Assembly: GCF_001937445.1 (NCBI RefSeq) | Contig: NZ_MSKS01000025.1 | Location: 1-64,000, forward strand | Origin: Actinomyces oris | GTDB lineage: Bacteria > Actinomycetota > Actinomycetes > Actinomycetales > Actinomycetaceae | DNA: 64,000 nucleotides | Direction of reading: 5' to 3' | In this document: positions 1 to 64,000 of the stretch, in pieces | Numbering within the stretch: the first letter of the stretch is position 1 | Layout of the letters: every line of letters starts with the position of its first letter | The notes under the pieces: generated by a model | Seen by the model: only the letters and a program-made list of their open reading frames with translations | What the model was told of the DNA's origin: nothing | Databases searched by the model: none | Made by a program: the position numbers and the translations under genes

Positions 1-267
1 GGGCAGTTCAGTGGCGGGCGGGACGGTGGGTGAGCCGGCGGAGGGGGTGGCGGCCGAGGGACCGCTCGGGGCGCTGGCGCCGCCAGTAGTGACGACGACG
101 CCGTAGCCGTCGGGGCCGACCTTGATCCTGGGGCCGGTCTCCTCGCCCCGGTCCCCGATGCCGGGGGCGTCGTCGGGGCTGGGCATCGGGGCGTAGCCGC
201 CGGCGGGAGCCGAGTAGCGCAGCGGGAGGCTCTCCAGGCGGGCGCGGAAGGAGGATGACGAGCTCAC
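1..267 (-). CDS. Partial CDS, unknown protein (N-terminal 89 residues)
   Basis: The frame opens with a GTG that overlaps the TGA stop of the gene upstream (GTGA arrangement), so the two are probably translationally coupled. It runs open to the left edge of the window. The visible protein starts VSSSSSFRARLESLPLRYSA, then has an acidic Pro/Gly-rich stretch followed by a Ser/Ala/Pro/Thr-rich low-complexity stretch. No signal peptide or TM helix is visible in this part. Only the N-terminus is present and I recognise no family. The coupling suggests it works with the polytopic membrane protein next to it. Confidence 0.6.
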   Translation of the reverse strand, partial: MSSSSSFRARLESLPLRYSAPAGGYAPMPSPDDAPGIGDRGEETGPRIKVGPDGYGVVVTTGGASAPSGPSAATPSAGSPTVPPATELP

Positions 268-1712
268 CAGGACATGGCCTTTCCCCAGAAGAAGGAGTAC
301 TCGGGTGCGACCCACCGTTTGCGGTAGAGCAGCAGCCCCAGCGCGCACAGCACCAGGTCGACACCGGCCAGCGGCAGGTAGGCGGCGGCGTCGGCCACCT
401 TGAGCAGCAGGGCCGCGGCGATCGCCACGTGGATGCCGGACAGGAGCAGGGCGGTGGTCGAGTCTCCGATGTGGTCGATCTCGTAGCTCAGGAGCGTCAG
501 CACCGTGAACAGGATCGAGGACAGGCACACCTCGAGGACCAGCGGGACCTGCTCGGAGGATATGAGCGCCATGGAGCACACGACGACGATGACGCCGGCG
601 GCCCCCACGATGCAGGCGCGGATGAGGCTGGCGTCCAGCAGCCGGCGCAGCGTGCGCCCGCGCTCGCGCAGGCTGGTCATGCCCTCACGCTTGAGAACCG
701 TCTGGAACAGGGCGATCTCGGTGTTGACCCGCGGCGCGGTGACCGCGAAGTAGTAGCAGTAGGCGACGACGGCGGGCTGGAGGCACAGGTAGACCAGCGC
801 CACGTCGAAGTCGCGACCGGCGCCCAGGAAGAGGAAGAACTTGTCTGACCACAGCACTCCCCCCAGGATCGCGCCGCGGAGCATGTCCTGCACGAGGATG
901 CCGGTGGCAACCCCGCGGGGCCGCAGGATCCTGCCCAGGGAGCGTCCCATGGACAGGAGCTGGCTGAGGGCTCCCATCAGCGGGGGCAGGTACCACCAGG
1001 TGGGCTCGGCGACGAGCGCGACGGCGTAGCAGAGCCAGCCCACCGACCACAGGCGGCGTCGTCCGGCGACGTCGGCGACGATGAGTGACTGCACGAAGAT
1101 GACGTGCAGGAGGAGCAGGGCGGTGTGGACGCCCAGGACGTGCGGGTTCCAGCCGGTCACGGCGGCCACGACGAGGATCTCCAGCGCCGTGGGCAGGAGC
1201 GCCCACAGGAACAGTGCCGGCCAGATGGAGCAGTAGCGCTCCAGGACCGCCCGCGGACCGCGGCCGATGGAGTCGCCCAGGAGCCGGTAGACGGGGGTGC
1301 CGATGATCTGGCTGAGCCAGGGCACCGCCACCGACACGCTCAGGACGATGACCGGCAGGCCCGTGCCGCCCACCGTGCTGGCAGCCATCTTCTGGGACAC
1401 GACGGGGAAGCTCAGACCCAGCAGGATCGCCGGGGACATGCCCAGGAGCATCGCCGCGCCCCAGTGCCAACGAGCACCCGGGGCGATGCCGCCGCGCTTG
1501 AGCGCCCGGGTGGGCGGCGCCGTCACCAGCCCCAGCCCGATGAGGACGGTGAGGACCAGGACACCGACAGTGACCTGCTTCGGCCAGCCGATCCAGGGCA
1601 GTACCGCCGCCACCACGCCGAGGACGCTCAGGGTCACAGCAGCGTTAGCGGTCCGCAGTCGCGGAAAACGATGCTGGTGGAAATGTCGCGGTTCGTATCT
1701 GAGTTGGGTCAT
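264..1712 (-). CDS. Polytopic membrane protein, possibly PelG/Wzx-like
   Basis: About 482 aa starting MTQLRYEPRHF. The longer open frame upstream has a non-coding-like composition, so I start here. Roughly a dozen hydrophobic segments span the protein from about residue 25 to the C-terminus, with short basic loops; there is no signal peptide. The centre (WSDKFFLFLGAGRDFD, then a paired aromatic stretch and a charged amphipathic loop) loosely resembles PelG-type exopolysaccharide export proteins, which have a MATE/Wzx fold. That family call is a weak inference. It overlaps the start of the next gene (1-267) by 4 nt. Upstream lies a 577-bp gap with the clpC terminators, so it probably has its own promoter. 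Confidence 0.6.
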   Translation of the reverse strand: MTQLRYEPRHFHQHRFPRLRTANAAVTLSVLGVVAAVLPWIGWPKQVTVGVLVLTVLIGLGLVTAPPTRALKRGGIAPGARWHWGAAMLLGMSPAILLGLSFPVVSQKMAASTVGGTGLPVIVLSVSVAVPWLSQIIGTPVYRLLGDSIGRGPRAVLERYCSIWPALFLWALLPTALEILVVAAVTGWNPHVLGVHTALLLLHVIFVQSLIVADVAGRRRLWSVGWLCYAVALVAEPTWWYLPPLMGALSQLLSMGRSLGRILRPRGVATGILVQDMLRGAILGGVLWSDKFFLFLGAGRDFDVALVYLCLQPAVVAYCYYFAVTAPRVNTEIALFQTVLKREGMTSLRERGRTLRRLLDASLIRACIVGAAGVIVVVCSMALISSEQVPLVLEVCLSSILFTVLTLLSYEIDHIGDSTTALLLSGIHVAIAAALLLKVADAAAYLPLAGVDLVLCALGLLLYRKRWVAPEYSFFWGKAMSW

Positions 1713-2124
1713 GGGAGTAGCGGCACCAAGAATGCGTGAGCACGCACGGGCGATCCGAGCCGGACATTCCGGCGCCGCGATCGAGGAGCGTCGCGGCAGT
1801 CTGAATGAGGGCGGACAGGTACGGACAGTGAGGACGAGTAGGGGCAAAGACGTTTGAGACGGCCCCGCACAAGGCGGGGTGACGACACCGATCGACCACG
1901 TCGGAGGGACGACTTTCGACGGATCGTCACTCCACTGTATCCGGCAGAGGACAGACATGAGACAGTCAGGCCAAACTCTCAGAACATTCTCTTGCTTCGC
2001 TCAGATTTCATTCAATTTTCATTTCCATCCTTTGCGGCGACACCGAGCCAGAGTCCCGTGCATATTCATAACTGCGAACCGCATCCCGCACACTCATGCG
2101 TTCAAGTTCATGGGAGCCGCCTGG

Positions 2125-2162
2125 AAAAATGGAGGCGGGAGCAAGGCGGCCCCGCCGCCTCC
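2125..2162 (-). terminator. Rho-independent terminator of clpC
   Basis: Read on the minus strand, GGAGGCGG (2162-2155) pairs perfectly with CCGCCTCC (2138-2131) and is followed at once by ATTTTT. This is a classical stem plus U-tract about 130 nt past the clpC stop. Confidence 0.75.
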
Positions 2163-2218
2163 CCTGCAGTTCACGCCAACGCGTCTTGCAGACCGAGGGC
2201 CCCGCTGTGCAGCGACGA

Positions 2219-2255
2219 CGATGGGCCGCAACCCCAGTGAGGTTGCGGCCCATCG
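2219..2255. terminator. 15-bp perfect hairpin just downstream of clpC
   Basis: CGATGGGCCGCAACC (2219-2233) and its exact complement (2241-2255) are separated by a 7-nt loop, about 35 nt past the clpC stop. There is no U-tract, so it may act as an mRNA 3'-end stabiliser or a first, weaker terminator before the U-tract terminator. Confidence 0.6.
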
Positions 2256-2289
2256 TATGGAACTGATAAGGGGACTGGACCCGGTGAGG

Positions 2290-4890
2290 TCAGCGCCCGG
2301 GCTCGGCGGCCGGTGAGGCGCCGCCGCCACGACTGATGGGCGTCGAGGAGATGCGCAGCGGGCTGGAGGCCCCTGTCCCACCGCCGGCCGCGGCATTCTC
2401 AGCCTCACGCAGTGCGGCGACCTCGGCCTCGCCCTGCTCCCAGGGCTCGCCGCGGAAGATGAACTCACCCAGGATGGACTCACCCTCGGCGTCGACGATG
2501 ACCTTCTGGCCCCGCTCGATCTCCCCGAAGAGGATCTTCTCGCTCAGGGCGTCCTCGATGTCGCGCTGGATGGCGCGGCGCAGCGGGCGGGCGCCGAGCA
2601 CCGGGTCGAAGCCGCGCTCGGCCAGGAGCTCCTTGGCGGCCTCGGTCAGCTCGATGGTCATCTGCTGCTCGGCCAGGCGCCTGTCGAGGCGCGCGATCAT
2701 GAGGTCGACGATCTGGCGCACCTCCTCCTTGGTCAGCTGCGGGAAGACGATGAGGTCGTCGACGCGGTTGAGGAACTCGGGCCGGAACTGCTGCTTGAGC
2801 TCGCGGTTGACGTGGGCCTTCATCTCCTCGTAGTCCATGGCGCCGGACTCGGTGGACTGGAAGCCGGTGGCCACCGACTTGCCGATGTCCTTGGAGCCGA
2901 GGTTGGTGGTCATGATGATGACGGTGTTCTTGAAGTCGACCACGCGGCCCTGGGCGTCGGAGAGGTGCCCGTCCTCCAGGATCTGCAGCAAGGAGTTGAA
3001 GATGTCCGGGTGGGCCTTCTCGACCTCGTCGAACAGGACCACGGAGAAGGGCCGGCGGCGCACCTTCTCGGTGAGCTGGCCGCCCTCGTCATAGCCGACG
3101 TAGCCGGGAGGGGCGCCGAAGAGCCGCGAGACCGTGTGCTTCTCGGCGAACTCGGACATGTCGAGCTGGATGAGGGCGTCCTCGTCGTCGAACAGGAACT
3201 CCGCCAGGGCCTTGGCCAGCTCGGTCTTTCCGACGCCCGTGGGGCCGGCGAAGATGAAGGAGCCACCGGGGCGCTTGGGGTCCTTCAGGCCGGCACGGGT
3301 GCGGCGGATCGACTTCGACAGGGCCTCGATGGCCTTGTCCTGACCGATGATGCGCTTGTGGAGCTCGGCCTCCATGTTGAGGAGCTTGGCGGACTCGGCC
3401 TCGGTCAGCTTGACCACCGGGATGCCGGTGGACATGGCCAGGACCTCGGCGATGAGCGCCTCGTCGACCTCGGCGACCTGGTCGAGGTCGCCGGACTTCC
3501 AGGCCTTCTCCTTGGCGGCGCGCTCGTCGGCCAGGCGACGCTCGTCGTCGCGCAGGGAGGCGGCGCGCTCGAAGTCCTGGTCGTCGATGGCCGACTCCTT
3601 CTCCCGCTTGACCTCGGCGATCTTCTCGTCGATCTCGCGCAGCTCGGGCGGGGCGGTCATGCGGCGGATGCGCAGGCGGGCACCGGCCTCGTCGACCAGG
3701 TCGATGGCCTTGTCCGGCAGGAAGCGGTCGTTGATGTAGCGGTCGGCGAGCTTGGCGGCGGCCTCGATGGCCTCGTCGGTGATGACGATGCGGTGGAAGG
3801 CCTCGTAGCGGTCGCGCAGGCCGGTGAGGATCCCGATGGTCTCCTCGATGCTGGGCTGGTCGACGGTCACCGGCTGGAAGCGGCGCTCCAGGGCGGCGTC
3901 CTTCTCGATCTTGCGGTACTCGTCCAGGGTGGTGGCCCCGATGGTCTGGAGCTCGCCGCGGGCCAGCATGGGCTTGAGGATGGAGGCGGCGTCGACGGCG
4001 CCCTCGGCGGCACCGGCACCAACGAGGGTGTGAATCTCGTCGATGAACAGGACGATGTCGCCGCGGGTGCGCACCTCCTTGAGGACCTTCTTGAGGCGCT
4101 CCTCGAAGTCACCGCGGTAGCGCGAGCCGGCCACGAGCGAGCCCATGTCCAGGGAGTAGAGCTGCTTGTCGCGCAGGGTCTCGGGGACGTCACCGTGGAC
4201 GATGGCCTGGCTCAGGCCCTCGACGACGGCGGTCTTGCCCACGCCGGGCTCCCCGATGAGGACGGGGTTGTTCTTGGTGCGCCGGGAGAGGACCTGCATG
4301 ACCCTCTCCATCTCCTTCTTGCGGCCGATGACCGGGTCCAGCTTGCCCTCGCGGGCGGCGGCGGTGAGGTTGCGGCCGAACTGGTCCAGGATGGCGCTGC
4401 CCGAGGGCGTGCCCTCCTTGGAGGGGCCGCCGGCGTTGACGGTCTCCTTGCCCTCGTAGCCGGAGAGCATCTGCATGACGGTCTGGCGCACGCTGGACAG
4501 GTCCCCGCCGAGGTTGGTCAGGACCTGGGCGGCCACGCCCTCACCCTCGCGCAGCAGGCCGAGCAGAAGGTGCTCGGTGCCGATGTAGTTGTGGCCGAGC
4601 TGGAGGGCCTCGCGCATGGAGAGCTCGAAGACCTTCTTGCCGCGCGGCGTGAAGGGGATGTGACCGGTGGGGGCGGACTGCCCCTCGCCGATGATCTCAA
4701 TGACCTGGTTGCGCACGGCGTCCAGGGAGATATCCATGGACTCCAGCGCCTTGGCGGCCACCCCCTCGCCCTCGTGAATGAGGCCGAGAAGGAGGTGCTC
4801 GGTGCCGATGTAGTTGTGGTTCAGGGCCCGCGCCTCGTCCTGCGCGAGCACGACGACGCGACGGGCGCGGTCGGTAAAGCGTTCAAACAT
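2290..4890 (-). CDS. clpC: ATP-dependent Clp protease ATP-binding subunit ClpC
   Basis: 866 aa, the usual length for actinobacterial ClpC. It is the AAA+ unfoldase that feeds substrates to ClpP in the cytosol. Order of parts: two Clp_N repeats (residues about 4-140), first AAA+ module with Walker [14 protein letters not shown] and Walker B FIDEIH, a UVR-type coiled middle segment (around [21 protein letters not shown]), and second AAA+ module with [17 protein letters not shown] and the pore-loop region [13 protein letters not shown]. The C-terminus ends in a Gly/Ala/Ser-rich tail. The ATG is preceded by a strong AGGAGG, and the protein begins [20 protein letters not shown] as in other ClpC proteins. 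A ClgR-like operator lies upstream, and two hairpins follow the stop. Confidence 0.98.
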
Positions 4891-5027
4891 CAGTAATTCC
4901 TCCTCGGCACGCGCTCAGTGCAGGACCGCTCGTCCGGTGGTGGCGAGGGATGTCGCAGCGCCGCGGAGAGATGGCGCTGAGAGCACGTGCTGACAAGGCT
5001 AACCAGGCCGACGCCTGGGCCATGCCC

Positions 5028-5047
5028 CTGTTCGCGGTAGGCGTGAG
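5028..5047 (-). promoter_or_regulatory. ClgR-like operator upstream of clpC
   Basis: On the minus strand the sequence CGCCTACCGCGAAC fits the actinobacterial ClgR consensus CGC-Y-N-A-N-R-GCG-W-W-S except at the R position. It lies about 140 bp upstream of the clpC start. ClgR activates clp genes in corynebacteria and streptomycetes, which makes the assignment plausible, but it rests on one motif match. Confidence 0.5.
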
Positions 5048-5052
5048 TAAGC

Positions 5053-5073
5053 CTTGAGCCGGGTCGACTCAGC
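5053..5073. promoter_or_regulatory. HAIR-like inverted repeat (HspR-type), tentative
   Basis: CTTGAGC-N7-ACTCAGC resembles the HspR box CTTGAGT-N7-ACTCAAG (11 of 14 positions). It lies between clpC and the upstream gene and overlaps that gene's stop codon. It could be a chance match. Confidence 0.3.
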
Positions 5074-5722
5074 CCTGGGCGCGCCTGCGCAGGCCCCACA
5101 TCATCCCCCGGGTCATGAACCTGGCGACGGGGCGCACCGCCCACACCACCGCCGTCGTCGCGCTCCGGTGGGGTAGGTAGCGCTCCCGGATCCGCAAACG
5201 GCAGCGACCGGAGCGGGGAGCGTCAAGCTCGTCGAGCACGAAGGCCCAGGAGAAGTCGAAGTCCATGCCCGCCCCGGGCGGCGCGGCGCCGCCGTCGGAG
5301 GACAGGACGAGGCAGCGCTCGGGTTCGAGACGCGCGACGGTCAGGGCGGCGTCGGCGGCCAGATACACCCGGTCGCCGACGGCGAGATCCTGCCACCGCG
5401 GCTCGATGCGTCGGGCGTTGGTGATGCCCACACCCGCCAGACGCTCGAGCAGATCGAAGCTGTAGAAGCCGCCGCGCTCGTACCCCAGCTGCACCAGCCA
5501 GGGCCAGACCGCGGCTACCGGGGCGTCGATGTCGATCTGGTGGGTCTCGATCATGGTCGCCTCGGGCACCAGGTCGTCGCCGGGCAGCGGGAGCGAGTCG
5601 TCCCCGCGTGGACGGGCGGCGCAGGCAGCCAGCACCAGCGCTCCACAGAGGCCGGCACCGGTGGTTGTCAGGAGGGCCAGACGATGGTGCGAGCAGTTCA
5701 TGAGGCCATGATCCCCGTCCAT
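5069..5722 (-). CDS. Lipoprotein with an SRPBCC/START-like fold
   Basis: 217 aa if started at 5722; an in-frame ATG at 5701 (MNCSHHR) is equally possible. The N-terminus has a hydrophobic signal with a lipobox (LVLAAC), so it is likely lipid-anchored on the outer face of the membrane. The rest, from about residue 55 (TIETHQIDIDAPVAAVWPWLVQLG), matches the opening of SRPBCC/polyketide-cyclase-like proteins: a beta strand ending in DAPVAAVW, then an amphipathic helix. A bacterial family with the phrase PWLVQLGYERGGFYS is usually annotated as hypothetical or SRPBCC. The ligand is unknown. The C-terminus is basic (GLRRRAQG). Confidence 0.7.
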   Translation of the reverse strand: MDGDHGLMNCSHHRLALLTTTGAGLCGALVLAACAARPRGDDSLPLPGDDLVPEATMIETHQIDIDAPVAAVWPWLVQLGYERGGFYSFDLLERLAGVGITNARRIEPRWQDLAVGDRVYLAADAALTVARLEPERCLVLSSDGGAAPPGAGMDFDFSWAFVLDELDAPRSGRCRLRIRERYLPHRSATTAVVWAVRPVARFMTRGMMWGLRRRAQG

Positions 5723-5790
5723 CGTCGTCTTCGCAGGCTCAGCCTCCGCCCGACGCCCCGCCCCACCGGTCGCGTTCGTAGGGTAGGTCT

Positions 5791-5832
5791 CGCGTTCGTA
5801 CCCTTAACCCCCGAACGCGAGACCCAAGGCAC
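5791..5832 (+). repeat. Dispersed intergenic repeat, copy 1 (left part)
   Basis: The core TTCGTACCCT-nn-ACCCC-n-GAnCGCGnGnCCCAAGGnAC is shared with the minus strand at 53976-54029. The part CGCGAGACCCAAGGTACGACCGCGGCG reappears at 6520-6546. CGCGTTCG and CGAACGCG inside it can pair to form a hairpin. Confidence 0.55.
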
Positions 5833-6502
5833 TGTGTTGTCTCATGACTTCTGAGAGTTTCGGATGTCATGACATCTGAGACACCGGTGGGGTGGGCCTG
5901 CCGGTTGGGAGAGCTGCTGCTTCAGCCTGCCGGAGGAGGTTGCCCCGGTCACTGTGGTGGCTGCCGTCGTCGTCTGGATGCACTGCACGAGGGTGGGGTT
6001 CTACTGAAGGAGGGTTGGGGGTACTGGAGGTAGGTAGGGCCTTCGTGCAGTACGCACAACCCTTGGCCAGTAGATCCCGACCCTCATGGAGCAGGCCGAC
6101 TCGGGCCATCTCGAGCCAGTTCTGGGCGGGGCCGGCGTCGAACCATGACCTCCGGGCCCCTGCGCAGGCAGCGGGCAGGGGGCGGACCTGTGGCGGAGGC
6201 GCCGGGCTCTGCGGTAGGAACCATGGACTCACTCCTGCGCGACCCGGTGTCCACAGCGCTGACATTGACGAGCCTGCCGTCGAAGCACCCAGCGGGAATC
6301 GTTGAAATCCTGCGGTCTTTCTTCGGTATGCAGCACCGATGCGGGGTTGATGTCAGCACCATGGACACCGACGACCTGTCAGGCCTCTTCCCTTCGACCT
6401 CACCCTCGCCTCCTGGACCACCGGCCTGCCCCGGGTTCCCGCCCGAGTGAGTGTCTCAGAAGTCATGACACTCAAATGTCTCAGAAGTGAGGAGACAGCA
6501 CA
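5833..6502. mobile_element. Non-autonomous IS-derived element (MITE-like) with about 45-bp inverted ends
   Basis: The left end (TGTCTCATGACTTCTGAGAG..., 5838-5883) and right end (ending ...TCTCAGAAGTGAGGAGACAG, 6446-6498) are imperfect inverted repeats. Both have the plan TGTCTC-n3-ACTTCTGAGA-...-TGTCATGAC-n-TCTGAGACAC. CGAGACCCAAGGCAC flanks both sides (5818-5832 and 6503-6517) as a 15-bp direct repeat. The 670-bp interior encodes no transposase I can recognise. The paired TCTGAGAC motifs recall IS481/IS3-type actinobacterial ends, so this is probably an internally deleted derivative. Confidence 0.55.
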
Positions 6503-6546
6503 CGAGACCCAAGGCACGAACGCGAGACCCAAGGTACGACCGCGGC
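6503..6546 (+). repeat. Dispersed intergenic repeat, copy 1 (right part)
   Basis: It continues the repeat interrupted at 5832. It contains ACGAGACCCAAGGCACGAACG followed by the same GCGAGACCCAAGG unit again, ending in TACGACCGCGGCG. The end matches the minus strand at 53976-54000. Confidence 0.5.
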
Positions 6547-6666
6547 GGCAGAGACGGCGTCGGCGCGTCTGCGTGCGCCGTGAAGCCAGACCATTCGAGC
6601 GGCATGGGAAGAACTGCCCCACATACTCTGCCGCACAATCCGAGACGGCCCACCACAATGGAGGCC

Positions 6667-8769
6667 ATGCCTCCCGTGCCTTCTCCCGCCGACGCCGGCC
6701 ATGACGACACTGCGCCGACCGACCACGACAACACGCGCACCGGTCAGGCCGCTGACACCGAAGCACGGGAGGCCGAGCGAGGGGTCGCGGATATCGCGCA
6801 ACGTCTACTGCCCGTCCTGCCGGCGCTGAGAATCGGGGCGCTGCTCAGCGTCATCGGAGCTGTTGCGCTCTTCTTCGCCTGGCCGAGCGGCGTTCGCACC
6901 GCCCCCCTGTGGGGCATGCCCCCTGCCGCGATCGGCGCCTTCTGGATAGCGACCGGCATCATCCGCCCTCGGCCCTCGAGGTTCCGCGACCCCGTCCACG
7001 GCTCCCCCATCGCCGTGATACGCACTGCGGTCGCCGTCCTGGCGATGAGTGGGATCGCAGTGTTCGCCGTTTGGATGATGTGGGAGTGTCTGTCGACGTG
7101 GTCCTCCGTACTCTCCCGCACCGGGATCAACACCGTGGACCTCATTGCCATCGCCGCGGGAACGGCGGGACTGGCACTCCTGAGCATCACCGACATTCTT
7201 ATTCGCACGCTCCGGGCCGCCGTGCTGCCTCCGGAGCTCTACCAGCGGAAATGGTGGAGACGCCTCCGGAAGCCCAGAAGGCCGGATCAGTACCCCGAGG
7301 GCCCGCGACGTCGGACGCTCGCACGTGCCGCTCTGGTGCTGGCCCCCTCCGTCCTCCTTGCCGGCGCAGCGGCCGTCCCGCTGAGCCGACGTAATAAGGC
7401 CGTCCAGAAGCTCACTCCCCCATCAGTCGCCAAGACTCCTCCCGCCTACCCCACCTCCATGGCCAGCGAGCCGGCCTGGGTCAAGGACATCGACAACGTC
7501 CTGGACATTGTGGCGGGGGCCGCCGGCCCCGTCGTCCATACATCCGACGGCGTCACAGGAATTAACCCCATTGACGGAAGCACCTTATGGAGCTACGCGA
7601 GAAAGGGTGCCACATACGAGACATTCCTCGACCCCATAGGTAAACAAGCGGGGAAGAAATACGCTCGCACGCTTGTAGTCAGTCCCAGCCGCCGGCACAT
7701 CGCCTTTCGCATCTCCGGCCCCGGCAAGGTGAAGAACCTTCCAATCACTGACCAGACAACGATCACAATCGTCTTGGACACCATCACCGGCCAAGTGGTC
7801 AATGACCATATTTCCGACGACGGAACCCTTCAGATCACCGATTCTGCGATCCTGGACGGAAGTAAGATCTACACCTTCGGCAGCAAGACCGAGAAATGGG
7901 ATCTGAAGAAGCTTGGCGTCAGCATCGAAGAGGGAGGGCGAGAAAGGTATTTCGGGACTGCCGGACACTCAACATTCATTGTGGGACACTCCGAAGACCG
8001 CGTGGATGGCACAGGCATCCTGCAGTACGGGAGCCTGTCCCTTATCTCCCAGGACGACCCCAGCCAGGTTCACGCCACTCCCCCAGTCCCTCTCATGGGG
8101 AATCAGGCGCTCCCATTGGTGATCGGTGGGTGGACGGCCATCTTCAGTGACGGTACCCCCACAACTGCTAACGGCTCCGACGACCTGGGGTGGCAGATGC
8201 ATGTCGCCGACCTCGACTCACTTGCGAAGCCAGGCAGCACCAGCGCACCCACTCATCATGTCGGCCGAAGCGCCGGCATCAACGCCCCAGCATCACTGAC
8301 CACCGGGAAAATCGTCATGCTCCCGGCAACGCTGCCCCCGCCGGCACGCAGCATTGGCGACCATGACGATTTTCCTGATTGGGATAACTCCACCACTATC
8401 TCAACGATTTTCGACCCCTCAACACAGACAACACTGTCGGCCAGTCAGACATCAGGCCTCATTCGAGCAGTCGGAATCTCATCTACCAGCACAGGATCGT
8501 CCGCCGGCGCCGAGATAAAAATCTCCTCCATGGGCAACGACGCCGAAACCTCCTTCCCTATCTCGCCAGGTAGCGTCTTCTACCCCCCAGGCTATCCAAC
8601 ATACAACCCTGACATGAAGGAGATGGCTGTCACCCTCAGTCACTTCACAGACATCTTTGCACTTCACGCACCAGGAGCGAACATCATCATCCTCAACCCC
8701 ACCGCGCGCCCCAATTTTGAGAGCCGGTCCTATCGCCTCTACGGGATCACGGAGGCCACACAGCAATGA
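6667..8769 (+). CDS. Module 1 gene A: five-TM membrane protein with outside PQQ-like beta-propeller
   Basis: 700 aa from ATG 6667, chosen because ATGCC after CACAAT-n-G matches modules 7 and 9; GGAGG lies just upstream, and ATG 6658 is an alternative. Residues 1-50 are acidic and polar. Predicted TM helices are at about 55-74, 81-99, 117-140, 155-180 and 220-239, which puts the C-terminal 450 residues outside. That part carries propeller-like repeats, clearest in DGVTGINPIDGSTLWSY (about 294-310), where the N-P-x-D-G-S-x-x-W pattern is typical of PQQ-like/BamB-like blades. No PQQ-dehydrogenase catalytic residues are evident. It overlaps gene B1 by ATGA. The function is unknown; membrane-bound sensing, adhesion or scaffolding are possibilities. 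Confidence 0.88.
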   Translation: MPPVPSPADAGHDDTAPTDHDNTRTGQAADTEAREAERGVADIAQRLLPVLPALRIGALLSVIGAVALFFAWPSGVRTAPLWGMPPAAIGAFWIATGIIRPRPSRFRDPVHGSPIAVIRTAVAVLAMSGIAVFAVWMMWECLSTWSSVLSRTGINTVDLIAIAAGTAGLALLSITDILIRTLRAAVLPPELYQRKWWRRLRKPRRPDQYPEGPRRRTLARAALVLAPSVLLAGAAAVPLSRRNKAVQKLTPPSVAKTPPAYPTSMASEPAWVKDIDNVLDIVAGAAGPVVHTSDGVTGINPIDGSTLWSYARKGATYETFLDPIGKQAGKKYARTLVVSPSRRHIAFRISGPGKVKNLPITDQTTITIVLDTITGQVVNDHISDDGTLQITDSAILDGSKIYTFGSKTEKWDLKKLGVSIEEGGRERYFGTAGHSTFIVGHSEDRVDGTGILQYGSLSLISQDDPSQVHATPPVPLMGNQALPLVIGGWTAIFSDGTPTTANGSDDLGWQMHVADLDSLAKPGSTSAPTHHVGRSAGINAPASLTTGKIVMLPATLPPPARSIGDHDDFPDWDNSTTISTIFDPSTQTTLSASQTSGLIRAVGISSTSTGSSAGAEIKISSMGNDAETSFPISPGSVFYPPGYPTYNPDMKEMAVTLSHFTDIFALHAPGANIIILNPTARPNFESRSYRLYGITEATQQ

Positions 8770-9938
8770 GAGTCGCCGACAACATCCTCCGCTCGAGCAG
8801 GCAACACTCGAGCCACCTTCTGCGCATCACCGGCGCGCTGATGTCACTTTCCCTTGGGATGGCATCACTAGCAGCATGCTTCCCCATCACCAGCACCCCC
8901 TCCACGGCATCGACCCCCTCAGCTTCTTCACTCAGTACCGGTGAAGCCAAGAATGTCGAACTGGGAGAATACTTCAGCCACTCCGGCGTCGCCCCACTTC
9001 CGACCAATAGTGGCCCGCTCAGCATGTACGACACCCACAACGGTCAGACAACATTAGTAAAACACAATACGGAGGGAGTTATTGTGTGGTCCACTACAAT
9101 CACTCCTTCTGTTGCTGACATGCTCTCAGGGAAGACAACGACACCTCAGATGGCCGCCGAAGGTCAGCTTCTCGAGTCGACATCCGGATACGCAGTCGTC
9201 AGTCCTGACGGATGTCACGCGTCTCTCCTTCTACGCCCCGCTGACATGCTCGATCCCTACGAGGCACAGGAGGAGAATCGGGACTTCACCGTCGCAGACC
9301 AGCGTGCTTACGTCCTCGTCATCGAGACCGAGACCGGAAGGACTGTCCGCACTGAGGAGGTCAAGGGGCTGATCCTGGGCCAGGTGCTCACCAATGACAC
9401 CCTGGCCGTAGAGACTTCCCAGAGCTATTACCCCGGCGGGGACGGTCACGGCACCGTCACCACGTACTCCCTGGCCAAGCCGACGGCCAAGGCGGCCACG
9501 ATCCCCACGGACAAGTGGCTTGTCGGAGCCACCCAGGACTCCCTGCTGCTGGCGCCGTCCAACATGAGCCAAGGGCACTTCGGCGCTCAACCGCTGACCC
9601 GCCTGAGCGAGAGCGGCGACGTCGTCGGAACAGTCACCGGCGTGACCGACGTCTATCGGGGCGGCTGGGTCGGACGGGTCAAGGACGGCACCGACAGCAC
9701 GGATCAGTCCACCCCCACCGAGCTGGTCCACCTTGACTCCGGCGTCACCACCGACGTCGCGGGACTCAAGGTAGAGGAGGTCGCGTTACCCACCGCTGCA
9801 GGGCTCCTCGTCTCCCGGGAGACCACCACCGGTGAGGGCCAGAACAGCAAGACCACCTCCACCCCGCAGTTCTGGCTTAGCGCCGCCGACGACGGACACC
9901 CCCACACCGAGAACCTCGAGCAATTCTCCACCAAGTAG
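8766..9938 (+). CDS. Module 1 gene B: lipoprotein with conserved C-terminal tail
   Basis: 390 aa. The ATG overlaps the stop of A1 (ATGA). The signal peptide ends in lipobox LAAC (Cys about 38), followed by a Ser/Thr/Pro-rich linker. The mature part contains the motifs shared by all B proteins: VVSPDG near residue 145, a beta-rich stretch YVLVIETETGRTVRTEEV, LGQVLTNDTLAVET, YYPGGDGHG and TDKWLVGA-type. The last residues are FWLSAADDGHPHTENLEQF-STK. The stretch VIETETGRTVRT resembles a propeller blade, so B may also be beta-propeller-like and bind its partner A on the outer face. I recognise no known family. Confidence 0.88.
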   Translation: MRVADNILRSSRQHSSHLLRITGALMSLSLGMASLAACFPITSTPSTASTPSASSLSTGEAKNVELGEYFSHSGVAPLPTNSGPLSMYDTHNGQTTLVKHNTEGVIVWSTTITPSVADMLSGKTTTPQMAAEGQLLESTSGYAVVSPDGCHASLLLRPADMLDPYEAQEENRDFTVADQRAYVLVIETETGRTVRTEEVKGLILGQVLTNDTLAVETSQSYYPGGDGHGTVTTYSLAKPTAKAATIPTDKWLVGATQDSLLLAPSNMSQGHFGAQPLTRLSESGDVVGTVTGVTDVYRGGWVGRVKDGTDSTDQSTPTELVHLDSGVTTDVAGLKVEEVALPTAAGLLVSRETTTGEGQNSKTTSTPQFWLSAADDGHPHTENLEQFSTK

Positions 9939-9973
9939 TACCCAAGCCTCCCCGCGACGAAGGGCCGCACACC

Positions 9974-12127
9974 ATGCCACCTACCGCCGATCTCGAAGCC
10001 GCAGACGAGGCCACCGATGACCAGCTCGCCGCAGCACTCGAGCATCGCAACCAACGCTTTCAGCGCACCGTCACCGCTCTGCGAGCTCTGCTCGCCGGCG
10101 GCGTTTTCGCCTTGCTTGCAGCGGTCGCCCTGTACTTCATCTGGAACAGCGGCATCAAGGGCGTGGGACACATAGCGCTCGGCCGCTCATGGAGCCGGTT
10201 CTGGCTCATTGTTCCGCTCTGGCTAGTGGGCATGGTCTGCTGGATGGATCCTTCCGACTACCGCACCACCGACAACACGCACGACTTTCTCACACGCGCC
10301 TTCACCGTTCTCAAGTTTCTTCCAGTGGCGGGCGTTGCGGCATGGATCGTCTACACCTGTCTTCCGGTCCTCGATCTGTGGCAGGAAATCGCAGCCACCT
10401 ACGGCGTCCGCCTCGGGGAGCTGCTTGCCCTCATGATGGGCATCACCGCATTCGGGCTGATCGCCATGGCTCACATGTCCCTCAATGCCTTCCGCTCTTC
10501 CTTCGTCTCCGACGAGGCTCCCTTGGATGACGAGGCTACCGTTGAAGATTCGGATTCCAAGCCGACCCACCCTACGGACGCCACTTCCCACAGGCACCGC
10601 CCTCGCCCGAAAACCCCATCTTTTCTCAGCCCTCTCACCACGGCTCTCGCGCTCCTGCCAACCATTGCTCTGGTCTCCGGATTCGCCATCCCCTACCTCA
10701 CGTTGAAGAGCACGCACGCCTCCACCCCCACCATCACGCAGACGACAAGCTCCGAACTTAAGGCCTCCCAGCTACCCACCTACCCCACATCCTTCGGGTC
10801 TCAGAAGGCCTGGGTGAAGGATGTCGAGGACCTCGTCGATATTGTCAGTGGGGCCGCTGGCCCGATTCTTCTCACGAATGACACCATCACCGGCATCAAC
10901 CCAAGCGACGGCTCGACTCGCTGGCAGTACCGCCGGGCCGGCTCGCAGTTCCAGACCGGGGCGGATTCCAAAGATACTGTTGCATCAGGGAATCAGGGTC
11001 TCATCACCAGCCCGAATGGCCGCTACGTGGCAGCGATTGCTGACGACCCTGTCGTCTACACGTCACTGACGTCACAACCGAAGCCCCTGAAAGGTGAGTC
11101 CCCGAGGACAACGATCGTCATCGATGCCGTCACCGGGAAGGCGGTGCTGGAGCACCCCCAAGACGTGAACGACCATGACGATACACTTCAGCTGAGCGAT
11201 TCAGCGCTCCTTGACGGGGCGGTCGCCTACTCCTTGAGCGATGGATCACAGATGTGGGATCTCAGGAAACTGCGCGTCAAAAGCAGTGGTAGTTCCGACA
11301 GAACACACATAGGAACAGCCGGCCAATCCAGCTTCATTCTTCAAAGTATCGACGAAAGCGACGCAATTACTGTGATTTCGCAATCCGATCCGTCTCACCC
11401 GAAGAAAGTCGCTGGCGTACTCCACGAGCGCAAGCCGCGCCGGGTCATCACCGCGCAGGGGTGGATCGGCATCTACGACGACCACGCCGAGAGAAACGTC
11501 AAGGACGATCCACCGACCGCACGTCGCGCGCACGCAGTCAGCATTGACGCCCTCGCTGAGGCACCCAACGCGGACACCCGCACCTTCGACATGGGATCGA
11601 CCCTGGGAATCAACGCCGCAGCATCACTCCCCACCGGAACGCTGTCCGTGCTCCCCGACAGCTCGCCGGTTGGAAGGATTGACAGCGATGAGGACTACGA
11701 GGACATCTTCACCCAGAAAGGATTCAACGCCGTCAGTACGATCTTCGACCCAGCCACCATGACGGTAACATCCTTTGGGCAGGCACCCCACTACGTCGCA
11801 GCCGTAGGGGTCACCACGACCGACCCAGAGGATGGAAAGCCCGCAACAGCATCACGTCATCTCCCGGAGGCAAGCACGGGCGATGGTCAGATCACGATCA
11901 AGACGGGCGATGGCAGCATCATCCCCGTATGCGACCTCGAACCAGGATCCATTTACCGACCACCATTATCCTACAACTCCAGCCTAGAACCCTTAGCAGG
12001 CGAACACACCTACCCTCCGACTATCTCCGCACTCAGCACCCCCGGAGCCACCATCGCCATCCTCGATGATTCACCAGAATTCACTTTCAGATCACACGCC
12101 TTCCGGCTCTATGGCATTCCAGGGTAG
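9974..12127 (+). CDS. Module 2 gene A: five-TM membrane protein with PQQ-like propeller
   Basis: 717 aa, starting 35 nt after B1 with GAAGG as a possible ribosome binding site. It has the same plan as A1: acidic N-terminus with a basic patch, TM1 around LLAGGVFALLAAVALYFIW, four more helices in the first 270 residues, then the outside domain. The propeller motif is GINPSDGSTRWQYRRAG. Other shared blocks are AGPILLT, TIVIDAVTGKAV, LSDSALLDG and GTAGQSSFI. It is closest to A8 (shared SGIKGVG, YPTSFG, DTITGI and WQYRRAG), which shows that the array did not grow only by copying neighbours. A2 and B2 are separated by 6 nt rather than overlapping, as are A8 and B8. Confidence 0.9.
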   Translation: MPPTADLEAADEATDDQLAAALEHRNQRFQRTVTALRALLAGGVFALLAAVALYFIWNSGIKGVGHIALGRSWSRFWLIVPLWLVGMVCWMDPSDYRTTDNTHDFLTRAFTVLKFLPVAGVAAWIVYTCLPVLDLWQEIAATYGVRLGELLALMMGITAFGLIAMAHMSLNAFRSSFVSDEAPLDDEATVEDSDSKPTHPTDATSHRHRPRPKTPSFLSPLTTALALLPTIALVSGFAIPYLTLKSTHASTPTITQTTSSELKASQLPTYPTSFGSQKAWVKDVEDLVDIVSGAAGPILLTNDTITGINPSDGSTRWQYRRAGSQFQTGADSKDTVASGNQGLITSPNGRYVAAIADDPVVYTSLTSQPKPLKGESPRTTIVIDAVTGKAVLEHPQDVNDHDDTLQLSDSALLDGAVAYSLSDGSQMWDLRKLRVKSSGSSDRTHIGTAGQSSFILQSIDESDAITVISQSDPSHPKKVAGVLHERKPRRVITAQGWIGIYDDHAERNVKDDPPTARRAHAVSIDALAEAPNADTRTFDMGSTLGINAAASLPTGTLSVLPDSSPVGRIDSDEDYEDIFTQKGFNAVSTIFDPATMTVTSFGQAPHYVAAVGVTTTDPEDGKPATASRHLPEASTGDGQITIKTGDGSIIPVCDLEPGSIYRPPLSYNSSLEPLAGEHTYPPTISALSTPGATIAILDDSPEFTFRSHAFRLYGIPG

Positions 12128-12133
12128 GTAGAC

Positions 12134-13303
12134 ATGGAATCACAGAATCACTCACACACAGCTCTGCGAACCATACGGAAGAGTAGGACCGCCTGTGCCG
12201 CACTCGCTCTACTGACGATCTCCACACTTGCCGCCTGTCACACACAGCCCACCGCACCTGCTCCGACAACCGCAACATCCCTCTCATCGGCGATGCTCTC
12301 CACAGAGGAGAAACAGAGCTGCCTTGAGGAGGGCAAGTACAACGGGCCGTCATATCTTCCTGTGAAGGGCGCAGTCGTCTGCATCACCAGACAATTCAAC
12401 ACAGAAGGCCACGACTCGACACTCGTCGCCCGGTTCGACGCACCCGACGACGATCCCCAATGGGCAGTATCAGTATCCCCGCAGGCCGCCGACTTCACCG
12501 ACTATGAAAGCGACATGTACTCGGCACAACAGCAGGCGGGAAACATCCTCCAGGCGCGCACTTCTGGATACGCGACCGTCAGCCCGAACGGACAATACAT
12601 CTCCTTGGTGCTGCGTCCCCCGGAGGCGGAAGAGGATCATCCCGGACGACTTCTGAAGACGCCGTTCAACCTGGCCGCTCAACGCACGACGGTCATTGTG
12701 CTCGACACAGCCTCCGGTAGGCCCGTACGTACAGTGGAAGTCTCCGGGCTGGTCCTGGGTCAGGCCCTCACCAGTGACTCACTCGCCGTCGAGACCGCTG
12801 ACGCCTACTATCCCGCGGGGAAAGGCAAGGGACGCATCAGCGTCTTCTCGCTGACAGAGCCATCCGCCTCCCCCACGTCCTTCCCCACCAGCCTATGGCT
12901 CGCAGGCTCCGGAAAGAGTTCTCTACTTCTGTCCTCGCAGCCTCCTGACGCCAGGAGCATCTCCACCTCAACGGTGACGCAGGTCGATCTTCACGGCAAG
13001 CACCTCGCCACCTTCACGGATTCCTCCGGCATCATCCTGGGCGGGTGGGTGCGTCGAAGCACGTACCTGTCCAACGAGAAGCGGTTTCACCGCGAGGTGG
13101 TGGACACCAACTCCGGAGCGGTCTACGACGATGACGCCGACCGCGTGTGGACGCACCGTGTCTCCACGGGGCCGGGACTCGTCATCGGTCAGAAGAGTTC
13201 TGATGAGAACGGCACGATCACCTTCACCCCGCAGTTCTGGCTCAGCGCCGCCGACGACGGCCACCCCCACACCGAGAACCTCGAGCAGTTCTCCACCAAG
13301 TAG
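12134..13303 (+). CDS. Module 2 gene B: lipoprotein with conserved C-terminal tail
   Basis: 389 aa, ATG 6 nt after the A2 stop. The signal peptide has lipobox LAAC (ISTLAACHTQP). Shared blocks are ATVSPNGQYISLVLRPPE, TTVIVLDTASGRPVRTVEV, LVLGQALTSDSLAVET, AYYPAGKGKG, LWLAGSGKSSLLLSSQ, and GGWVRRSTYL followed by VVDTNSGAVYDDD. The tail is FWLSAADDGHPHTENLEQF-STK. The last 60-70 nt and the following gap are nearly identical to the B1/A2 junction. Its closest relative in the array is B8. It is probably lipid-anchored and faces outward. Confidence 0.9.
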   Translation: MESQNHSHTALRTIRKSRTACAALALLTISTLAACHTQPTAPAPTTATSLSSAMLSTEEKQSCLEEGKYNGPSYLPVKGAVVCITRQFNTEGHDSTLVARFDAPDDDPQWAVSVSPQAADFTDYESDMYSAQQQAGNILQARTSGYATVSPNGQYISLVLRPPEAEEDHPGRLLKTPFNLAAQRTTVIVLDTASGRPVRTVEVSGLVLGQALTSDSLAVETADAYYPAGKGKGRISVFSLTEPSASPTSFPTSLWLAGSGKSSLLLSSQPPDARSISTSTVTQVDLHGKHLATFTDSSGIILGGWVRRSTYLSNEKRFHREVVDTNSGAVYDDDADRVWTHRVSTGPGLVIGQKSSDENGTITFTPQFWLSAADDGHPHTENLEQFSTK

Positions 13304-13339
13304 TACCCAAGCCTCCCCGCGACGAAAGACCCTCACGCC

Positions 13340-15385
13340 ATGCCACCTACCGCCGAGCACCCAGCCGATGCCGACACTGGCGCCGCCGCAGAGCCCCCTG
13401 CTCGTCAGCACCGTCGCGAATGGTCCAAGCGCCTCACCAGCATCCTGAGGGCGCTTCGGGTCGGTTTTCTGCTCGCATCGGCCACCGCCGTCGGGCTGTA
13501 CTTCCTGTGGGGTATCGGCCTGTCCCACATGTTCACTCCGCTGCGCAAGCAGTGCCAGTATCCGGTTCTCATCGCCGTCGGGCTCTGGGCCGCCTGCGCC
13601 GCCATCTGCACCAAGAGCTTCAGTGAGTGGGCGGAGCAGAACGTGGGCACCCCCAAGCCACCGAAGATCCCCCTCATCCTCCTGCCGGCGGGCATCGCGG
13701 GCTGTGCGGGCTACACCGTCTGGCGGGTCATCCTGCTGTGGCGTGAGGTCCTGGACGCCGGCTTTCCTGTCGGTGAGCTGCTGGCCGTAGCCCTCGGTCT
13801 GGCCGCCACTGGATTGTTGGCGACATGCGACGCCGTTCTCCGGGGGATCCGAGCATGTCACCCTCGTGAATCAGCCCCCAACAACCGGGGCCGTGGCCGG
13901 CGCCCTTGGGTCCCAACACTCAGGCCGGCGCCGCTCAGCCGGCGCACGGTTGCTGCTACAGGCGCTCTGATCCTTCTGCCATCTGTTGTCCTGACGGGCA
14001 TTGCTGCGGTCCCGCACTACCGCGGGGCCGCCCCCGTGCACCACACGACCGCGGCGCCCATCAGCGACTCGCAGCTACCGTCGCTCCCTTCCACTCTCGG
14101 CTCTCAGGCCGCATGGAGCAAGGACGTCGACGGGATGCTCGACGTCGTCGGCGGCGCCGCCGGCCCCGTGGTCCTCACCACGACCGGCCTCATGGGGCTC
14201 AACCCGAAGGACGGCTCCGTTCGCTGGACGTACCAGCGTGATGGCGCCGTGTACTCCGCGCTAGTTTCGGAGTATCTCCCACATTCTTTGGGCAATATCT
14301 ACCTCATCACCAGCCCCGACCACCGCCATATCGCCCTGCGCCTGAGCGGCCCAGGTGTCATCATCAACGGCGGGAAACAGAATGAGGGCAGCCCGGACCG
14401 CCAGGACGTCCAGTCTTACGTCTCCCTGGTGCTCGACTCCGTCACCGGCAAAGTGACTCACGAGCACGTCAGCGCAGGAGGGGCACTCCAGCTCACGGAC
14501 AGTGCCCTGCTCGATGACACAACCGTCTACTCGCTGGACAAGGACACCAAGCTCTGGGACTTCCAGAGTGCCGGGCTTCAGGTGCCGCCCCTCGGAACGG
14601 GCGCCTATATCGGTACGGCCGGGCATGCGTCCTTTCTCATCGAGACCGGCAAGGACCTGCATCTGTCCCTCATCCCGCAGGCACACCCAGACCAGATCAC
14701 TCCCGCTCCCAACCTGCTCGAGAACCATCTAGGGCGGGTGGTGGTCATCGACGGATGGGTTGCCTCCTTCGACAACAATGCGTGGTCACGGGCCACCACC
14801 ATGACTGAGACCGGCCATGCCTACGCGGCGAACCTTGACGGCCTGGCCGGCGTGCCAGGTGCCGACACCCAGACCTACGACCTGGGCGTCACGCTGGGCG
14901 TCAATGCTCTGGCGTCCTACGCATCAGGAACACTGGCGATGCTGCCATCGAGCCCACCACCCAACAACGCCGACAGGTTTCCTGACTTCAGAGAGTTCTG
15001 GGACGGAGTGCCGTCGGTCGGGCAGGTCTTCGACCCGCACAGCAAGGCAGTGAAACCCGCTCGAGAGTCGGCAGGAATCTCTGGTATCGCCGTCGGCATC
15101 ACCTCCCGGGCAACAGAGACGAACCCCGGTGGTCAGATCACCGCCCGCACCCCTGACGGCCACTCCGCGTCCCTGCCCATCGCCCCCGGGACAACGTTCT
15201 ACGCGCCGGGGACCGGCGACCCCTCCAACGCGAAACTCAACGACTTGGCGGTTGCGCACGCCGGCGGTTCCTACCTGTCGGCAGTGAACACCCCTGGCGT
15301 CACACTCGTCACTCTGAACGCCGCACCTCCAGGAGATGGGGCGTCACAGTACGTCAGGATCTACGGCATCACGGGAGGGAAATGA
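13340..15385 (+). CDS. Module 3 gene A: five-TM membrane protein with PQQ-like propeller
   Basis: 681 aa, one of the shortest intact A proteins, 36 nt after B2. TM1 lies around FLLASATAVGLYFLWGIG, with further helices at about residues 75-95, 112-135, 145-170 and 205-230. The outside part starts with LPSLPSTLGSQAAWSKDVD and has the blade motif GLNPKDGSVRWTYQRDG, then VSLVLDSVTGKVTHEH, LTDSALLDD and GTAGHASFLIETG. It ends IYGITGGK, like the other copies (FRIFG/IYGI). The last codons overlap the ATG of B3. No catalytic motif is visible. Confidence 0.9.
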   Translation: MPPTAEHPADADTGAAAEPPARQHRREWSKRLTSILRALRVGFLLASATAVGLYFLWGIGLSHMFTPLRKQCQYPVLIAVGLWAACAAICTKSFSEWAEQNVGTPKPPKIPLILLPAGIAGCAGYTVWRVILLWREVLDAGFPVGELLAVALGLAATGLLATCDAVLRGIRACHPRESAPNNRGRGRRPWVPTLRPAPLSRRTVAATGALILLPSVVLTGIAAVPHYRGAAPVHHTTAAPISDSQLPSLPSTLGSQAAWSKDVDGMLDVVGGAAGPVVLTTTGLMGLNPKDGSVRWTYQRDGAVYSALVSEYLPHSLGNIYLITSPDHRHIALRLSGPGVIINGGKQNEGSPDRQDVQSYVSLVLDSVTGKVTHEHVSAGGALQLTDSALLDDTTVYSLDKDTKLWDFQSAGLQVPPLGTGAYIGTAGHASFLIETGKDLHLSLIPQAHPDQITPAPNLLENHLGRVVVIDGWVASFDNNAWSRATTMTETGHAYAANLDGLAGVPGADTQTYDLGVTLGVNALASYASGTLAMLPSSPPPNNADRFPDFREFWDGVPSVGQVFDPHSKAVKPARESAGISGIAVGITSRATETNPGGQITARTPDGHSASLPIAPGTTFYAPGTGDPSNAKLNDLAVAHAGGSYLSAVNTPGVTLVTLNAAPPGDGASQYVRIYGITGGK

Positions 15386-16560
15386 TGGGCAAGCACCCCC
15401 GAGAAGCACTCACTTTCGTGCCTCCTGTCGGCGCCACACCACACACGTTCTTCATCGCACTGTGCGCCATCGCCGTCACCCTGACGCTTTCCTTGACCGC
15501 CTGCACCCCTCGCAGCTCACACCCCGCTCACGAGTCTCTCGCGATCACCTCGCGCACCCTGAAAAACGTCGATGAGCTCGATACGCCATCCACCCCCACC
15601 AACGGCGGGACGCATGTTTCAACAGCCCTGAAAAGCAACATCCTCACGGTTGCAAGCATCAACTCCACAGAGTACACACCTCAATGGGCCCTCGACATCA
15701 GCCTGACCAATGCCCCTGACAGCAGCATCTCGTGGTCGAACTATTCAGACCACGGCCTGACAGGGCGACTGATGTCGACAGCTGTCGGCGCACTCGTCGT
15801 GAGTCCCAATGGGAACTACGTCTCTCTCGCGTTACAGGTGACTCGGAAGCAGGAGGCAGAGCCGCAGCTCACCGATCAGTCGAGCACTGTGGAACTGGCC
15901 TCACAGCAACGCGGTTACGTCGTCGTTCTCGATGCCAGAACCGGGAATACCGTCCTCACCCGGGAGTTCTCCGGTTTCATCCTGGCGCAGGCCCTCACCA
16001 ACGATCACCTCGCCGTCGAGACCGCTCACGCCTACTTTCCCTCTGGGGAGGGCAAAGGCACCATCACCGCCGTCCCACTTTCCGGCTCTGCCTCCCCCAC
16101 CACAACTCCCACCGATCAGTGGCTCGTAGGAGCCGGCCGGGACTCCCTGCTCTTGTCAACGCAACCGCTGTACTACGACATGTGCAGCAGTCCCTGCGGT
16201 CCTTTCACCCTGACCCGTATCAGCACGAATGGTCACAAACTGGCTACTATCACACATGCAGACAGGGTCTACCGCGGAGGCTGGGTCGAGAGGTACAAGG
16301 ATCCCGCCCCCGATGGTGAGGACGAAAAGGAGCCTGCGCAGGCAGCACGAGAGGTGGTCGATGTCGACACCGGAGCCGCCACCGACCTCAACGGCGAGCA
16401 CGCCCAGGAGACAGGGCTGCCCACCGGTCCTGGGCTTCTCGTGATGAGGAGAACCGATCCCGACAAGCAGAGCTCGCCGTCGGTGCCGGTCTCCTGGCTC
16501 AGCGCCGCCGACGACGGCCACCCCCACACCGAGAACCTCGAGCAGTTCTCCACCAAGTAG
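15382..16560 (+). CDS. Module 3 gene B: lipoprotein with conserved C-terminal tail
   Basis: 392 aa. The first ATG overlaps the A3 stop and a second ATG follows directly. The lipobox is LTAC (LSLTACTPR). It has the B-family blocks VVSPNGNYVSLALQ, GYVVVLDARTGNTV, ILAQALTNDHLAVET, AYFPSGEGKG and DQWLVGAGRDSLLLS. A short insertion, DMCSSPCGPF, contains two cysteines that could form a disulphide. The tail differs at its first residue (SWLSAADDGHPHTENLEQF-STK). The gap to A4 shares AAAGACCCTCACGCCATGCC with the gap before A3. Confidence 0.88.
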   Translation: MMGKHPREALTFVPPVGATPHTFFIALCAIAVTLTLSLTACTPRSSHPAHESLAITSRTLKNVDELDTPSTPTNGGTHVSTALKSNILTVASINSTEYTPQWALDISLTNAPDSSISWSNYSDHGLTGRLMSTAVGALVVSPNGNYVSLALQVTRKQEAEPQLTDQSSTVELASQQRGYVVVLDARTGNTVLTREFSGFILAQALTNDHLAVETAHAYFPSGEGKGTITAVPLSGSASPTTTPTDQWLVGAGRDSLLLSTQPLYYDMCSSPCGPFTLTRISTNGHKLATITHADRVYRGGWVERYKDPAPDGEDEKEPAQAAREVVDVDTGAATDLNGEHAQETGLPTGPGLLVMRRTDPDKQSSPSVPVSWLSAADDGHPHTENLEQFSTK

Positions 16561-16595
16561 CGCCCAACCGGCCCACAAAGAAAGACCCTCACGCC

Positions 16596-18704
16596 ATGCC
16601 ACGCGCCGCCGACGTCGACCACCCCATCGACGAGTCCCCCTCCGCTTACGGCCACAGCGCCGACCAGGCCGATGCGGCCCTCAACCGGCGCAGGCGCCGC
16701 CATCAGCGCATCATCGCTGCCCTGACGTCGCTGCGTTTCGGCTGCTTCCTCGGCATGGTGGCCGCGGCCGCCCTCTGCGTCATCTACGGCAGCGGGATCG
16801 CCAAGGTGCTGCTCAAGCTCCCTCTGCTGTCCTGGAAGGGGCTGGCGCTGACCGTGTTCCTGTGGGCGTGCGGGGTCGTCCTCTGGCCCGAGCCGCGCCA
16901 TGACAGCCGCAGCATGCGCAACAGGGTCCTGACCGCGGCCCGCTCAGCGCTCATGCTCCTGCCCGCCGTCCTGGTCCCGGCTGCTGCCGTGTACGCCGTC
17001 CTCCCGATCGTCAGTCTCTGGAGGTTCGTGTTCTCCACCTACGCGGTCAGCCTGGGCGAGGCCCTGGCCTACATCATGGGTGTCGCCGCCTTCGCCATGC
17101 TGCTGTCCACAGACATTCTTCTGCGGGCCTTGCGCGCTCTGTTCGAGCCCTATGCCGACGAGTCGCTCTACGTTCCCAATCCGATCTCGGAGCGGATACA
17201 CGACCTGCGCGATCTGCTGCGGCGACCGTGGCGCTCCTCCCTCCGGACCCTGGGCCCTCGCGCCCTGCTCGCCCTCGTTCCCGTCGTGGCGCTCGTCGCC
17301 TCCTTCGCCGTGCCCTACCTCGGCCACCCGACGACGTCCGACCGGCCCACCATCACTCAGTCCACGGGCCCGTCGGTGAACGCCGACCAGCTGCCGGCGT
17401 ATCCCACCGGCTTCGCCTCGAAGGAGATGTGGACCAAGAATCTGGCGAGCGGACAGGACGTGGTCGCCGGAGCCGCCGGCCCCATCGTTCTCACCTCAGA
17501 TGGAGCCACCGGGCTCGACCCCCGTGACGGCTCAAACCGGTGGAGCTACCAGCGTAAGGGAGCAACCGCGACAGACGTCATCTCCGGCCCCGACGGCCGC
17601 TACCTGGCGATGAGATTCGAAGAGCCGGTCGTCTACACGTCCATGACCGGAACGGACGGAAATCTCAGTCCTTCGACGCCGAAGGCCACCGTCGTGCTCG
17701 ACACGATCACCGGGGCAACGGTCTTCGACTGGCGCGGCGACAGTCCCCTCCAGCTGACCGACTCGGCGGTCCTCTACGGCACCACCGCCTACTCGCTGAA
17801 GGACCGGTCAACCATGTGGGACCTTCGAAAGCTCAGCGTTGACGGAGCCTCAGGTTCTCAGTCCGCTCAGGCCGCCTACTCCGGCGCAGCCGGTCACTCG
17901 GCCTTCGTCCTGAGTCGCCCCGCGACATACCATGACGTTGCGGTCCCGCAGAATGATCCCACCGCCACCCATGAGCTCCCGACCCTCACGCCCCGGTCAG
18001 ACGGACGTATCGACTTTGACTACAGCAAGGCGGATGATCCTCTGGTGATCGACGGCTGGATGGTCATTGACAAACCTCGTGGGAAACAGTCCAGGCCGTC
18101 GTGGTCCAGGGATAACGATCCGCAGGACCGGGAGGTCCAGGCCGTCAGCCTCGACGGCCTGGCCGGTGTTCCCGGAGCAGACACTCGGGCCTATAACCTC
18201 GGCATGACCTCTGCGGTCAACGACATCGCCTCCATGAAGGCCGGAGCCCTCGTGACCTTCCCGCCCCTCCCAGCCGAGAAGCCTGAGAAGAAGTACTCCA
18301 GCTCGGACCGCTTCCTGTGGGAGGCCTCCGGCACTGTCGGCTCCGTCTTCAACCCTCGGACACGTGAGGTGACGGCAGCGGCTAAGACGCCGGGACTGGC
18401 CGCCGCCTCCGTCGGCATCACCCAGACCGCCGTCGGTGAAGCCGTCGAGGGGCGGATCACTGTCAAGCCCGCAGACGGGTCATCGGGCGTATCAATCCCC
18501 CTGGCGCCGGGGACAACATTCGCTCCGCCGGGAGACAAGCTCTACAACCCTCAGCTCAAGGATCTGGTACTGGCCGACGGCAACCATGAAGACAGTCTGG
18601 TGACCGCAGTCAGTACTCCCGGCGCCACCATCATCATGGTTCGGACAGGCACGCGGTATACCGGCACCTCTCGCATCTACGCCGTGGGAAGTGAAGCCCG
18701 ATGA
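16596..18704 (+). CDS. Module 4 gene A: five-TM membrane protein with PQQ-like propeller
   Basis: 702 aa, 35 nt after B3. The N-terminus is polar with an Arg cluster (LNRRRRRHQR) just before TM1, which agrees with an inside N-terminus. TM2-TM5 follow up to about residue 245. The outside part begins LPAYPTGFASKEMWTKNL and has the blade motif GLDPRDGSNRWSYQRKG, VVLDTITGATV, LTDSAVLYG, YSGAAGHSAFVL and VIDGWMVI. The C-terminus is IYAVGSEAR, slightly different from the FRIFG/IYG consensus. ATGA overlap with B4. Confidence 0.9.
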   Translation: MPRAADVDHPIDESPSAYGHSADQADAALNRRRRRHQRIIAALTSLRFGCFLGMVAAAALCVIYGSGIAKVLLKLPLLSWKGLALTVFLWACGVVLWPEPRHDSRSMRNRVLTAARSALMLLPAVLVPAAAVYAVLPIVSLWRFVFSTYAVSLGEALAYIMGVAAFAMLLSTDILLRALRALFEPYADESLYVPNPISERIHDLRDLLRRPWRSSLRTLGPRALLALVPVVALVASFAVPYLGHPTTSDRPTITQSTGPSVNADQLPAYPTGFASKEMWTKNLASGQDVVAGAAGPIVLTSDGATGLDPRDGSNRWSYQRKGATATDVISGPDGRYLAMRFEEPVVYTSMTGTDGNLSPSTPKATVVLDTITGATVFDWRGDSPLQLTDSAVLYGTTAYSLKDRSTMWDLRKLSVDGASGSQSAQAAYSGAAGHSAFVLSRPATYHDVAVPQNDPTATHELPTLTPRSDGRIDFDYSKADDPLVIDGWMVIDKPRGKQSRPSWSRDNDPQDREVQAVSLDGLAGVPGADTRAYNLGMTSAVNDIASMKAGALVTFPPLPAEKPEKKYSSSDRFLWEASGTVGSVFNPRTREVTAAAKTPGLAAASVGITQTAVGEAVEGRITVKPADGSSGVSIPLAPGTTFAPPGDKLYNPQLKDLVLADGNHEDSLVTAVSTPGATIIMVRTGTRYTGTSRIYAVGSEAR

Positions 18705-19990
18705 TGCGCCACACGACACACGCGACGAAGCCCAGCCCCATGCCCACCCCCATGCCGTCGATGCCCCGTCACCGCACCGGTTCGGCGGCGAGCCGCGCCG
18801 CCCGCGCCCTAGTGGCAGCGCTCCTCGTCTCACTGCCACTGTCAGGCTGCGGCTCCTCGACCCCGAAGCCTGCAGCGACCACGTCGTCGGCGGGAGTCTC
18901 CGTCACCCCGCTCAGTGCAGATCAGGTGGAGTCCGAACGGAAGCACTTCTCTTCCGTCTATGTCCGCGACCTGCACACCCGCTACGGAACGGTCAGCGCG
19001 GAAAACTCACTACCCGAATCCGATGATGGTTCTCTGCCCTCAGGAGTCGTCACCAGCGACAAATCTGGGAGCACCGACGACGAGCCGAAGACCAAGACCC
19101 TTCAGTGGGCGATGCGCCTCAATCACCCCATTTTTAGAACCAGAGACCTGGGCGACGGTGACCGCGACTCGACCACCCAGACGCAGACCTACGACCTTCT
19201 CAAGCAGGAGTCCTCCGGCGTGGGTGTCGTCAGTCCCGACGGGCAGCACATCTCGCTCATTCTCCAACCGCACCGGACGGCTCAGGACGACGACTTCTCG
19301 GCCCAGCGCACCTACGTCGTCGTCCTCAGCGCCGAGACGGGCACGCTCGAGGGCTCGGTGGAGGTCTCCGGGCTGATCCTGGGTCGGGTCCTCACTAACG
19401 ACAGCCTGGCCATCCAGACCGCCCAGAACTACTACCCGGGAGCCGAGGGTCAGGGAGTCATCTCCGTCTACCCGCTGAGCAACCTTGCGGGCAAGCCATC
19501 GACCATTTCCAGTGACCACTGGCTCATCGGCGCCTCCCGGGACTCACTCATCCTGTCCCCGTACTCCCCCACCACCGGCAACGACCGGAGCACCCGGTTC
19601 CGCCCGTTCACGGTGACCCAGATGGGTACGGACGGCACAGTGCGCAGAACCATCACCGGTGTCAATCGGGTCTATCCCGGCGGATGGCTTCAACGCTTCA
19701 GCGATCCTGCCGCCGCGGCCACACTCGCCGCCAGCACCGCAGGGAAGGACGATGACCAGACGCGAGCAGCCTGGGACGCCCTGCCCACCCAGATCGTCGA
19801 CCTGAACTCGGGAAGCACGCACGACCTCACGGGAGGAAGGGCCGAATCGGTCGGTGTCCCCACCGGCCCCGGCCTGCTCATCAGCCATGAGGCCGCCGAC
19901 GGCAACGGCAACCCCCAGCAGTTCTGGCTCAGCGCCGACGACGACGGCCACCCCCACACCGAGAACCTCGAGCAGTTCACCAGCAAGTAG
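18701..19990 (+). CDS. Module 4 gene B: lipoprotein with conserved C-terminal tail
   Basis: 429 aa, the longest B protein. A 55-residue N-terminal stretch rich in His, Pro and Met precedes the hydrophobic core; the lipobox is LSGC. Shared blocks are VVSPDGQHISLILQPHR, TYVVVLSAETGTLEGSVEVSG, LILGRVLTNDSLAIQT, YYPGAEGQG, DHWLIGASRDSLILSP and VYPGGWLQRFSDP. The tail is FWLSADDDGHPHTENLEQF-TSK. The ending and the 19-nt gap to A5 are almost identical to the B5/A6 junction, which marks modules 4, 5 and 6 as a duplication group. Confidence 0.88.
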   Translation: MMRHTTHATKPSPMPTPMPSMPRHRTGSAASRAARALVAALLVSLPLSGCGSSTPKPAATTSSAGVSVTPLSADQVESERKHFSSVYVRDLHTRYGTVSAENSLPESDDGSLPSGVVTSDKSGSTDDEPKTKTLQWAMRLNHPIFRTRDLGDGDRDSTTQTQTYDLLKQESSGVGVVSPDGQHISLILQPHRTAQDDDFSAQRTYVVVLSAETGTLEGSVEVSGLILGRVLTNDSLAIQTAQNYYPGAEGQGVISVYPLSNLAGKPSTISSDHWLIGASRDSLILSPYSPTTGNDRSTRFRPFTVTQMGTDGTVRRTITGVNRVYPGGWLQRFSDPAAAATLAASTAGKDDDQTRAAWDALPTQIVDLNSGSTHDLTGGRAESVGVPTGPGLLISHEAADGNGNPQQFWLSADDDGHPHTENLEQFTSK

Positions 19991-20009
19991 CGGCACGGAA
20001 GACAGCACG

Positions 20010-22115
20010 ATGACCGATCAGCGCCCCGGAGAGGACACGGAGCCTCTCGCGGCTCCCACTCCCCTCACCTCAGAGAATCCCTACTCCTCACTATCAGCCC
20101 TTGCCCGCCGTCGGCGCCCTCGCACGCCCCAGGAGCGCCGACGGGTCTGGTCGCGGCGGTTCGAGGGCCTCTTCTGGGCGTTGAAGGTCGGCGCCCTGCT
20201 CACCGTCCTCGTGGCGGCCGGCCTCTACTTGGCGTGGCGCACTGATCTGACGATGCGCTGGGTGCTCCTCTACCTCGGTCTCGCGCCGCTGGTCACGGCG
20301 CTCGTCCTGTGGGGGATCGGCATTCTCGCCTGGGAGGAGCCGGCCGAGTACTGGGTCGACTGGCGGCATCGGGCAAAGTCCTGCCGGCGCATCATTAAGC
20401 GGCTCCTGCCCGTTGCCGGGGTGGCCACCTGCGGCCTGCTCAGCGCCGGAGGCGCGCTGGGCCTGTGGCACGACATCTTTATGCCGCTGGACGCCAGCGC
20501 CGGCGAGCTACTCGCCTTCGCGATGGCGGCCCTGGGGCTGGGCTCCTTCTTCGCCTTCGATCTTCTCCAGCGCGTCACCCGCTCCTTCTTCCCCGAGGTC
20601 GCACAGGCCTCCTCGCTCCGTTCACGGCTGCGTGCCAGGTCCGCTCGTCTCCTCCTACCCGCCCACCTCCGGAGCGCCGGCTCCTGGGGGCCGCGCATCG
20701 TTCTGGTGGTAATCCTCCTGGCCCCGACCCTCGTGCTCAGCGCAAGCGCCTACCTCGCCCACAACTGGGACCGGCCCCGCCCGATCCCTGTGGCCGCCCC
20801 CGCCACCTTGCCCACCTACCCGAACTCCTTCCCGTCTCAGGTGACCTGGACCCACGACATCCCCTCCGCGCTGGACGCAACCGCAGGGGCCGCCGGACCC
20901 CTCGTCCTCACCGATGACAGCCTCATCAGCCTGGATCCCTCCACCGGGAAGATCCGCTGGGACTACCACCGCCAAGGCAAGAAGTTCGCCCAGTACGGGG
21001 GACGTGTCAACGGCGTCCTTGGTGAGCGTCCCTACCTCATCACCAGCCCGGACAGGCGCCACGTCGCCCTGACGCTCGGGGAGCTGGAGTTCCAAAGCAA
21101 GAGCTCCAACGGCGATTACGGTCTGGAATCGGCCCTCACCATCGTCCTGGACACCGTGACCGGACAGGTCACCAACGAGCACTTCCACGACGGCAAGGCC
21201 GTCCAGCTCACCGACTCCGTCCTCCTGGCCGGCAGCACCGTCTACTCGCTGGCCGACGACTCCGTGATGTGGCAGCTCGGCGACGTCGACCTCGATCTCT
21301 CCGAGGAGGACCGCCAGTACACAGGTACAGCGGGGCACGCCAGCCTCATTCTCACGGAGGAGCACAGTGGAGGAAGCCACAACGGGATCGGCCGTCTCAC
21401 GCTCGTCCCGGATACCAACCCCCGTGGAGTCGTCAGGGATGTTCTGATCGCCTTCGCCAACTAGGAGCCGCTCATCGTCGAGGGCTGGACGGTCACTTAC
21501 CCCGACGCCACGAAGGACGAGTCCACCGACATCGATTGGGACTACACGAAGGCCCACCGCGCCCAGGCCGTCTCCCTTGACGCCCTGGCGAAGGTGCCCG
21601 GCACCGACACCCACACCTACGACCTGGGCCAGACCCTCGGCATCGCCCCGATGGCGTCCCACCTTTCCGGGAGACTGGCCGTCCTGCCGGAGACCGCACC
21701 CGACCCGGTCGAACCGAACGAGAGTCGCATCCCCGATGCCTGGAAGGACCGGTCCACCGTCGCCACCACCTTCAACCCCAGGACACGTGCTGTGCTGGCA
21801 GCCTCCCAGGACCCGGGGCTTGTCACCGCCGTCGGGGTCACCCGGGCCGACGACGGGCAGCGACGCATCAGCCTTCAGTCGGGAGACAAGTCGAAAGCCA
21901 CCTCCATCCCCCTGGAGAAAGGCACAGTCTTCTTCGATCCACGAACAGGCGGTCCCAACGCCGGCCTTGACGACTTCTCCGTCAATACACCAGGAGGTAA
22001 CGACGACATCAGCGCACTCAGCGCGCCGGGTGTCACCGTCGTCCTTCTGCGCCCCACCTACGAGAGTCAGACCACCGGCACACGCCTTCGTCTCTACGGA
22101 CTGGCATGGTTGTGA
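20010..22115 (+). pseudogene. Module 5 gene A: interrupted by an in-frame TAG
   Basis: The first 484 codons (20010-21464) encode the normal plan: TM1 VGALLTVLVAAGLYLAW, four more helices, then AGPLVLTDDSLISLDPSTGKIRWDYHRQG. They end at TAG 21462-21464. The reading frame continues without shift (EPLIVEGWTVTYPDATKDES and onward) to the usual end LRLYGLAW at 22115. The downstream part aligns with A4 and A6 (DPLVIDGWMV, DLLVVDGWVA), so a single substitution produced the stop. The last codon and stop come from the inserted transposon; without it the gene would end TGG-TAG. Unless the TAG is read through, the product loses roughly its last 215 residues. Confidence 0.85.
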
Positions 22116-22197
22116 CAGCTTGGTTCGGCCCCGTTGTGACGGCCTGATCTGGCCCCGCGTGCGACTTGCCGGGGTGTTGACGGTCTGAACTGGCCCC
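22111..22197 (+). repeat. Left terminal repeats of the IS21-family transposon
   Basis: Three related units each end in GGCCCC: TGACAGCTTGGTTCGGCCCC, then two copies of TGACGG-n-CTGA-n-CTGGCCCC. Multiple transposase-binding repeats at each end are typical of the IS21 family. Confidence 0.8.
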
Positions 22198-22254
22198 ACC
22201 CCTTCACGCTGGTCCCCATCACTGGGAACCAGTCGCGAGGGCAAGGGAGCCAAG

Positions 22255-23898
22255 ATGGGATCACGAGTGCAGCTGTACGCCGACATCCGCCACGACGCGC
22301 GAGTCGATGGCCTGTCCATCCGCGAGCTCGCCCGCAAACACGGAGTCCACCGCCGCACCGTCCGCCAGGCACTCGCCGCAGCCGAACCCCCACCCCGCAA
22401 GAAACCGGTCCGCACAGCACCGCGCCTGGACCCGTACAAGCCGGCGATCGACGAGATGCTCACCTATGACCTGACCGCGCCGCGCAAGCAGCGCCATACC
22501 GCGACCAGGATCCTGGCCCGGCTGCGCGACGAGCACGGCGCCACCGACCTGTCCTACTCCACGGTGCGGGACTACGTCCGGGTCAGGCGCACGCAGATCG
22601 ATCTGGAGGCCGGGCGCCGGGTGGAGGCGATGGTGCCGCAGGACCACGCCCCCGGCGCGGAGGCCGAGGTCGACTTCGGCGAGGTCTACGTCATCCTGGA
22701 CGGCGTCAAGACCAAGTGCCACATGTTCGTCTACCGCCTGTCCCACTCCGGCAAGGCCATCCACCGCGTCTACCCGACCGGCGGACAGGAGGCCTTCCAC
22801 GCCCTGGGCGGCATCCCCACCCGCCACATCCGCTACGACAACCTCACCTCCGCCGTCGTCCAGGTCATCCACGGCGGCGACCGGCTACGCGACGAGAACG
22901 AACGCTGGGTGCTGTTCCGCTCCCACTACGGCTTCGACGCGTTCTACTGCCAGCCCGGCATCGACGGCGCCCACGAGAAAGGCGGCGTCGAGGGCGAGGT
23001 CGGATGGTTCCGCCGCAACCACCTCACCCCCATGCCCGAAGTCGCCACCCTGGACGAACTCAACGACAAGATCCGCGCCTGGGAGCACGACGACAACACC
23101 CGCCGCATCACCGGCCACGCCAACACGATCGGGCAGGACCACCACGCCGAGCTGCCCCACCTGGCACCGTTGCCGGCCGACGACTTCGACCCCGGCCTGA
23201 TCCTCCACCCCCGCGTCGACCGCTCCGCCCTGATCACCGTCCGCATGGTCAAGTACTCCGTCCCCGCGCACCTCATCGGCCAACGCGTCCGCGTGTCCCT
23301 GCGGGCCTCGTGCGTGGTCGTATTCGAGGGCCGCACCGTCCTCGCCACCCACCCTCGCCTCGGCACCCGTGGCGTGACCCGGGTCGAGCTGGACCACTAC
23401 CTCGAAGTGCTGCGGCACAAGCCCGGCGCGTTCCCCGGCTCCACGGCCCTCGCGCAGGCCCGCGCCGCCGGAGCATTCACCGCGGCCCACGACGCGTTCT
23501 GGGCCGCGGCCCGCAAGACCAGCGGCGACGTGGCCGGGACCCAAGCGTTGATCGACGTGCTCCTGCTCCACCGATCCCTCCCGTCCGACGCGGTGATCGC
23601 CGGCATCACCTCGGCCCTGTCGGTGGGCGCGATCAGCCCCGACGTCGTCGCCGTCGAAGCCCGCCGCCATGCCACCACCCACACACCCGCCCCAGCCAGC
23701 CAGACCAGGGGCGGGACGGTCGTGAACCTGCCACCCCGACGCCCCACCAACCCGCACCAGGTCATCGCGCACCTGCCCGAAGACACCCGGCCCCTGCCCA
23801 CCGTCACCGCCTACGACGAACTCCTGTGCCGACGCCAACCCGATCCCGCCCCGGCCCCCGCCGAGACTCACCACCACACCCCGACAGGAACCCCATAA
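22255..23898 (+). CDS. istA: IS21-family transposase IstA
   Basis: 547 aa. The N-terminal helix-turn-helix (SIRELARKHGVHRRTVRQAL, about residues 20-40) binds the ends. The DDE-type catalytic core shows D in AEVDFGEVYV, D in RYDNLTSAVV and E in EKGGVEGEVGWFRRN, the usual IstA spacing. The C-terminal third is Pro/His-rich. It lies just inside the left terminal repeats and upstream of istB, the standard IS21 order. Together with IstB it should carry out transposition of the element. Confidence 0.95.
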   Translation: MGSRVQLYADIRHDARVDGLSIRELARKHGVHRRTVRQALAAAEPPPRKKPVRTAPRLDPYKPAIDEMLTYDLTAPRKQRHTATRILARLRDEHGATDLSYSTVRDYVRVRRTQIDLEAGRRVEAMVPQDHAPGAEAEVDFGEVYVILDGVKTKCHMFVYRLSHSGKAIHRVYPTGGQEAFHALGGIPTRHIRYDNLTSAVVQVIHGGDRLRDENERWVLFRSHYGFDAFYCQPGIDGAHEKGGVEGEVGWFRRNHLTPMPEVATLDELNDKIRAWEHDDNTRRITGHANTIGQDHHAELPHLAPLPADDFDPGLILHPRVDRSALITVRMVKYSVPAHLIGQRVRVSLRASCVVVFEGRTVLATHPRLGTRGVTRVELDHYLEVLRHKPGAFPGSTALAQARAAGAFTAAHDAFWAAARKTSGDVAGTQALIDVLLLHRSLPSDAVIAGITSALSVGAISPDVVAVEARRHATTHTPAPASQTRGGTVVNLPPRRPTNPHQVIAHLPEDTRPLPTVTAYDELLCRRQPDPAPAPAETHHHTPTGTP

Positions 23899-24710
23899 CC
23901 ACCACCAGCACCAGCCGTCCCGAGAGCCTTCGCCGTCGTCAGGGCCTCACCGAGCAAGCCGCGCAGGCCGCGATCGACCAAGCCTGCCGCCGGCTTCGGC
24001 TGCCCACGATCCGCGCCGTCGTCGACGACGCCGTGACGGCCGCCACCAAGGAACAACTCACCTACCAGGGCTTCCTCGCCGAACTCCTCCTGGCCGAGGT
24101 CGACGACCGCGACCGCCGCTCCACCCTGCGTCGCATCAAGAGCGCCGGCTTCCCCCGCGAGAAATGGCTCGCCGACTTCGACTTCACCGCGAACCCCAAC
24201 ATCAACCCCACCACCATCAACGAGCTCGCCACCGGCGACTGGATCCGCCGCGGCGACCCGCTGTGCCTGATCGGGGACTCCGGCACCGGCAAGTCCCACC
24301 TGCTCATCGCGCTCGGCACCGCCGCCGCCGAGCAGGGCTACCGCGTCCGATACACCCTCGCCACCCGGCTCGTGAACGAGCTCGTCGAAGCCGCCGACGA
24401 GAAACAACTCACCAGGACCATCAACCGCTACGGCCGCGTCGACCTCCTCGTGATTGACGAGCTCGGCTACCTGGAACTCGACCGGCGAGGCGCCGAACTG
24501 CTGTTCCAGGTCCTCACCGAACGAGAGGAGAAGAACGCCATCGCGATCGCCTCCAACCAGTCCTTCTCCGCCTGGACCGACACCTTCACCGACCCCCGCC
24601 TGTGCGCAGCAATCGTCGACCGCCTCACCTACAACGCCACCATCATCGAAACCGGCACAAACTCCTACCGCCTCGCCCACACCCGAGCCCGGGCATCTGT
24701 GATGGGGTGA
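23895..24710 (+). CDS. istB: IS21-family helper ATPase IstB (DnaA/DnaC-like)
   Basis: About 271 aa. Walker A is GDSGTGKSHLLIALG and Walker B is DLLVIDELGYLEL; an Arg-rich sensor region follows. IstB is the AAA+ partner that selects target DNA for IstA. The family-like N-terminus (RRRQGLTEQAAQAAIDQACRR) lies upstream of every in-frame ATG, GTG or TTG start that would fit. The frame overlaps the istA stop as ATAA where other IS21 elements have ATGA, with AGGAA 5 nt upstream. An AUA start, or translational coupling, therefore seems the likeliest reading. Confidence 0.88.
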   Translation: MTTTSTSRPESLRRRQGLTEQAAQAAIDQACRRLRLPTIRAVVDDAVTAATKEQLTYQGFLAELLLAEVDDRDRRSTLRRIKSAGFPREKWLADFDFTANPNINPTTINELATGDWIRRGDPLCLIGDSGTGKSHLLIALGTAAAEQGYRVRYTLATRLVNELVEAADEKQLTRTINRYGRVDLLVIDELGYLELDRRGAELLFQVLTEREEKNAIAIASNQSFSAWTDTFTDPRLCAAIVDRLTYNATIIETGTNSYRLAHTRARASVMG

Positions 24711-24735
24711 ACAACGACCGGCTGGGCTCTTGGGG

Positions 24736-27048
24736 TCAGCGGTGACGGCGCAACCGCAGCGAGTTGGTGATCACGCTGACCGAGCTGAGGGCCATGGCGG
24801 CGGCCGCGATGACGGGCGACAGCAGCCAGCCAAAGGTCGGGTAGAGGGCGCCGGCGGCCAGCGGGATACCGAACACGTTGTACACGAACGCGAAGACCAG
24901 GTTCTGGCGGATGTTGCGCATCGTGTCGACCGACAGGTCGCGGGCCTTGACCAGGGCGGCCAGGTCACCGCCGAGCAGGGTCACGTCGGCGCTCTCGATG
25001 GCCACGTCGGTGCCGGTGCCCATGGCCACACCCACGTCGGCCACGGCGAGGGCGGGGGCGTCGTTGACGCCGTCGCCGGCCATAACGACCGTGTGGCCCT
25101 GGGCCTGCAGGGCCTGCACGTGGCCGTGCTTCTGGTCGGGCAGGACGTCGGCGACGACCTGGTCGATGCGCAGCTCGTCGGCGATGGCCCGGGCGGTGGT
25201 GGCATTGTCGCCGGTGAGCATGACGACCTTCATCCCGCGCCGACGCAGGTCCTCGATCGCGCCGGCGGTGGTCGCCTTGAGCGGGTCGGCGATGGCCAGC
25301 ACACTGGCGGGCCTGCCGTCGACGGCCACGACGATCGCGGTCGCGCCACGGCGACGGTAGGCCTCCACCACGGCGTCCAGGGCATGGGTGTCGACGTGCT
25401 GGCTGCCCAGGAAGGCGGGGCTGCCGACGAGCACGTGCTGACCGTCGACGATGGCGCTGACACCGCCACCCGGGTGGGCGGCGAAATCGCTGGCCGCCGG
25501 CACCGTGCGTCCCGTCTGGCGGGCAGCATCGACCACCGCCCTGGCGAGGGGGTGTTCGGAGCCGGCCTCCACAGCCGCGGCGAGCAGCAGTGTCCGGGCG
25601 TCCTCGTGGCCGTCGACGCCCTGCTGGTCGACCAGGCTGGGGCGGCCCTGGGTGAGGGTACCGGTCTTGTCGACGACGACGGTGTCGACCTTCTGCAGTC
25701 GTTCGAGGGCCTCGGCGTTCTTGACCAGCACGCCCTCGCTGGCGCCGCGCCCGACCCCGACCATGATCGACATTGGCGTGGCCAGACCCAGCGCACACGG
25801 GCAGGCGATGATCAGCACGCTGACGGCGGCCACGATCGCGAACGGCAGCCGCGGCTGCGGCCCGATCGCCAGCCACAACCCGAAGGTGGCCAGGGCGACG
25901 GCAATCACGACCGGCACGAACACCGCCGAGATCTTGTCGACCAGTCCCTGGATCGGAGCACGGGACCGCTGCGCCTGGGAGACCAGGTCGACGATCCGGG
26001 CCAGGGTCGAGTCGGCGCCCAGGCCAGTGGCCTCCACCACCAGGCTGCCGCCCTGGATGATCGTGCCGCCGATGACCCGGTCACCGGGGCTCTTGTCGAC
26101 CGGAACCGGCTCGCCGGTGATCATCGACTCGTCCACATACGCGTGACCATCGACCACGGTGCCGTCGGCCGGCACCTTCTCGCCCGGCCGCACCCGGCAC
26201 CGATCGCCCAGCTGCAGTTCGGCGGCCGGCACGTCGGTCTCGGTGCCGTCGGCCCCGATGCGGTGCGCGGTGGCCGGTGACAGGTCGAGCAGGGTGCGGA
26301 TCGCACCGGAGGTCTGGTCGCGGGCCCGCAGCTCGAGGACCTGGCCGAGCAGCACCAGGGTGATGATGACTGCCGCGGCCTCGAAGTAGGTGCCGACCCG
26401 GCCGTCCATCGCCCGCATCCCGGACGGGAACAACCCCGGCGCCAGCACCGCGACCACGCTGTACAGCCACGCGGCACCGACACCCAACGACACCAGGGTG
26501 AACATGTTCAGGTGACGGCTGACCACCGACTTCGCGCCGCGCACGAAGAACGGCCACCCAGCCCACCACACCACCGGCGTCGACAGGGCCAGCTCGAGCC
26601 ACGGCGCGACGCTGCCGGGCAGCGCACGCCCCAGCACCATGGGAACCATCACCATCGCCACCAGCGGCACGCTCAGCACCGCCGCCACCCGGAACCGGCG
26701 ACGCATGTCGACGAGCTCCTGGTTCGGGCCGTCGTCGAGCCCGGCCGAGACCCGCTCCAGCGCCATGCCACAGATCGGGCAGTCACCGGGGCCGTCGCTG
26801 CGGACCTCGGGGTGCATCGGGCAGGTCCAGTCCCCTGCAGCGACCGCACCGGCCACCACCGCCGGCTCGCCGGTGGGGTGCTGGTGGTCGTGGTGCTGTG
26901 CGGCCGGCGCGTCCCCACCGTCGGCGGGTTGCAGGAACATCCCGCACTTGGGGCAGCGTCCCGGGTGGTCGCTGGTCACCTCGGGGTGCATCGGGCACGT
27001 GTAGCGGGTGGTGTGGTCGTGGGTGGCGGTGGCTGCCGGGTGGTTCAT
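24736..27048 (-). CDS. copA: Copper-exporting P1B-type ATPase
   Basis: 770 aa. Two N-terminal heavy-metal binding units of the CPMHPEV...CPKCGM type lie at about residues 17-36 and 75-94, with a His-rich linker (HHDHQHP). Then come eight predicted TM helices, the translocation motif [11 protein letters not shown], phosphorylation motif DKTGTLTQG, the SEHPLA loop, TGE-type actuator ([15 protein letters not shown]) and hinge [16 protein letters not shown]. These mark a Cu+/Ag+-type P1B exporter pumping metal out of the cytosol. The symbol copA is used loosely; the two CPMHPEV units in place of GMxCxxC domains are closer to CopB/SilP-like members. It is the last gene of the cargo cluster. Confidence 0.93.
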
Positions 27049-27093
27049 GGGTTGCTCCTCGAGACGGTGCTGCCGGTGGATGGCGGGCGGTGG

Positions 27094-27348
27094 TCAGTGC
27101 TGGGATCCGTGGTCCATCATGCGCATCATCAGCCACATCATGAGCATGCAGCTGATGGCGGGCACGAGGGCGGCCAGGACACCGCCGGCGGCGAGGCTGG
27201 CACGTCCGGCCCACAGGTAGCCGGCGACCACGAGCAGCATCGGTGCGCACATCAGCAGGTGCATCCAGTGGTGGGACTTGCCGTGCTGGTGGGAGTTGCC
27301 GTGCTGGTGGGTGGTGCTGGTGGGGGCCTGGTCGGGGCTCGTGTACAT
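27094..27348 (-). CDS. Small His/Met-rich membrane protein of the copper cluster
   Basis: 84 aa starting MYTSPDQAP; the frame is open further upstream but that part overlaps the intergenic region. A His-rich segment (HQHGNSHQHGKSHHW) precedes two TM helices, and the C-terminus is very Met-rich (SCMLMMWLMMRMMDHGSQH). Small proteins like this (DUF2933-like) often accompany copper exporters and multicopper oxidases. A copper-buffering or helper role is inferred from composition and context. Confidence 0.7.
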   Translation of the reverse strand: MYTSPDQAPTSTTHQHGNSHQHGKSHHWMHLLMCAPMLLVVAGYLWAGRASLAAGGVLAALVPAISCMLMMWLMMRMMDHGSQH

Positions 27349-27535
27349 GGCGTGTCCTTGTCTGCTCGGGGAAGGGGTTTTCCTTCCACTTCCACGGTGA
27401 CGGGGCGAGGTCAATGAGCTCGCGAGGTTTGGTGAAGGTCTGGTCAAGCTCTGAAGACGGCGATGGTGAGGCTGCCGCAAGGGGGCAGCCGCGCCATCAG
27501 GGCAGGCGTGGGTGGCCGACATCGGCCGGGAGATG

Positions 27536-29020
27536 TCAGTAGCGCAGGGTCGTCATCATGCCGAGTTCGGCGTGGTAGATGTTGTGGCAGTGCAGCATCC
27601 AGGTGCCGGGGTTGTCGGCCTGCAGGTCGGCCTCGACGGTCTCCATGGGGCGGATCAGGACGGTGTCCTTGCGCAGCCCGTCGCTGCCGGGCAGGGCCCA
27701 AGTGTGGCCGTGGATGTGCATGGGGTGGGCCATCATCGTCATGTTCGTCATCCGCAGCCGCACGCGCTGGCCGCGGCTGAGCGCCAGTGGGGTGTCCTCG
27801 CCGAAGCGTTTGCCGTTGAGGCCCCACGCGTAGGGCTTCATCTGGCCGTTGAGTGCCACGTCGAGGGTGGTGTCGGGCTTGCGGTCGGGCAGTCGGGCGC
27901 TGTCGGCGGGCTTGAGCTGGGTGGTCAGCAGGGCCTTGCCGTCGAGTTCTGCGATGCGGGTGTCCGGGGCCGGGACGTTGCCGGAGCCGGTGCGCACGAT
28001 GGCGCGGGCCGGGGTGCCCTTCTTGCCCTCGGGCGCGGCCTGCAGCACGAACACGCCGTCGCCGAGGGTGATGGTCGCATCCAGTCGTTCTCCCATCGCG
28101 AGGTAGACGGCGCTGGCCTGGGTGGGGGTCACAGGGAACCCGTCGGTGTGGGTGACGGTGAGTCGATGGCCCTGCAGGGCGAGCTTGAAGATGGTGTCGG
28201 AGGAGGCGTTGACGACGCGCAGTCGTACCTTCTGCCCGGGCTTGGCGGTCAGGGTGCGGGGCGCGGCGGGGACGCGGCCGTTGACGAGGTAGTGGGGGTA
28301 GGTGACGTCCCCGGCGTCACCCAAGGGTGACATGCCGTGGTCCATGCCGCCCATGTCGTGGTTCATGCCGCTGGACACGGTGCCGTTCTGGGCCTTGAAC
28401 GCGGCGAGGATGTCATCGGGTGAGGTGCCCACGCCATCGGCCCAGTCGTCGAGGGTGATGATCCACTCGTGGTCGTAGCGGCCGGGTTCAGCGGGGTCGT
28501 CGATGACCAGCGGCCGGTACAGGCCGCGGTCGATCTGCACCCCGGTGTGGGGGTGGAAGAAGTAGGTGCCGGGGTCGGGGGCGACGAACTGGTAGGTGAA
28601 GCTGCTGCCGGCCTCGATGGGTTGCTGGGTGACGCCGGGCACGCCGTCGCTTGGCTGGCGCAGCGCGATGCCGTGCCAGTGGACGGAGGTGCTGGTGGGA
28701 AGCTTGTTCTCGACGCGGACCTGCAGCAGGTCTCCGGCGCGGGCCCGCAGGACGGGGGCGTCGAGGGTCTCGTCGTAGGCCCAAGTCCTGGCCGTGACGC
28801 CGCCCAGATCGAGGGTGACCGGCCGGGGCGTGAGGACGTGGTTGACGGTCTTCGTGCCGGGGGCTGCGACCAGCGGCGTCTGGCTGGGGATCGTCAATGG
28901 GGAGTTCGGCGCGGCGGGTGCTGCGGCCGGGGTGTTCTTGGCGCCGCAGGCGCTCAAGGCCCCTGCCGAGGCCAGGCCGAGACCGGTGAACAGCACGTGG
29001 CGGCGGGAAAGTGTGTTCAT
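27536..29020 (-). CDS. Secreted multicopper oxidase (cuprous oxidase type)
   Basis: 494 aa. The N-terminus has a twin-arginine start (SRRHVLFTG) and a lipobox ending LSAC (Cys25), so it is probably a Tat-exported lipoprotein. All four copper ligand motifs are present in order: HWHG (about 118), HPHTG (about 165), HPMHIHGH (about 430) and HCHNIYHAELGMM near the C-terminus. A Met/His-rich segment (MNHDMGGMDHGM) sits mid-protein, as in CueO-like copper-tolerance oxidases, where it collects Cu(I). It likely oxidises Cu(I) to the less toxic Cu(II) outside the membrane. It lies between the kinase and the small membrane protein genes. Confidence 0.93.
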   Translation of the reverse strand: MNTLSRRHVLFTGLGLASAGALSACGAKNTPAAAPAAPNSPLTIPSQTPLVAAPGTKTVNHVLTPRPVTLDLGGVTARTWAYDETLDAPVLRARAGDLLQVRVENKLPTSTSVHWHGIALRQPSDGVPGVTQQPIEAGSSFTYQFVAPDPGTYFFHPHTGVQIDRGLYRPLVIDDPAEPGRYDHEWIITLDDWADGVGTSPDDILAAFKAQNGTVSSGMNHDMGGMDHGMSPLGDAGDVTYPHYLVNGRVPAAPRTLTAKPGQKVRLRVVNASSDTIFKLALQGHRLTVTHTDGFPVTPTQASAVYLAMGERLDATITLGDGVFVLQAAPEGKKGTPARAIVRTGSGNVPAPDTRIAELDGKALLTTQLKPADSARLPDRKPDTTLDVALNGQMKPYAWGLNGKRFGEDTPLALSRGQRVRLRMTNMTMMAHPMHIHGHTWALPGSDGLRKDTVLIRPMETVEADLQADNPGTWMLHCHNIYHAELGMMTTLRY

Positions 29021-29077
29021 GTCCTTGAGCCTGTCGGGCCCGGATGAAGCCCCCGGCAGGGGTTGGTCAAGATCTGG

Positions 29078-30187
29078 TCAAGAAGTCACGGTGGGCAGGG
29101 TCAGCGCGAAGGTTGCGCCGTGGCCAGGGCCGTCGCTGTGGGCCGTCAGGTCACCGCCGTGGGCGCGGGCAATGGCCCTGGAGATCGCCAGGCCGACACC
29201 GGTTCCACCGTCGACGTCGCGAGTGCGGGTGTCCTCGACGCGGTAGAAGCGTTCGAAGACGTGGGTGAGGGCCTCGGTGGGGATGCCGACGCCGTTGTCG
29301 GTGACGCGGACCACGGCCCGGTCGTGCTCGTGTCTCATCGCGACCTCGACCCGGTTGCCGCCCACCGTGTGTTGCAGGGCGTTGCGCAGCAGGTTGTCCA
29401 GGACTTGCCCGATGCGAGCGGCATCCACGTCGACGCGCAGGCCGGGAACGGTCTGGGCGTGCAGCGTCACCCCGGCGGCGTCGTAGGCGTGCCGGGCTGC
29501 GGCGACGCTGGCCGTCACGATCTGGTCGAGGTCCTGGTGGCTCAACGACAGTGGGATGCGGCCTTCCTCGGCGCGGGAGACCTCAGAGATGTCGGCGGCC
29601 AGGGCGGCCAGCCGCTGGTTCTGCCGTAGCAGGATCTCGACGTTTGCGGGGGTGAAGTCGACCACACCGTCCTGCAGTCCTTCGAGGGTGACCTGGGTGG
29701 CGGCCAGCGGGGTGCGCAGCTCATGGCCCAGGTCGGTGAGCATGCGTCGTCGGGTCTGCTCCGTGGAGGCGATCTGGCTGGCCATGTGGTTAAAGGCGTC
29801 AGCGACCTGGGCCAGCTCGGGGCTGGCCGGGGTCATCATGACGGGTTGGTCGTAGTGTCCGGCGGCGACATGTTGGGCGCCGTCCACGAGGGCTTCGACC
29901 CCGCGCGACAGGTTCCGGTTGAGGACGGTGGCGACCCCGAGGGCGGCGAGCATCGCGGTGCCCAGACCCACGGCCAGTGACACCAGGCCCGCGTCGTGGA
30001 AGGCCTGCTGAGCGTGCTCGACGACATCGGGCTGGGCATGGCCGGCTTCGAGCATGTGCATCCGGAACCATGCCGGGCCGACCAGCAGTGCCGTCAGCAC
30101 CGTGGTGGCGGCCATCGCCGCCACCACGGCCATCTGGGTCCACAGCAGTCGGCGTCCCCAACTGCCGCGCGGGTTGCGCGGCATCAC
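29078..30187 (-). CDS. Sensor histidine kinase of the copper cluster
   Basis: 369 aa. There are two TM helices (about residues 15-38 and 75-95) with a short outer loop containing HMLEAGHAQPDVVEHAQ, then HAMP, HisKA with phospho-acceptor His in LGHELRTPLAATQ, N box NLLRNALQHT, and the ATP-binding motifs DNGVGIP and GGTGVGLAI. The start codon overlaps the stop of the response regulator (ATGA), so the two are co-translated. Its position among copper genes suggests copper sensing (CusS-like); the His residues of the short outer loop could be ligands. Confidence 0.93.
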   Translation of the reverse strand: MMPRNPRGSWGRRLLWTQMAVVAAMAATTVLTALLVGPAWFRMHMLEAGHAQPDVVEHAQQAFHDAGLVSLAVGLGTAMLAALGVATVLNRNLSRGVEALVDGAQHVAAGHYDQPVMMTPASPELAQVADAFNHMASQIASTEQTRRRMLTDLGHELRTPLAATQVTLEGLQDGVVDFTPANVEILLRQNQRLAALAADISEVSRAEEGRIPLSLSHQDLDQIVTASVAAARHAYDAAGVTLHAQTVPGLRVDVDAARIGQVLDNLLRNALQHTVGGNRVEVAMRHEHDRAVVRVTDNGVGIPTEALTHVFERFYRVEDTRTRDVDGGTGVGLAISRAIARAHGGDLTAHSDGPGHGATFALTLPTVTS

Positions 30188-30900
30188 TGCCCTTGGCCCA
30201 TCCGGTAGCCGACGCCGCGCACCGTCTGCACGAACCGGGGCTGGGAGGGGTCGTCACCGAGCTTCTTGCGCAGGTGCGCGATGTGCACGTCGACCAGGTG
30301 GTCGTCGCCGACCCAGTCCTCGCCCCACACGGCGTCGGTGAGCTGGCGGCGGTTCAGCACCCAACCGGGGTGTTCCGCCAGGGCCTGCAACAGGTCGAAC
30401 TCGGTACGGGTCAGCTCCACCGGTGACGCGTCGAGCTCCACCCGACGCGACGACGGGTCCAGGGTGAGAGCGCCGATGCGGTGCACCACCGCGGCCGTGG
30501 CGCCCGTACTTCCGGCGCGGGGGCGTCTCAGCAGCACCTGGATGCGAGCCACCAGCTCACGCGGGCTGAACGGTTTGGTCATGTAGTCGTCCGCGCCGAC
30601 CGACAACCCGATCAGCTTGTCGACCTCGTCGGCGCGGGCCGTGAGCATCAACACGTAGCAGTCGCTGAAGGTGCGCAGCTGGCGGCACACCTCCACCCCG
30701 TCCATGCCCGGCAGGCCCAGGTCCAGCACCACCACGTCGGGGGCTGTGGCCCGGACAAGGTCAAGCGCGGCCAGCCCGTCCCCGCAGGTCTGGGCCGACA
30801 TGCCGGCCCGCTCGAGGTAGTTTTTCACTGTGCCCGACAGCACCGGCTCGTCGTCGACGACCAGAACACTCGGTACAGCCGCAACAGAAGCGCTGTTCAT
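30184..30900 (-). CDS. OmpR/PhoB-family response regulator of the copper cluster
   Basis: 238 aa. The receiver domain has phospho-acceptor Asp in VVVLDLGLPGMDG and Lys in KPFSPREL, followed by a C-terminal winged helix (LTRTEFDLLQALAEH, then WGEDWVGDDHLVDVHIAHLRKKL). It is likely the partner of the kinase encoded directly after it and the activator of the cargo genes. It begins about 30 nt after the membrane protein gene upstream, so it may share that gene's promoter near 31690. Confidence 0.93.
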   Translation of the reverse strand: MNSASVAAVPSVLVVDDEPVLSGTVKNYLERAGMSAQTCGDGLAALDLVRATAPDVVVLDLGLPGMDGVEVCRQLRTFSDCYVLMLTARADEVDKLIGLSVGADDYMTKPFSPRELVARIQVLLRRPRAGSTGATAAVVHRIGALTLDPSSRRVELDASPVELTRTEFDLLQALAEHPGWVLNRRQLTDAVWGEDWVGDDHLVDVHIAHLRKKLGDDPSQPRFVQTVRGVGYRMGQGQ

Positions 30901-30931
30901 GACACCACCTCACCACGGACCCGGCCGGGGA

Positions 30932-31651
30932 TCAATTCGACGGGGCGGAGCTGGGCATCATCGTCGAGTGGTCCATGTCCGTCATGCCACCCATGTCGTG
31001 GTTCATGCCGGACATGCTGCCCATGTCGTGCTGCACCGAGGCCGGCGCCTTCGGCGAATAGCCCATGACGGCAGGGTCGAGCATGCCGAAGATCATCGCG
31101 ACGTGGGCCACCACCAGGAACACCGCCACCATCGCCACGTGCAGGCGCAGGCGCCCGGTCTCGTCGCGGCCCAAGAGCTCGGCCTCCAGCAGGCTGATCA
31201 GCAGCATCGGCACGCCACCGGCCAGGTACGACAGGACAGCGATCACGTCCGCGGGGCCACGCCAGCCACCATTGACCGTCAGCGGAACCACGGCAGTGAT
31301 AAGCAGGTGCAGGCCGATGAACACCCACACCGGCCCGGCCAGCAACCCGGCCCAGTGGCCCACCTTCGTCACCCATCCCGGCGCCGGACGCTCACCCCGA
31401 CGAGCCAACAGCATCACCAACTCGGTGATCGCGAGCGTCTCGGCCAGCACGACTGGAAGCGCCATGAACAACAGCAGGTTCCACGGCTGACGCACGGCCA
31501 ACAGCCCCATGTAGTGGGTCATCGGCATGCCCTCCATCCCCGACCCGGAGGTCAGGTCAGGGGCGGTCAGGGCCAGGGCGGCAGCTGCGATGGTGCCGAC
31601 ACCCAGGGCAACCAGCGGCACGGTACGGGAAGAGTTCTCGTTCGAGGTCAT
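30932..31651 (-). CDS. Met/His-rich membrane protein, first gene of copper cluster
   Basis: 239 aa from MTSNENSSRTV; a longer frame to 31690 exists, but the internal ATG sits at the proper start of the first TM helix. Five or six TM helices follow. The outer or C-terminal tail is strongly Met/His-rich (QHDMGSMSGMNHDMGGMTDM), the composition seen in copper-binding proteins; there is also a short motif GMEGMPMTHYMG. It resembles uncharacterised proteins (DUF6803-like) that lie next to copper-oxidase genes in actinobacteria. The family name is from memory and tentative; a copper-handling role is inferred. Confidence 0.75.
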   Translation of the reverse strand: MTSNENSSRTVPLVALGVGTIAAAALALTAPDLTSGSGMEGMPMTHYMGLLAVRQPWNLLLFMALPVVLAETLAITELVMLLARRGERPAPGWVTKVGHWAGLLAGPVWVFIGLHLLITAVVPLTVNGGWRGPADVIAVLSYLAGGVPMLLISLLEAELLGRDETGRLRLHVAMVAVFLVVAHVAMIFGMLDPAVMGYSPKAPASVQHDMGSMSGMNHDMGGMTDMDHSTMMPSSAPSN

Positions 31652-31690
31652 GGCCACAAGCCTCGAAGCCCCACACCAAGGTCGGGGCAA

Positions 31691-31783
31691 GGGAATGTGA
31701 AGATTCGGTCAAGCCGGTCTCCGGGTAGACATGGGGCCAGAACAGACCGTCACCATGGGGCCAATCGAAGTTGACAGAGCCAC
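31691..31783 (-). repeat. Right terminal repeats of the IS21-family transposon
   Basis: GGGGCCAGAACAGACCGTC (from 31733) and GGGGCCAATCGAAGTTGACA (31757-31776) are inverted copies of the left-end repeats. The stretch 31691-31730 probably holds the promoter of the copper cluster. Confidence 0.75.
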
Positions 31784-31799
31784 TGGTAGGAGCCTCGTC

Positions 31800-33053
31800 A
31801 TGAGCCAACAAGCCGCCCGGCACCCCCATCGCACGTCCACGGCACCTACGCACCGTCGACATCGATCCTCCCGGCTGCTCCTTGCCGCAGCACTGCTGGC
31901 CCTCCCGTTGAGCGCCTGCGCCGGTCAGCTGACCTTAGCCCCGAACCAGGCCACACAGGAGGTCACCGTCAAGGCCACTGCACTCAGCGCCGAGCAGGTC
32001 ACGAGCATGGAGGCCGACGCCAACACGGGCCCGGACATCGACTTCACAACGCTTCCCACTGAGAACAGCACCATCACGGTGCTCATCAACTGGGAGAAGA
32101 ACCATCGCACGCCCGTGGGAACCACCCTCGTCAGCCGGAACCGATCAGACGGCGCCCTGAAGTGGGCGGTGGCGATCACGCCCCCGGGCGCATCGCGCAA
32201 CGCGCTGGAGAATGCAGACGCCCCGCAGCAGAACGTCTCAACCCTGCTGCAGTCCCGCACCAGCGGAGAGATCGTCGTCAGCCCCGACGGGCGCCGCATC
32301 TCCCTCATCCTCGCCCCGCATCACGGGCAGCTCGAGGAGAGGCTCGCCGAACAGGAGTCCTACGTCGTCGTCCTGGACGCCACGAGCGGCACCGTGGTGC
32401 GCACGGAGGAGCTCAACGGAGTGATCCTGGGGCAGGGTCTGACGAACAGAGCTCTGGCCGTGGAGACCACCAACGACTACTTCCCCGGAGGTACGGGGGA
32501 AGGCCAGGTCCATGTCTTCGGGCTGGACGCCCCGTCCTCCCCACCCTCGTCATTCGCCACCGATCAATGGCTCGCGGGGGCCGGGACCGACTCGCTGCTG
32601 CTGTCACCGCAGCCGCCTTCCCCGTACGGGCCGGAAAGCAACTCCGGCGCATCGACCGTCACCCAGGTGGATACCTCCGGGAAGGTCCGCTCAACCATCA
32701 AGGGTGTTGAGGCCGTGCACCCGGGCGGCTGGGTCACGCAGGTCAGTGACCCGGCGGCCGTCAATGCGTCGGCCAACCTCGCAGCGGCGGGCAAGAAGGA
32801 GAAACCGGCCTCTCTCAACGCCGCCCTGCAGGGCCTGACGCGGCAGGTCGTCAATGTCTCCACGGGAAGCAGCGTGGATGTCACCGGAACGATCGTCGAA
32901 GACCTGGGAGTCCCGACCGGACCCGGGCTGGTGGTCGGCCGGACGAGCACTGACGCGAGCGGTGAGACAACCTACACCCCAGTCTTCTGGCTCAGCGCCA
33001 ACGACGACGGCCACCCCCACACCGAGAACCTCGAGCAGTTCACCAGCAAGTAG
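31800..33053 (+). CDS. Module 5 gene B: lipoprotein with conserved C-terminal tail
   Basis: 417 aa from ATG 31800, preceded by GGAGCCTCGTC as at the A6/B6 junction, so its ribosome binding site survived the transposon insertion. The lipobox is LSAC (LPLSACAGQ). Shared blocks are VVSPDGRRISLILAPH, SYVVVLDATSGTVVRTEEL, VILGQGLTNRALAVET, YFPGGTGEG, DQWLAGAGTDSLLLSPQ and VHPGGWVTQVSDP. The tail is FWLSANDDGHPHTENLEQF-TSK. It is now cut off from A5 by 9.7 kb of inserted DNA, so it must rely on a different promoter unless transcription crosses the element. Confidence 0.88.
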   Translation: MSQQAARHPHRTSTAPTHRRHRSSRLLLAAALLALPLSACAGQLTLAPNQATQEVTVKATALSAEQVTSMEADANTGPDIDFTTLPTENSTITVLINWEKNHRTPVGTTLVSRNRSDGALKWAVAITPPGASRNALENADAPQQNVSTLLQSRTSGEIVVSPDGRRISLILAPHHGQLEERLAEQESYVVVLDATSGTVVRTEELNGVILGQGLTNRALAVETTNDYFPGGTGEGQVHVFGLDAPSSPPSSFATDQWLAGAGTDSLLLSPQPPSPYGPESNSGASTVTQVDTSGKVRSTIKGVEAVHPGGWVTQVSDPAAVNASANLAAAGKKEKPASLNAALQGLTRQVVNVSTGSSVDVTGTIVEDLGVPTGPGLVVGRTSTDASGETTYTPVFWLSANDDGHPHTENLEQFTSK

Positions 33054-33072
33054 CGGCCCGGAAGACAGCACG

Positions 33073-35139
33073 ATGACCGATGAGCACAGTGACCAGTCCC
33101 AGGACACCGAGTCCCCTGCACCCGCCGGCTCGGCGGAGGCAGCCGAGGCCACCGAGACCGCCGAGGCCGAAGAGCCCACCGAGGCCGCTGACTCCGTTGG
33201 CGCCTCAGACGACTCGGTGCCCGATCCTCCGCGACGCGTCCTCACGATGCTGCGGGCTCTACGGGCCCTGCGCCTCGGCTGGCTCCTGGCGGTCGGGGCG
33301 ATGGCCGTGCTGTTCCTCGTCTACCAGAGCGGGATGAGGGATCCCGGTGACGCGATGAAGGGGGGCGGGGGCTTTATTGGCGGCCTGGCCGTGCTCATGT
33401 GGATCGCCGGCTACTTCAAGTGGAGGGAGAACGCGCGTTCTGCCTTGAAGAGCTATCCCACCTCACCGCGAGCACTCGTCAGGAAGACGGTCCTCTTCCA
33501 ACCGCTGTGCTTCCTGGTGTTCTCGGGCGGCTTCGCCGTCGTCCTTCTTCGTCTGTGGTACGTCCAGCTGCGTAGCACCTCGGTCAGTATCGACCAACTG
33601 CTGACACTGGCGGTGGGGGCGCTGGGCCTGGGCCTGCTGGCGGCGACCGATCTCCTGGTTCGTGCCACCCGGGCCACCTATTTCCCGCCGCCGAAGAAAC
33701 GGCGCTTTTCAGAGCAGCTACATCGCCTGCGGAGGATTCGGCTGCCCCGCCCCTCGTGGCGCTCCGTCCTCGGCGCGGTCATTCTCATCGTCGTTCCGCC
33801 GCTCGCCCTCGGGGCAGCGGCCACGGTCCCACACCTGGTCGCGAGCCGGGTCACGCCGTCGACCGCTGCGAGTATCGACACCTCTGCGCTTCCGGCACTG
33901 CCCCGGTCCTTCGCCTCGACGGCGGCCTGGTCGCAGGACATCCACAACATGGCGGAGGTGGTGGCCGGTGCTGCCGGGCCAGTCGTCCTGAGCAGCGACG
34001 GCGTCGTCGGCCTCAATCCCGCCGACGGCTCGACCCGGTGGACCTATCCGCGCAAGCACGCGCGCTTCATCCGCTGCTACTCGAGCCCGGACCGCCGTCA
34101 CCTCGCGGTGACCCTCGATGCCACCGACGGCGAGCAGCCGGAGGGAATGAGCATCGACCCCCTGGTGGTGGTCCTCGATACGGTGACCGGGCGCGTCACC
34201 TACGAGGGCTTCAGGCAGGAAGGCGTCCTCCAGCTCACCGACTCCGTCCTGCTCAACGGCGCCACCGGCTACTCGCTCACCGACGGCTCCCGACTGTGGT
34301 CCATCGACAAAGAGGATGTCTCCGTCTCACCTGATACCTGGCCCTACTCGGGTACGGCAGGTCACTCCACCTTCCTCCTGCGGGGCACGCAACGACGCCC
34401 CGATGGGGAAGAGTCCAGCGACGGAGTGTACGGAACCTACACGCTCATGCCCGACACCGCCCCCTCGGTACGCCGTGAGAGCGCCCCGCTTCTCACCGAC
34501 GGCCGGGGCGACCTTCTCGTCGTCGATGGCTGGGTGGCCGCCTTCACGCAGACACCCACACCGATCGACTTCCAGACCTCCCCGGAGGGTTGGGCGGCGC
34601 AGGCCGTCAACCTGGACGCCATGGCGGGCGTCGCCGGTGCCGACACCACCACCTATGACCTGGGCCTGACGTCGGGAGCCAACCTCACTGCCTCCCGCGC
34701 CACGAGCACGCTGACGACTCTGCCTCCACGGACCGTAGGTCACGGAGCCGGCAGTACACCGTCATCTCCCCAGGAACTCGAGGGCGGTACTACGACCGCC
34801 GCGATCTTCGACCCCCAGACCCAGACCGTCTCCCACTCGGCGCAGAAGGCCGGGGTCCTGTCCTACGCCGGCCTCGCCCGCGCCGAGTCCGGCGGTGGCG
34901 GCGTCCTGAGCGTCAGCAGCGGGGAGCGCACCCCGGCGACGGTGGACGTGCCCGCGGGCTCCACCTACTACCCGCCCGGGATTCGGCACTTCTGGACCAT
35001 CGATAATCCATCGCCGTCGTCGGATCCGCTGCTCACCCCCCTGAGCACGCCGGGAACGACCCTCGTCATCATGGCCACCGGCCCGGACCAGGGCTCCCAC
35101 TCCTTCCGTATCTTCGGCATCTCAGGAGCCTCGTCATGA
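33073..35139 (+). CDS. Module 6 gene A: five-TM membrane protein with PQQ-like propeller
   Basis: 688 aa, starting 19 nt after B5 with GGAAG as ribosome binding site. The N-terminal 60 residues are very acidic (many Glu/Ala repeats such as EAAEATETAEAEEPTEAA). TM1 is at about LGWLLAVGAMAVLFLVYQ, with four further helices to about residue 250. The outside domain has AGPVVLSSDGVVGLNPADGS, then VVLDTVTGRVTYEG, LTDSVLLNG, YSGTAGHSTFLL and VVDGWVAAF. It ends FRIFGISGASS and overlaps B6 by ATGA. It is closest to A5 in the N-terminal and junction sequence. Confidence 0.9.
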   Translation: MTDEHSDQSQDTESPAPAGSAEAAEATETAEAEEPTEAADSVGASDDSVPDPPRRVLTMLRALRALRLGWLLAVGAMAVLFLVYQSGMRDPGDAMKGGGGFIGGLAVLMWIAGYFKWRENARSALKSYPTSPRALVRKTVLFQPLCFLVFSGGFAVVLLRLWYVQLRSTSVSIDQLLTLAVGALGLGLLAATDLLVRATRATYFPPPKKRRFSEQLHRLRRIRLPRPSWRSVLGAVILIVVPPLALGAAATVPHLVASRVTPSTAASIDTSALPALPRSFASTAAWSQDIHNMAEVVAGAAGPVVLSSDGVVGLNPADGSTRWTYPRKHARFIRCYSSPDRRHLAVTLDATDGEQPEGMSIDPLVVVLDTVTGRVTYEGFRQEGVLQLTDSVLLNGATGYSLTDGSRLWSIDKEDVSVSPDTWPYSGTAGHSTFLLRGTQRRPDGEESSDGVYGTYTLMPDTAPSVRRESAPLLTDGRGDLLVVDGWVAAFTQTPTPIDFQTSPEGWAAQAVNLDAMAGVAGADTTTYDLGLTSGANLTASRATSTLTTLPPRTVGHGAGSTPSSPQELEGGTTTAAIFDPQTQTVSHSAQKAGVLSYAGLARAESGGGGVLSVSSGERTPATVDVPAGSTYYPPGIRHFWTIDNPSPSSDPLLTPLSTPGTTLVIMATGPDQGSHSFRIFGISGASS

Positions 35140-36086
35140 CCAGCACACGCCCTCACCTCCGTCGCCGGCGCCTCATCGGCTCGGCCCTGGCTGCGGCTGT
35201 CCTGTTCGCGGGGGCCGCAAGCGCCTGCAGCCCGAGCCCCTGGCAGCTGCAGCAGGTGGAGTCCACCGCCCTGAGCGCCTCGCAGGTCAAGGAGCGCATC
35301 TCGAAGACTCCCACCAGCACTGACTACTACTCCACACCCATCGGCGAGGACTTCCTCCACGTCTCCGCTCAGGAACTGACAGAGAAGGAGAAGGCGCAAC
35401 GCAGCCGGCAGGACCGGTCGGGGGCGAACAGCTCCATCGTCGCCAGGTACCGCGGCTCAGACGGCTCGGTGCTGTGGGCGCGTGAGATCACACCGGCCGT
35501 CGTCAACTGGCTCGACGACGACGGCAGCTCTGCCCAGGACGTTGCCCACGACCTCCTCGACTGGCGGCCGGCAGGCTACGCCGTCGTCAGTCCCGATGGC
35601 CGCTATGTCTCCCTCGTCCTGCGTCCACCGCAGATGAGGCCCGTGCTTCACGACTCGGACGACGACCGCAACCCGCTCGACGTCGCCGCTCAGCGCACCC
35701 ACGTCCTCGTCCTCGATGCCGCCACCGGGGAGACGGTGCACACCGTGGAGGTCTCGGGGCTCATCCTGGGGCAAGTGCTGACCAACGACTCTCTGGCCGT
35801 GGAGACCGCCCGGGCCTACTACCCGGCCGGGGACGGGAAGGGGACGGTCACCGTCTACTCCCTGACCGACACCTCCGCCGCTCCGGCATCCTTCTCCACC
35901 GACCAGTGGCTCACCGGAATCGACGACGGCGCCCTGCTCCTGTCCCCTCAGTCGCTGGCCACCGGATGGAGCAACGACGTGTCGGTGACACTCACCCGCG
36001 TCGATACCCGGGGGCGAAAGCTCGGCACTATTGAAGGCGTCACCGCACCCGACCGGAAGCATTGGGAGCGACCGAAGCAACGTTAG
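35136..36086 (+). pseudogene. Module 6 gene B: truncated lipoprotein, tail missing
   Basis: 316 aa, against about 390-430 for its siblings. It has a normal signal peptide ending ASAC and the blocks VVSPDGRYVSLVLRPPQ, THVLVLDAATGETVHTVEV, LILGQVLTNDSLAVET, YYPAGDGKG and DQWLTGIDDGALLLSPQ. After GTIEGVTAPDRK it ends HWERPKQR. From about 36062 onward the DNA matches the region downstream of B8 (GGAGC-n-ACCGAAGC-n-ACGT-n-AGATCGCC), so a deletion or recombination fused the gene to the intergenic repeat and the stop codon lies inside that repeat. The GGW block and the conserved tail are lost. It could still be expressed as a shorter lipoprotein. Confidence 0.8.
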
Positions 36087-36194
36087 ATCGCCTCCTGGGG
36101 CACGCTGGCTCCGATCGTTACGGAGGGGAGAACTATCCCCGGTGTTCTGCCTCGTTCCGCCTCACCATCACGATCCGGTCACCACAATAGGACC
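36063..36194 (+). promoter_or_regulatory. Promoter-like intergenic repeat before module 7
   Basis: About 130 bp closely match 42968-43100 before module 9. They share AGATCGCCTCCTGGGGCAC, the palindrome GGGGAgaacTaTCCCC (36125-36140) and CACGATCCGGTCACCACAAT. The palindrome lies 54 nt before the start codon in both copies. CACAAT could act as a -10 element giving a nearly leaderless transcript; that is a guess. Confidence 0.55.
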
Positions 36195-38357
36195 ATGCCC
36201 TCAGCGCCCAACACTGACGACAACGGCACCGATCAGCCCGACACCGATCCCGGTACCCAGCTGGGCGCTGCCGACTCCGGCGACGAAACCTCGACGGCGC
36301 CGGACACGGGGGAAGCCGAGGACGGCGCCGACCGCGATGCCACTGAGCCCAGCGAGGCCGCAACCGGCACCGGCGCGGCCGATCCCTTCCCACCTCGCGG
36401 CACCCTCACCCTGCGTGCCCTGCGCTGGGCCGGACTCCTCGGCGCCGTCGTGCTCGGAGCGACTGCGCTGCTGCTGAGCCGAGAGCTCACGGAGGCCAGC
36501 AGCGCCATTCCGGACAAGGCCTCCACACTGATGTGGTGCATGTTCTTCGGAGGGCTACTGGTTTGGCCGTTCTTCAACTTCAGGGAGAAGAAGGGCCCTA
36601 TCCTGACAACGATCGTAACCACGGTCATGGCGGCTCTGGGCATGACAACGTCAGCATCTCTGACTCTGGCGTGGTGGGACACCTATCAGGAGACCGGATT
36701 CTCCGTCCTGTTCCTCCTGGCCCTGGCTGGAGTGACGCTTTCAGCCGCGCTCTTCCTGAGCGCAGGCACACTGTTGCACTACCTGCGCATGCGCACCACC
36801 CAGGCAGGTATCGGGGATCCCAATGACCCGAGCCGCTGGCGCCGCCTTCATATCAAGACCGGAGAGAAGACCGACAAGGGGCTCCCCCGTTACGAGCGCG
36901 TTCGGGTACCTCGCCGTATCCGTGCCTACTTCGCGGCCCTCATCATTGCGCCTGCACTGACGCTCGGTTCCGCCATCGCTGGAACATGGGCGCTCATCAA
37001 CCCGGTCCACCATGTCATCGCCAAGGCCCCCGCCGACGCCTCACTGGAGCCACCCGCCTCGCTGGCGCCGAAGGCTTCCTGGAGCAAGGAGATCTCCTCC
37101 ACCAAACTCACCACCGTTGCAGGCGCCGGCGGCCCCATCCTCCTGACCGACGAGGGCATCATGGCACTCAACCCCAAGGACGGCAGCCTCCTGTGGAGCT
37201 ACGAGCGCAAGCACATGACGTACGCCCCCGCCGGCTGGAACTCAAGCCGAGGCGAGCTGGTCACCAGCCCTGACGGCAAGTACGTGGCCGCCCGGGTCCA
37301 GCTGCCCACATTCGTCGCATCTCCTCAAGCCACCACCCTGGTCTTCGACGCTCTGACCGGCAGGCTCGTCTTCGAGCGTCAAGGTGCCGGCGGCCATCTT
37401 CAGCTGACCGACTCCGCAGTCCTCGACGGCGACACCGCTTTCTCACTGACCGACGGGTCCCAGATGTGGTCTCTCCCGGAGAGCGCCGACGCCCCCTATT
37501 CCGGTCCGGCCGGGCACTCCTCCTTCATCCTGAGGCTGTCTGAAGACCGCTCCACCAAGGAAGCCTCCTCCAACTCAATGATGTCGGCAGTAAACATCAC
37601 GGTCTGCCCACAGAACGCCCCTAGCTCCAAGGTTGCGGTTCAGCATGTTCTGTCAGAACCTCCTTTTGGATCAAACCATACCGATTACCTACTCAGTGTC
37701 TTCATCAACGGGTGGGTAGCCCGCTACACCGACAAGGTCGATTCCTCGGGTAACCCTGTGGCTGAGGCGATCAGTCTGGACGCACTGGCCAAGGTCGACG
37801 GTGCCGACACCACGACCTTTCCCTTAGGAGCAACCTCGGGGATCAACGCAGAGGCATCACGCGTCTCGGGAAGCATGGTCACCTATCCTGTCATTAGTCG
37901 AGACGCGAACATCCTCTACCCCGCAGAGGGTTCACGAGCCGCGACAGTCTTCGATCCCTCCACCCGCACAGTCACCCCGGCATCACAGGATCGGAGCCTC
38001 GCAGCCGCTCGAACCGGCATCGTTGAGGTACCGGCCGACGACGGCTCCACCTCCGCCGCACTCGTCATTCGGCCCGGCGACGGCTCATCGGGAACGACCA
38101 TTCCCATCACACCCGGTTCCACATATCAGCCATCCCAGAGGCTGACCGACACCGAGAACGCTCCAGCCCAGCCTCTCATCCCCCGGGACGTCAGCTCCAC
38201 GAGCCGCTCAAAGGCTATCAGGGCACCTGGCGCCGTCATCGCCATCCTCAACGCAACCGATAAGTTGCGCACCAGCTGTGGTGTCGATTCAGGTGGCAAC
38301 GATCAAACCTGCCGCAGCACCTATCGGATATTCGGAATCGTTGGAGGACAGAAATGA
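36195..38357 (+). CDS. Module 7 gene A: five-TM membrane protein with PQQ-like propeller
   Basis: 720 aa. The acidic N-terminus (DSGDETSTAPDTGEAEDGAD) is almost the same as in A9, with which it also shares its upstream region. TM1 lies around LLGAVVLGATALLL, with four more helices to about residue 270. The outside part has LAPKASWSKEISS, AGGPILLTDEGIMALNPKDG followed by SLLWSYERKH, then LVFDALTGRLVFE, LTDSAVLDG, YSGPAGHSSFIL and FINGWVARY. Near the C-terminus CGVDSGGNDQTC has two cysteines that may pair. ATGA overlap with B7. Confidence 0.9.
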   Translation: MPSAPNTDDNGTDQPDTDPGTQLGAADSGDETSTAPDTGEAEDGADRDATEPSEAATGTGAADPFPPRGTLTLRALRWAGLLGAVVLGATALLLSRELTEASSAIPDKASTLMWCMFFGGLLVWPFFNFREKKGPILTTIVTTVMAALGMTTSASLTLAWWDTYQETGFSVLFLLALAGVTLSAALFLSAGTLLHYLRMRTTQAGIGDPNDPSRWRRLHIKTGEKTDKGLPRYERVRVPRRIRAYFAALIIAPALTLGSAIAGTWALINPVHHVIAKAPADASLEPPASLAPKASWSKEISSTKLTTVAGAGGPILLTDEGIMALNPKDGSLLWSYERKHMTYAPAGWNSSRGELVTSPDGKYVAARVQLPTFVASPQATTLVFDALTGRLVFERQGAGGHLQLTDSAVLDGDTAFSLTDGSQMWSLPESADAPYSGPAGHSSFILRLSEDRSTKEASSNSMMSAVNITVCPQNAPSSKVAVQHVLSEPPFGSNHTDYLLSVFINGWVARYTDKVDSSGNPVAEAISLDALAKVDGADTTTFPLGATSGINAEASRVSGSMVTYPVISRDANILYPAEGSRAATVFDPSTRTVTPASQDRSLAAARTGIVEVPADDGSTSAALVIRPGDGSSGTTIPITPGSTYQPSQRLTDTENAPAQPLIPRDVSSTSRSKAIRAPGAVIAILNATDKLRTSCGVDSGGNDQTCRSTYRIFGIVGGQK

Positions 38358-39451
38358 GAGCCGCACATCCTCTAAGTTCCCACGCCTTCTCCACGCTCCG
38401 GCGACTGACGGCACTCACCGCAGTCATGACGCTCACGCCTACCATGGTTTCGTGCAGCATTGGGGAGAGTAACGGCGATCCAGTCATCTCCTCCCTCACC
38501 GCACGGAAGGCAGATGCTACCGTGCCGCGGAATTCGAAGAACGACATGGACAACGAACCATTGTCATCGGCCGTTGGCACCGTCAGCATGATCACATCAG
38601 ACGAGAACGGAAAGAAAGGTGCCGTCTCCGGCGACATGACAACGACCGTGGTGAGTCGAGAGCGTTCCACTAATAATTTCCAGTGGGCGGTTTCTATCAA
38701 ACCCGCAGTCGCTAACCAGGAGAGAACCGAATACGCGGACAACACCCAAAGTGCGATGAGCGAGAACATGGACCTTTCGTCGACGGGGAGCGCCGTCGTC
38801 AGTCCTGACGGACGGTACCTGTCACTGATCCTTCTTCCCGCCGAGCAGCAGTCGGGAGAGACGGCAGCTGACCAACGCACACATATCGTCGTCCTTGACA
38901 CCACAACCGGCAAGAAGGTTCGGAACGCCACGGTCTCCGGGGTCATCCTGGGGCAGGCGCTCACCAACAGCGCCCTGGCCGTGGAGACCGCGCAGAACTA
39001 TTTCCCGGCCGGCTCCGGGAAGGGAACCATCACCACCTTCTCCCTGACAGACACCAGCGCTCAGCCCTCCTCCTTCCCCACCGATAAGTGGCTGGTGGGC
39101 GCCACCCGGGAAGATCTCATGCTCGCCCCCAATCTTCTCCCGGACTTTTGCCCCAGTAGATGTTGGCTCACGACCGTCTCCCTGATGAACACTGGTGGGA
39201 CCACGACCGGGAGCGTCTCCGGAGTGACTGCCGTCCACCCCGGCGGATGGATCCACCGGGCCGCAGACCCGAAGTCAGATGAGCAGCAACTCGTCAATCC
39301 CAGTACCAAACGGACGATCGACATCACGGGAAAGAACGTCTCCGAACGCGGCGTACCAACTGGCCTCGGACTCGTCATCACCCAGGTGGTCCGCACCGGG
39401 AAGAGCTCGGTAGACCACAAGCCGGTCTTCTGGGCTCAGCTCGACCGATGA
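38354..39451 (+). pseudogene. Module 7 gene B: lipoprotein, +1 frameshift removes the tail
   Basis: 365 aa as read. Signal peptide with lipobox-like MVSC, then VVSPDGRYLSLILLPAEQ, THIVVLDTTTGKKV, VILGQALTNSALAVET, YFPAGSGKG, DKWLVGATREDLMLAP and VHPGGWIHRAADP. At 39432-39434 the run GGG replaces the GG seen in the other copies (TTCTGGCTCAGC), so the frame shifts and ends at once with FWAQLDR. The lost frame continues intact after the shift: SSTDDGHPHTENLEQF-ENH to a TGA at 39495-39497. The damage is a single base and the rest looks functional, so it may be recent or phase-variable. Confidence 0.85.
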
Positions 39452-39521
39452 CGGCCACCCGCACACCGAGAACCTCGAGCAGTTCGAGAACCACTGACAT
39501 CACCACGATCCACGCACCATC

Positions 39522-41729
39522 ATGGAATCCACGTCTTCTCAGCCCACCTCGTCCTCAGCCTCCGAAGCCGACGAGACCGCCAGTGCCGACGCCGAGGTAT
39601 CTCCGGCGCCCCTCGATCACGACGATGCCGTGCTCAGCAATCACCCACGCCTGCTGGCTTACATGCGCGCTCTGCTCACCGGCAGCGTCATCGCACTGAT
39701 CGTGGCAGTCGTCCTGTTCTTCGCCTGGAGCAGCGGCATCAAAGGCGTGGGTCGGGTAGCGGTCGCTCAGTCATGGAAACGGTGCGCACCGCTGCTGGTG
39801 CTGTGGATCATCGGCGCATCCGTATGGCCCACGCCTTACTACCGTACCGCCGGGAAGAGCAGGCTCCTGACCGGTGTCATCACCGCCCTCAAGCTCCTGC
39901 CCGTGGCCGCGGTCGCGGCATGCACCGTCTACGCCTGCCTTCCGGTCCTGCAACTGTGGCGGGAGACGTCCGCCACCTTCGGCGTCCGTCTTGGCGAGAT
40001 CCTGGCTTTCACCATGGGCATCGCCGCATGCGGGTTGATCGCGATGGCGCATATCGGGCTCTGGGCGGCTCGCTCGGTCGTCCTCCCTACCGAGGAGCCG
40101 CCCAGCGGCGATCCGGCTCCCGAGGACCTGGATCTCTGGCTCAGCCACACTCGGGACGCCGGCCTATGGCAGAGATGCCTCCGAGCCCTGCGAGGACACC
40201 CCTTTCGACACCTCAGCACGGCTACCCTCGCGCTCCTGCCCGCAATTGCCTTGGTGACAGGCTTCGGTATCCCCTACCTCACGGTGAAGAGCACATATGC
40301 CGACACCCCCACTGTCATACAGACCACCGCATCTGCTATCGATGATGCCCACCTCCCCGCCTATCCCACATCTTTCGGAGCGCAGAAGACGTGGATGAAG
40401 GATGTTGACGGCTTCCTCGACATCGCCGGCGGCGCCGCGGGGCCCGTTCTCCTCACCAAGGACACGATCACCGGGATCGACCCCGCTGACGGATCGGCGC
40501 GCTGGCAGTACCGCCGTGCCGGCGCTGAGTTCCGCAGCTGGCGACTTGAGACGGATCCCGTCGCGTCAGGGGACATGGGACTCATCACCAGTCCGAACGG
40601 GCGATACGTGGCAGTCGTTGCCACAGATCCGAAGATCTACTCGTCCATGAGCCCAGAATGGCGTGAACTCGATGGCACGTCGCCGGTTACGACGCTGGTG
40701 CTCGACGCCGTCACCGGGAAGATTGTTGTGGAGCATCCCCGTCAGACCGAGGACCACGAAGACACATTTCAACTCAGCGATTCAGCTCTTCTTGACGGTA
40801 CCGTCGCCTACTCCCTGACTGACGGCTCACGGATGTGGGACCTCAAGGACATCCACCTCTACAAAGATACTGTACCGAATCCCGTCGCCGCCTACGCGGG
40901 CACGGCAGGACACGCGAGCTTCATTTATGGATACGATAGCGGTAGCGACTCTCTCATAGTTCTACCTCAGGCTGACCCCTCCCAGCCCAGGAAGGTTACC
41001 GGAGCCCTTCACGAGCAGGAATTCGGCGAGATCATCTCCGCCAGAGGGTGGATCGGCGTCTACGACGATCGCACCCCAACACAGCAACATGAGAACGACG
41101 AACTGAAGGCACGACCAGCCCACGCCATCAGCCTGGACGCCCTCAGCGAGGCGCCCGGTGCGGACACTCGTGCCTTCGACTTGGGCACAACGCTGGGCAT
41201 CAACGCCCCAGCATCCCTCTCCACCGGCACCGTCTCAGTCTTCCCGGCGACGACGCCGGACGGACACTCCGTCGGGATCAGGAGCCTTGAGGAGTCTTCA
41301 ACATGGAAAGGATCCAGCAGTATCGGAACGGTCTTCAATCCTGCCACCATGACGGTGGCACCGCTCAACCAGTCTCCACACTACGTCGCGGCAGTGGGAA
41401 TCACGGCAACGAACCTTGAAAACGGCGCACCTGCCATAAAGACAACAGAAGGAAGTACCGCCGTTATCACCACAGGCGATGGCCGCATCACGATCAAAAC
41501 GGGAGACAACAGCATCATTCCGCTTACAGAGATTGAGCCAGGATCAACTTACTACCCGCTAAAGTCAGGAGAATATAACTCCACCATGGAGGACACTGCC
41601 GTCAGCCGGGACGATTATCACCACATCTCCTCAATGAGTACTCCCGGAGCCACTCTCACCATCGTCAACAATACCCCTACTCTCCCCATAGCATCACAGT
41701 CTTTCCGAATCTACGGGTTCCCCGGGTAG
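39522..41729 (+). CDS. Module 8 gene A: five-TM membrane protein with PQQ-like propeller
   Basis: 735 aa, the longest A protein, beginning 24 nt after the out-of-frame B7 tail. The acidic Ser/Ala-rich N-terminus is followed by TM1 (TGSVIALIVAVVLFFAWSSG) and four more helices. The outside part has YPTSFGAQKTWMKDVDGF, AGPVLLTKDTITGIDPADG, WQYRRAGAEF, LVLDAVTGKIVVEHP, LSDSALLDG and YAGTAGHASFIYG. It is the sister of A2, sharing SGIKGVG, DTITGI and the 6-nt spacing to its B gene. The C-terminus is FRIYGFPG. There is an unusually long insert near residues 600-650 with Gly/Thr-rich turns. Confidence 0.9.
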   Translation: MESTSSQPTSSSASEADETASADAEVSPAPLDHDDAVLSNHPRLLAYMRALLTGSVIALIVAVVLFFAWSSGIKGVGRVAVAQSWKRCAPLLVLWIIGASVWPTPYYRTAGKSRLLTGVITALKLLPVAAVAACTVYACLPVLQLWRETSATFGVRLGEILAFTMGIAACGLIAMAHIGLWAARSVVLPTEEPPSGDPAPEDLDLWLSHTRDAGLWQRCLRALRGHPFRHLSTATLALLPAIALVTGFGIPYLTVKSTYADTPTVIQTTASAIDDAHLPAYPTSFGAQKTWMKDVDGFLDIAGGAAGPVLLTKDTITGIDPADGSARWQYRRAGAEFRSWRLETDPVASGDMGLITSPNGRYVAVVATDPKIYSSMSPEWRELDGTSPVTTLVLDAVTGKIVVEHPRQTEDHEDTFQLSDSALLDGTVAYSLTDGSRMWDLKDIHLYKDTVPNPVAAYAGTAGHASFIYGYDSGSDSLIVLPQADPSQPRKVTGALHEQEFGEIISARGWIGVYDDRTPTQQHENDELKARPAHAISLDALSEAPGADTRAFDLGTTLGINAPASLSTGTVSVFPATTPDGHSVGIRSLEESSTWKGSSSIGTVFNPATMTVAPLNQSPHYVAAVGITATNLENGAPAIKTTEGSTAVITTGDGRITIKTGDNSIIPLTEIEPGSTYYPLKSGEYNSTMEDTAVSRDDYHHISSMSTPGATLTIVNNTPTLPIASQSFRIYGFPG

Positions 41730-41735
41730 GTTGAC

Positions 41736-42935
41736 GTGAAATCTAAGATCCCACACAGCATGGCGTTCATAAGAAATCGAAGCACAGCGTTCATGGTGGC
41801 GCTTCCACTGCTGCTGTCACTCACGGTGACCGCCTGCCACTCCAATTCACGTGCGTCATCTTCGAACACGGCGCCACCCATGTCACCAACGTCTCTCACA
41901 GCGGAACAGATGAAGGACTGCCAAGACGAGGCGCATACCTGGACAAGCAGTCCTGGGTCACACAACCCCTCCTACCTTCCCGCGCAGGGAGCGGACATCT
42001 GCGTCATCCAGTCATTCAACGCCAAGAACCAGGAATCGACACTCATTGCACGATACGAGGCCTCTGACAAAGAGCCCGTGTGGGCGATGTCCCTGACGCC
42101 GAGGATTGCAGCCTACAGACGTCACGACAACGGCATGGATGTTCAGTCAGCGCAGGAGCTGGCCCGAGACGTCCTCAACTCCCGTACCGCAGGCTATGCA
42201 ACCGTGAGCCCGAACGGGAAGTACCTCTCCCTGGTGCTGCGTCCACCGGAAGTTGCCGACGACAGCCCCCGCCCCGCTCGGCAGACACCTGTCGTCCCTG
42301 CCGAGCAGCGGACGACCGTTGTCGTTCTTGACGCAGTTTCCGGGAAGCCGGTGCGCACGGTGGAGGTCTCCGGGCTGGTCCTGGGCCAGGCCCTCACCAG
42401 CGACTCCCTCGCCGTCGAGACAGCTGACGCCTACCATCCCGCGGGGAAAGGCAAGGGGCGTATCAGCGTCTTCTCACTGACGGACACAACGTCATCTCCG
42501 ACGTCTTTCAACACAAGCCTGTGGCTCGCAGGCTCCGGAAAGAGCTCTCTTCTCCTGTCCTCGCAGCCTGCCCACTCCCACGACAGCGCGACGACCTCCA
42601 CGGTGACGCAGGTTGATCTTCACGGCAAGCACCTGGCCTCCTTCACCAACTCCAGCGAGATCCTTCTCGGCGGGTGGATCAGACGGTGCACCTATCTTCC
42701 CGATGAGGGTCGAATTCACTGGGAGGTCGTCGACACCAACTCTGGCACGGTCTACAACGAGGACACCGATAGCGCCGTGGCGCGACGCGTCCCCACTGGT
42801 CCGGGGCTCCTCGTCAGCCAAGGTGTCGTCAACGACAAGGGATACCGGGAGTCAGGCACACCACGCTTCTGGCTCAGCGCCGCCGACGACGGACACCCCC
42901 ACACCGAGAACCTCGAGCAGTTCAAGAACAACTGA
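41736..42935 (+). CDS. Module 8 gene B: lipoprotein with conserved C-terminal tail
   Basis: 399 aa starting at a GTG 6 nt after the A8 stop. The lipobox is VTAC (SLTVTACHSNS). Shared blocks are ATVSPNGKYLSLVLRPPE, TTVVVLDAVSGKPVRTVEV, LVLGQALTSDSLAVET, YHPAGKGKG and LWLAGSGKSSLLLSSQ. GGWIRRCTYL is followed by VVDTNSGTVYNED. The tail is FWLSAADDGHPHTENLEQF-KNN. It is the closest relative of B2; the last three residues differ while the preceding 19 are identical. Confidence 0.88.
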   Translation: MKSKIPHSMAFIRNRSTAFMVALPLLLSLTVTACHSNSRASSSNTAPPMSPTSLTAEQMKDCQDEAHTWTSSPGSHNPSYLPAQGADICVIQSFNAKNQESTLIARYEASDKEPVWAMSLTPRIAAYRRHDNGMDVQSAQELARDVLNSRTAGYATVSPNGKYLSLVLRPPEVADDSPRPARQTPVVPAEQRTTVVVLDAVSGKPVRTVEVSGLVLGQALTSDSLAVETADAYHPAGKGKGRISVFSLTDTTSSPTSFNTSLWLAGSGKSSLLLSSQPAHSHDSATTSTVTQVDLHGKHLASFTNSSEILLGGWIRRCTYLPDEGRIHWEVVDTNSGTVYNEDTDSAVARRVPTGPGLLVSQGVVNDKGYRESGTPRFWLSAADDGHPHTENLEQFKNN

Positions 42936-42967
42936 GACGAGCGCCAGGACGCCCCAACGGTGACACT

Positions 42968-43100
42968 AGGAGCAACCGAAGCGACGTGAGATCGCCTCCT
43001 GGGGCACGGTGGCTCCGATCTGTACGGGGGGGGGAGAACTATCCCCAGCGTTCTGTCTCGTTCGGCCTCCCCATCACGATCCGGTCACCACAATAGAGAC
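42968..43100 (+). promoter_or_regulatory. Promoter-like intergenic repeat before module 9, with G9 tract
   Basis: A copy of the region at 36063-36194. The palindrome GGGGAgaacTaTCCCC is at 43031-43046, again 54 nt before the ATG. Here it is preceded by more G so that nine G occur in a row (43026-43034); module 7 has GGAGGGG at this place. A homopolymer of this length in a promoter region can change length by slippage. Confidence 0.55.
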
Positions 43101-45296
43101 ATGCCTCCTACGCCCGACGCCGACATCGACGACTACGGCACCGATCCCAGCACCCGGCCGGACGCAGCCGACTCCAGCGACGAGACTTCGACGGCGCCGG
43201 ACACAGGAGAGGCCGAGGGCCATCCCGGCCGCAACACCACTGAGGCCAACCAGGAGGCAACCGACGCCGCCGACAGCGAGGGCAAGACCGAAGGCACGAG
43301 CGAGGGCGAGCCCTTCCCACCGCGCGGCGTCCTCGCCCTGCGCGCCCTGCGCTGGGGCGGAGTGTTAGCGATGTTGGTCTCCACGGCCGCCATCTACCTG
43401 CTGTGGCCTGAGGGAGCTCGGCTCGCCTGGGACCCTCGCACCCCCGTCGGCAGCCTCGGAACCACCGCCTACCTAATTGGTCTCGCAGTCGTCACCACAT
43501 TCGGATGGCTCCTGAGTCCACAACAGTCACGTCACCCTGGGCGGCGGCTTGGCATATCTGCAGCACTCATCCTCATCGGCGGATTAATGGCAACCGCCAT
43601 CACGGCTAGCAAGTGGTGGCACGACTACCAGGTCACCGGTTTTTCTCAACCCACCCTGAACATCATTCCATGTATTCCTGCATCAATCACCATCGCCCTG
43701 CTGGCAAACTCAATCCTCCACTACACACAAAACTATGTTCCCCGAAATCCGATCATCAAATGCGACCTCACCTACTGGGGGCGCCTCCACGAGCCAACAA
43801 CCGATAGTCAAGCAGGAGACGAGAAGAAGAAAAGAAAAACTGCAGCGATCAGCATCAGCTCTAGACAGCGCACAACCTACCTCAGCATCGCCATCCTGCC
43901 GACACTGCTGTTCGCCGGCCTTACAGCAGTCCCCACCTTTCATCGGACGGAATCACACACGACAGCAAAATCTGGCAGCATTGAAACTCCCTCGATGCCA
44001 ACATCGCTCAACAGTGAAGCCGCCTGGAGTGCAGAGTTCGTCAACATCATGGACATTGTCGGAGGAGTTGGAGGACCCATTGTTCTGAGCGCAGACGGAA
44101 TCACCTCCCTCAATCCTTCCGACGGCACGACCCGTTGGTCGTACCGACACCCAGGAGCCCACTACTTAGCCGACGACATACGGGACAAGAAAGGAAGACT
44201 GGTTGTCAGCCCGGACCGGAAGTATGTCGCCGCAAGAATGGAGACAAGCGCCATTCTGGACTACCCCGATGATGGCATCTTATCCAGAACAGTAGTGTTC
44301 GATGCCCTCACTGGCGACATCATCCTGGAGGCAACCAACTCCGGTGGCGCACTTCAATTGACAGACTCCACCCTCCTTGACGGGAATACGGCCTACTCAC
44401 TACACAGCAAATCAAAACTATGGACGCCCTCATCTCATGACGGAGAAGATTCAAGGGCAGCGCCCACATACTGGGGTTCAGCCGGACATCATACTTTTAT
44501 CCTCAGCGTCTCTTACGATGAGTACTCCGGGGACCACTACGTCCCTCACGCGACTTTGACAGTTGCCCGCGATACAGATCCGAGCGTCACGTCCGAAGTT
44601 ACTGAAGTCGTAGTCGACCCCGTCTACAGCAGACATTATATTCCTATAATCGGCGGATGGATAGCCAGATACAACACCGAGTCCATGAACTCAAATGGCG
44701 GGGCATCCGCCGAGGCAATCTCCTTGGATTCAGCCGCACATGAATCAGAGCCCCACACAGCCATTCCCCTCGGAGTGACCTCAGGACTAAACTCCTACGC
44801 GTCAATTGCCTCGGGATGCATCGTCACCTACCCGCCCTCTGACGCCACCTCATCCGATGATTTCGAAGTGTCGATCAACAAAGAAGGAGCGGCAAGAGTT
44901 TCCTCCATCTTTGCCCCCTCCACACAGACAGTATCAACTCCTGCCCACCACTCCGGGATTGCCGGAGCACGAATCGGGTTCACATCAGTATTCCACGAGG
45001 GTACACATATGGCTGCGATCACCATCCAGCCCGGAGATGGGAGCCCAGAGACTAGTATCCCACTCTCTCCGAACACCACCTACTTACCCCCATCCTCCTA
45101 CGTAGACGGCCTTAAATACAGCCCTCACGAAATGATCACCGAAGATTACCAGCCCGCCGACAGGATTGTCATGAACACCCCGGGGGCCACTATTGTCGCA
45201 CTCAATGTCACCGACAGAACTGACGAGGCGTCCTACCTTGACCCCAAACCAACTCAAGGAAGCACGTTCCGCATCTTCGGGGTGACAGGGAAATGA
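43101..45296 (+). CDS. Module 9 gene A: five-TM membrane protein with PQQ-like propeller
   Basis: 731 aa. The N-terminus is acidic as in A7 (ADSSDETSTAPDTGEAEGH). TM1 lies around LAMLVSTAAIYLLWPEG, with four more helices to about residue 275. The outside domain has GGPIVLSADGITSLNPSDG, then TTRWSYRHPGA, VVFDALTGDIILEA, LTDSTLLDG, WGSAGHHTFIL and IIGGWIARY. It ends FRIFGVTGK. From about 43500 on the base composition is visibly richer in A and T than in modules 1-6, which suggests a different history or relaxed selection. ATGA overlap with B9. Confidence 0.88.
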   Translation: MPPTPDADIDDYGTDPSTRPDAADSSDETSTAPDTGEAEGHPGRNTTEANQEATDAADSEGKTEGTSEGEPFPPRGVLALRALRWGGVLAMLVSTAAIYLLWPEGARLAWDPRTPVGSLGTTAYLIGLAVVTTFGWLLSPQQSRHPGRRLGISAALILIGGLMATAITASKWWHDYQVTGFSQPTLNIIPCIPASITIALLANSILHYTQNYVPRNPIIKCDLTYWGRLHEPTTDSQAGDEKKKRKTAAISISSRQRTTYLSIAILPTLLFAGLTAVPTFHRTESHTTAKSGSIETPSMPTSLNSEAAWSAEFVNIMDIVGGVGGPIVLSADGITSLNPSDGTTRWSYRHPGAHYLADDIRDKKGRLVVSPDRKYVAARMETSAILDYPDDGILSRTVVFDALTGDIILEATNSGGALQLTDSTLLDGNTAYSLHSKSKLWTPSSHDGEDSRAAPTYWGSAGHHTFILSVSYDEYSGDHYVPHATLTVARDTDPSVTSEVTEVVVDPVYSRHYIPIIGGWIARYNTESMNSNGGASAEAISLDSAAHESEPHTAIPLGVTSGLNSYASIASGCIVTYPPSDATSSDDFEVSINKEGAARVSSIFAPSTQTVSTPAHHSGIAGARIGFTSVFHEGTHMAAITIQPGDGSPETSIPLSPNTTYLPPSSYVDGLKYSPHEMITEDYQPADRIVMNTPGATIVALNVTDRTDEASYLDPKPTQGSTFRIFGVTGK

Positions 45297-46501
45297 GTAT
45301 GGAAAAACAGGAAAGTACAGCATCTTCTGTTCTTCTCAATCGCCGGCACCTCATTCAAATCACTGCCGCAGCGTCACTGGTCGCGCTCTCATTAACTCCT
45401 TACCCGTCCGACACTCAGTACGCTCCTGAAGCTCCTCGAGTCACGGTAACCGACCTTGACTTGAAAAAACTTCGACACGATGACCTCCAAATTCGACACA
45501 ACTACAGATTCAGTGAGTTCGAGCTGCGAACAGCCTTCGGAGGAATCAACACCTTCTCCTACCAGCACAACAACGGCAGCATAGGTGACACATCCACGTT
45601 GACCGTCATCAGTTACGACCCGAAGACTAAGAATCCTCAATGGGCGAAGTCACTGAGGGCGTTCCAGCACTCAACACCTTCACGTACATACAGTACAGCT
45701 TACTTGACGGACCCAGAGAACCAGATGGATTCTCGTACTTCTGGAACACTGATTTCCAGCCCTGACGGACGGCATGTATCAGTACTTCTTCACGTCACCG
45801 CGTTCTATAAAAGCAATGCGAACTACCCTGACATCACTATATACAGTCGAAGCACTCACGTCGTCGTTCTTGACGCCAGAACGGGTGACGTGGTTCGCCA
45901 GGAGAAGTTGCCCGACCTGGTCCTCGGACAAGCGCTAACGAACAACGCCCTCGCTGTAGAGACAGCCCAGGATTTCTTTCCCGGCGGCTCCGGTCGAGGT
46001 AAACTTCATGTTTTCTCACTGGAGAAGAAATCTGATCCAGCCGCCGAGATCCCCGTCGATCAGTGGCTGGTCGGCGCCAGCAGGACAACACTACTGCTGT
46101 CTTCAGAAACAGCACTCCAAGGGCGCGTCTCAGAATTTCCAGACACCACCACGGTCACACAGCTAGACATCCATGGCCATGTAGTGAATACAATCCCCAA
46201 CGTCAGGGAGATTGTGTTCGGAGGGTGGATACGAACAGTGCCCACCTCTTCGAATGAATCAGAACATGATGCCGAGGCTAGCGAGAAGTCCAATCTTCTG
46301 CACGTCGACACTGGCGCAAAAGTGGACGTGTCCGGAAAGTTAGCCTGGATCTCGGACACACCCACAGGCACTGGAGTATTCGTTCAGGACGAGGTACATA
46401 CTGATGACGGCAAGACCGAGTACGTTCCTGTCTTCTGGCTCAGCTCGACCGATGACGGCCACCCGCACACCGAGAACCTCGAGCAGTTCAAGGACGAATG
46501 A
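45293..46501 (+). CDS. Module 9 gene B: tail-bearing protein without lipobox cysteine
   Basis: 402 aa. Unlike its siblings the hydrophobic leader (LNRRHLIQITAAASLVALSL) is followed by TPYPSD with no cysteine, and it carries a twin arginine, so it may be a Tat-type secreted or membrane-anchored form. Shared blocks are ISSPDGRHVSVLLHV, THVVVLDARTGDVVRQEKL, LVLGQALTNNALAVET, FFPGGSGRG, DQWLVGASRTTLLLSSE and VFGGWIRTVPT. The tail is FWLSSTDDGHPHTENLEQF-KDE. It is the last gene of the array and is followed 102 bp later by the convergent ribokinase gene. Confidence 0.85.
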   Translation: MSMEKQESTASSVLLNRRHLIQITAAASLVALSLTPYPSDTQYAPEAPRVTVTDLDLKKLRHDDLQIRHNYRFSEFELRTAFGGINTFSYQHNNGSIGDTSTLTVISYDPKTKNPQWAKSLRAFQHSTPSRTYSTAYLTDPENQMDSRTSGTLISSPDGRHVSVLLHVTAFYKSNANYPDITIYSRSTHVVVLDARTGDVVRQEKLPDLVLGQALTNNALAVETAQDFFPGGSGRGKLHVFSLEKKSDPAAEIPVDQWLVGASRTTLLLSSETALQGRVSEFPDTTTVTQLDIHGHVVNTIPNVREIVFGGWIRTVPTSSNESEHDAEASEKSNLLHVDTGAKVDVSGKLAWISDTPTGTGVFVQDEVHTDDGKTEYVPVFWLSSTDDGHPHTENLEQFKDE

Positions 46502-46603
46502 GCTAGGCCCGGCGGCCCGGCGGGGCAGTCTCCTGCCACCGCTTCCCCGAAGCTCGTCAACACTCTGCGGCCGCCGCGAGTCACCTCACTCGTCGAGCCG
46601 CGC

Positions 46604-47587
46604 TTATCCGAAGTGCTGCTCGACTGCGGCGATGTCCCCGTAGGAGGCCTGCGCCCCCACGGAGGTCGTCGCGAAGGCGGAGACGGCCGAGGCCGCACCT
46701 GCCGCCTCCTTGAGCCCGGCGCCTGCGGCGAGCGCCGCCAGCAGCGTGCCCAGGAAGGAGTCACCGGCACCGGTGGTATCCACGACATCAGCCGGGAAAG
46801 GATCGACCGGGGTGATCTCTTCCCCCTCGATCACCATCGACCCGCGGCCCCCCAGAGTCACCACCGCGGACGGGATCCCCATGGCGGCCAGCCTTCTTGC
46901 GCAATCGCCCCAGTCCGTGGCATCATCGGCCCGCTCGCACGCCGGCTCGGCCGCAGCATCGCTCGCACCCGGCTTCAGCATGTCGGCGAGCTCATGCTCA
47001 TTGACGACCAGGACATTAATGGCCTCCAGGAGCCCGGCGGACAGCACCGGGTGGAACGGAGAGTTGTTGAAGACCACGCAGGTGCCGGCGTCGTGCGCAA
47101 TGCGGGCCGCGGCCTCCACCGCATCGGGGCTGACCTCCATGCACAGCCCCAGCACGCGAGCCTTACCGATAACATCCTGGTGCCGCTGCGCCGTCGAGAC
47201 ATCCACCCTCCCGTTCGCACCGGGAGACACCACGATGGTGTTGTCCCCCGCGGAGTCCACGGTGATGATGGCGGTGCCGGTGGCCACGTCCTCGCGCTGG
47301 ACCGCGGAGGTGTCCACACCTGCGCGCTGGAGGGACTCGATGAGCAGGTCGCCGTGACCGTCCGCACCGATAGCCCCGATCATCCTCACGTGAGCGCCGA
47401 GAAGACCGGCCTGAACCGCCTGGTTCGCGGACTTGCCTCCCGGCAGGATCACCAGGTCCTCCCCGCTGATCGTCTCACCGGGCTTGGGAAAGCGCTCCGT
47501 TCGGACCGTCAGGTCAGCATTGAGGGACCCGAAGACGGCGACCTCGCCGGATACGTCACCCAGAACGGCTCGCACACACGTACGCAT
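46604..47587 (-). CDS. rbsK: Ribokinase
   Basis: About 327 aa from MRTCVRAVLG, chosen for the GGGAG ribosome binding site 7 nt upstream. PfkB-family sugar kinase: GSLNADLTVRTERFPKPGET at the substrate end, signature 1 in PGGKSANQAVQAGLLGAHV, and signature 2 with catalytic Asp in DTTGAGDSFLGTLLAAL. It phosphorylates ribose (or deoxyribose) released from nucleosides to the 5-phosphate in the cytosol. It is the last gene of the nucleoside operon. Confidence 0.93.
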   Translation of the reverse strand: MRTCVRAVLGDVSGEVAVFGSLNADLTVRTERFPKPGETISGEDLVILPGGKSANQAVQAGLLGAHVRMIGAIGADGHGDLLIESLQRAGVDTSAVQREDVATGTAIITVDSAGDNTIVVSPGANGRVDVSTAQRHQDVIGKARVLGLCMEVSPDAVEAAARIAHDAGTCVVFNNSPFHPVLSAGLLEAINVLVVNEHELADMLKPGASDAAAEPACERADDATDWGDCARRLAAMGIPSAVVTLGGRGSMVIEGEEITPVDPFPADVVDTTGAGDSFLGTLLAALAAGAGLKEAAGAASAVSAFATTSVGAQASYGDIAAVEQHFG

Positions 47588-47616
47588 CAGATATCTCCCT
47601 TTCATGTGGCATCGAT

Positions 47617-48609
47617 TCACGGACGGGGACCGCGGGTGGACTCACGCAGGCTGAGCGACGCTTCGTGAACCACCTGCTGGACAGCCCCATCGGGGTTCTC
47701 AATCCGCTGCAGCAGCAGCCGAACCGTCTCGGCCGCCATGCGTGGAATGTCATTCGATATGGATGTCAGTGCCGGACTCATCAGATCAAACCACGGAAGA
47801 TCATCGAATGTGGCCACTCCGACGTCGGCGCCGACTCCGACTCCCAGCCGCTTCATCGCACGCAGCGCACCGAGTGTGATGACGTTGCCTCCGCAGATGA
47901 GGACATCCGGCCGGCAGTCGGCGAAGAGGCGCTCCGCACGCTCCTGAGCCTGCGAGGCGTCATGTGCCGAGGACAGTACCGGGAAACCTGACCATCCGGC
48001 AGCCTCCAGCTCCTCGGAGACCACCCGAGCGCGTCCGGCGCCCGTACTGGTGGCGTCCGGCCCTGAGATCACGGCCGGACGCTGGTAGCCCGCGTCGCGC
48101 AGGTGCCCGGCCAGCTCGCGTACTGCCCCTCGGGGATCCACCAGGACCGAGTCGATGCCAGCCCCGGGCAGGAGCCGGTCCACGGCGACAGTCGGGGTCT
48201 GCGCCACCAGCTCCTGCAACCCGCTCGTGGGAGGCCCCACCGGCACCAGGATCATGCCGTCGACCCGCTGCTCGAGCATCGACAGCGCCACCCGCTCCTG
48301 GGCCGCCGGGTCCTCCTGACCATTGGCGATCATCAACAGCAGCCCCAGGCGATTCGCCTGCGTCTCCACGTGGTGGGCCAGCTCAGCGAAGAAGGGATTG
48401 TCGATGGCTCCGACGACAAGGCTGATCGTCCCCGAGCGGCCGGTCCGCAGGGAGGCGGCATGCGCATCCCTGCGGTACCCCAGCCGCTCAGCGGCCTGAC
48501 GGACGCGCTCCTTGGTCGCCTCAGGGATACCGGGCACGTCGCTCAGGGCCCTGGAGACGGTCGACACCGCCACTCCCAGCTCGCGAGCAATATCCCTCTG
48601 AGTAACCAT
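47617..48609 (-). CDS. LacI-family transcriptional repressor of the nucleoside operon
   Basis: 330 aa. The N-terminal helix-turn-helix with hinge (TQRDIARELGVAVSTVSRAL, residues 3-22) is followed by a periplasmic-binding-like effector domain. It sits inside the operon between the transporter and ribokinase genes. A near-palindromic LacI-type box lies in front of the first gene of the operon, so self-regulating control in response to ribose or a nucleoside is likely. RbsR-like is the closest functional guess. Confidence 0.93.
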   Translation of the reverse strand: MVTQRDIARELGVAVSTVSRALSDVPGIPEATKERVRQAAERLGYRRDAHAASLRTGRSGTISLVVGAIDNPFFAELAHHVETQANRLGLLLMIANGQEDPAAQERVALSMLEQRVDGMILVPVGPPTSGLQELVAQTPTVAVDRLLPGAGIDSVLVDPRGAVRELAGHLRDAGYQRPAVISGPDATSTGAGRARVVSEELEAAGWSGFPVLSSAHDASQAQERAERLFADCRPDVLICGGNVITLGALRAMKRLGVGVGADVGVATFDDLPWFDLMSPALTSISNDIPRMAAETVRLLLQRIENPDGAVQQVVHEASLSLRESTRGPRP

Positions 48610-48661
48610 CGTCTCCCACCTCGTGGCGAGTCCTAGCGGCGACCGTGGCCGCTCCAGGCTC

Positions 48662-50113
48662 TCAGCTCCCCGCGGGCCCGGCCGGTGCCTCGCCGTCGGC
48701 CGCCGCCCGGGGGATCAGCAGCGAAGCGAGGAACGCCAGCGCAAGCAGCACCACACCGGCGATGATCGTGGCCACGTAGGCTCCTCGTCCCACGTCTCCC
48801 GCAGCGGTCTTCACCGCGTACAGGATCGCGAAGGAGATCCCGGCGCCCAGGTTGAAGGCCCCGGCGTTGAGGCCAGGAAGGTAGCCGGGGTTGTCCTTCG
48901 GGGAGAGCTCGATGCCGAGCCCGTTGAGCATGATGTTGCCCATGCCCGCATAGGTGACGCCGACGAGGATCGAGATGACCAGCAGCAGCCACGGCTGCGG
49001 AGTCGCCACCCCGAGGAGGAGAAGACCGAGCCCCGCCACCGTGCCGATGAGGCCGATCCGAAGGACCCGGTGGTACCCCATGCGGCCGGCGAGAGTGCCC
49101 GCGACCGGCCCCATGACCAGTCCCGCCAGGGCGTAGGGCGTCAGCGTCCAGAACGAGACGACGTCGGCCCCCAGTGCGGCACCGAAGTCCGCATCCTGCC
49201 CGAGGGCGGGAACGATGCCGTTCATGATGGCGAAGACCCCGGTCATCGTCAGCATGGTGGTGAGCAGAAGCGCCCAGGTGGAGCGCGACCTCAGGTAGGT
49301 GGTGGTCACCAGCGGGTGGCGGCTCGCCGACTCCTGGCGCCAGAAGGCGACGAAGGCCACGCCGGCAACCACCAGGAGACCCAGGACGAGCAGCCAGTTG
49401 GCCTGGGCGAGCTTGCCGGCCTGGTCGATCGCGATGAGGGCCGAGCCGACCGCCACCACCAGGAGGCTGGTGCCCAGCCAGTCCATCGGCGTCGGGTTGT
49501 CGATCCGGGACTCGTCGGTGAGCAGGGCGACGGCGAGGGCCGCGGCGACGGCGGCCGCTGTCATCACCCAGAACACCGAGGCGAAGCCGTAGCGTCCGGC
49601 GAGGAACCCGCCGGCCAGGGCGTCGATCCCGGCGATGCCACCGTTGACGGCGGTGACGACTCCCAGCAGCGTCCCATACCGCTTCGGATCCGGCACGGCC
49701 TGCTTGAGAATGATGAGGCACAGCGGCACCGTCGGCCCCGCCACGCCCTGGACGATGCGGCCGGCGAAGAGCAGCGCGACCGAGCCAAGCACTCCCGACA
49801 GCGCCGAGATCACGCAGCCCACGGCGGTCAGGACCATCATCCAGGTCAGCAGCCTGCGCCGGCCGATCATGTCCCCCAGGCGGGGCAGGAAGAGCGCGAA
49901 GAGCGCCGCCGCCGTGAAGAAGGCCGTCTGTGACGTCGCGATGACGGTCCCGGTGGTCTTGAGCTCCTTCTCCATGGTCACCAGCGCCGGGCTCAGCATG
50001 GAGGCGTTGAGCTGGAAGGCGAAGCAGGCGACCAGGAGGGCCGTCATGACGGCGCCGACGGACTTCTTCGCCGCCGCCCCGGAGGCCCTGGCCTCAGCCG
50101 TTGCCAGGCTCAT
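48662..50113 (-). CDS. MFS transporter, probably nucleoside uptake
   Basis: 483 aa with 12 to 14 predicted TM helices and no signal peptide. The MFS motif A region appears as LPRLGDMIGRRRLL after TM2, and the overall plan is DHA2-like. DHA2 members are often drug exporters. Here the gene overlaps a nucleoside hydrolase gene by 4 nt and is followed by a LacI regulator and ribokinase, so import of nucleosides or ribose is the better inference. The specific substrate is not shown by the sequence. Confidence 0.85.
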   Translation of the reverse strand: MSLATAEARASGAAAKKSVGAVMTALLVACFAFQLNASMLSPALVTMEKELKTTGTVIATSQTAFFTAAALFALFLPRLGDMIGRRRLLTWMMVLTAVGCVISALSGVLGSVALLFAGRIVQGVAGPTVPLCLIILKQAVPDPKRYGTLLGVVTAVNGGIAGIDALAGGFLAGRYGFASVFWVMTAAAVAAALAVALLTDESRIDNPTPMDWLGTSLLVVAVGSALIAIDQAGKLAQANWLLVLGLLVVAGVAFVAFWRQESASRHPLVTTTYLRSRSTWALLLTTMLTMTGVFAIMNGIVPALGQDADFGAALGADVVSFWTLTPYALAGLVMGPVAGTLAGRMGYHRVLRIGLIGTVAGLGLLLLGVATPQPWLLLVISILVGVTYAGMGNIMLNGLGIELSPKDNPGYLPGLNAGAFNLGAGISFAILYAVKTAAGDVGRGAYVATIIAGVVLLALAFLASLLIPRAAADGEAPAGPAGS

Positions 50114-51063
50114 GCGTCGACCACCTTCTGGATCCGGTCGATCGCGTCAACCACGAGGCCCCAGAACCGTGGGGCGTCCAGGCGCGTGGCGACCTTGGTG
50201 TGGCAGTCCCCGGGAGCCGGCGCCCGGAAGTCCGCGACCGTCATGCCGGTCGTCAGCGAGCCGTTGAGCTCGACGTCGAGAGGAACCTTGACGGTCTCGA
50301 CGATCGTGGGGTCGATGAGGTAGGCGAGCGTGCACGGGTCGTGAACCGGTGGGAACTCGAAGCCCTGAGCGTCCTGGTAGGCCTTGCGGAAGAAGGTGAA
50401 CAGGCCGAGCGTGAACTGCGAGACGCTGCCGGGGACCGCCGCGATGCGCTCGGCCACCTCGTCCGTCGCCAAGGCCTGGTGGGTCAGGTCGAGCCCCACC
50501 ATGACGATCGGCCACTTCTCATTGAAGACGATGTGGGCCGCCTCGGGATCGACCTTGATGTTGAACTCGGCCACCGGCGACCAGTTCCCCACGTGGTAGC
50601 CCCCACCCATGAGGACAACCTCCTGGACGCGCTCGACGATACGGGGCTCCTTGCGGGCAGCCATGGCGATATTCGTCAGCGGGCCGGTGGGGACGAGGGT
50701 CACCGTGCCCGGCTCGTTGCTCATGATCGTCTCAATGATGAGATCCACTCCGTGGCGCGGATCGAGCTCCACGGCGGGCTCCGGCAGCTCGACGCCGTCC
50801 AGGCCGCTGTCGCCGTGCACGTCCGGAGCGATCTCGACGGGGCGGACCAGGGGGAGCCGGCAGCCGGCGGCGATGGGGACGTCGTGCATGCCCACGACCG
50901 TGGCCACGCTGAGCGCGTTGCGAGTCACCTTGTCCAGGGTCTGGTTCCCACCCACGGTGGTGACACCGAGCAGCTCGATCGAGGGATTGCCCCAGGCGAG
51001 CATCATGGCGACCGCATCATCGTGCCCCGGGTCGCAGTCGAGCAGAATCTTTCGTTGCATCAT
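50110..51063 (-). CDS. Inosine/uridine-preferring nucleoside hydrolase
   Basis: 317 aa. The family's Ca2+-binding motif is seen as LLDCDPGHDDAVAMMLA (residues 7-23); further family blocks are TTVGGNQTLDKVTRNAL, VTLVPTGPLTNIAMA and a C-terminal HDPCTLAYLIDP. It splits nucleosides to free base and ribose in the cytosol, feeding the ribokinase. A second ATG three nucleotides on fits the AGGAAGG ribosome binding site better. First gene of the operon, downstream of a promoter with a LacI-type box. Confidence 0.94.
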   Translation of the reverse strand: MMQRKILLDCDPGHDDAVAMMLAWGNPSIELLGVTTVGGNQTLDKVTRNALSVATVVGMHDVPIAAGCRLPLVRPVEIAPDVHGDSGLDGVELPEPAVELDPRHGVDLIIETIMSNEPGTVTLVPTGPLTNIAMAARKEPRIVERVQEVVLMGGGYHVGNWSPVAEFNIKVDPEAAHIVFNEKWPIVMVGLDLTHQALATDEVAERIAAVPGSVSQFTLGLFTFFRKAYQDAQGFEFPPVHDPCTLAYLIDPTIVETVKVPLDVELNGSLTTGMTVADFRAPAPGDCHTKVATRLDAPRFWGLVVDAIDRIQKVVDA

Positions 51064-51093
51064 TGCCTTCCTTCACCGCTGAGCGCCTCGCTG

Positions 51094-51107
51094 CGCAAAC
51101 GATTGCG
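51094..51107. promoter_or_regulatory. LacI-type operator of the nucleoside operon
   Basis: CGCAAACGATTGCG is a near-perfect palindrome with the CG centre typical of LacI/RbsR/CcpA-class boxes. It lies between the predicted -10 and the first gene, where a repressor would block transcription. Confidence 0.75.
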
Positions 51108-51114
51108 TGACTCG

Positions 51115-51143
51115 ACTTTAACACTGTGACCCACGTCAATCAA
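51115..51143 (-). promoter_or_regulatory. Promoter of the nucleoside operon
   Basis: On the minus strand TTGATT (51143-51138) and TAAAGT (51120-51115) are separated by 17 bp. The operator lies directly downstream. Confidence 0.5.
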
Positions 51144-51161
51144 TGCTTGGCACCGTCATGC

Positions 51162-52085
51162 TCAGGAGGGCGAGTCAGGCGTCGCTGCCGTGCCCTTGAC
51201 CGCGGGTCGGCGCAGGCTCGTGCGGCGAGCCGCTGTCCGGCAGGCCTCCACCAGGACGTCGATGGCCAGCGGCCGGGGCTGCTCGGCACGCGTGACCACC
51301 TCGACGCGCCGCTGCTCGCGGGCAAGCGGCCGCACCTGGACCCCCTCGTGCCGGTAGGCGCTCAACGCCATCCCGGGCAGCAGGGCCGCCCCCACCCCGG
51401 CGGCGACGAGCGCCTGCACGGCCACGTAGTCGTCGGAGGCGTAGGCGGTCTCGGGCGTGAAGCCGTTGGCCCGCCCCACAGCGAGGAGCTCCTCGCGGCA
51501 GCGCGCGCAGCCGGTCACCCACCGGCACTGGGCACCGTCGGCGATGCGCGTGATGCCGCCGGGGTGGGTGACGAGGTAGAGGACGTCGTCGAGCAGGTGC
51601 TCGGCCTGAAGGCCCTGGCCGGCGTCGTCGTCGACGTAGGAGAAGGACAGGGCCGCGTCCACCCGCCCGCGCCGCAGCGCGTCGAGGGCCTCGGGCGGCT
51701 CGGCGTCGACGAGCTCGACCTCCAGGCCCGGGTACTGCCGGCCGACGACGTCGAGCACCCCCGGCACCAGGGAGGCCACGGCGGAGGGGAAGGCGGCCAG
51801 GCGCACGCGCCCCGTCTCCGCGCGGGCCATGGAGACGACCTCACGCTCGGTACGCTCCAGCAGGTCGAGGACCTCCTGGCCCCGCACCGCCAGCGCCCGC
51901 CCCTCCTCGGTGAGCCGCACGCCGCGCCCGGCCCGCGTCAGCAGGACTGCGCCGGTCGCGCGAGACAGGGCGGCGAGCTGGTGGGAGACGGTGGACTGGC
52001 TGAACCCCAGGGAATCGGCGGCGGCCGAGACGGTGCCGAGGCGGGAGAGCTCCACGAGGGCCCGCAGCTGCTGCACATCGATCAC
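51162..52085 (-). CDS. LysR-family transcriptional regulator
   Basis: 307 aa. The N-terminal winged helix-turn-helix (LVELSRLGTVSAAADSLGFS, then STVSHQLAALSRATG) is followed by a LysR substrate-binding domain. It is divergent from the dehydratase gene with 82 bp between them, the classical arrangement for LysR control of a neighbouring gene. The intergenic stretch has a partial repeat (ATCGATGGGTATTCG and ACCGATACTCCG) that may be its binding site. The effector is unknown. Confidence 0.93.
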   Translation of the reverse strand: MIDVQQLRALVELSRLGTVSAAADSLGFSQSTVSHQLAALSRATGAVLLTRAGRGVRLTEEGRALAVRGQEVLDLLERTEREVVSMARAETGRVRLAAFPSAVASLVPGVLDVVGRQYPGLEVELVDAEPPEALDALRRGRVDAALSFSYVDDDAGQGLQAEHLLDDVLYLVTHPGGITRIADGAQCRWVTGCARCREELLAVGRANGFTPETAYASDDYVAVQALVAAGVGAALLPGMALSAYRHEGVQVRPLAREQRRVEVVTRAEQPRPLAIDVLVEACRTAARRTSLRRPAVKGTAATPDSPS

Positions 52086-52167
52086 ACCACCAAGTATGTC
52101 CTGTATCGATGGGTATTCGTCAAAAGATTCATTGGACCGATACTCCGACTGTCCGCATCATGAAACC

Positions 52168-53190
52168 ATGACCGTCACCGACACCCTGCCCCAGGCTCCC
52201 GCCGCCACCCAGTCCGGCCTCGACTTCGACGCCGTCCTGCGCACCTACGAGGCCGTCTCACGGGTTCTGCCCGAGACTCCCGCCTGGTCCTACCCGCTGC
52301 TCAACGCCGCGGCCGGGGTGGAGGTCACGGTCAAGCACGAGAATGTCCAGCCCACCGGCGCCTTCAAGGTCCGTGGCGGGGTTGCGCTCATGGCGGCGCT
52401 CAGCCCCGAGGAGCGGATCCGCGGCATCGTGACCGCCTCCACCGGCAACCACGCCCAGTCCCTGGCCTGGGCGGGTGTGCGCAGCGACGTGCCCGTCACC
52501 GTCGTCGTGCCGATCAGTGCCCCGGCCCGCAAGGTGGCCGCGGTGCGCGCCCTGGGTGCCCGCGTCGTCGTCGAGGGTGACACGATGTGCGACGCTCTCG
52601 CTCACGCCGACGTCCTCTCCCTGAGCGAGGGGATGCGCATGGTCTCCCCCGGCGACGAGCCGGCGATCGTGCTCGGGCACGCCACCGTCTACCTCGAGCT
52701 CTTCCGCCGCCACCGCGACCTGCGCACCGTCTACGCCCCGGTCGGCTCGGGCTCCGGAGCCGCCGGCGCCTGCCTCGTACGCGATGTCCTGGCGCCCGGC
52801 TGCTGGGTCATCGGCGTCCAGTCCAGCGCCGCCCCGGCCGCGCACCGTGCCTGGAAGACCGGCAAGCCGGCCACCGTCCACAGCCGCACCCGCGTGGCCG
52901 GCCTGGCCGTCGGGGCGAGCTTCGCCCTCACCCAGTCCGTGCTGGGGCGCAGCCTCGACGACTTCATCCTGGTCGACGACGACGACATCCAGCGCGCTGT
53001 CGGCCTCATGTGCACCCACGCCCACACCCTGGCCGAGGGTGCTGGCGCGGCGAGCCTGGCCGGGCTCATGGCCGACCCCGCCCGCCGCGGCCCCTGCGCG
53101 ATCGTCTGCACCGGCGGCAACGCCGACGACGACGAGCTCGCCGGCATCGGCCGCTCCGCCGTCGCCGACGACGTGGCCCTCACCTGCTGA
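52168..53190 (+). CDS. PLP-dependent threonine/serine dehydratase-like enzyme
   Basis: 340 aa from ATG 52168. Fold-type II PLP enzyme: the Schiff-base lysine is Lys67 in QPTGAFKVRGG, the substrate loop is TASTGNHAQS, the phosphate-binding glycine loop is GSGSGAAGA, and the pyridine-nitrogen region is CTGGNAD. The size matches catabolic threonine dehydratases without the ACT regulatory domain, which deaminate threonine or serine in the cytosol. Some relatives act on other hydroxy amino acids or racemise serine. The LysR regulator is divergent; a terminator follows at 53268. Confidence 0.88.
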   Translation: MTVTDTLPQAPAATQSGLDFDAVLRTYEAVSRVLPETPAWSYPLLNAAAGVEVTVKHENVQPTGAFKVRGGVALMAALSPEERIRGIVTASTGNHAQSLAWAGVRSDVPVTVVVPISAPARKVAAVRALGARVVVEGDTMCDALAHADVLSLSEGMRMVSPGDEPAIVLGHATVYLELFRRHRDLRTVYAPVGSGSGAAGACLVRDVLAPGCWVIGVQSSAAPAAHRAWKTGKPATVHSRTRVAGLAVGASFALTQSVLGRSLDDFILVDDDDIQRAVGLMCTHAHTLAEGAGAASLAGLMADPARRGPCAIVCTGGNADDDELAGIGRSAVADDVALTC

Positions 53191-53267
53191 ACCGGGCCGC
53201 TACCCATCGGAAGGTTTGGGGAACACTCCCCGTTGAGCCGAGGCGGCAGCCCGGGTGACACTCAAGT

Positions 53268-53315
53268 GAGGGCCGGGAAGCGCAGTCGGGGGCGCATACC
53301 CGGCCCTCTTCTCTT
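53268..53315 (+). terminator. Terminator after the dehydratase gene
   Basis: GAGGGCCGGG (53268-53277) pairs with CCCGGCCCTC (53299-53308) and is followed by TTCTCTT, about 80 nt past the stop codon. Confidence 0.7.
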
Positions 53316-53362
53316 GCCTCGGCGGCGCCGACCGGCCCGACCGGGGCGTGCCGCCACGGGAG

Positions 53363-53869
53363 TCAGCGCCCAGCAGTGCCCACGTGCCCGGCAGGACCGG
53401 TCGCCACGGGCCGGCTCCAGCGCAGGTAGCCGACCGTCGCGGCCAGCACCAGGATCCCGCCCACCCAGAAGTGAGGCATCCACAGAACCAGCCGCCACCA
53501 ACCGTAGCTGGAGAGCGGCTCTCCGGACATGATCGTCGGGATCGCCTGCGCCGAGCCGACCATCCCGTAGGCCATGAGCAAGGCTCCAGAGACCCACCCG
53601 AAGGCCAGGCGCATCCAGCGCGGCACCCTGATGACGTCCGGGCGCAGAAGGGCGAAGCCGAAGACGACGAACCCCAGCTTCACCAATCCGGAGACGAGGA
53701 CGACCACAACGAACCAGGTGGGCCGCTCCTGAGCGAGCCGCAGCCCCTCACCCTGAAGGACCGTGTCGACCAGCCATGGGGAGCCCAGCGCCCAGGACAC
53801 GCTGATGCAGCCGAAGACGGCCCACCACAGCATCATGGCGACCACCACCGCCCGCGAGCGCCCCGTCAT
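53363..53869 (-). CDS. Small four-TM membrane protein (DUF3995-like)
   Basis: 168 aa from MTGRSRAVVV, preceded by AGAAGG at a suitable distance. Four TM helices lie at about residues 6-26, 50-72, 85-110 and 125-150. The segment FGFALLRPDVIRVPRW and the overall plan resemble DUF3995-type proteins, which have no known role; the assignment is tentative. It is transcribed toward the dehydratase terminator, with no partner gene. The start is 62 bp from a palindrome-ended intergenic element. Confidence 0.7.
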   Translation of the reverse strand: MTGRSRAVVVAMMLWWAVFGCISVSWALGSPWLVDTVLQGEGLRLAQERPTWFVVVVLVSGLVKLGFVVFGFALLRPDVIRVPRWMRLAFGWVSGALLMAYGMVGSAQAIPTIMSGEPLSSYGWWRLVLWMPHFWVGGILVLAATVGYLRWSRPVATGPAGHVGTAGR

Positions 53870-53930
53870 CTCAGCGCCTTCTGAACATCGCATCGGCCAC
53901 GGTACTGCATCGTCGTCGCCTCCTTCGGCC

Positions 53931-54060
53931 TAGGTCCTGTTGCCTATGTCCGGGGCAGGCCGGTTCTCGCCGACGTCGCGGTCGTACCTTGGGGCGCGCG
54001 CTCGAGGGGTAGAGGGTACGAACACGCGGTCACCTCACCCCAGTTTCGCAACAGGCCCTA
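53931..54060. repeat. 130-bp palindrome-ended element at the dtd 3' end
   Basis: The ends TAGGTCCTGTTGC (53931-53943) and GCAACAGGCCCTA (54048-54060) are inverted repeats with one mismatch. They recall IS6-type ends (CTGTTGC). The interior includes the dispersed repeat also found at 5791. The stop codon of dtd (TAG) lies in its right end. Confidence 0.55.
53976..54029 (-). repeat. Dispersed intergenic repeat, copy 2
   Basis: The minus strand reads TTCGTACCCTctACCCCtCGA followed by GCGCGCGCCCCAAGGTACGACCGCG. It aligns with 5791-5832 and 6520-6546 across about 45 bp. Confidence 0.5.
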
Positions 54061-54486
54061 CTCGGCCTCGATGAGGATCGTCACCGGGCCGTCGGCCTCC
54101 ATGTCGATCTTCATGTCGGCGCCGAAGCGGCCGGTGGCCACCTCCAGGCCGCGCCCGCGCAGGTCCTCGGCCACGGCCTCCACCAGGGGCTCGGCCACCT
54201 CGCCGGGGGCCGCCTTGTTCCAGGTGGGGCGCCGGCCCTTGCGGGTGTCAGCGTACAGGGTGAACTGGGAGACGACGAGCACGGGCGCCCCGGCGTCGGT
54301 CACCGAGAGCTCGCCCTCCAGGAGCCGCAGGTCCGCGATCTTGCGGGCCACGGTGGCCACCTGGGTGGGGCCGTCGTCGTGCGTGGCGCCCACGAGGACC
54401 ATGAGGCCGGGCCGGGTGATCTCGCCGACCACCTCGCCGTCGACCCGCACCGCCGCCCGGTTGACCCGCTGAATCACCGCGCGCAT
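54058..54486 (-). CDS. dtd: D-aminoacyl-tRNA deacylase
   Basis: 142 aa, the full family length. It hydrolyses D-amino acids wrongly attached to tRNA. The N-terminus [20 protein letters not shown], the active-site motif [15 protein letters not shown] and the GPVT motif near the C-terminus are all present. The start overlaps the last base of the preceding DUF2516-type gene (TGATG). The stop codon is contributed by the palindrome-ended element that follows. Confidence 0.97.
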
Positions 54487-54875
54487 CAGCGACGAGCGCT
54501 CCTGCCGCGCCCGCCATGCCCCGGCCGGCGCTGGGAGGCCCGCCCTGGAATACGGATCGAGGAGCGCACCCGCACCGGCGCCAGCGCCTGCAGCGCCGGG
54601 CGCACATCCGCCAGGTAGACGGCACTGGCCACCACGCCCAGCAGGCCCAACATCGAGGCGGCCCCGAGCAGGCCGACAACCGCCGTGCCCACCGCGTTGA
54701 CCACGTTCCAGAATCGCTTGGTGCTCTTGCCTGCTGCCGCGTAGTACTCCGCCGGCCGCATCAGGGAGTCGACCAGCGCCCAGATCCCCATGACGAGGGA
54801 GACGACCTGGGCGGCGATCCAGCTCCACCTGACCGCCTCGGCGAGAAAGAATGACACAGCATTGAGGACGCTCAC
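54486..54875 (-). CDS. DUF2516-type membrane protein
   Basis: 129 aa. Three TM segments (about 5-40, 57-80 and 82-90) resemble actinobacterial DUF2516 proteins, with [20 protein letters not shown] near the start. The C-terminus is basic and disordered ([19 protein letters not shown]). The function is unknown. It overlaps dtd by one base. Confidence 0.75.
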
Positions 54876-55106
54876 GCGCCCAGGCTACCGGTCGCCGGTC
54901 ACCGAGCCCAGACAGGCGGCCACGCCCAGCGAGAACAGTTGACGCCTCACGCAGCGGCCGGCAGCCGTTCCGTCAGCCTCGGGCCGACAGCGACTGGCCA
55001 CCGCGGGTGACAGCCCCCGGACCGTCACCGGGCAGACGTCGGGCTCGGGTCCCAGAGCAGCCGGCCCGGGCTCGGGACAGCCGAAACCGATCGGGCTCGG
55101 GACCGC

Positions 55107-56339
55107 TCAGAGTCGCAGGCCCTTGCGCAGCTCGGCGCCGGGCCGCTCGGAGGGACTGGCCTGGGCGCGCCCCTCGGGGGAGACCAGCACCTCCTGGGCG
55201 GCGTCAACCCTCCCGACGGGGACGGTCTTGCCGGTGGCCTCGTCGACCTCGGTGATCTCCACGGTCAGCTGCTCGCCCACGGGCACGGCCCGGCGCAGCA
55301 GAGCCAGGGCGATGGGGCCGAGCTCGTGGTGACGCGCCACGGAGGTCACGGCGCCCACGGCCCGCTCCCCCATGCGCACACTCGCCCCCGGCCGGGGCAG
55401 GTCGCCGACGAGACCGTCGAGCTGGAGCACGGTGAGGCGGCGCGGAGGCCGGCCCAGGTTGAGGGTGCGCGCAATCGTCTCCTGGCCCGGGTAGCAGCCC
55501 TTCGTCAGGTGCACGGCCGTGCGCAGCCAGTCCAGCTCGTGGGGGATCGCGCGGGCGTCGGCCTCTCGGGCCCAGCGGGGGCGGCCGGCCTCAATGCGCA
55601 GTGCCTCCCAGGCCAGGGCGCCGGCCAGGCGCCGACCCTCCCCCGCAGCGAGGAAGGCCTGCGCCACGGCATCCACGCTCCGAGCGGGCACGAGGACGAA
55701 GCCGGCCCGGTAGCCCTGGCCGGGATGCGGCCGGTCCGCTCCGACGTCGTAGCTCGTGCCGCCCTCGACGACACCCGGCCACGGGTCGCGCCACAGGCCG
55801 ATGAGTGAGCCCTGGGGCTCGGCGGCGTCGGCCTGTGCCTCCGGTGAATCGGAGGCGTCCGACGCGGTGTCGCGCGCCGCCTGGGCCAGGGCCTCGAGGC
55901 CCTCCCCCAGGGCGCCCAGCGCCATGACGTCGGGTTGCTCGGTCACCTCGACGCGCAGCATGAAGCGCATGGAGTCCAGGAAGGTCGCCAGCGCCTCGCC
56001 ACTGTCGGCCTCCGTGACGAGCCAGAGCGTGCGGCCGTCGTCAAGGGCCGCGAGCGCGTGGGTGATGTGCCCCTGGGCGTCGAGGAGCAGCGTCTCCGCG
56101 CCGCCGTCGCCGGGCTCCAGGGCGGTGAGCACCTGGCTGGACAGCGTGGTCAGCCAGCTCAGGCGATCCGGCCCGGTGACGGTGACGACGTCGCGCGCCA
56201 GGGCGCAGGCCGCGCGCCCCTCCACCAGGGCGGACTGCTCGCGGCCGGGGTCGCCGAGGTGGGCGGGGACGGCCTGGTCGGGGTCGTCCGGCGCGGAGGC
56301 GACGGCGCCGGGGCGGGTCAGCAGCGGGGAGGGGAGCAT
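55107..56339 (-). CDS. ygfZ: Folate-binding protein YgfZ (iron-sulfur cluster repair)
   Basis: 410 aa. GcvT-like fold. The diagnostic motif K-x-C-Y-x-G-Q-E is present as TKGCYPGQETIARTLNLG, and the N-terminal RDVVTVTGPDRLSWLTTLSS is also family-typical. YgfZ uses tetrahydrofolate to help maintain some Fe-S enzymes. It is longer than the E. coli protein because of an acidic insert (about residues 155-180) and a C-terminal extension. The stop of the preceding gene overlaps its ATG. Confidence 0.93.
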   Translation of the reverse strand: MLPSPLLTRPGAVASAPDDPDQAVPAHLGDPGREQSALVEGRAACALARDVVTVTGPDRLSWLTTLSSQVLTALEPGDGGAETLLLDAQGHITHALAALDDGRTLWLVTEADSGEALATFLDSMRFMLRVEVTEQPDVMALGALGEGLEALAQAARDTASDASDSPEAQADAAEPQGSLIGLWRDPWPGVVEGGTSYDVGADRPHPGQGYRAGFVLVPARSVDAVAQAFLAAGEGRRLAGALAWEALRIEAGRPRWAREADARAIPHELDWLRTAVHLTKGCYPGQETIARTLNLGRPPRRLTVLQLDGLVGDLPRPGASVRMGERAVGAVTSVARHHELGPIALALLRRAVPVGEQLTVEITEVDEATGKTVPVGRVDAAQEVLVSPEGRAQASPSERPGAELRKGLRL

Positions 56340-57076
56340 CAGGCGTTTGGCTCGGCGTCGTCGGAGGCGGGTGCGGAGGAGGTGGAGGACTCGCCCTCCG
56401 GCTCAGCCGGGTCGAGGGCGGAGCCGGGCTGGGCGGCAGGGTCATTCACGTCGTCGACGCGGCCGAGGCGGCCCGAGGCGTAGGTGGTCACCTCGCTCTG
56501 GCCGAAGGCGGCCATGTCCTGGGTCCACATGAGGTCGCCGCCCACGAGCCCGAACATGCGGGTCATCTCCTCCACGGGGACGGCGGTGCGGGCCCGTCCC
56601 ACGGCCTGGGTGCCGACCTGGGCGCGCGGCCCCTGGATCCAGCCCTCCCAGACGGCAACGTGGCCGGCGGGGTCGGCCGAGACGAGCTCGAGCCGGGTGA
56701 CGGGGGTGAGCGGACCGCCGGAGCCCTTGGTGTCGGCGTCGTCGGTGGTCTCGGCGGCGTCGGGCTGCTCCTGGCCGACGGGTCGCCAGTAAATGGTCTC
56801 GGTGGACCAGATCTGGGCGGGGGCCAGGAGGGAGGCGCCCTGGAGGCCGGGCATCTCGAAGTCGAGGTTCTTGGAGCGGGTGGCATCGACCGTCCAGATG
56901 GTGGTGGTCTGGCGCAGGTAGGGGCCGCCGTCGTGGTCGAAGGTCATCTCCTGGTAGACGGCCTGCTCGGGCACGGTCTCGCCGTAGGTGAGGATGCCGT
57001 AGCCGCGCCAGGTGCCGGCCAGCCAGGCCAGCGGGTAGAGCTCGGGGGCCAGGTCGTCAGGAAGCGTGAATGCCAT
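56339..57076 (-). CDS. Nitrobindin-like (FABP/DUF1794) protein, heme histidine not evident
   Basis: 245 aa. Lipocalin-like barrel start WLAGTWRGYGILTYG, then YLRQTTTIWTVD. This is the actinobacterial nitrobindin plan (M. tuberculosis Rv2717c type) with an acidic insert (about 105-120, EQPDAAETTDDADT) and an acidic C-terminal tail. Nitrobindins have a heme-ligating His in a MAAVGQxxxxH-type region near the C-terminus; here MAAFGQSEVTTYASGRLGRV has none. The protein therefore may not bind heme in the usual way. It overlaps the ygfZ start. Confidence 0.8.
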   Translation of the reverse strand: MAFTLPDDLAPELYPLAWLAGTWRGYGILTYGETVPEQAVYQEMTFDHDGGPYLRQTTTIWTVDATRSKNLDFEMPGLQGASLLAPAQIWSTETIYWRPVGQEQPDAAETTDDADTKGSGGPLTPVTRLELVSADPAGHVAVWEGWIQGPRAQVGTQAVGRARTAVPVEEMTRMFGLVGGDLMWTQDMAAFGQSEVTTYASGRLGRVDDVNDPAAQPGSALDPAEPEGESSTSSAPASDDAEPNA

Positions 57077-57379
57077 GCCCGCAGCCTACGACGTCACCCC
57101 AGGCCGCATCACGCGCGCCGCCCGCCCGGGCCGCGCGGATCCGCCGGCGCCCCGTGCGTCCACCGCATCCCGGAGCCGCAAATCCGGGCAGAATCGGCAC
57201 CTCGGTGTCCAAATCTGTGACAAAGGCGGCGAGGAGCGCTGAGCGCGCCAGACGAAACCGCATGATTCTGCGGTTTCTTCGCTTGACCGCAGGGCTTCGG
57301 AACCTCTTTGTCACCGATTTGGACATCCGGCCGCCGTGACGCGGCGTCCTCGGGGCCTCGCTGGGCCGGGCGGCCGCCG
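57077..57379. other. Intergenic region with a palindromic element
   Basis: 303 bp between two minus-strand genes. It holds the element at 57207-57325 and nothing else I can assign. Confidence 0.6.
57207..57325. repeat. 119-bp palindrome-ended element with inner hairpin
   Basis: TGTCCAAATCTGTGACAAAG (57207-57226) and CTTTGTCACCGATTTGGACA (57306-57325) are inverted repeats with one mismatch. Inside, GAAACCGCA and TGCGGTTTC around 57254-57277 form a second perfect hairpin. No coding potential. Probably a miniature element or a structured RNA. Confidence 0.6.
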
Positions 57380-58516
57380 TCAGCCGGCGATGAAGCCGCC
57401 CAGGAGGCGGGCGATGGCGTAGACCGGCACGCCGACCGACAGGATCGGCACAAGCGCGGAGGCCACCGCCGCCCGCCCGCCGGGCACCCACCGGTGGGTC
57501 CACAGGACGCGGTTGCCCGAGGCCATGAGGACCCCCGCCACGAAGCCGACGGCCACGCAGGCCACGGCGCTCTGCAGGGCCGCGGTCGCGCTGATGTGGG
57601 ACAGGCCGAAGAAGCCGGCCGAGGCCAGCACGTAGCCGGCGCCGCCGGCGAACAGGGCCGGCACCGTGACAGTGAGGGCCTCCAGCATCCGGGCACGCAC
57701 GTTGAGGACGGTCAGGACGGCGCCGACGAACAGCGCCAGGCAGGTGGGCACCACAATGGCCGGGTCGGCCAGTCCCGGTTCCAGAGCGCACCAGGCCGAA
57801 CCGGAGACCGCCACGAGGCAGCCGGCCACCGTTGAGGACAGGTCCTCGACCAGGTTGTGCCGGCCGTCGCGCCGCAGCATCTGGCCGACGAAAGCCAGCA
57901 GGATCGAGAAGGCCATGACTAGGCCGGCCACCCCCATGTCGTCGAGGAGGTAGACGCTGACGGCGGCCGACAGCCCACTGATCGTCATGACGATCGTGCC
58001 GCCCAGGTCGTGCCGGGCACGCACGAGTGCGGGCCAGCCCTGTGCGGCGGCCGGCACCAGGACGGCCACGAGGGCCAGCCTCACCCAGCCGGGCAGGACC
58101 GAGCCGACCGCCAGCAGCAACGGCACCACGCCCGCGAAGGCGAGCCGGGTCCAGGCCGGGTCCACCAGGCCCGGCTCCTTGGGGCGGTTGGAGGCGCGGC
58201 GGGTGGCGTAGCCCAGGTCCTCGGTGAGGTCGACGTCATCCCCTAAGTCCGCTGAGCGGGCCGCTCCCGGAGCACCGGAGGAGCTGGCCGACTCACCGGA
58301 GGTATTCGAGTCGGTCGCGCGTGCGGCGGGCTCCGACTCGGCGGGCCCGGCCGAGACGGCGGAGTCACCCGTGCTGATGACGCTGGCCCAGTCCGCCACG
58401 CCGCCGGCGGCCGTCGGAACGGCTGCGGCAGGGGAGTGATCGCGCGAGCCGCGGGAGGCCCCGCGGGTGCGCGCGGCCGGCTGGGCTCGTCGATGGTGGG
58501 TAGTCACAGCACACAT
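57380..58516 (-). CDS. Membrane protein with a long acidic N-terminus
   Basis: 378 aa from MCAVTTHHRRAQP; a longer upstream frame lacks support. Residues 1-130 are Ser/Ala/Glu-rich and disordered. Then come about nine TM helices from PAWTRLAFAGVVPLLLAVGS to the C-terminus. It resembles uncharacterised permease-like proteins of actinobacteria. The function is unknown. It is divergent from the GlnR-type gene with 196 bp between them. Confidence 0.7.
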   Translation of the reverse strand: MCAVTTHHRRAQPAARTRGASRGSRDHSPAAAVPTAAGGVADWASVISTGDSAVSAGPAESEPAARATDSNTSGESASSSGAPGAARSADLGDDVDLTEDLGYATRRASNRPKEPGLVDPAWTRLAFAGVVPLLLAVGSVLPGWVRLALVAVLVPAAAQGWPALVRARHDLGGTIVMTISGLSAAVSVYLLDDMGVAGLVMAFSILLAFVGQMLRRDGRHNLVEDLSSTVAGCLVAVSGSAWCALEPGLADPAIVVPTCLALFVGAVLTVLNVRARMLEALTVTVPALFAGGAGYVLASAGFFGLSHISATAALQSAVACVAVGFVAGVLMASGNRVLWTHRWVPGGRAAVASALVPILSVGVPVYAIARLLGGFIAG

Positions 58517-58712
58517 CGTCCCACACCCGGGCGGCCGCGGCGCCCACTCCAGCCCCGCCCCATCATCCTCCTGGGTGGTCAGTATCCGGACAGTCGTTGC
58601 CCCAGGGGATTTCACCCGCGACTAGGTGTGGTTGACTTGTCCCAACAGTATCGCCGCTGCTCAGCTCGACTGCGCCGGCGAGCCCAGATCGCGAGCCGCG
58701 GGAGGAGCAGCC

Positions 58713-59384
58713 ATGCGGATCATCATGTTCACTCGTGAGAGTGAGGCCACTGATGTCCTGCCGGCAACCGCCTTCCTCGACTCCCCGGTGGAGTGCCTCC
58801 CCCCGATGCCGTCCTCCTACGCGGAGGTGGACAACGCCGACGTCGTCATGATCGACGCCCGCGGGGACCTGACCCGCGCCCGTGCTCTGTGCCAGCTGTT
58901 CACCGGGCCCATGGACTGCCCGCCCATCATCCTCATCGTGGAGGAGGGCGGCGCCGCCGCGGTGCAGATCGACTGGGGCGCCGCCGACTTCGTCATGGCC
59001 GGCGCCAAGCCCGCCGAGCTGTCGGCCCGGCTGCGGCTGCTGCGCGCCCATGTCCCGGTCGTGGACGAGGTCGACGACGACCGCATCGACGTGGGCGATC
59101 TCGTCATTGACGTCACCGCCTACACGGCCCGACTGCGCGGCACGATCCTGGACCTGACCTACAAGGAGTTCGAGCTGCTGAAGTTCCTGGCCGCCAACCG
59201 GGGGCGGGTCCTGACCCGTGACGCGCTCCTGCATGAGGTGTGGGGCGAGGACTACATCGGCGGCTCACGCACGGTGGACGTGCACATCCGTCGCCTGCGC
59301 GCGAAGCTGGGCACCGAGCACGACAACCTCATCGGCACGGTGCGCAACGTCGGCTACCGCCTGGACGCCCCCGAGGACGCCTGA
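58713..59384 (+). CDS. GlnR-type winged-helix response regulator
   Basis: 223 aa from MRIIMFTRES, with GGAGGAG upstream. The N-terminal half follows the actinobacterial GlnR pattern: VVMIDARGDLTRARALCQLF, VEEGGAAAVQIDWG and AELSARLRLLRAH. The C-terminal winged helix is YKEFELLKFLAANRGRVLTR with WGEDYIGGSRTVDVHIRRLR. GlnR proteins are orphan regulators, usually of nitrogen and sometimes phosphate genes. It lies next to the pst operon, convergent with pstB, and no partner kinase is visible. Confidence 0.85.
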   Translation: MRIIMFTRESEATDVLPATAFLDSPVECLPPMPSSYAEVDNADVVMIDARGDLTRARALCQLFTGPMDCPPIILIVEEGGAAAVQIDWGAADFVMAGAKPAELSARLRLLRAHVPVVDEVDDDRIDVGDLVIDVTAYTARLRGTILDLTYKEFELLKFLAANRGRVLTRDALLHEVWGEDYIGGSRTVDVHIRRLRAKLGTEHDNLIGTVRNVGYRLDAPEDA

Positions 59385-59830
59385 ACGCACCAGTTCCGGG
59401 AAGACCGGGAAGGCCCGGACAGGGCAGATCCAGCCAAGGGCGGGCCAGGCGCCCGTCCGCCGTGTGGATTCACTGCGTGGACACCGCCGCGGCCCGGAGC
59501 CCGGGCCTGTAGACTTTTATGCGGCGTCGGGCCGTGACGGGCCCCGGGCTCCAACTCAAGCCGCCGCGAGCGGCATTCGCGCCGACTGGCGCTCTCCGGC
59601 CCGACGTCCCCCTCTCCTGAGCGTCCTGTCGCCCGCCTCCCTCTCGTGACCGCACCGCCGTGTCGCGCAAGGCGCCCAAAAGTGTCACTCCGGGCGACTT
59701 TTACCTGCGCGGCACCAGTTCCCGGATCAACGTGTCATGCGCTGACCTGCGCATACGTAAATCCGCGGTGCTCAGACCGGCCTCAGACGGCCTGAAAAGT
59801 CGCCATTCGTGACACCTGACCCCTCGATCC
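59385..59830. other. Intergenic region between the GlnR-type gene and pstB
   Basis: 446 bp between convergent genes. It holds the palindrome-ended element at 59682-59815. A promoter-like TAGACTTTTAT at about 59510 has no gene behind it and could start a small RNA; nothing further supports that. Confidence 0.5.
59682..59815. repeat. 134-bp palindrome-ended element near pstB
   Basis: GTGTCAC-nnnn-GGCGACTTTT at the left end pairs with AAAAGTCGCC-nnnn-GTGACAC at the right end. No coding potential inside. Similar in size to the other two palindrome-ended elements in this part of the window, but with different end sequences. Confidence 0.55.
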
Positions 59831-60610
59831 TCAGCCGAAGCGGCCGGAGATGTAGTCCTCGGTGGCCTGCTGGCTGGGGGCGGAGAAGATCTTGTCGGTG
59901 GAGTCGTACTCGACGAGGTGGCCCGGCTTGCCGGTCGCCTCCAGGTTGAAGAATCCGGTCATGTCGCTCACGCGCGAGGCCTGCTGCATGTTGTGGGTGA
60001 CGATGACGATCGTGTAGTCCGTCTTGAGCTCGGAGATGAGGTCCTCGATGGCGAGCGTGGAGATGGGGTCCAGGGCGGAGCAGGGCTCGTCCATGAGCAG
60101 GACGGCGGGCTTGACCGCGATGGCGCGGGCGATGCACAGGCGCTGCTGCTGGCCTCCGGACAGGCCCAGGCCGGGACGGTCCAGGCGGTCCTTGACCTCG
60201 TCCCACAGGTTGGCTCCGCGCAGGGAGGCCTCCACCAGGTCGTCCGCATCGGACTTCTTGATGCGCCGGTTGTTGAGGCGCACGCCGGCCAGGACGTTCT
60301 CGGCGATGGACATGGTGGGGAAGGGATTGGGCCGCTGGAAGACCATGCCGATGGCGCGACGCACCTGGACGGCATCGACGCCGGGCCCGTAGAGGTTGAC
60401 ACCGTCGACGATGACCTGGCCCTCGACGCGGGCGCCGGGGATGGTCTCGTGCATACGGTTGAGGGTGCGCAGGAAGGTGGACTTCCCGCAGCCGGAGGGG
60501 CCGATGAGGGCGGTGACGGACTTGGGCTCGATGACGACGTTGACGTCCTTCACGGCCAGGAAGTCGCCGTAGTAGATGTTCTCGCCGATGACGTCGATGC
60601 GCTTGGACAC
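59831..60610 (-). CDS. pstB: Phosphate ABC transporter ATP-binding protein PstB
   Basis: 259 aa. Walker [19 protein letters not shown]-loop region [16 protein letters not shown] signature [14 protein letters not shown], Walker [15 protein letters not shown] and the H-loop IVIVTHNM. These match PstB, including the family-typical NRMHE. It powers high-affinity phosphate uptake through PstA and PstC. Last gene of the operon, 78 bp after pstA. Confidence 0.98.
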
Positions 60611-60688
60611 GTCGGTTCCTTTACCTGAGGTGGACTGCTGAGGGCTCTGGGGTCGCTGGGGGCGGGTGGCCCGGCGGCTCCGGCCGGG

Positions 60689-61852
60689 CTAGCGCCGGCC
60701 GCCCTTGGGGCTGAAGTACTTGGAGATGAGGCGGGCGGCGAGGTTGAGCAGCATGACCAGGATGATGAGGGTCAGCGCCCCGGCCCAGGCCCGCTCCATG
60801 GCGGCGGCCTCCCCGCGGGAGTACTGGTCGTAGACGAGCACCGGCAGGGTGGACATGGAGCCGTCCAGCGGGTTGGTGTTGGTGCGGATCGTCAGGCCCA
60901 CGGTGATGAGCAGCGGGGCGGTCTCGCCGATGACGCGGGCGATGGCGATCATGACGGAGGTGGTGATGCCGGCCACCGCGGTGCGCAGCACGACCTTGAC
61001 GATGGTGAGCCACTTGGGCACGCCCAGCGCGTAGGAGGCCTCGCGCAGGTGGGAGGGGACGAGCTTGAGCATCTCCTCCACGCCGCGGATGACCACCGGC
61101 GTCATGAGGACGCTCAGGGCGACTGCCCCGATGATGCCGGCCTGGTAGCGGGGGCCGGCCACGATGAGGAAGATCGAGTAGGCGAACAGCCCGGCCACGA
61201 TCGAGGGGATGCCGGTCATGACGTCGACGAGGAAGGTGATGACCCGCGCGATCCAGCCGCCGTTGTACTCCACGAGGAAGACGGCGGTGAACAGTCCCAG
61301 GGGCACCGAGATAAGGGTGGCGATCCCGGTGATCTGGAGAGTGCCGACGATGCCGTGGTAGAAGCCGCCGTTGGAGGCGTCGGCGCCGCGCATGTTAGTG
61401 GTCAGGAAGTCGTAGCCGAAGCGGGCCGAGCCGCCCGACAGGACCATCCACACCAGGGAGACCAGCGGCACCATGACGACGGCGAAGGACAGGTAGATGA
61501 GGAGGGTCACCAGGGTGTTGCGGCCCCAGCGCTCCCCCTCACGCACCCAGGAGACGGCGGTGGCGCCCACCACCCATACCAGGGCGGTCAGGGTGACGAC
61601 GGCGGCGATGCTCCACCCGGCCAGCAGGCCGATCCCGCCGACGACGACGAAGGCGGCTCCCAGCGCAGCCCAGATGAACCAGTCGGGCAGGCGGTAGGAG
61701 GTCAAGGGCACGCCCTCGATGGAGGGAGGGTCGGCCAGCGGGTCGACGGGGGCGGCCGGAGCCTCGGCGGCCGCGAGCGCGGCCTTGAGGGACTTGGGCG
61801 CGGAGGCACCAGTCTCGCCGGCGGTGGGCTCGGGGGCGTTCGTGGGCGTCAT
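60689..61852 (-). CDS. pstA: Phosphate ABC transporter permease PstA
   Basis: 387 aa. Longer than usual because of a 60-residue N-terminal Ala/Pro/Ser-rich extension and additional N-terminal helices. The permease core has the binding-protein-dependent transport motif (EASYALGVPKWLTIVKVVL) and PstA-like VDVMTGIPSIVAGLFAY. Starts two bases before the end of pstC, so the genes are co-translated. Confidence 0.96.
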   Translation of the reverse strand: MTPTNAPEPTAGETGASAPKSLKAALAAAEAPAAPVDPLADPPSIEGVPLTSYRLPDWFIWAALGAAFVVVGGIGLLAGWSIAAVVTLTALVWVVGATAVSWVREGERWGRNTLVTLLIYLSFAVVMVPLVSLVWMVLSGGSARFGYDFLTTNMRGADASNGGFYHGIVGTLQITGIATLISVPLGLFTAVFLVEYNGGWIARVITFLVDVMTGIPSIVAGLFAYSIFLIVAGPRYQAGIIGAVALSVLMTPVVIRGVEEMLKLVPSHLREASYALGVPKWLTIVKVVLRTAVAGITTSVMIAIARVIGETAPLLITVGLTIRTNTNPLDGSMSTLPVLVYDQYSRGEAAAMERAWAGALTLIILVMLLNLAARLISKYFSPKGGRR

Positions 61853-61853
61853 G

Positions 61854-62930
61854 TCAGCTGGCTCCTGAGAACTCGGAGCGGCGCGCGATGATCCACCGCG
61901 CCAGGGAGTTGACCGCGAAGGTGATGATGAACAGGACCAGGCCGGTGGCGATGAGCACGTTGACGCTCAATCCGTAGGCCTCGCGGAACTGCGAGGCGAT
62001 GTTGGCGGCGATGGTCTGGTGCTGGCCCGCCTGGAGGATGCGCAGGTTCAGCCCCATGCCGGGTGAGAGGATCATGAGGACGGCCATGGTCTCACCCAGG
62101 GCACGCCCGAGCCCCAGCATGGAGGCGGAGATGATGCCGGAGCGGCCAAACGGCAGGACGGCCTGGCGGATCATCTCGTAGCGGGTGGCGCCCAGGGCCA
62201 GGGAGGCCTCCTCCTGGAGGGTGGGCGTCTGGAGGAAGATCTCGCGGATGGTGGCGGTGATGATCGGCAGGATCATGACCGCCAGGACCAGGGAGGCGGT
62301 GGTGATGTTCTTGGCCGGGGCCGTGTAGTCGGCGAACAGCGGGATGAAGCCGAGGTGGTCGCTCAGCCAGGTGTTGATGGGGTCGAGCAGGGGCACCAGC
62401 CACAGGAAGCCCCACAGACCGAAGACCACGGAGGGGATCGCGGCCAGCAGGTCCACCATGTAGCCCAGGGCCTGGGCCAGGCGGCGCGGGGCGAAGTGGG
62501 AGATGAACAGGGCCACCCCGATGCTCAGCGGCACCGCGACGCCCAGGGCGATGGTCGAGGACAGCAGCGTTCCGAAGACGAGCGGGGCCACGTAGCCCCA
62601 CAGGCTGCGGTCACGCATGAAGGAGACCGACTCCAGGGTCTGGCGCGAGGCCGTCAGGGCGGGCAGCGCCTCCCGGATGAGGAAGGCGGCCACGAGGGCG
62701 AGCACCACCATGATGAAGGTGCCGGCGCCGAAGGACAGGCCGGTGAAGATCCGGTTGCCGGTCTGCCCGGGAGCCTTGCCGGGCTGGATGATGGCGTCGT
62801 CGGCGCTGCTGGAGGCGGTCGCGGCTCCCGTTGGGGGCGGCGACGACGGCGGTGGAGTGGTGCTGGCCACGGCTGACCCTCCTCGGGGTGTGTGGGGCGG
62901 CGGCTGGGCGGGTGGGTGCTGGCTGGTCAT
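61854..62930 (-). CDS. pstC: Phosphate ABC transporter permease PstC
   Basis: 358 aa. The N-terminal 55 residues are Pro/Ser/Thr-rich and probably cytosolic; a GTG further in (VASTTPPPS) is an alternative start. The permease core contains VDLLAAIPSVVFGLWGFLWL and the EAA-like loop EASLALGATRYEMIRQAVLP. Forms the membrane channel with PstA. Confidence 0.96.
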   Translation of the reverse strand: MTSQHPPAQPPPHTPRGGSAVASTTPPPSSPPPTGAATASSSADDAIIQPGKAPGQTGNRIFTGLSFGAGTFIMVVLALVAAFLIREALPALTASRQTLESVSFMRDRSLWGYVAPLVFGTLLSSTIALGVAVPLSIGVALFISHFAPRRLAQALGYMVDLLAAIPSVVFGLWGFLWLVPLLDPINTWLSDHLGFIPLFADYTAPAKNITTASLVLAVMILPIITATIREIFLQTPTLQEEASLALGATRYEMIRQAVLPFGRSGIISASMLGLGRALGETMAVLMILSPGMGLNLRILQAGQHQTIAANIASQFREAYGLSVNVLIATGLVLFIITFAVNSLARWIIARRSEFSGAS

Positions 62931-62969
62931 GTGGTTCGGTGCGGCGTCGGGGTGGCCGGCCGGGCGGCC

Positions 62970-64000
62970 TCAGGCGGCGATCTTGTCGATGGCGGCGTTG
63001 ATCTTCTCGCGCATCTGGCGGGTGATGGGGGCGCAGCCGGTGGCCTTGGCGGAGGCGTCCTGCCCCCGGGTGGAGGCGGCGAAGCGCAGGTAGGCCTTGA
63101 CGACGGCGGCGATCCGGGCGTCGTCGTAGCGCAGGCGGGCGGCGAGGTAGGAGACCAGGACGATGGGGTAGGCGCCCTCGGCGTCGTGGCTGGGCTGGTA
63201 GAGCAGGCGGGTCTCGTCGGCCTCGGCGCCCAGGGTGGCGGCGTCGAGGGCGGTGGCCGCGGCCTTGGCGGAGACGGGCACGTAGGCCCCGTTGGAGCCG
63301 ACGGCGACGGTGCCCAGGGTGGCGGGGACCTTGGAGGCGTCGGCGTAGCCGATGGTGCCGGTGGCCGCGGAGACGGTCTGGATCATGCCGGCGGTGCCGT
63401 CTCCGGACTGGCCGCCGCGCAGCGGCCAGGTCTCCTCGGGCTCGTGGGGCCAGGCCTTGGGGGCGACGGTGGCCAGGTAGGTGGTCAGGGCCTTGGTGGT
63501 GCCGGAGTCGTCGGAGCGGCTCACGACGATGATCCGCTGGTCGGGCAGGGCGGCGCCGGGGTTGAGGGCGGCTAGGGCGGGGTCGTTCCAGCGGGTGATG
63601 GCCCCGGAGAGGACCTTGGCGAGGACCTCGCCGGTCATGTTGACGTGGGACTCGCCGGTGAATCCGGGCAGGTTGTAGGCCACGGCGATCGGGGAGATGT
63701 AGAGGGGCAGCTCGACGGCGCCGCCGATCCGGCTGATCTCGTCGGCGGTCATGGGGGTGTCGGTGCCGGCGAAGTCGATGGCGCCCTCGACGAGCTTGGT
63801 GCGCCCGGCCCCGGAGCCGCCGCCGGCGTAGTCGACGGTGGCGCGCAGGTTGGCGCCCATGAAGGTGTTCATCCAGGCGTCCTGCGCGTCGGACTGGGAG
63901 GTGGCGCCCGCGCCGCGGATCTCCCCCACCAGGTCGCTGGAGGCGTTGGGGTCGGCGGCGCCGGCGTCGCGCCCGCAGGCGGTCAGCGCGGTCAGGGTGG
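62970..64000 (-). CDS. pstS: Phosphate-binding lipoprotein PstS (partial)
   Basis: The frame is open through the right edge of the window, so the start lies outside. Visible at the edge is the end of the signal peptide with lipobox LTAC, giving a lipid-anchored protein on the outer face. The mature part has GEIRGAGATSQSDAQDAWMN, the phosphate-site motif VDYAGGGSGAGRTKLVEGAID and VVSRSDDSGTTKALTTYLA, all PstS features. It hands phosphate to PstC/PstA. Probably the first gene of the operon pstSCAB. Confidence 0.96.
   Translation of the reverse strand, partial: TLTALTACGRDAGAADPNASSDLVGEIRGAGATSQSDAQDAWMNTFMGANLRATVDYAGGGSGAGRTKLVEGAIDFAGTDTPMTADEISRIGGAVELPLYISPIAVAYNLPGFTGESHVNMTGEVLAKVLSGAITRWNDPALAALNPGAALPDQRIIVVSRSDDSGTTKALTTYLATVAPKAWPHEPEETWPLRGGQSGDGTAGMIQTVSAATGTIGYADASKVPATLGTVAVGSNGAYVPVSAKAAATALDAATLGAEADETRLLYQPSHDAEGAYPIVLVSYLAARLRYDDARIAAVVKAYLRFAASTRGQDASAKATGCAPITRQMREKINAAIDKIAA

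Follow-up and report, generated by a model that had tools for sequence, protein, structure and literature searches.

The 64,000 nucleotides of Actinomyces oris DNA analysed here (the window) contain a tandem array of two alternating gene types, A and B. A survey of open reading frames found nine A and nine B frames at positions 6658-46501, all on the plus strand and in the order ABABABABABABABABAB. The array spans about 30 kb of the 3.2 Mb chromosome (3.23 Mb), or 40 kb including an insert. The eight unbroken A proteins score at least 656 bits against the A profile, the two parts of A5 score 487 and 227 bits, and the nine B proteins score at least 351 bits against the B profile. By these scores the repeat nature of the array is far above chance. 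An earlier note on this DNA had described nine consecutive modules on one strand; the number and the strand are confirmed, but the modules are not all consecutive, as A5 and B5 are parted by an insert of about 9.7 kb.

Module 1 consists of A1 (6658-8769; an alternative start at 6667 is possible) and B1 (8766-9938, lipobox LAAC). It is followed by A2 (9974-12127) and B2 (12134-13303), A3 (13340-15385) and B3 (15382-16560), A4 (16596-18704) and B4 (18701-19990). Downstream of the interrupted module 5 lie A6 (33070-35139) and B6 (35136-36086), A7 (36195-38357) and B7 (38354-39451), A8 (39522-41729) and B8 (41736-42935, GTG start), A9 (43101-45296) and B9 (45293-46501). In six modules (1, 3, 4, 6, 7 and 9) the end of A and the start of B share 4 nt, and in modules 2 and 8 B starts 6 nt past the A stop. 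An overlap or a distance of 6 nt had also been noted before. Thus eight pairs have the coupled spacing, and the remaining ninth pair is the one split by the insert. The flanks common to relatives are clpC on the left (2290-4890) and a pfkB-family kinase gene on the right (46604-47620), both on the minus strand. Two other minus-strand genes of the window have no Pfam match at E≤0.001. One of them (264-1958) is kept near clpC in five relatives, and the other (5069-5722) is absent from all 19 other loci tested.

The A5 frame (20010-22115) contains a single in-frame TAG (21462-21464), and reaches the insert boundary (around 22104) with its final codons. The insert (22105-31781) carries IS21-type istA and istB genes on the plus strand and genes for a copper P-type ATPase, a multicopper oxidase, a histidine kinase and a response regulator, all on the minus strand. 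The B5 frame opens at 31731 and ends at 33053; the sequence is again homologous to the relative from 31782 onwards, and the original start was probably downstream of 31731. A. oris CCUG 34288 has this insert too, in the same position, but there the A5 frame is unbroken. A part of the insert (23606-26997) is 99.4% identical between the two genomes, while the adjoining aligned segments have an identity of about 90%. B6 is a short form that lacks approximately the last 105 profile positions together with the tail, and its six orthologues are shortened likewise. B7 has a frameshift near the C-terminus. Apart from A5 and the end of B7, none of the 18 array genes looks broken.

The proposal that A consists of five transmembrane (TM) helices and a propeller agrees with a structure model of A2, in which five TM helices precede a propeller at residues 254-717, and with hydropathy and the lysine and arginine residues of the inner loops. 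Thus A is predicted to hold a propeller of about eight blades outside the membrane by five TM helices, with the N-terminus inside. B had been described simply as a lipoprotein. A signal peptide with a lipobox cysteine was found, by pattern or by eye, in eight of the nine B proteins of the window; the exception is B9, which has neither a lipobox nor any cysteine. Moreover, B is predicted to be a propeller too, smaller than that of A (structure model of B2), and the A and B profiles are homologous (hhalign probability 97%, E 3.9e-11).

Known families and distribution

Neither A nor B has a match above the cut-off in the curated families of Pfam and NCBIfam. The bit scores listed for A proteins with Pfam PF13360 (PQQ_2) are 14.7, 20.7 and 17.8, below the gathering cut-off of 27.6. 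At E≤0.01 this family is matched by 14 of the 28 A proteins (best E 2.4e-5), and it is the only Pfam family matched by B, in one of 21 members. A search of the genome itself with PQQ_2 yielded no matches. The PADLOC defence models contain no family matching any of 24 A and 22 B members. In a sequence search of PDB up to E 1, A has one match, an alcohol dehydrogenase (E 0.25 over 22 residues), and B has none. A search for phage and plasmid matches with A8, the only protein tested, found nothing.

Several known systems resemble the array in part. The staphylococcal lpl arrays are tandem, variable lipoprotein genes at a fixed locus, like the array considered here. However, they are not known to have a membrane partner gene, and the lpl Pfam family is not matched by any of 21 B members at E≤0.01. 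The SusC/SusD systems also come in multiple copies and combine an integral membrane protein with a lipoprotein, the two acting jointly at the surface; the pairing of A with B resembles this. However, there is no transporter or SusD match in Pfam, and A is a TM-anchored propeller rather than a barrel. The nearest named family is Rv3212 (NF050114), a single gene that is not known to form a paired array. Its TM segment and the first PQQ-like blade after it can be weakly aligned with A, but the scores of three A proteins (13.8, 14.7 and 16.8 bits) are far below the cut-off of 150. In two papers, Rv3212 is present in pull-down lists of mycobacterial division proteins (PMC6872210, PMC8093794), which is a weak lead to the function of A. 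No paper naming the paired array was located, and the array is undescribed as far as the literature searches show, in line with the earlier note.

The A-B family is almost confined to Actinomyces. The A core profile (cut-off E≤1e-5) matches 36 of the 213 genomes of the taxonomic family, 31 of them among the 49 genomes of Actinomyces and the remaining five in other genera. In this search and in those that follow for the order and for B, at most 8 or 16 candidates were scored per genome, so that the per-genome counts are lower bounds. At the level of the order, A was found in 8 of 396 genomes, of which five are Actinomyces and three are weak. Four named records were matched with an A profile: A. 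oris CCUG 34288, A. oris S64C, Actinomyces sp. ZJ308 and A. naeslundii NCTC 10301. The B profile finds 37 of the 213 genomes at E≤1e-3. At E≤1e-15 it matches 20 Actinomyces genomes, 19 of which also have A; the exception has a B match over 140 of 406 positions. Conversely, 12 of the 31 Actinomyces genomes with A have no clear B at this threshold. In five Actinomyces genomes that have A-B modules, a lone A-like gene also occurs at a locus of its own.

Module repertoire and pairing of A with B

Both clpC and pfkB flank the array in the window, A. oris CCUG 34288, A. oris S64C and three further genomes (G006, G052 and G059). In A. naeslundii the fetched stretch contains pfkB, and 13 other tested loci show neither flank; ZJ308 was outside this test. 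Within the A. oris/naeslundii clade the arrays contain from one to nine modules, and the copy number thus varies between relatives at the clpC-pfkB locus. If the modules are typed after those of the window, G006 contains types 1, 2, 4, 5, 6, 6', 7, 8 and 9; G052 contains 1, 3, 4, 6, 6', 7, 8 and 10; A. oris CCUG 34288 contains 4, 5, 6 and 7; A. naeslundii contains 6 and 7; and G059 contains only 7. In A. oris S64C an A1 gene without B, typed by position and score outside the tree, is followed by modules 4, 5, 6 and 10. The order of types is conserved among species except for one swap of types 4 and 5 in ZJ308. Hence shuffling, which had been suggested as the source of differences between the copies, is mostly a wrong description: whole modules are gained and lost.

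Pairing was counted on the fetched stretches. Among 100 A genes retained by a filter on length and score, 57 have B directly downstream, 5 have it upstream only, and 38 have no adjacent B. The same filter removed some weak B partners, including two in G012 and one in G046, which are counted under looser rules; these give 62 A genes followed by B and 55 not. Of the 38 A genes without B, 21 belong to three A-only arrays (G004, G013 and G011). Tandem arrays of A-type genes with no recognizable B were seen at four loci (L028-L031), where the TM part is largely missing from some of the proteins and a lipobox is present in two.

Partners vary in other ways as well. A far-diverged array in G056 has the order ABABABABABABABA with seven A-B pairs; neither clpC nor pfkB is present in the fetched stretch. 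Five of its seven B proteins have no lipobox match but start with a TM-like segment, and several share a different tail. At four other loci (L051, L059, L061 and L070) the B-type propeller resides on a protein with multiple TM segments, as judged by hydropathy. In G187, a genome of another genus, the place of B beside four A-type genes is taken by an alternating, different protein of about 460 residues (L058, 1-13366), which has no Pfam match in the two of four copies tested. This is a second kind of A partner in a tandem array. Thus the paired membrane layout recurs, while the partner varies.

Phylogenetic trees were constructed for 45 pairs: the two A5-B5 pairs split by the insert and 43 of the 62 loosely counted pairs. 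Left out were 18 pairs from genomes further away and one from S64C that has lost its B. The A and B trees, read by eye, contain identical orthologue groups (11 types and two singletons), so that all 45 pairs match. The correlation of the A and B distances is 0.79, a value that none of 2000 permutations attained, although relatedness is ignored in this test. In their deep branches the two trees are partly discordant, e.g. for types 3 and 9. Judging from sequence comparison, the modules are inherited as A-B units. The claim that A and B are kept together is thus upheld within the clade. Outside it A occurs apart from B, both in the Actinomyces genomes with no clear B and in the long A-only arrays, which is partly the situation that the earlier note had named as speaking against joint action. 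Duplication of whole units would by itself yield both the coupled starts and the matched trees, and neither proves that A binds B.

The patch at the 3' ends of B genes

Eight of the nine modules of the window share a patch of 39-60 bp at the B 3' end; B6 has no copy. The 39-nt core encodes DDGHPHTENLEQF and differs by 0-2 bases among the eight copies, whereas an ungapped profile falls to the background level in the flanks. The copy in B1 occupies 9888-9926 on the plus strand, and the others start at 13253, 16510, 19940, 33003, 39447, 42885 and 46451. In B7 the patch continues across and past the stop codon. All 20-mer blocks that occur at least three times in the window map to the 3' ends of B genes. 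Some three-copy blocks of G006 and G052 are placed slightly further downstream, where the next A gene starts, and in G056 repeated blocks were found at B ends and also within recent duplicates. The B tails of other clades differ from that of the window and are alike within some arrays.

The similarity extends to synonymous positions. For the 13 columns of the tail, codon identity among paralogues of the same genome ranges from 0.53 to 1.00, versus 0.30-0.81 expected from codon usage, and synonymous identity exceeds the expectation in 12 of them. Other conserved columns are nearer to the expectation (0.43 observed versus 0.38 expected in A, 0.45 versus 0.37 in B outside the tail), and a few single non-tail columns are also well above it. 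We read the patch as a recombination seam whose copies recurrent crossovers have kept alike, constraint on the protein tail being a second cause; the data are compatible with either.

Only one module loss was traced to a join within the patch. Module 3 is missing from G006, where the junction of B2 and A4 corresponds to B2 of the window on its left side and to A4 of the window on its right side; the changeover falls within the patch. This hybrid join suggests that modules are probably gained and lost by recombination at the patch. In two A. oris arrays the patch persists after loss of the preceding B gene. In A. oris CCUG 34288, a short frame (some 24 codons) ahead of A4 joins, by eye, an A1-like start to a B tail. 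It is apparently a deletion scar of modules 1-3, and looks like a different type of deletion from that in G006.

Constraint and possible functions

The dN/dS ratio of orthologues is 0.24-0.65 in 20 comparisons of A and of B, compared with 0.06-0.10 for clpC and 0.11-0.17 for pfkB. The overall pN/pS ratio in four module groups is 0.43-0.57. Only 4 of 211 overlapping 40-codon windows exceed 1, two in A4 (1.3 and 1.06) and two in B5 (1.03 and 1.08). Thus A and B evolve fast under constraint, more quickly than clpC and pfkB, and the ratios, which are not above 1 overall, do not support the diversifying selection that had been suggested. The open frames and dN/dS below 1 indicate retained function.

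The explanation that we favour, with somewhat less than even confidence, is that the modules encode cognate two-propeller surface complexes that are kept or lost as units by recombination at the patch, probably for recognition. It starts from the anatomy and pairing of the genes, their locus, the variation in copy number, the patch and the hybrid join. Each module would produce one envelope complex, in which A, with five TM helices and the N-terminus inside, would present its large propeller outward, and B would display the second, smaller propeller on a lipid anchor. The two would be co-translated from the coupled start and would presumably be in contact. The nine modules would be long-established, distinct versions whose divergence predates that of the species. 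Homologous recombination in the patch would add or drop whole A-B units at one locus, and since the crossover falls at the B end, each A would keep its own B. The role would most likely be recognition, different modules putatively binding different ligands or neighbours at the surface of the oral biofilm. The choice of recognition reflects the restriction of the family to one lineage, its variable copy number and its predicted exposure. The sequence itself favours neither recognition nor assembly or another envelope task.

A broader form of the same idea seems possible, yet clearly more doubtful. Actinomyces would have a modular recognition system of cognate propeller cassettes with patch-driven turnover, each species having a subset of a shared repertoire, and A would be a platform with an exchangeable partner. 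A general platform role of A is suggested by the A-type lipoproteins, the TM-anchored forms of B and the unrelated-looking partner in G187.

The main rival to recognition, which we regard as unlikely, is an envelope scaffold of the BamB/EMC1 type. In that case A would hold clients or partners during membrane or wall assembly, B would be a client-facing or regulatory lipoprotein, and the copies would correspond to different clients. BamB is a membrane-attached, non-enzymatic propeller, and the predicted fold of the A ectodomain is similar. However, BamB is a partner of the outer-membrane assembly machine and Actinomyces are Gram-positive; A has five TM helices and occurs in a tandem array with B, and the PQQ_2 scores listed are below the cut-off.

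A little less likely still is a weakly constrained tandem family, in which patch recombination yields copies that persist with little specific function. The dN/dS range, the nonsense codon in A5, the frameshift in B7 and the absence of the family from many congeners are consistent with it, but several species have module types in common, the frames are open with ratios well below 1, and the visible damage is confined to A5 and the end of B7, the short form of B6 being common to all its orthologues. A module of defence or interbacterial conflict (a receptor, an immunity protein or a toxin-neutralising surface protein) would also be a lineage-specific, variable array of surface proteins. It is improbable, given the lack of PADLOC matches to the 24 A and 22 B members and of phage or plasmid matches to A8, the fixed chromosomal locus, and the fact that no toxin-like partner was seen within the array. 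A quinoprotein-like enzyme is hardly credible despite the PQQ-type blade motifs and the PQQ_2 matches in half of the A proteins, as the vicinal cysteine pair that PQQ-dependent dehydrogenases have in the propeller is absent from all eight A proteins of the window examined, which have 0-3 propeller cysteines, and the short alcohol dehydrogenase fragment is the sole match in PDB up to E 1.

Returning to the favoured reading, cognate surface complexes turned over at the patch, about 30 kb of a 3.2 Mb chromosome is devoted to a pair of proteins that has no name in the libraries used. The patch at the B ends is a simple way, visible in the sequence, for a tandem array to change its copy number while the two genes stay matched. 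If the pairs recognise partners, the modules would constitute a directly testable repertoire that underlies strain-specific plaque interactions.
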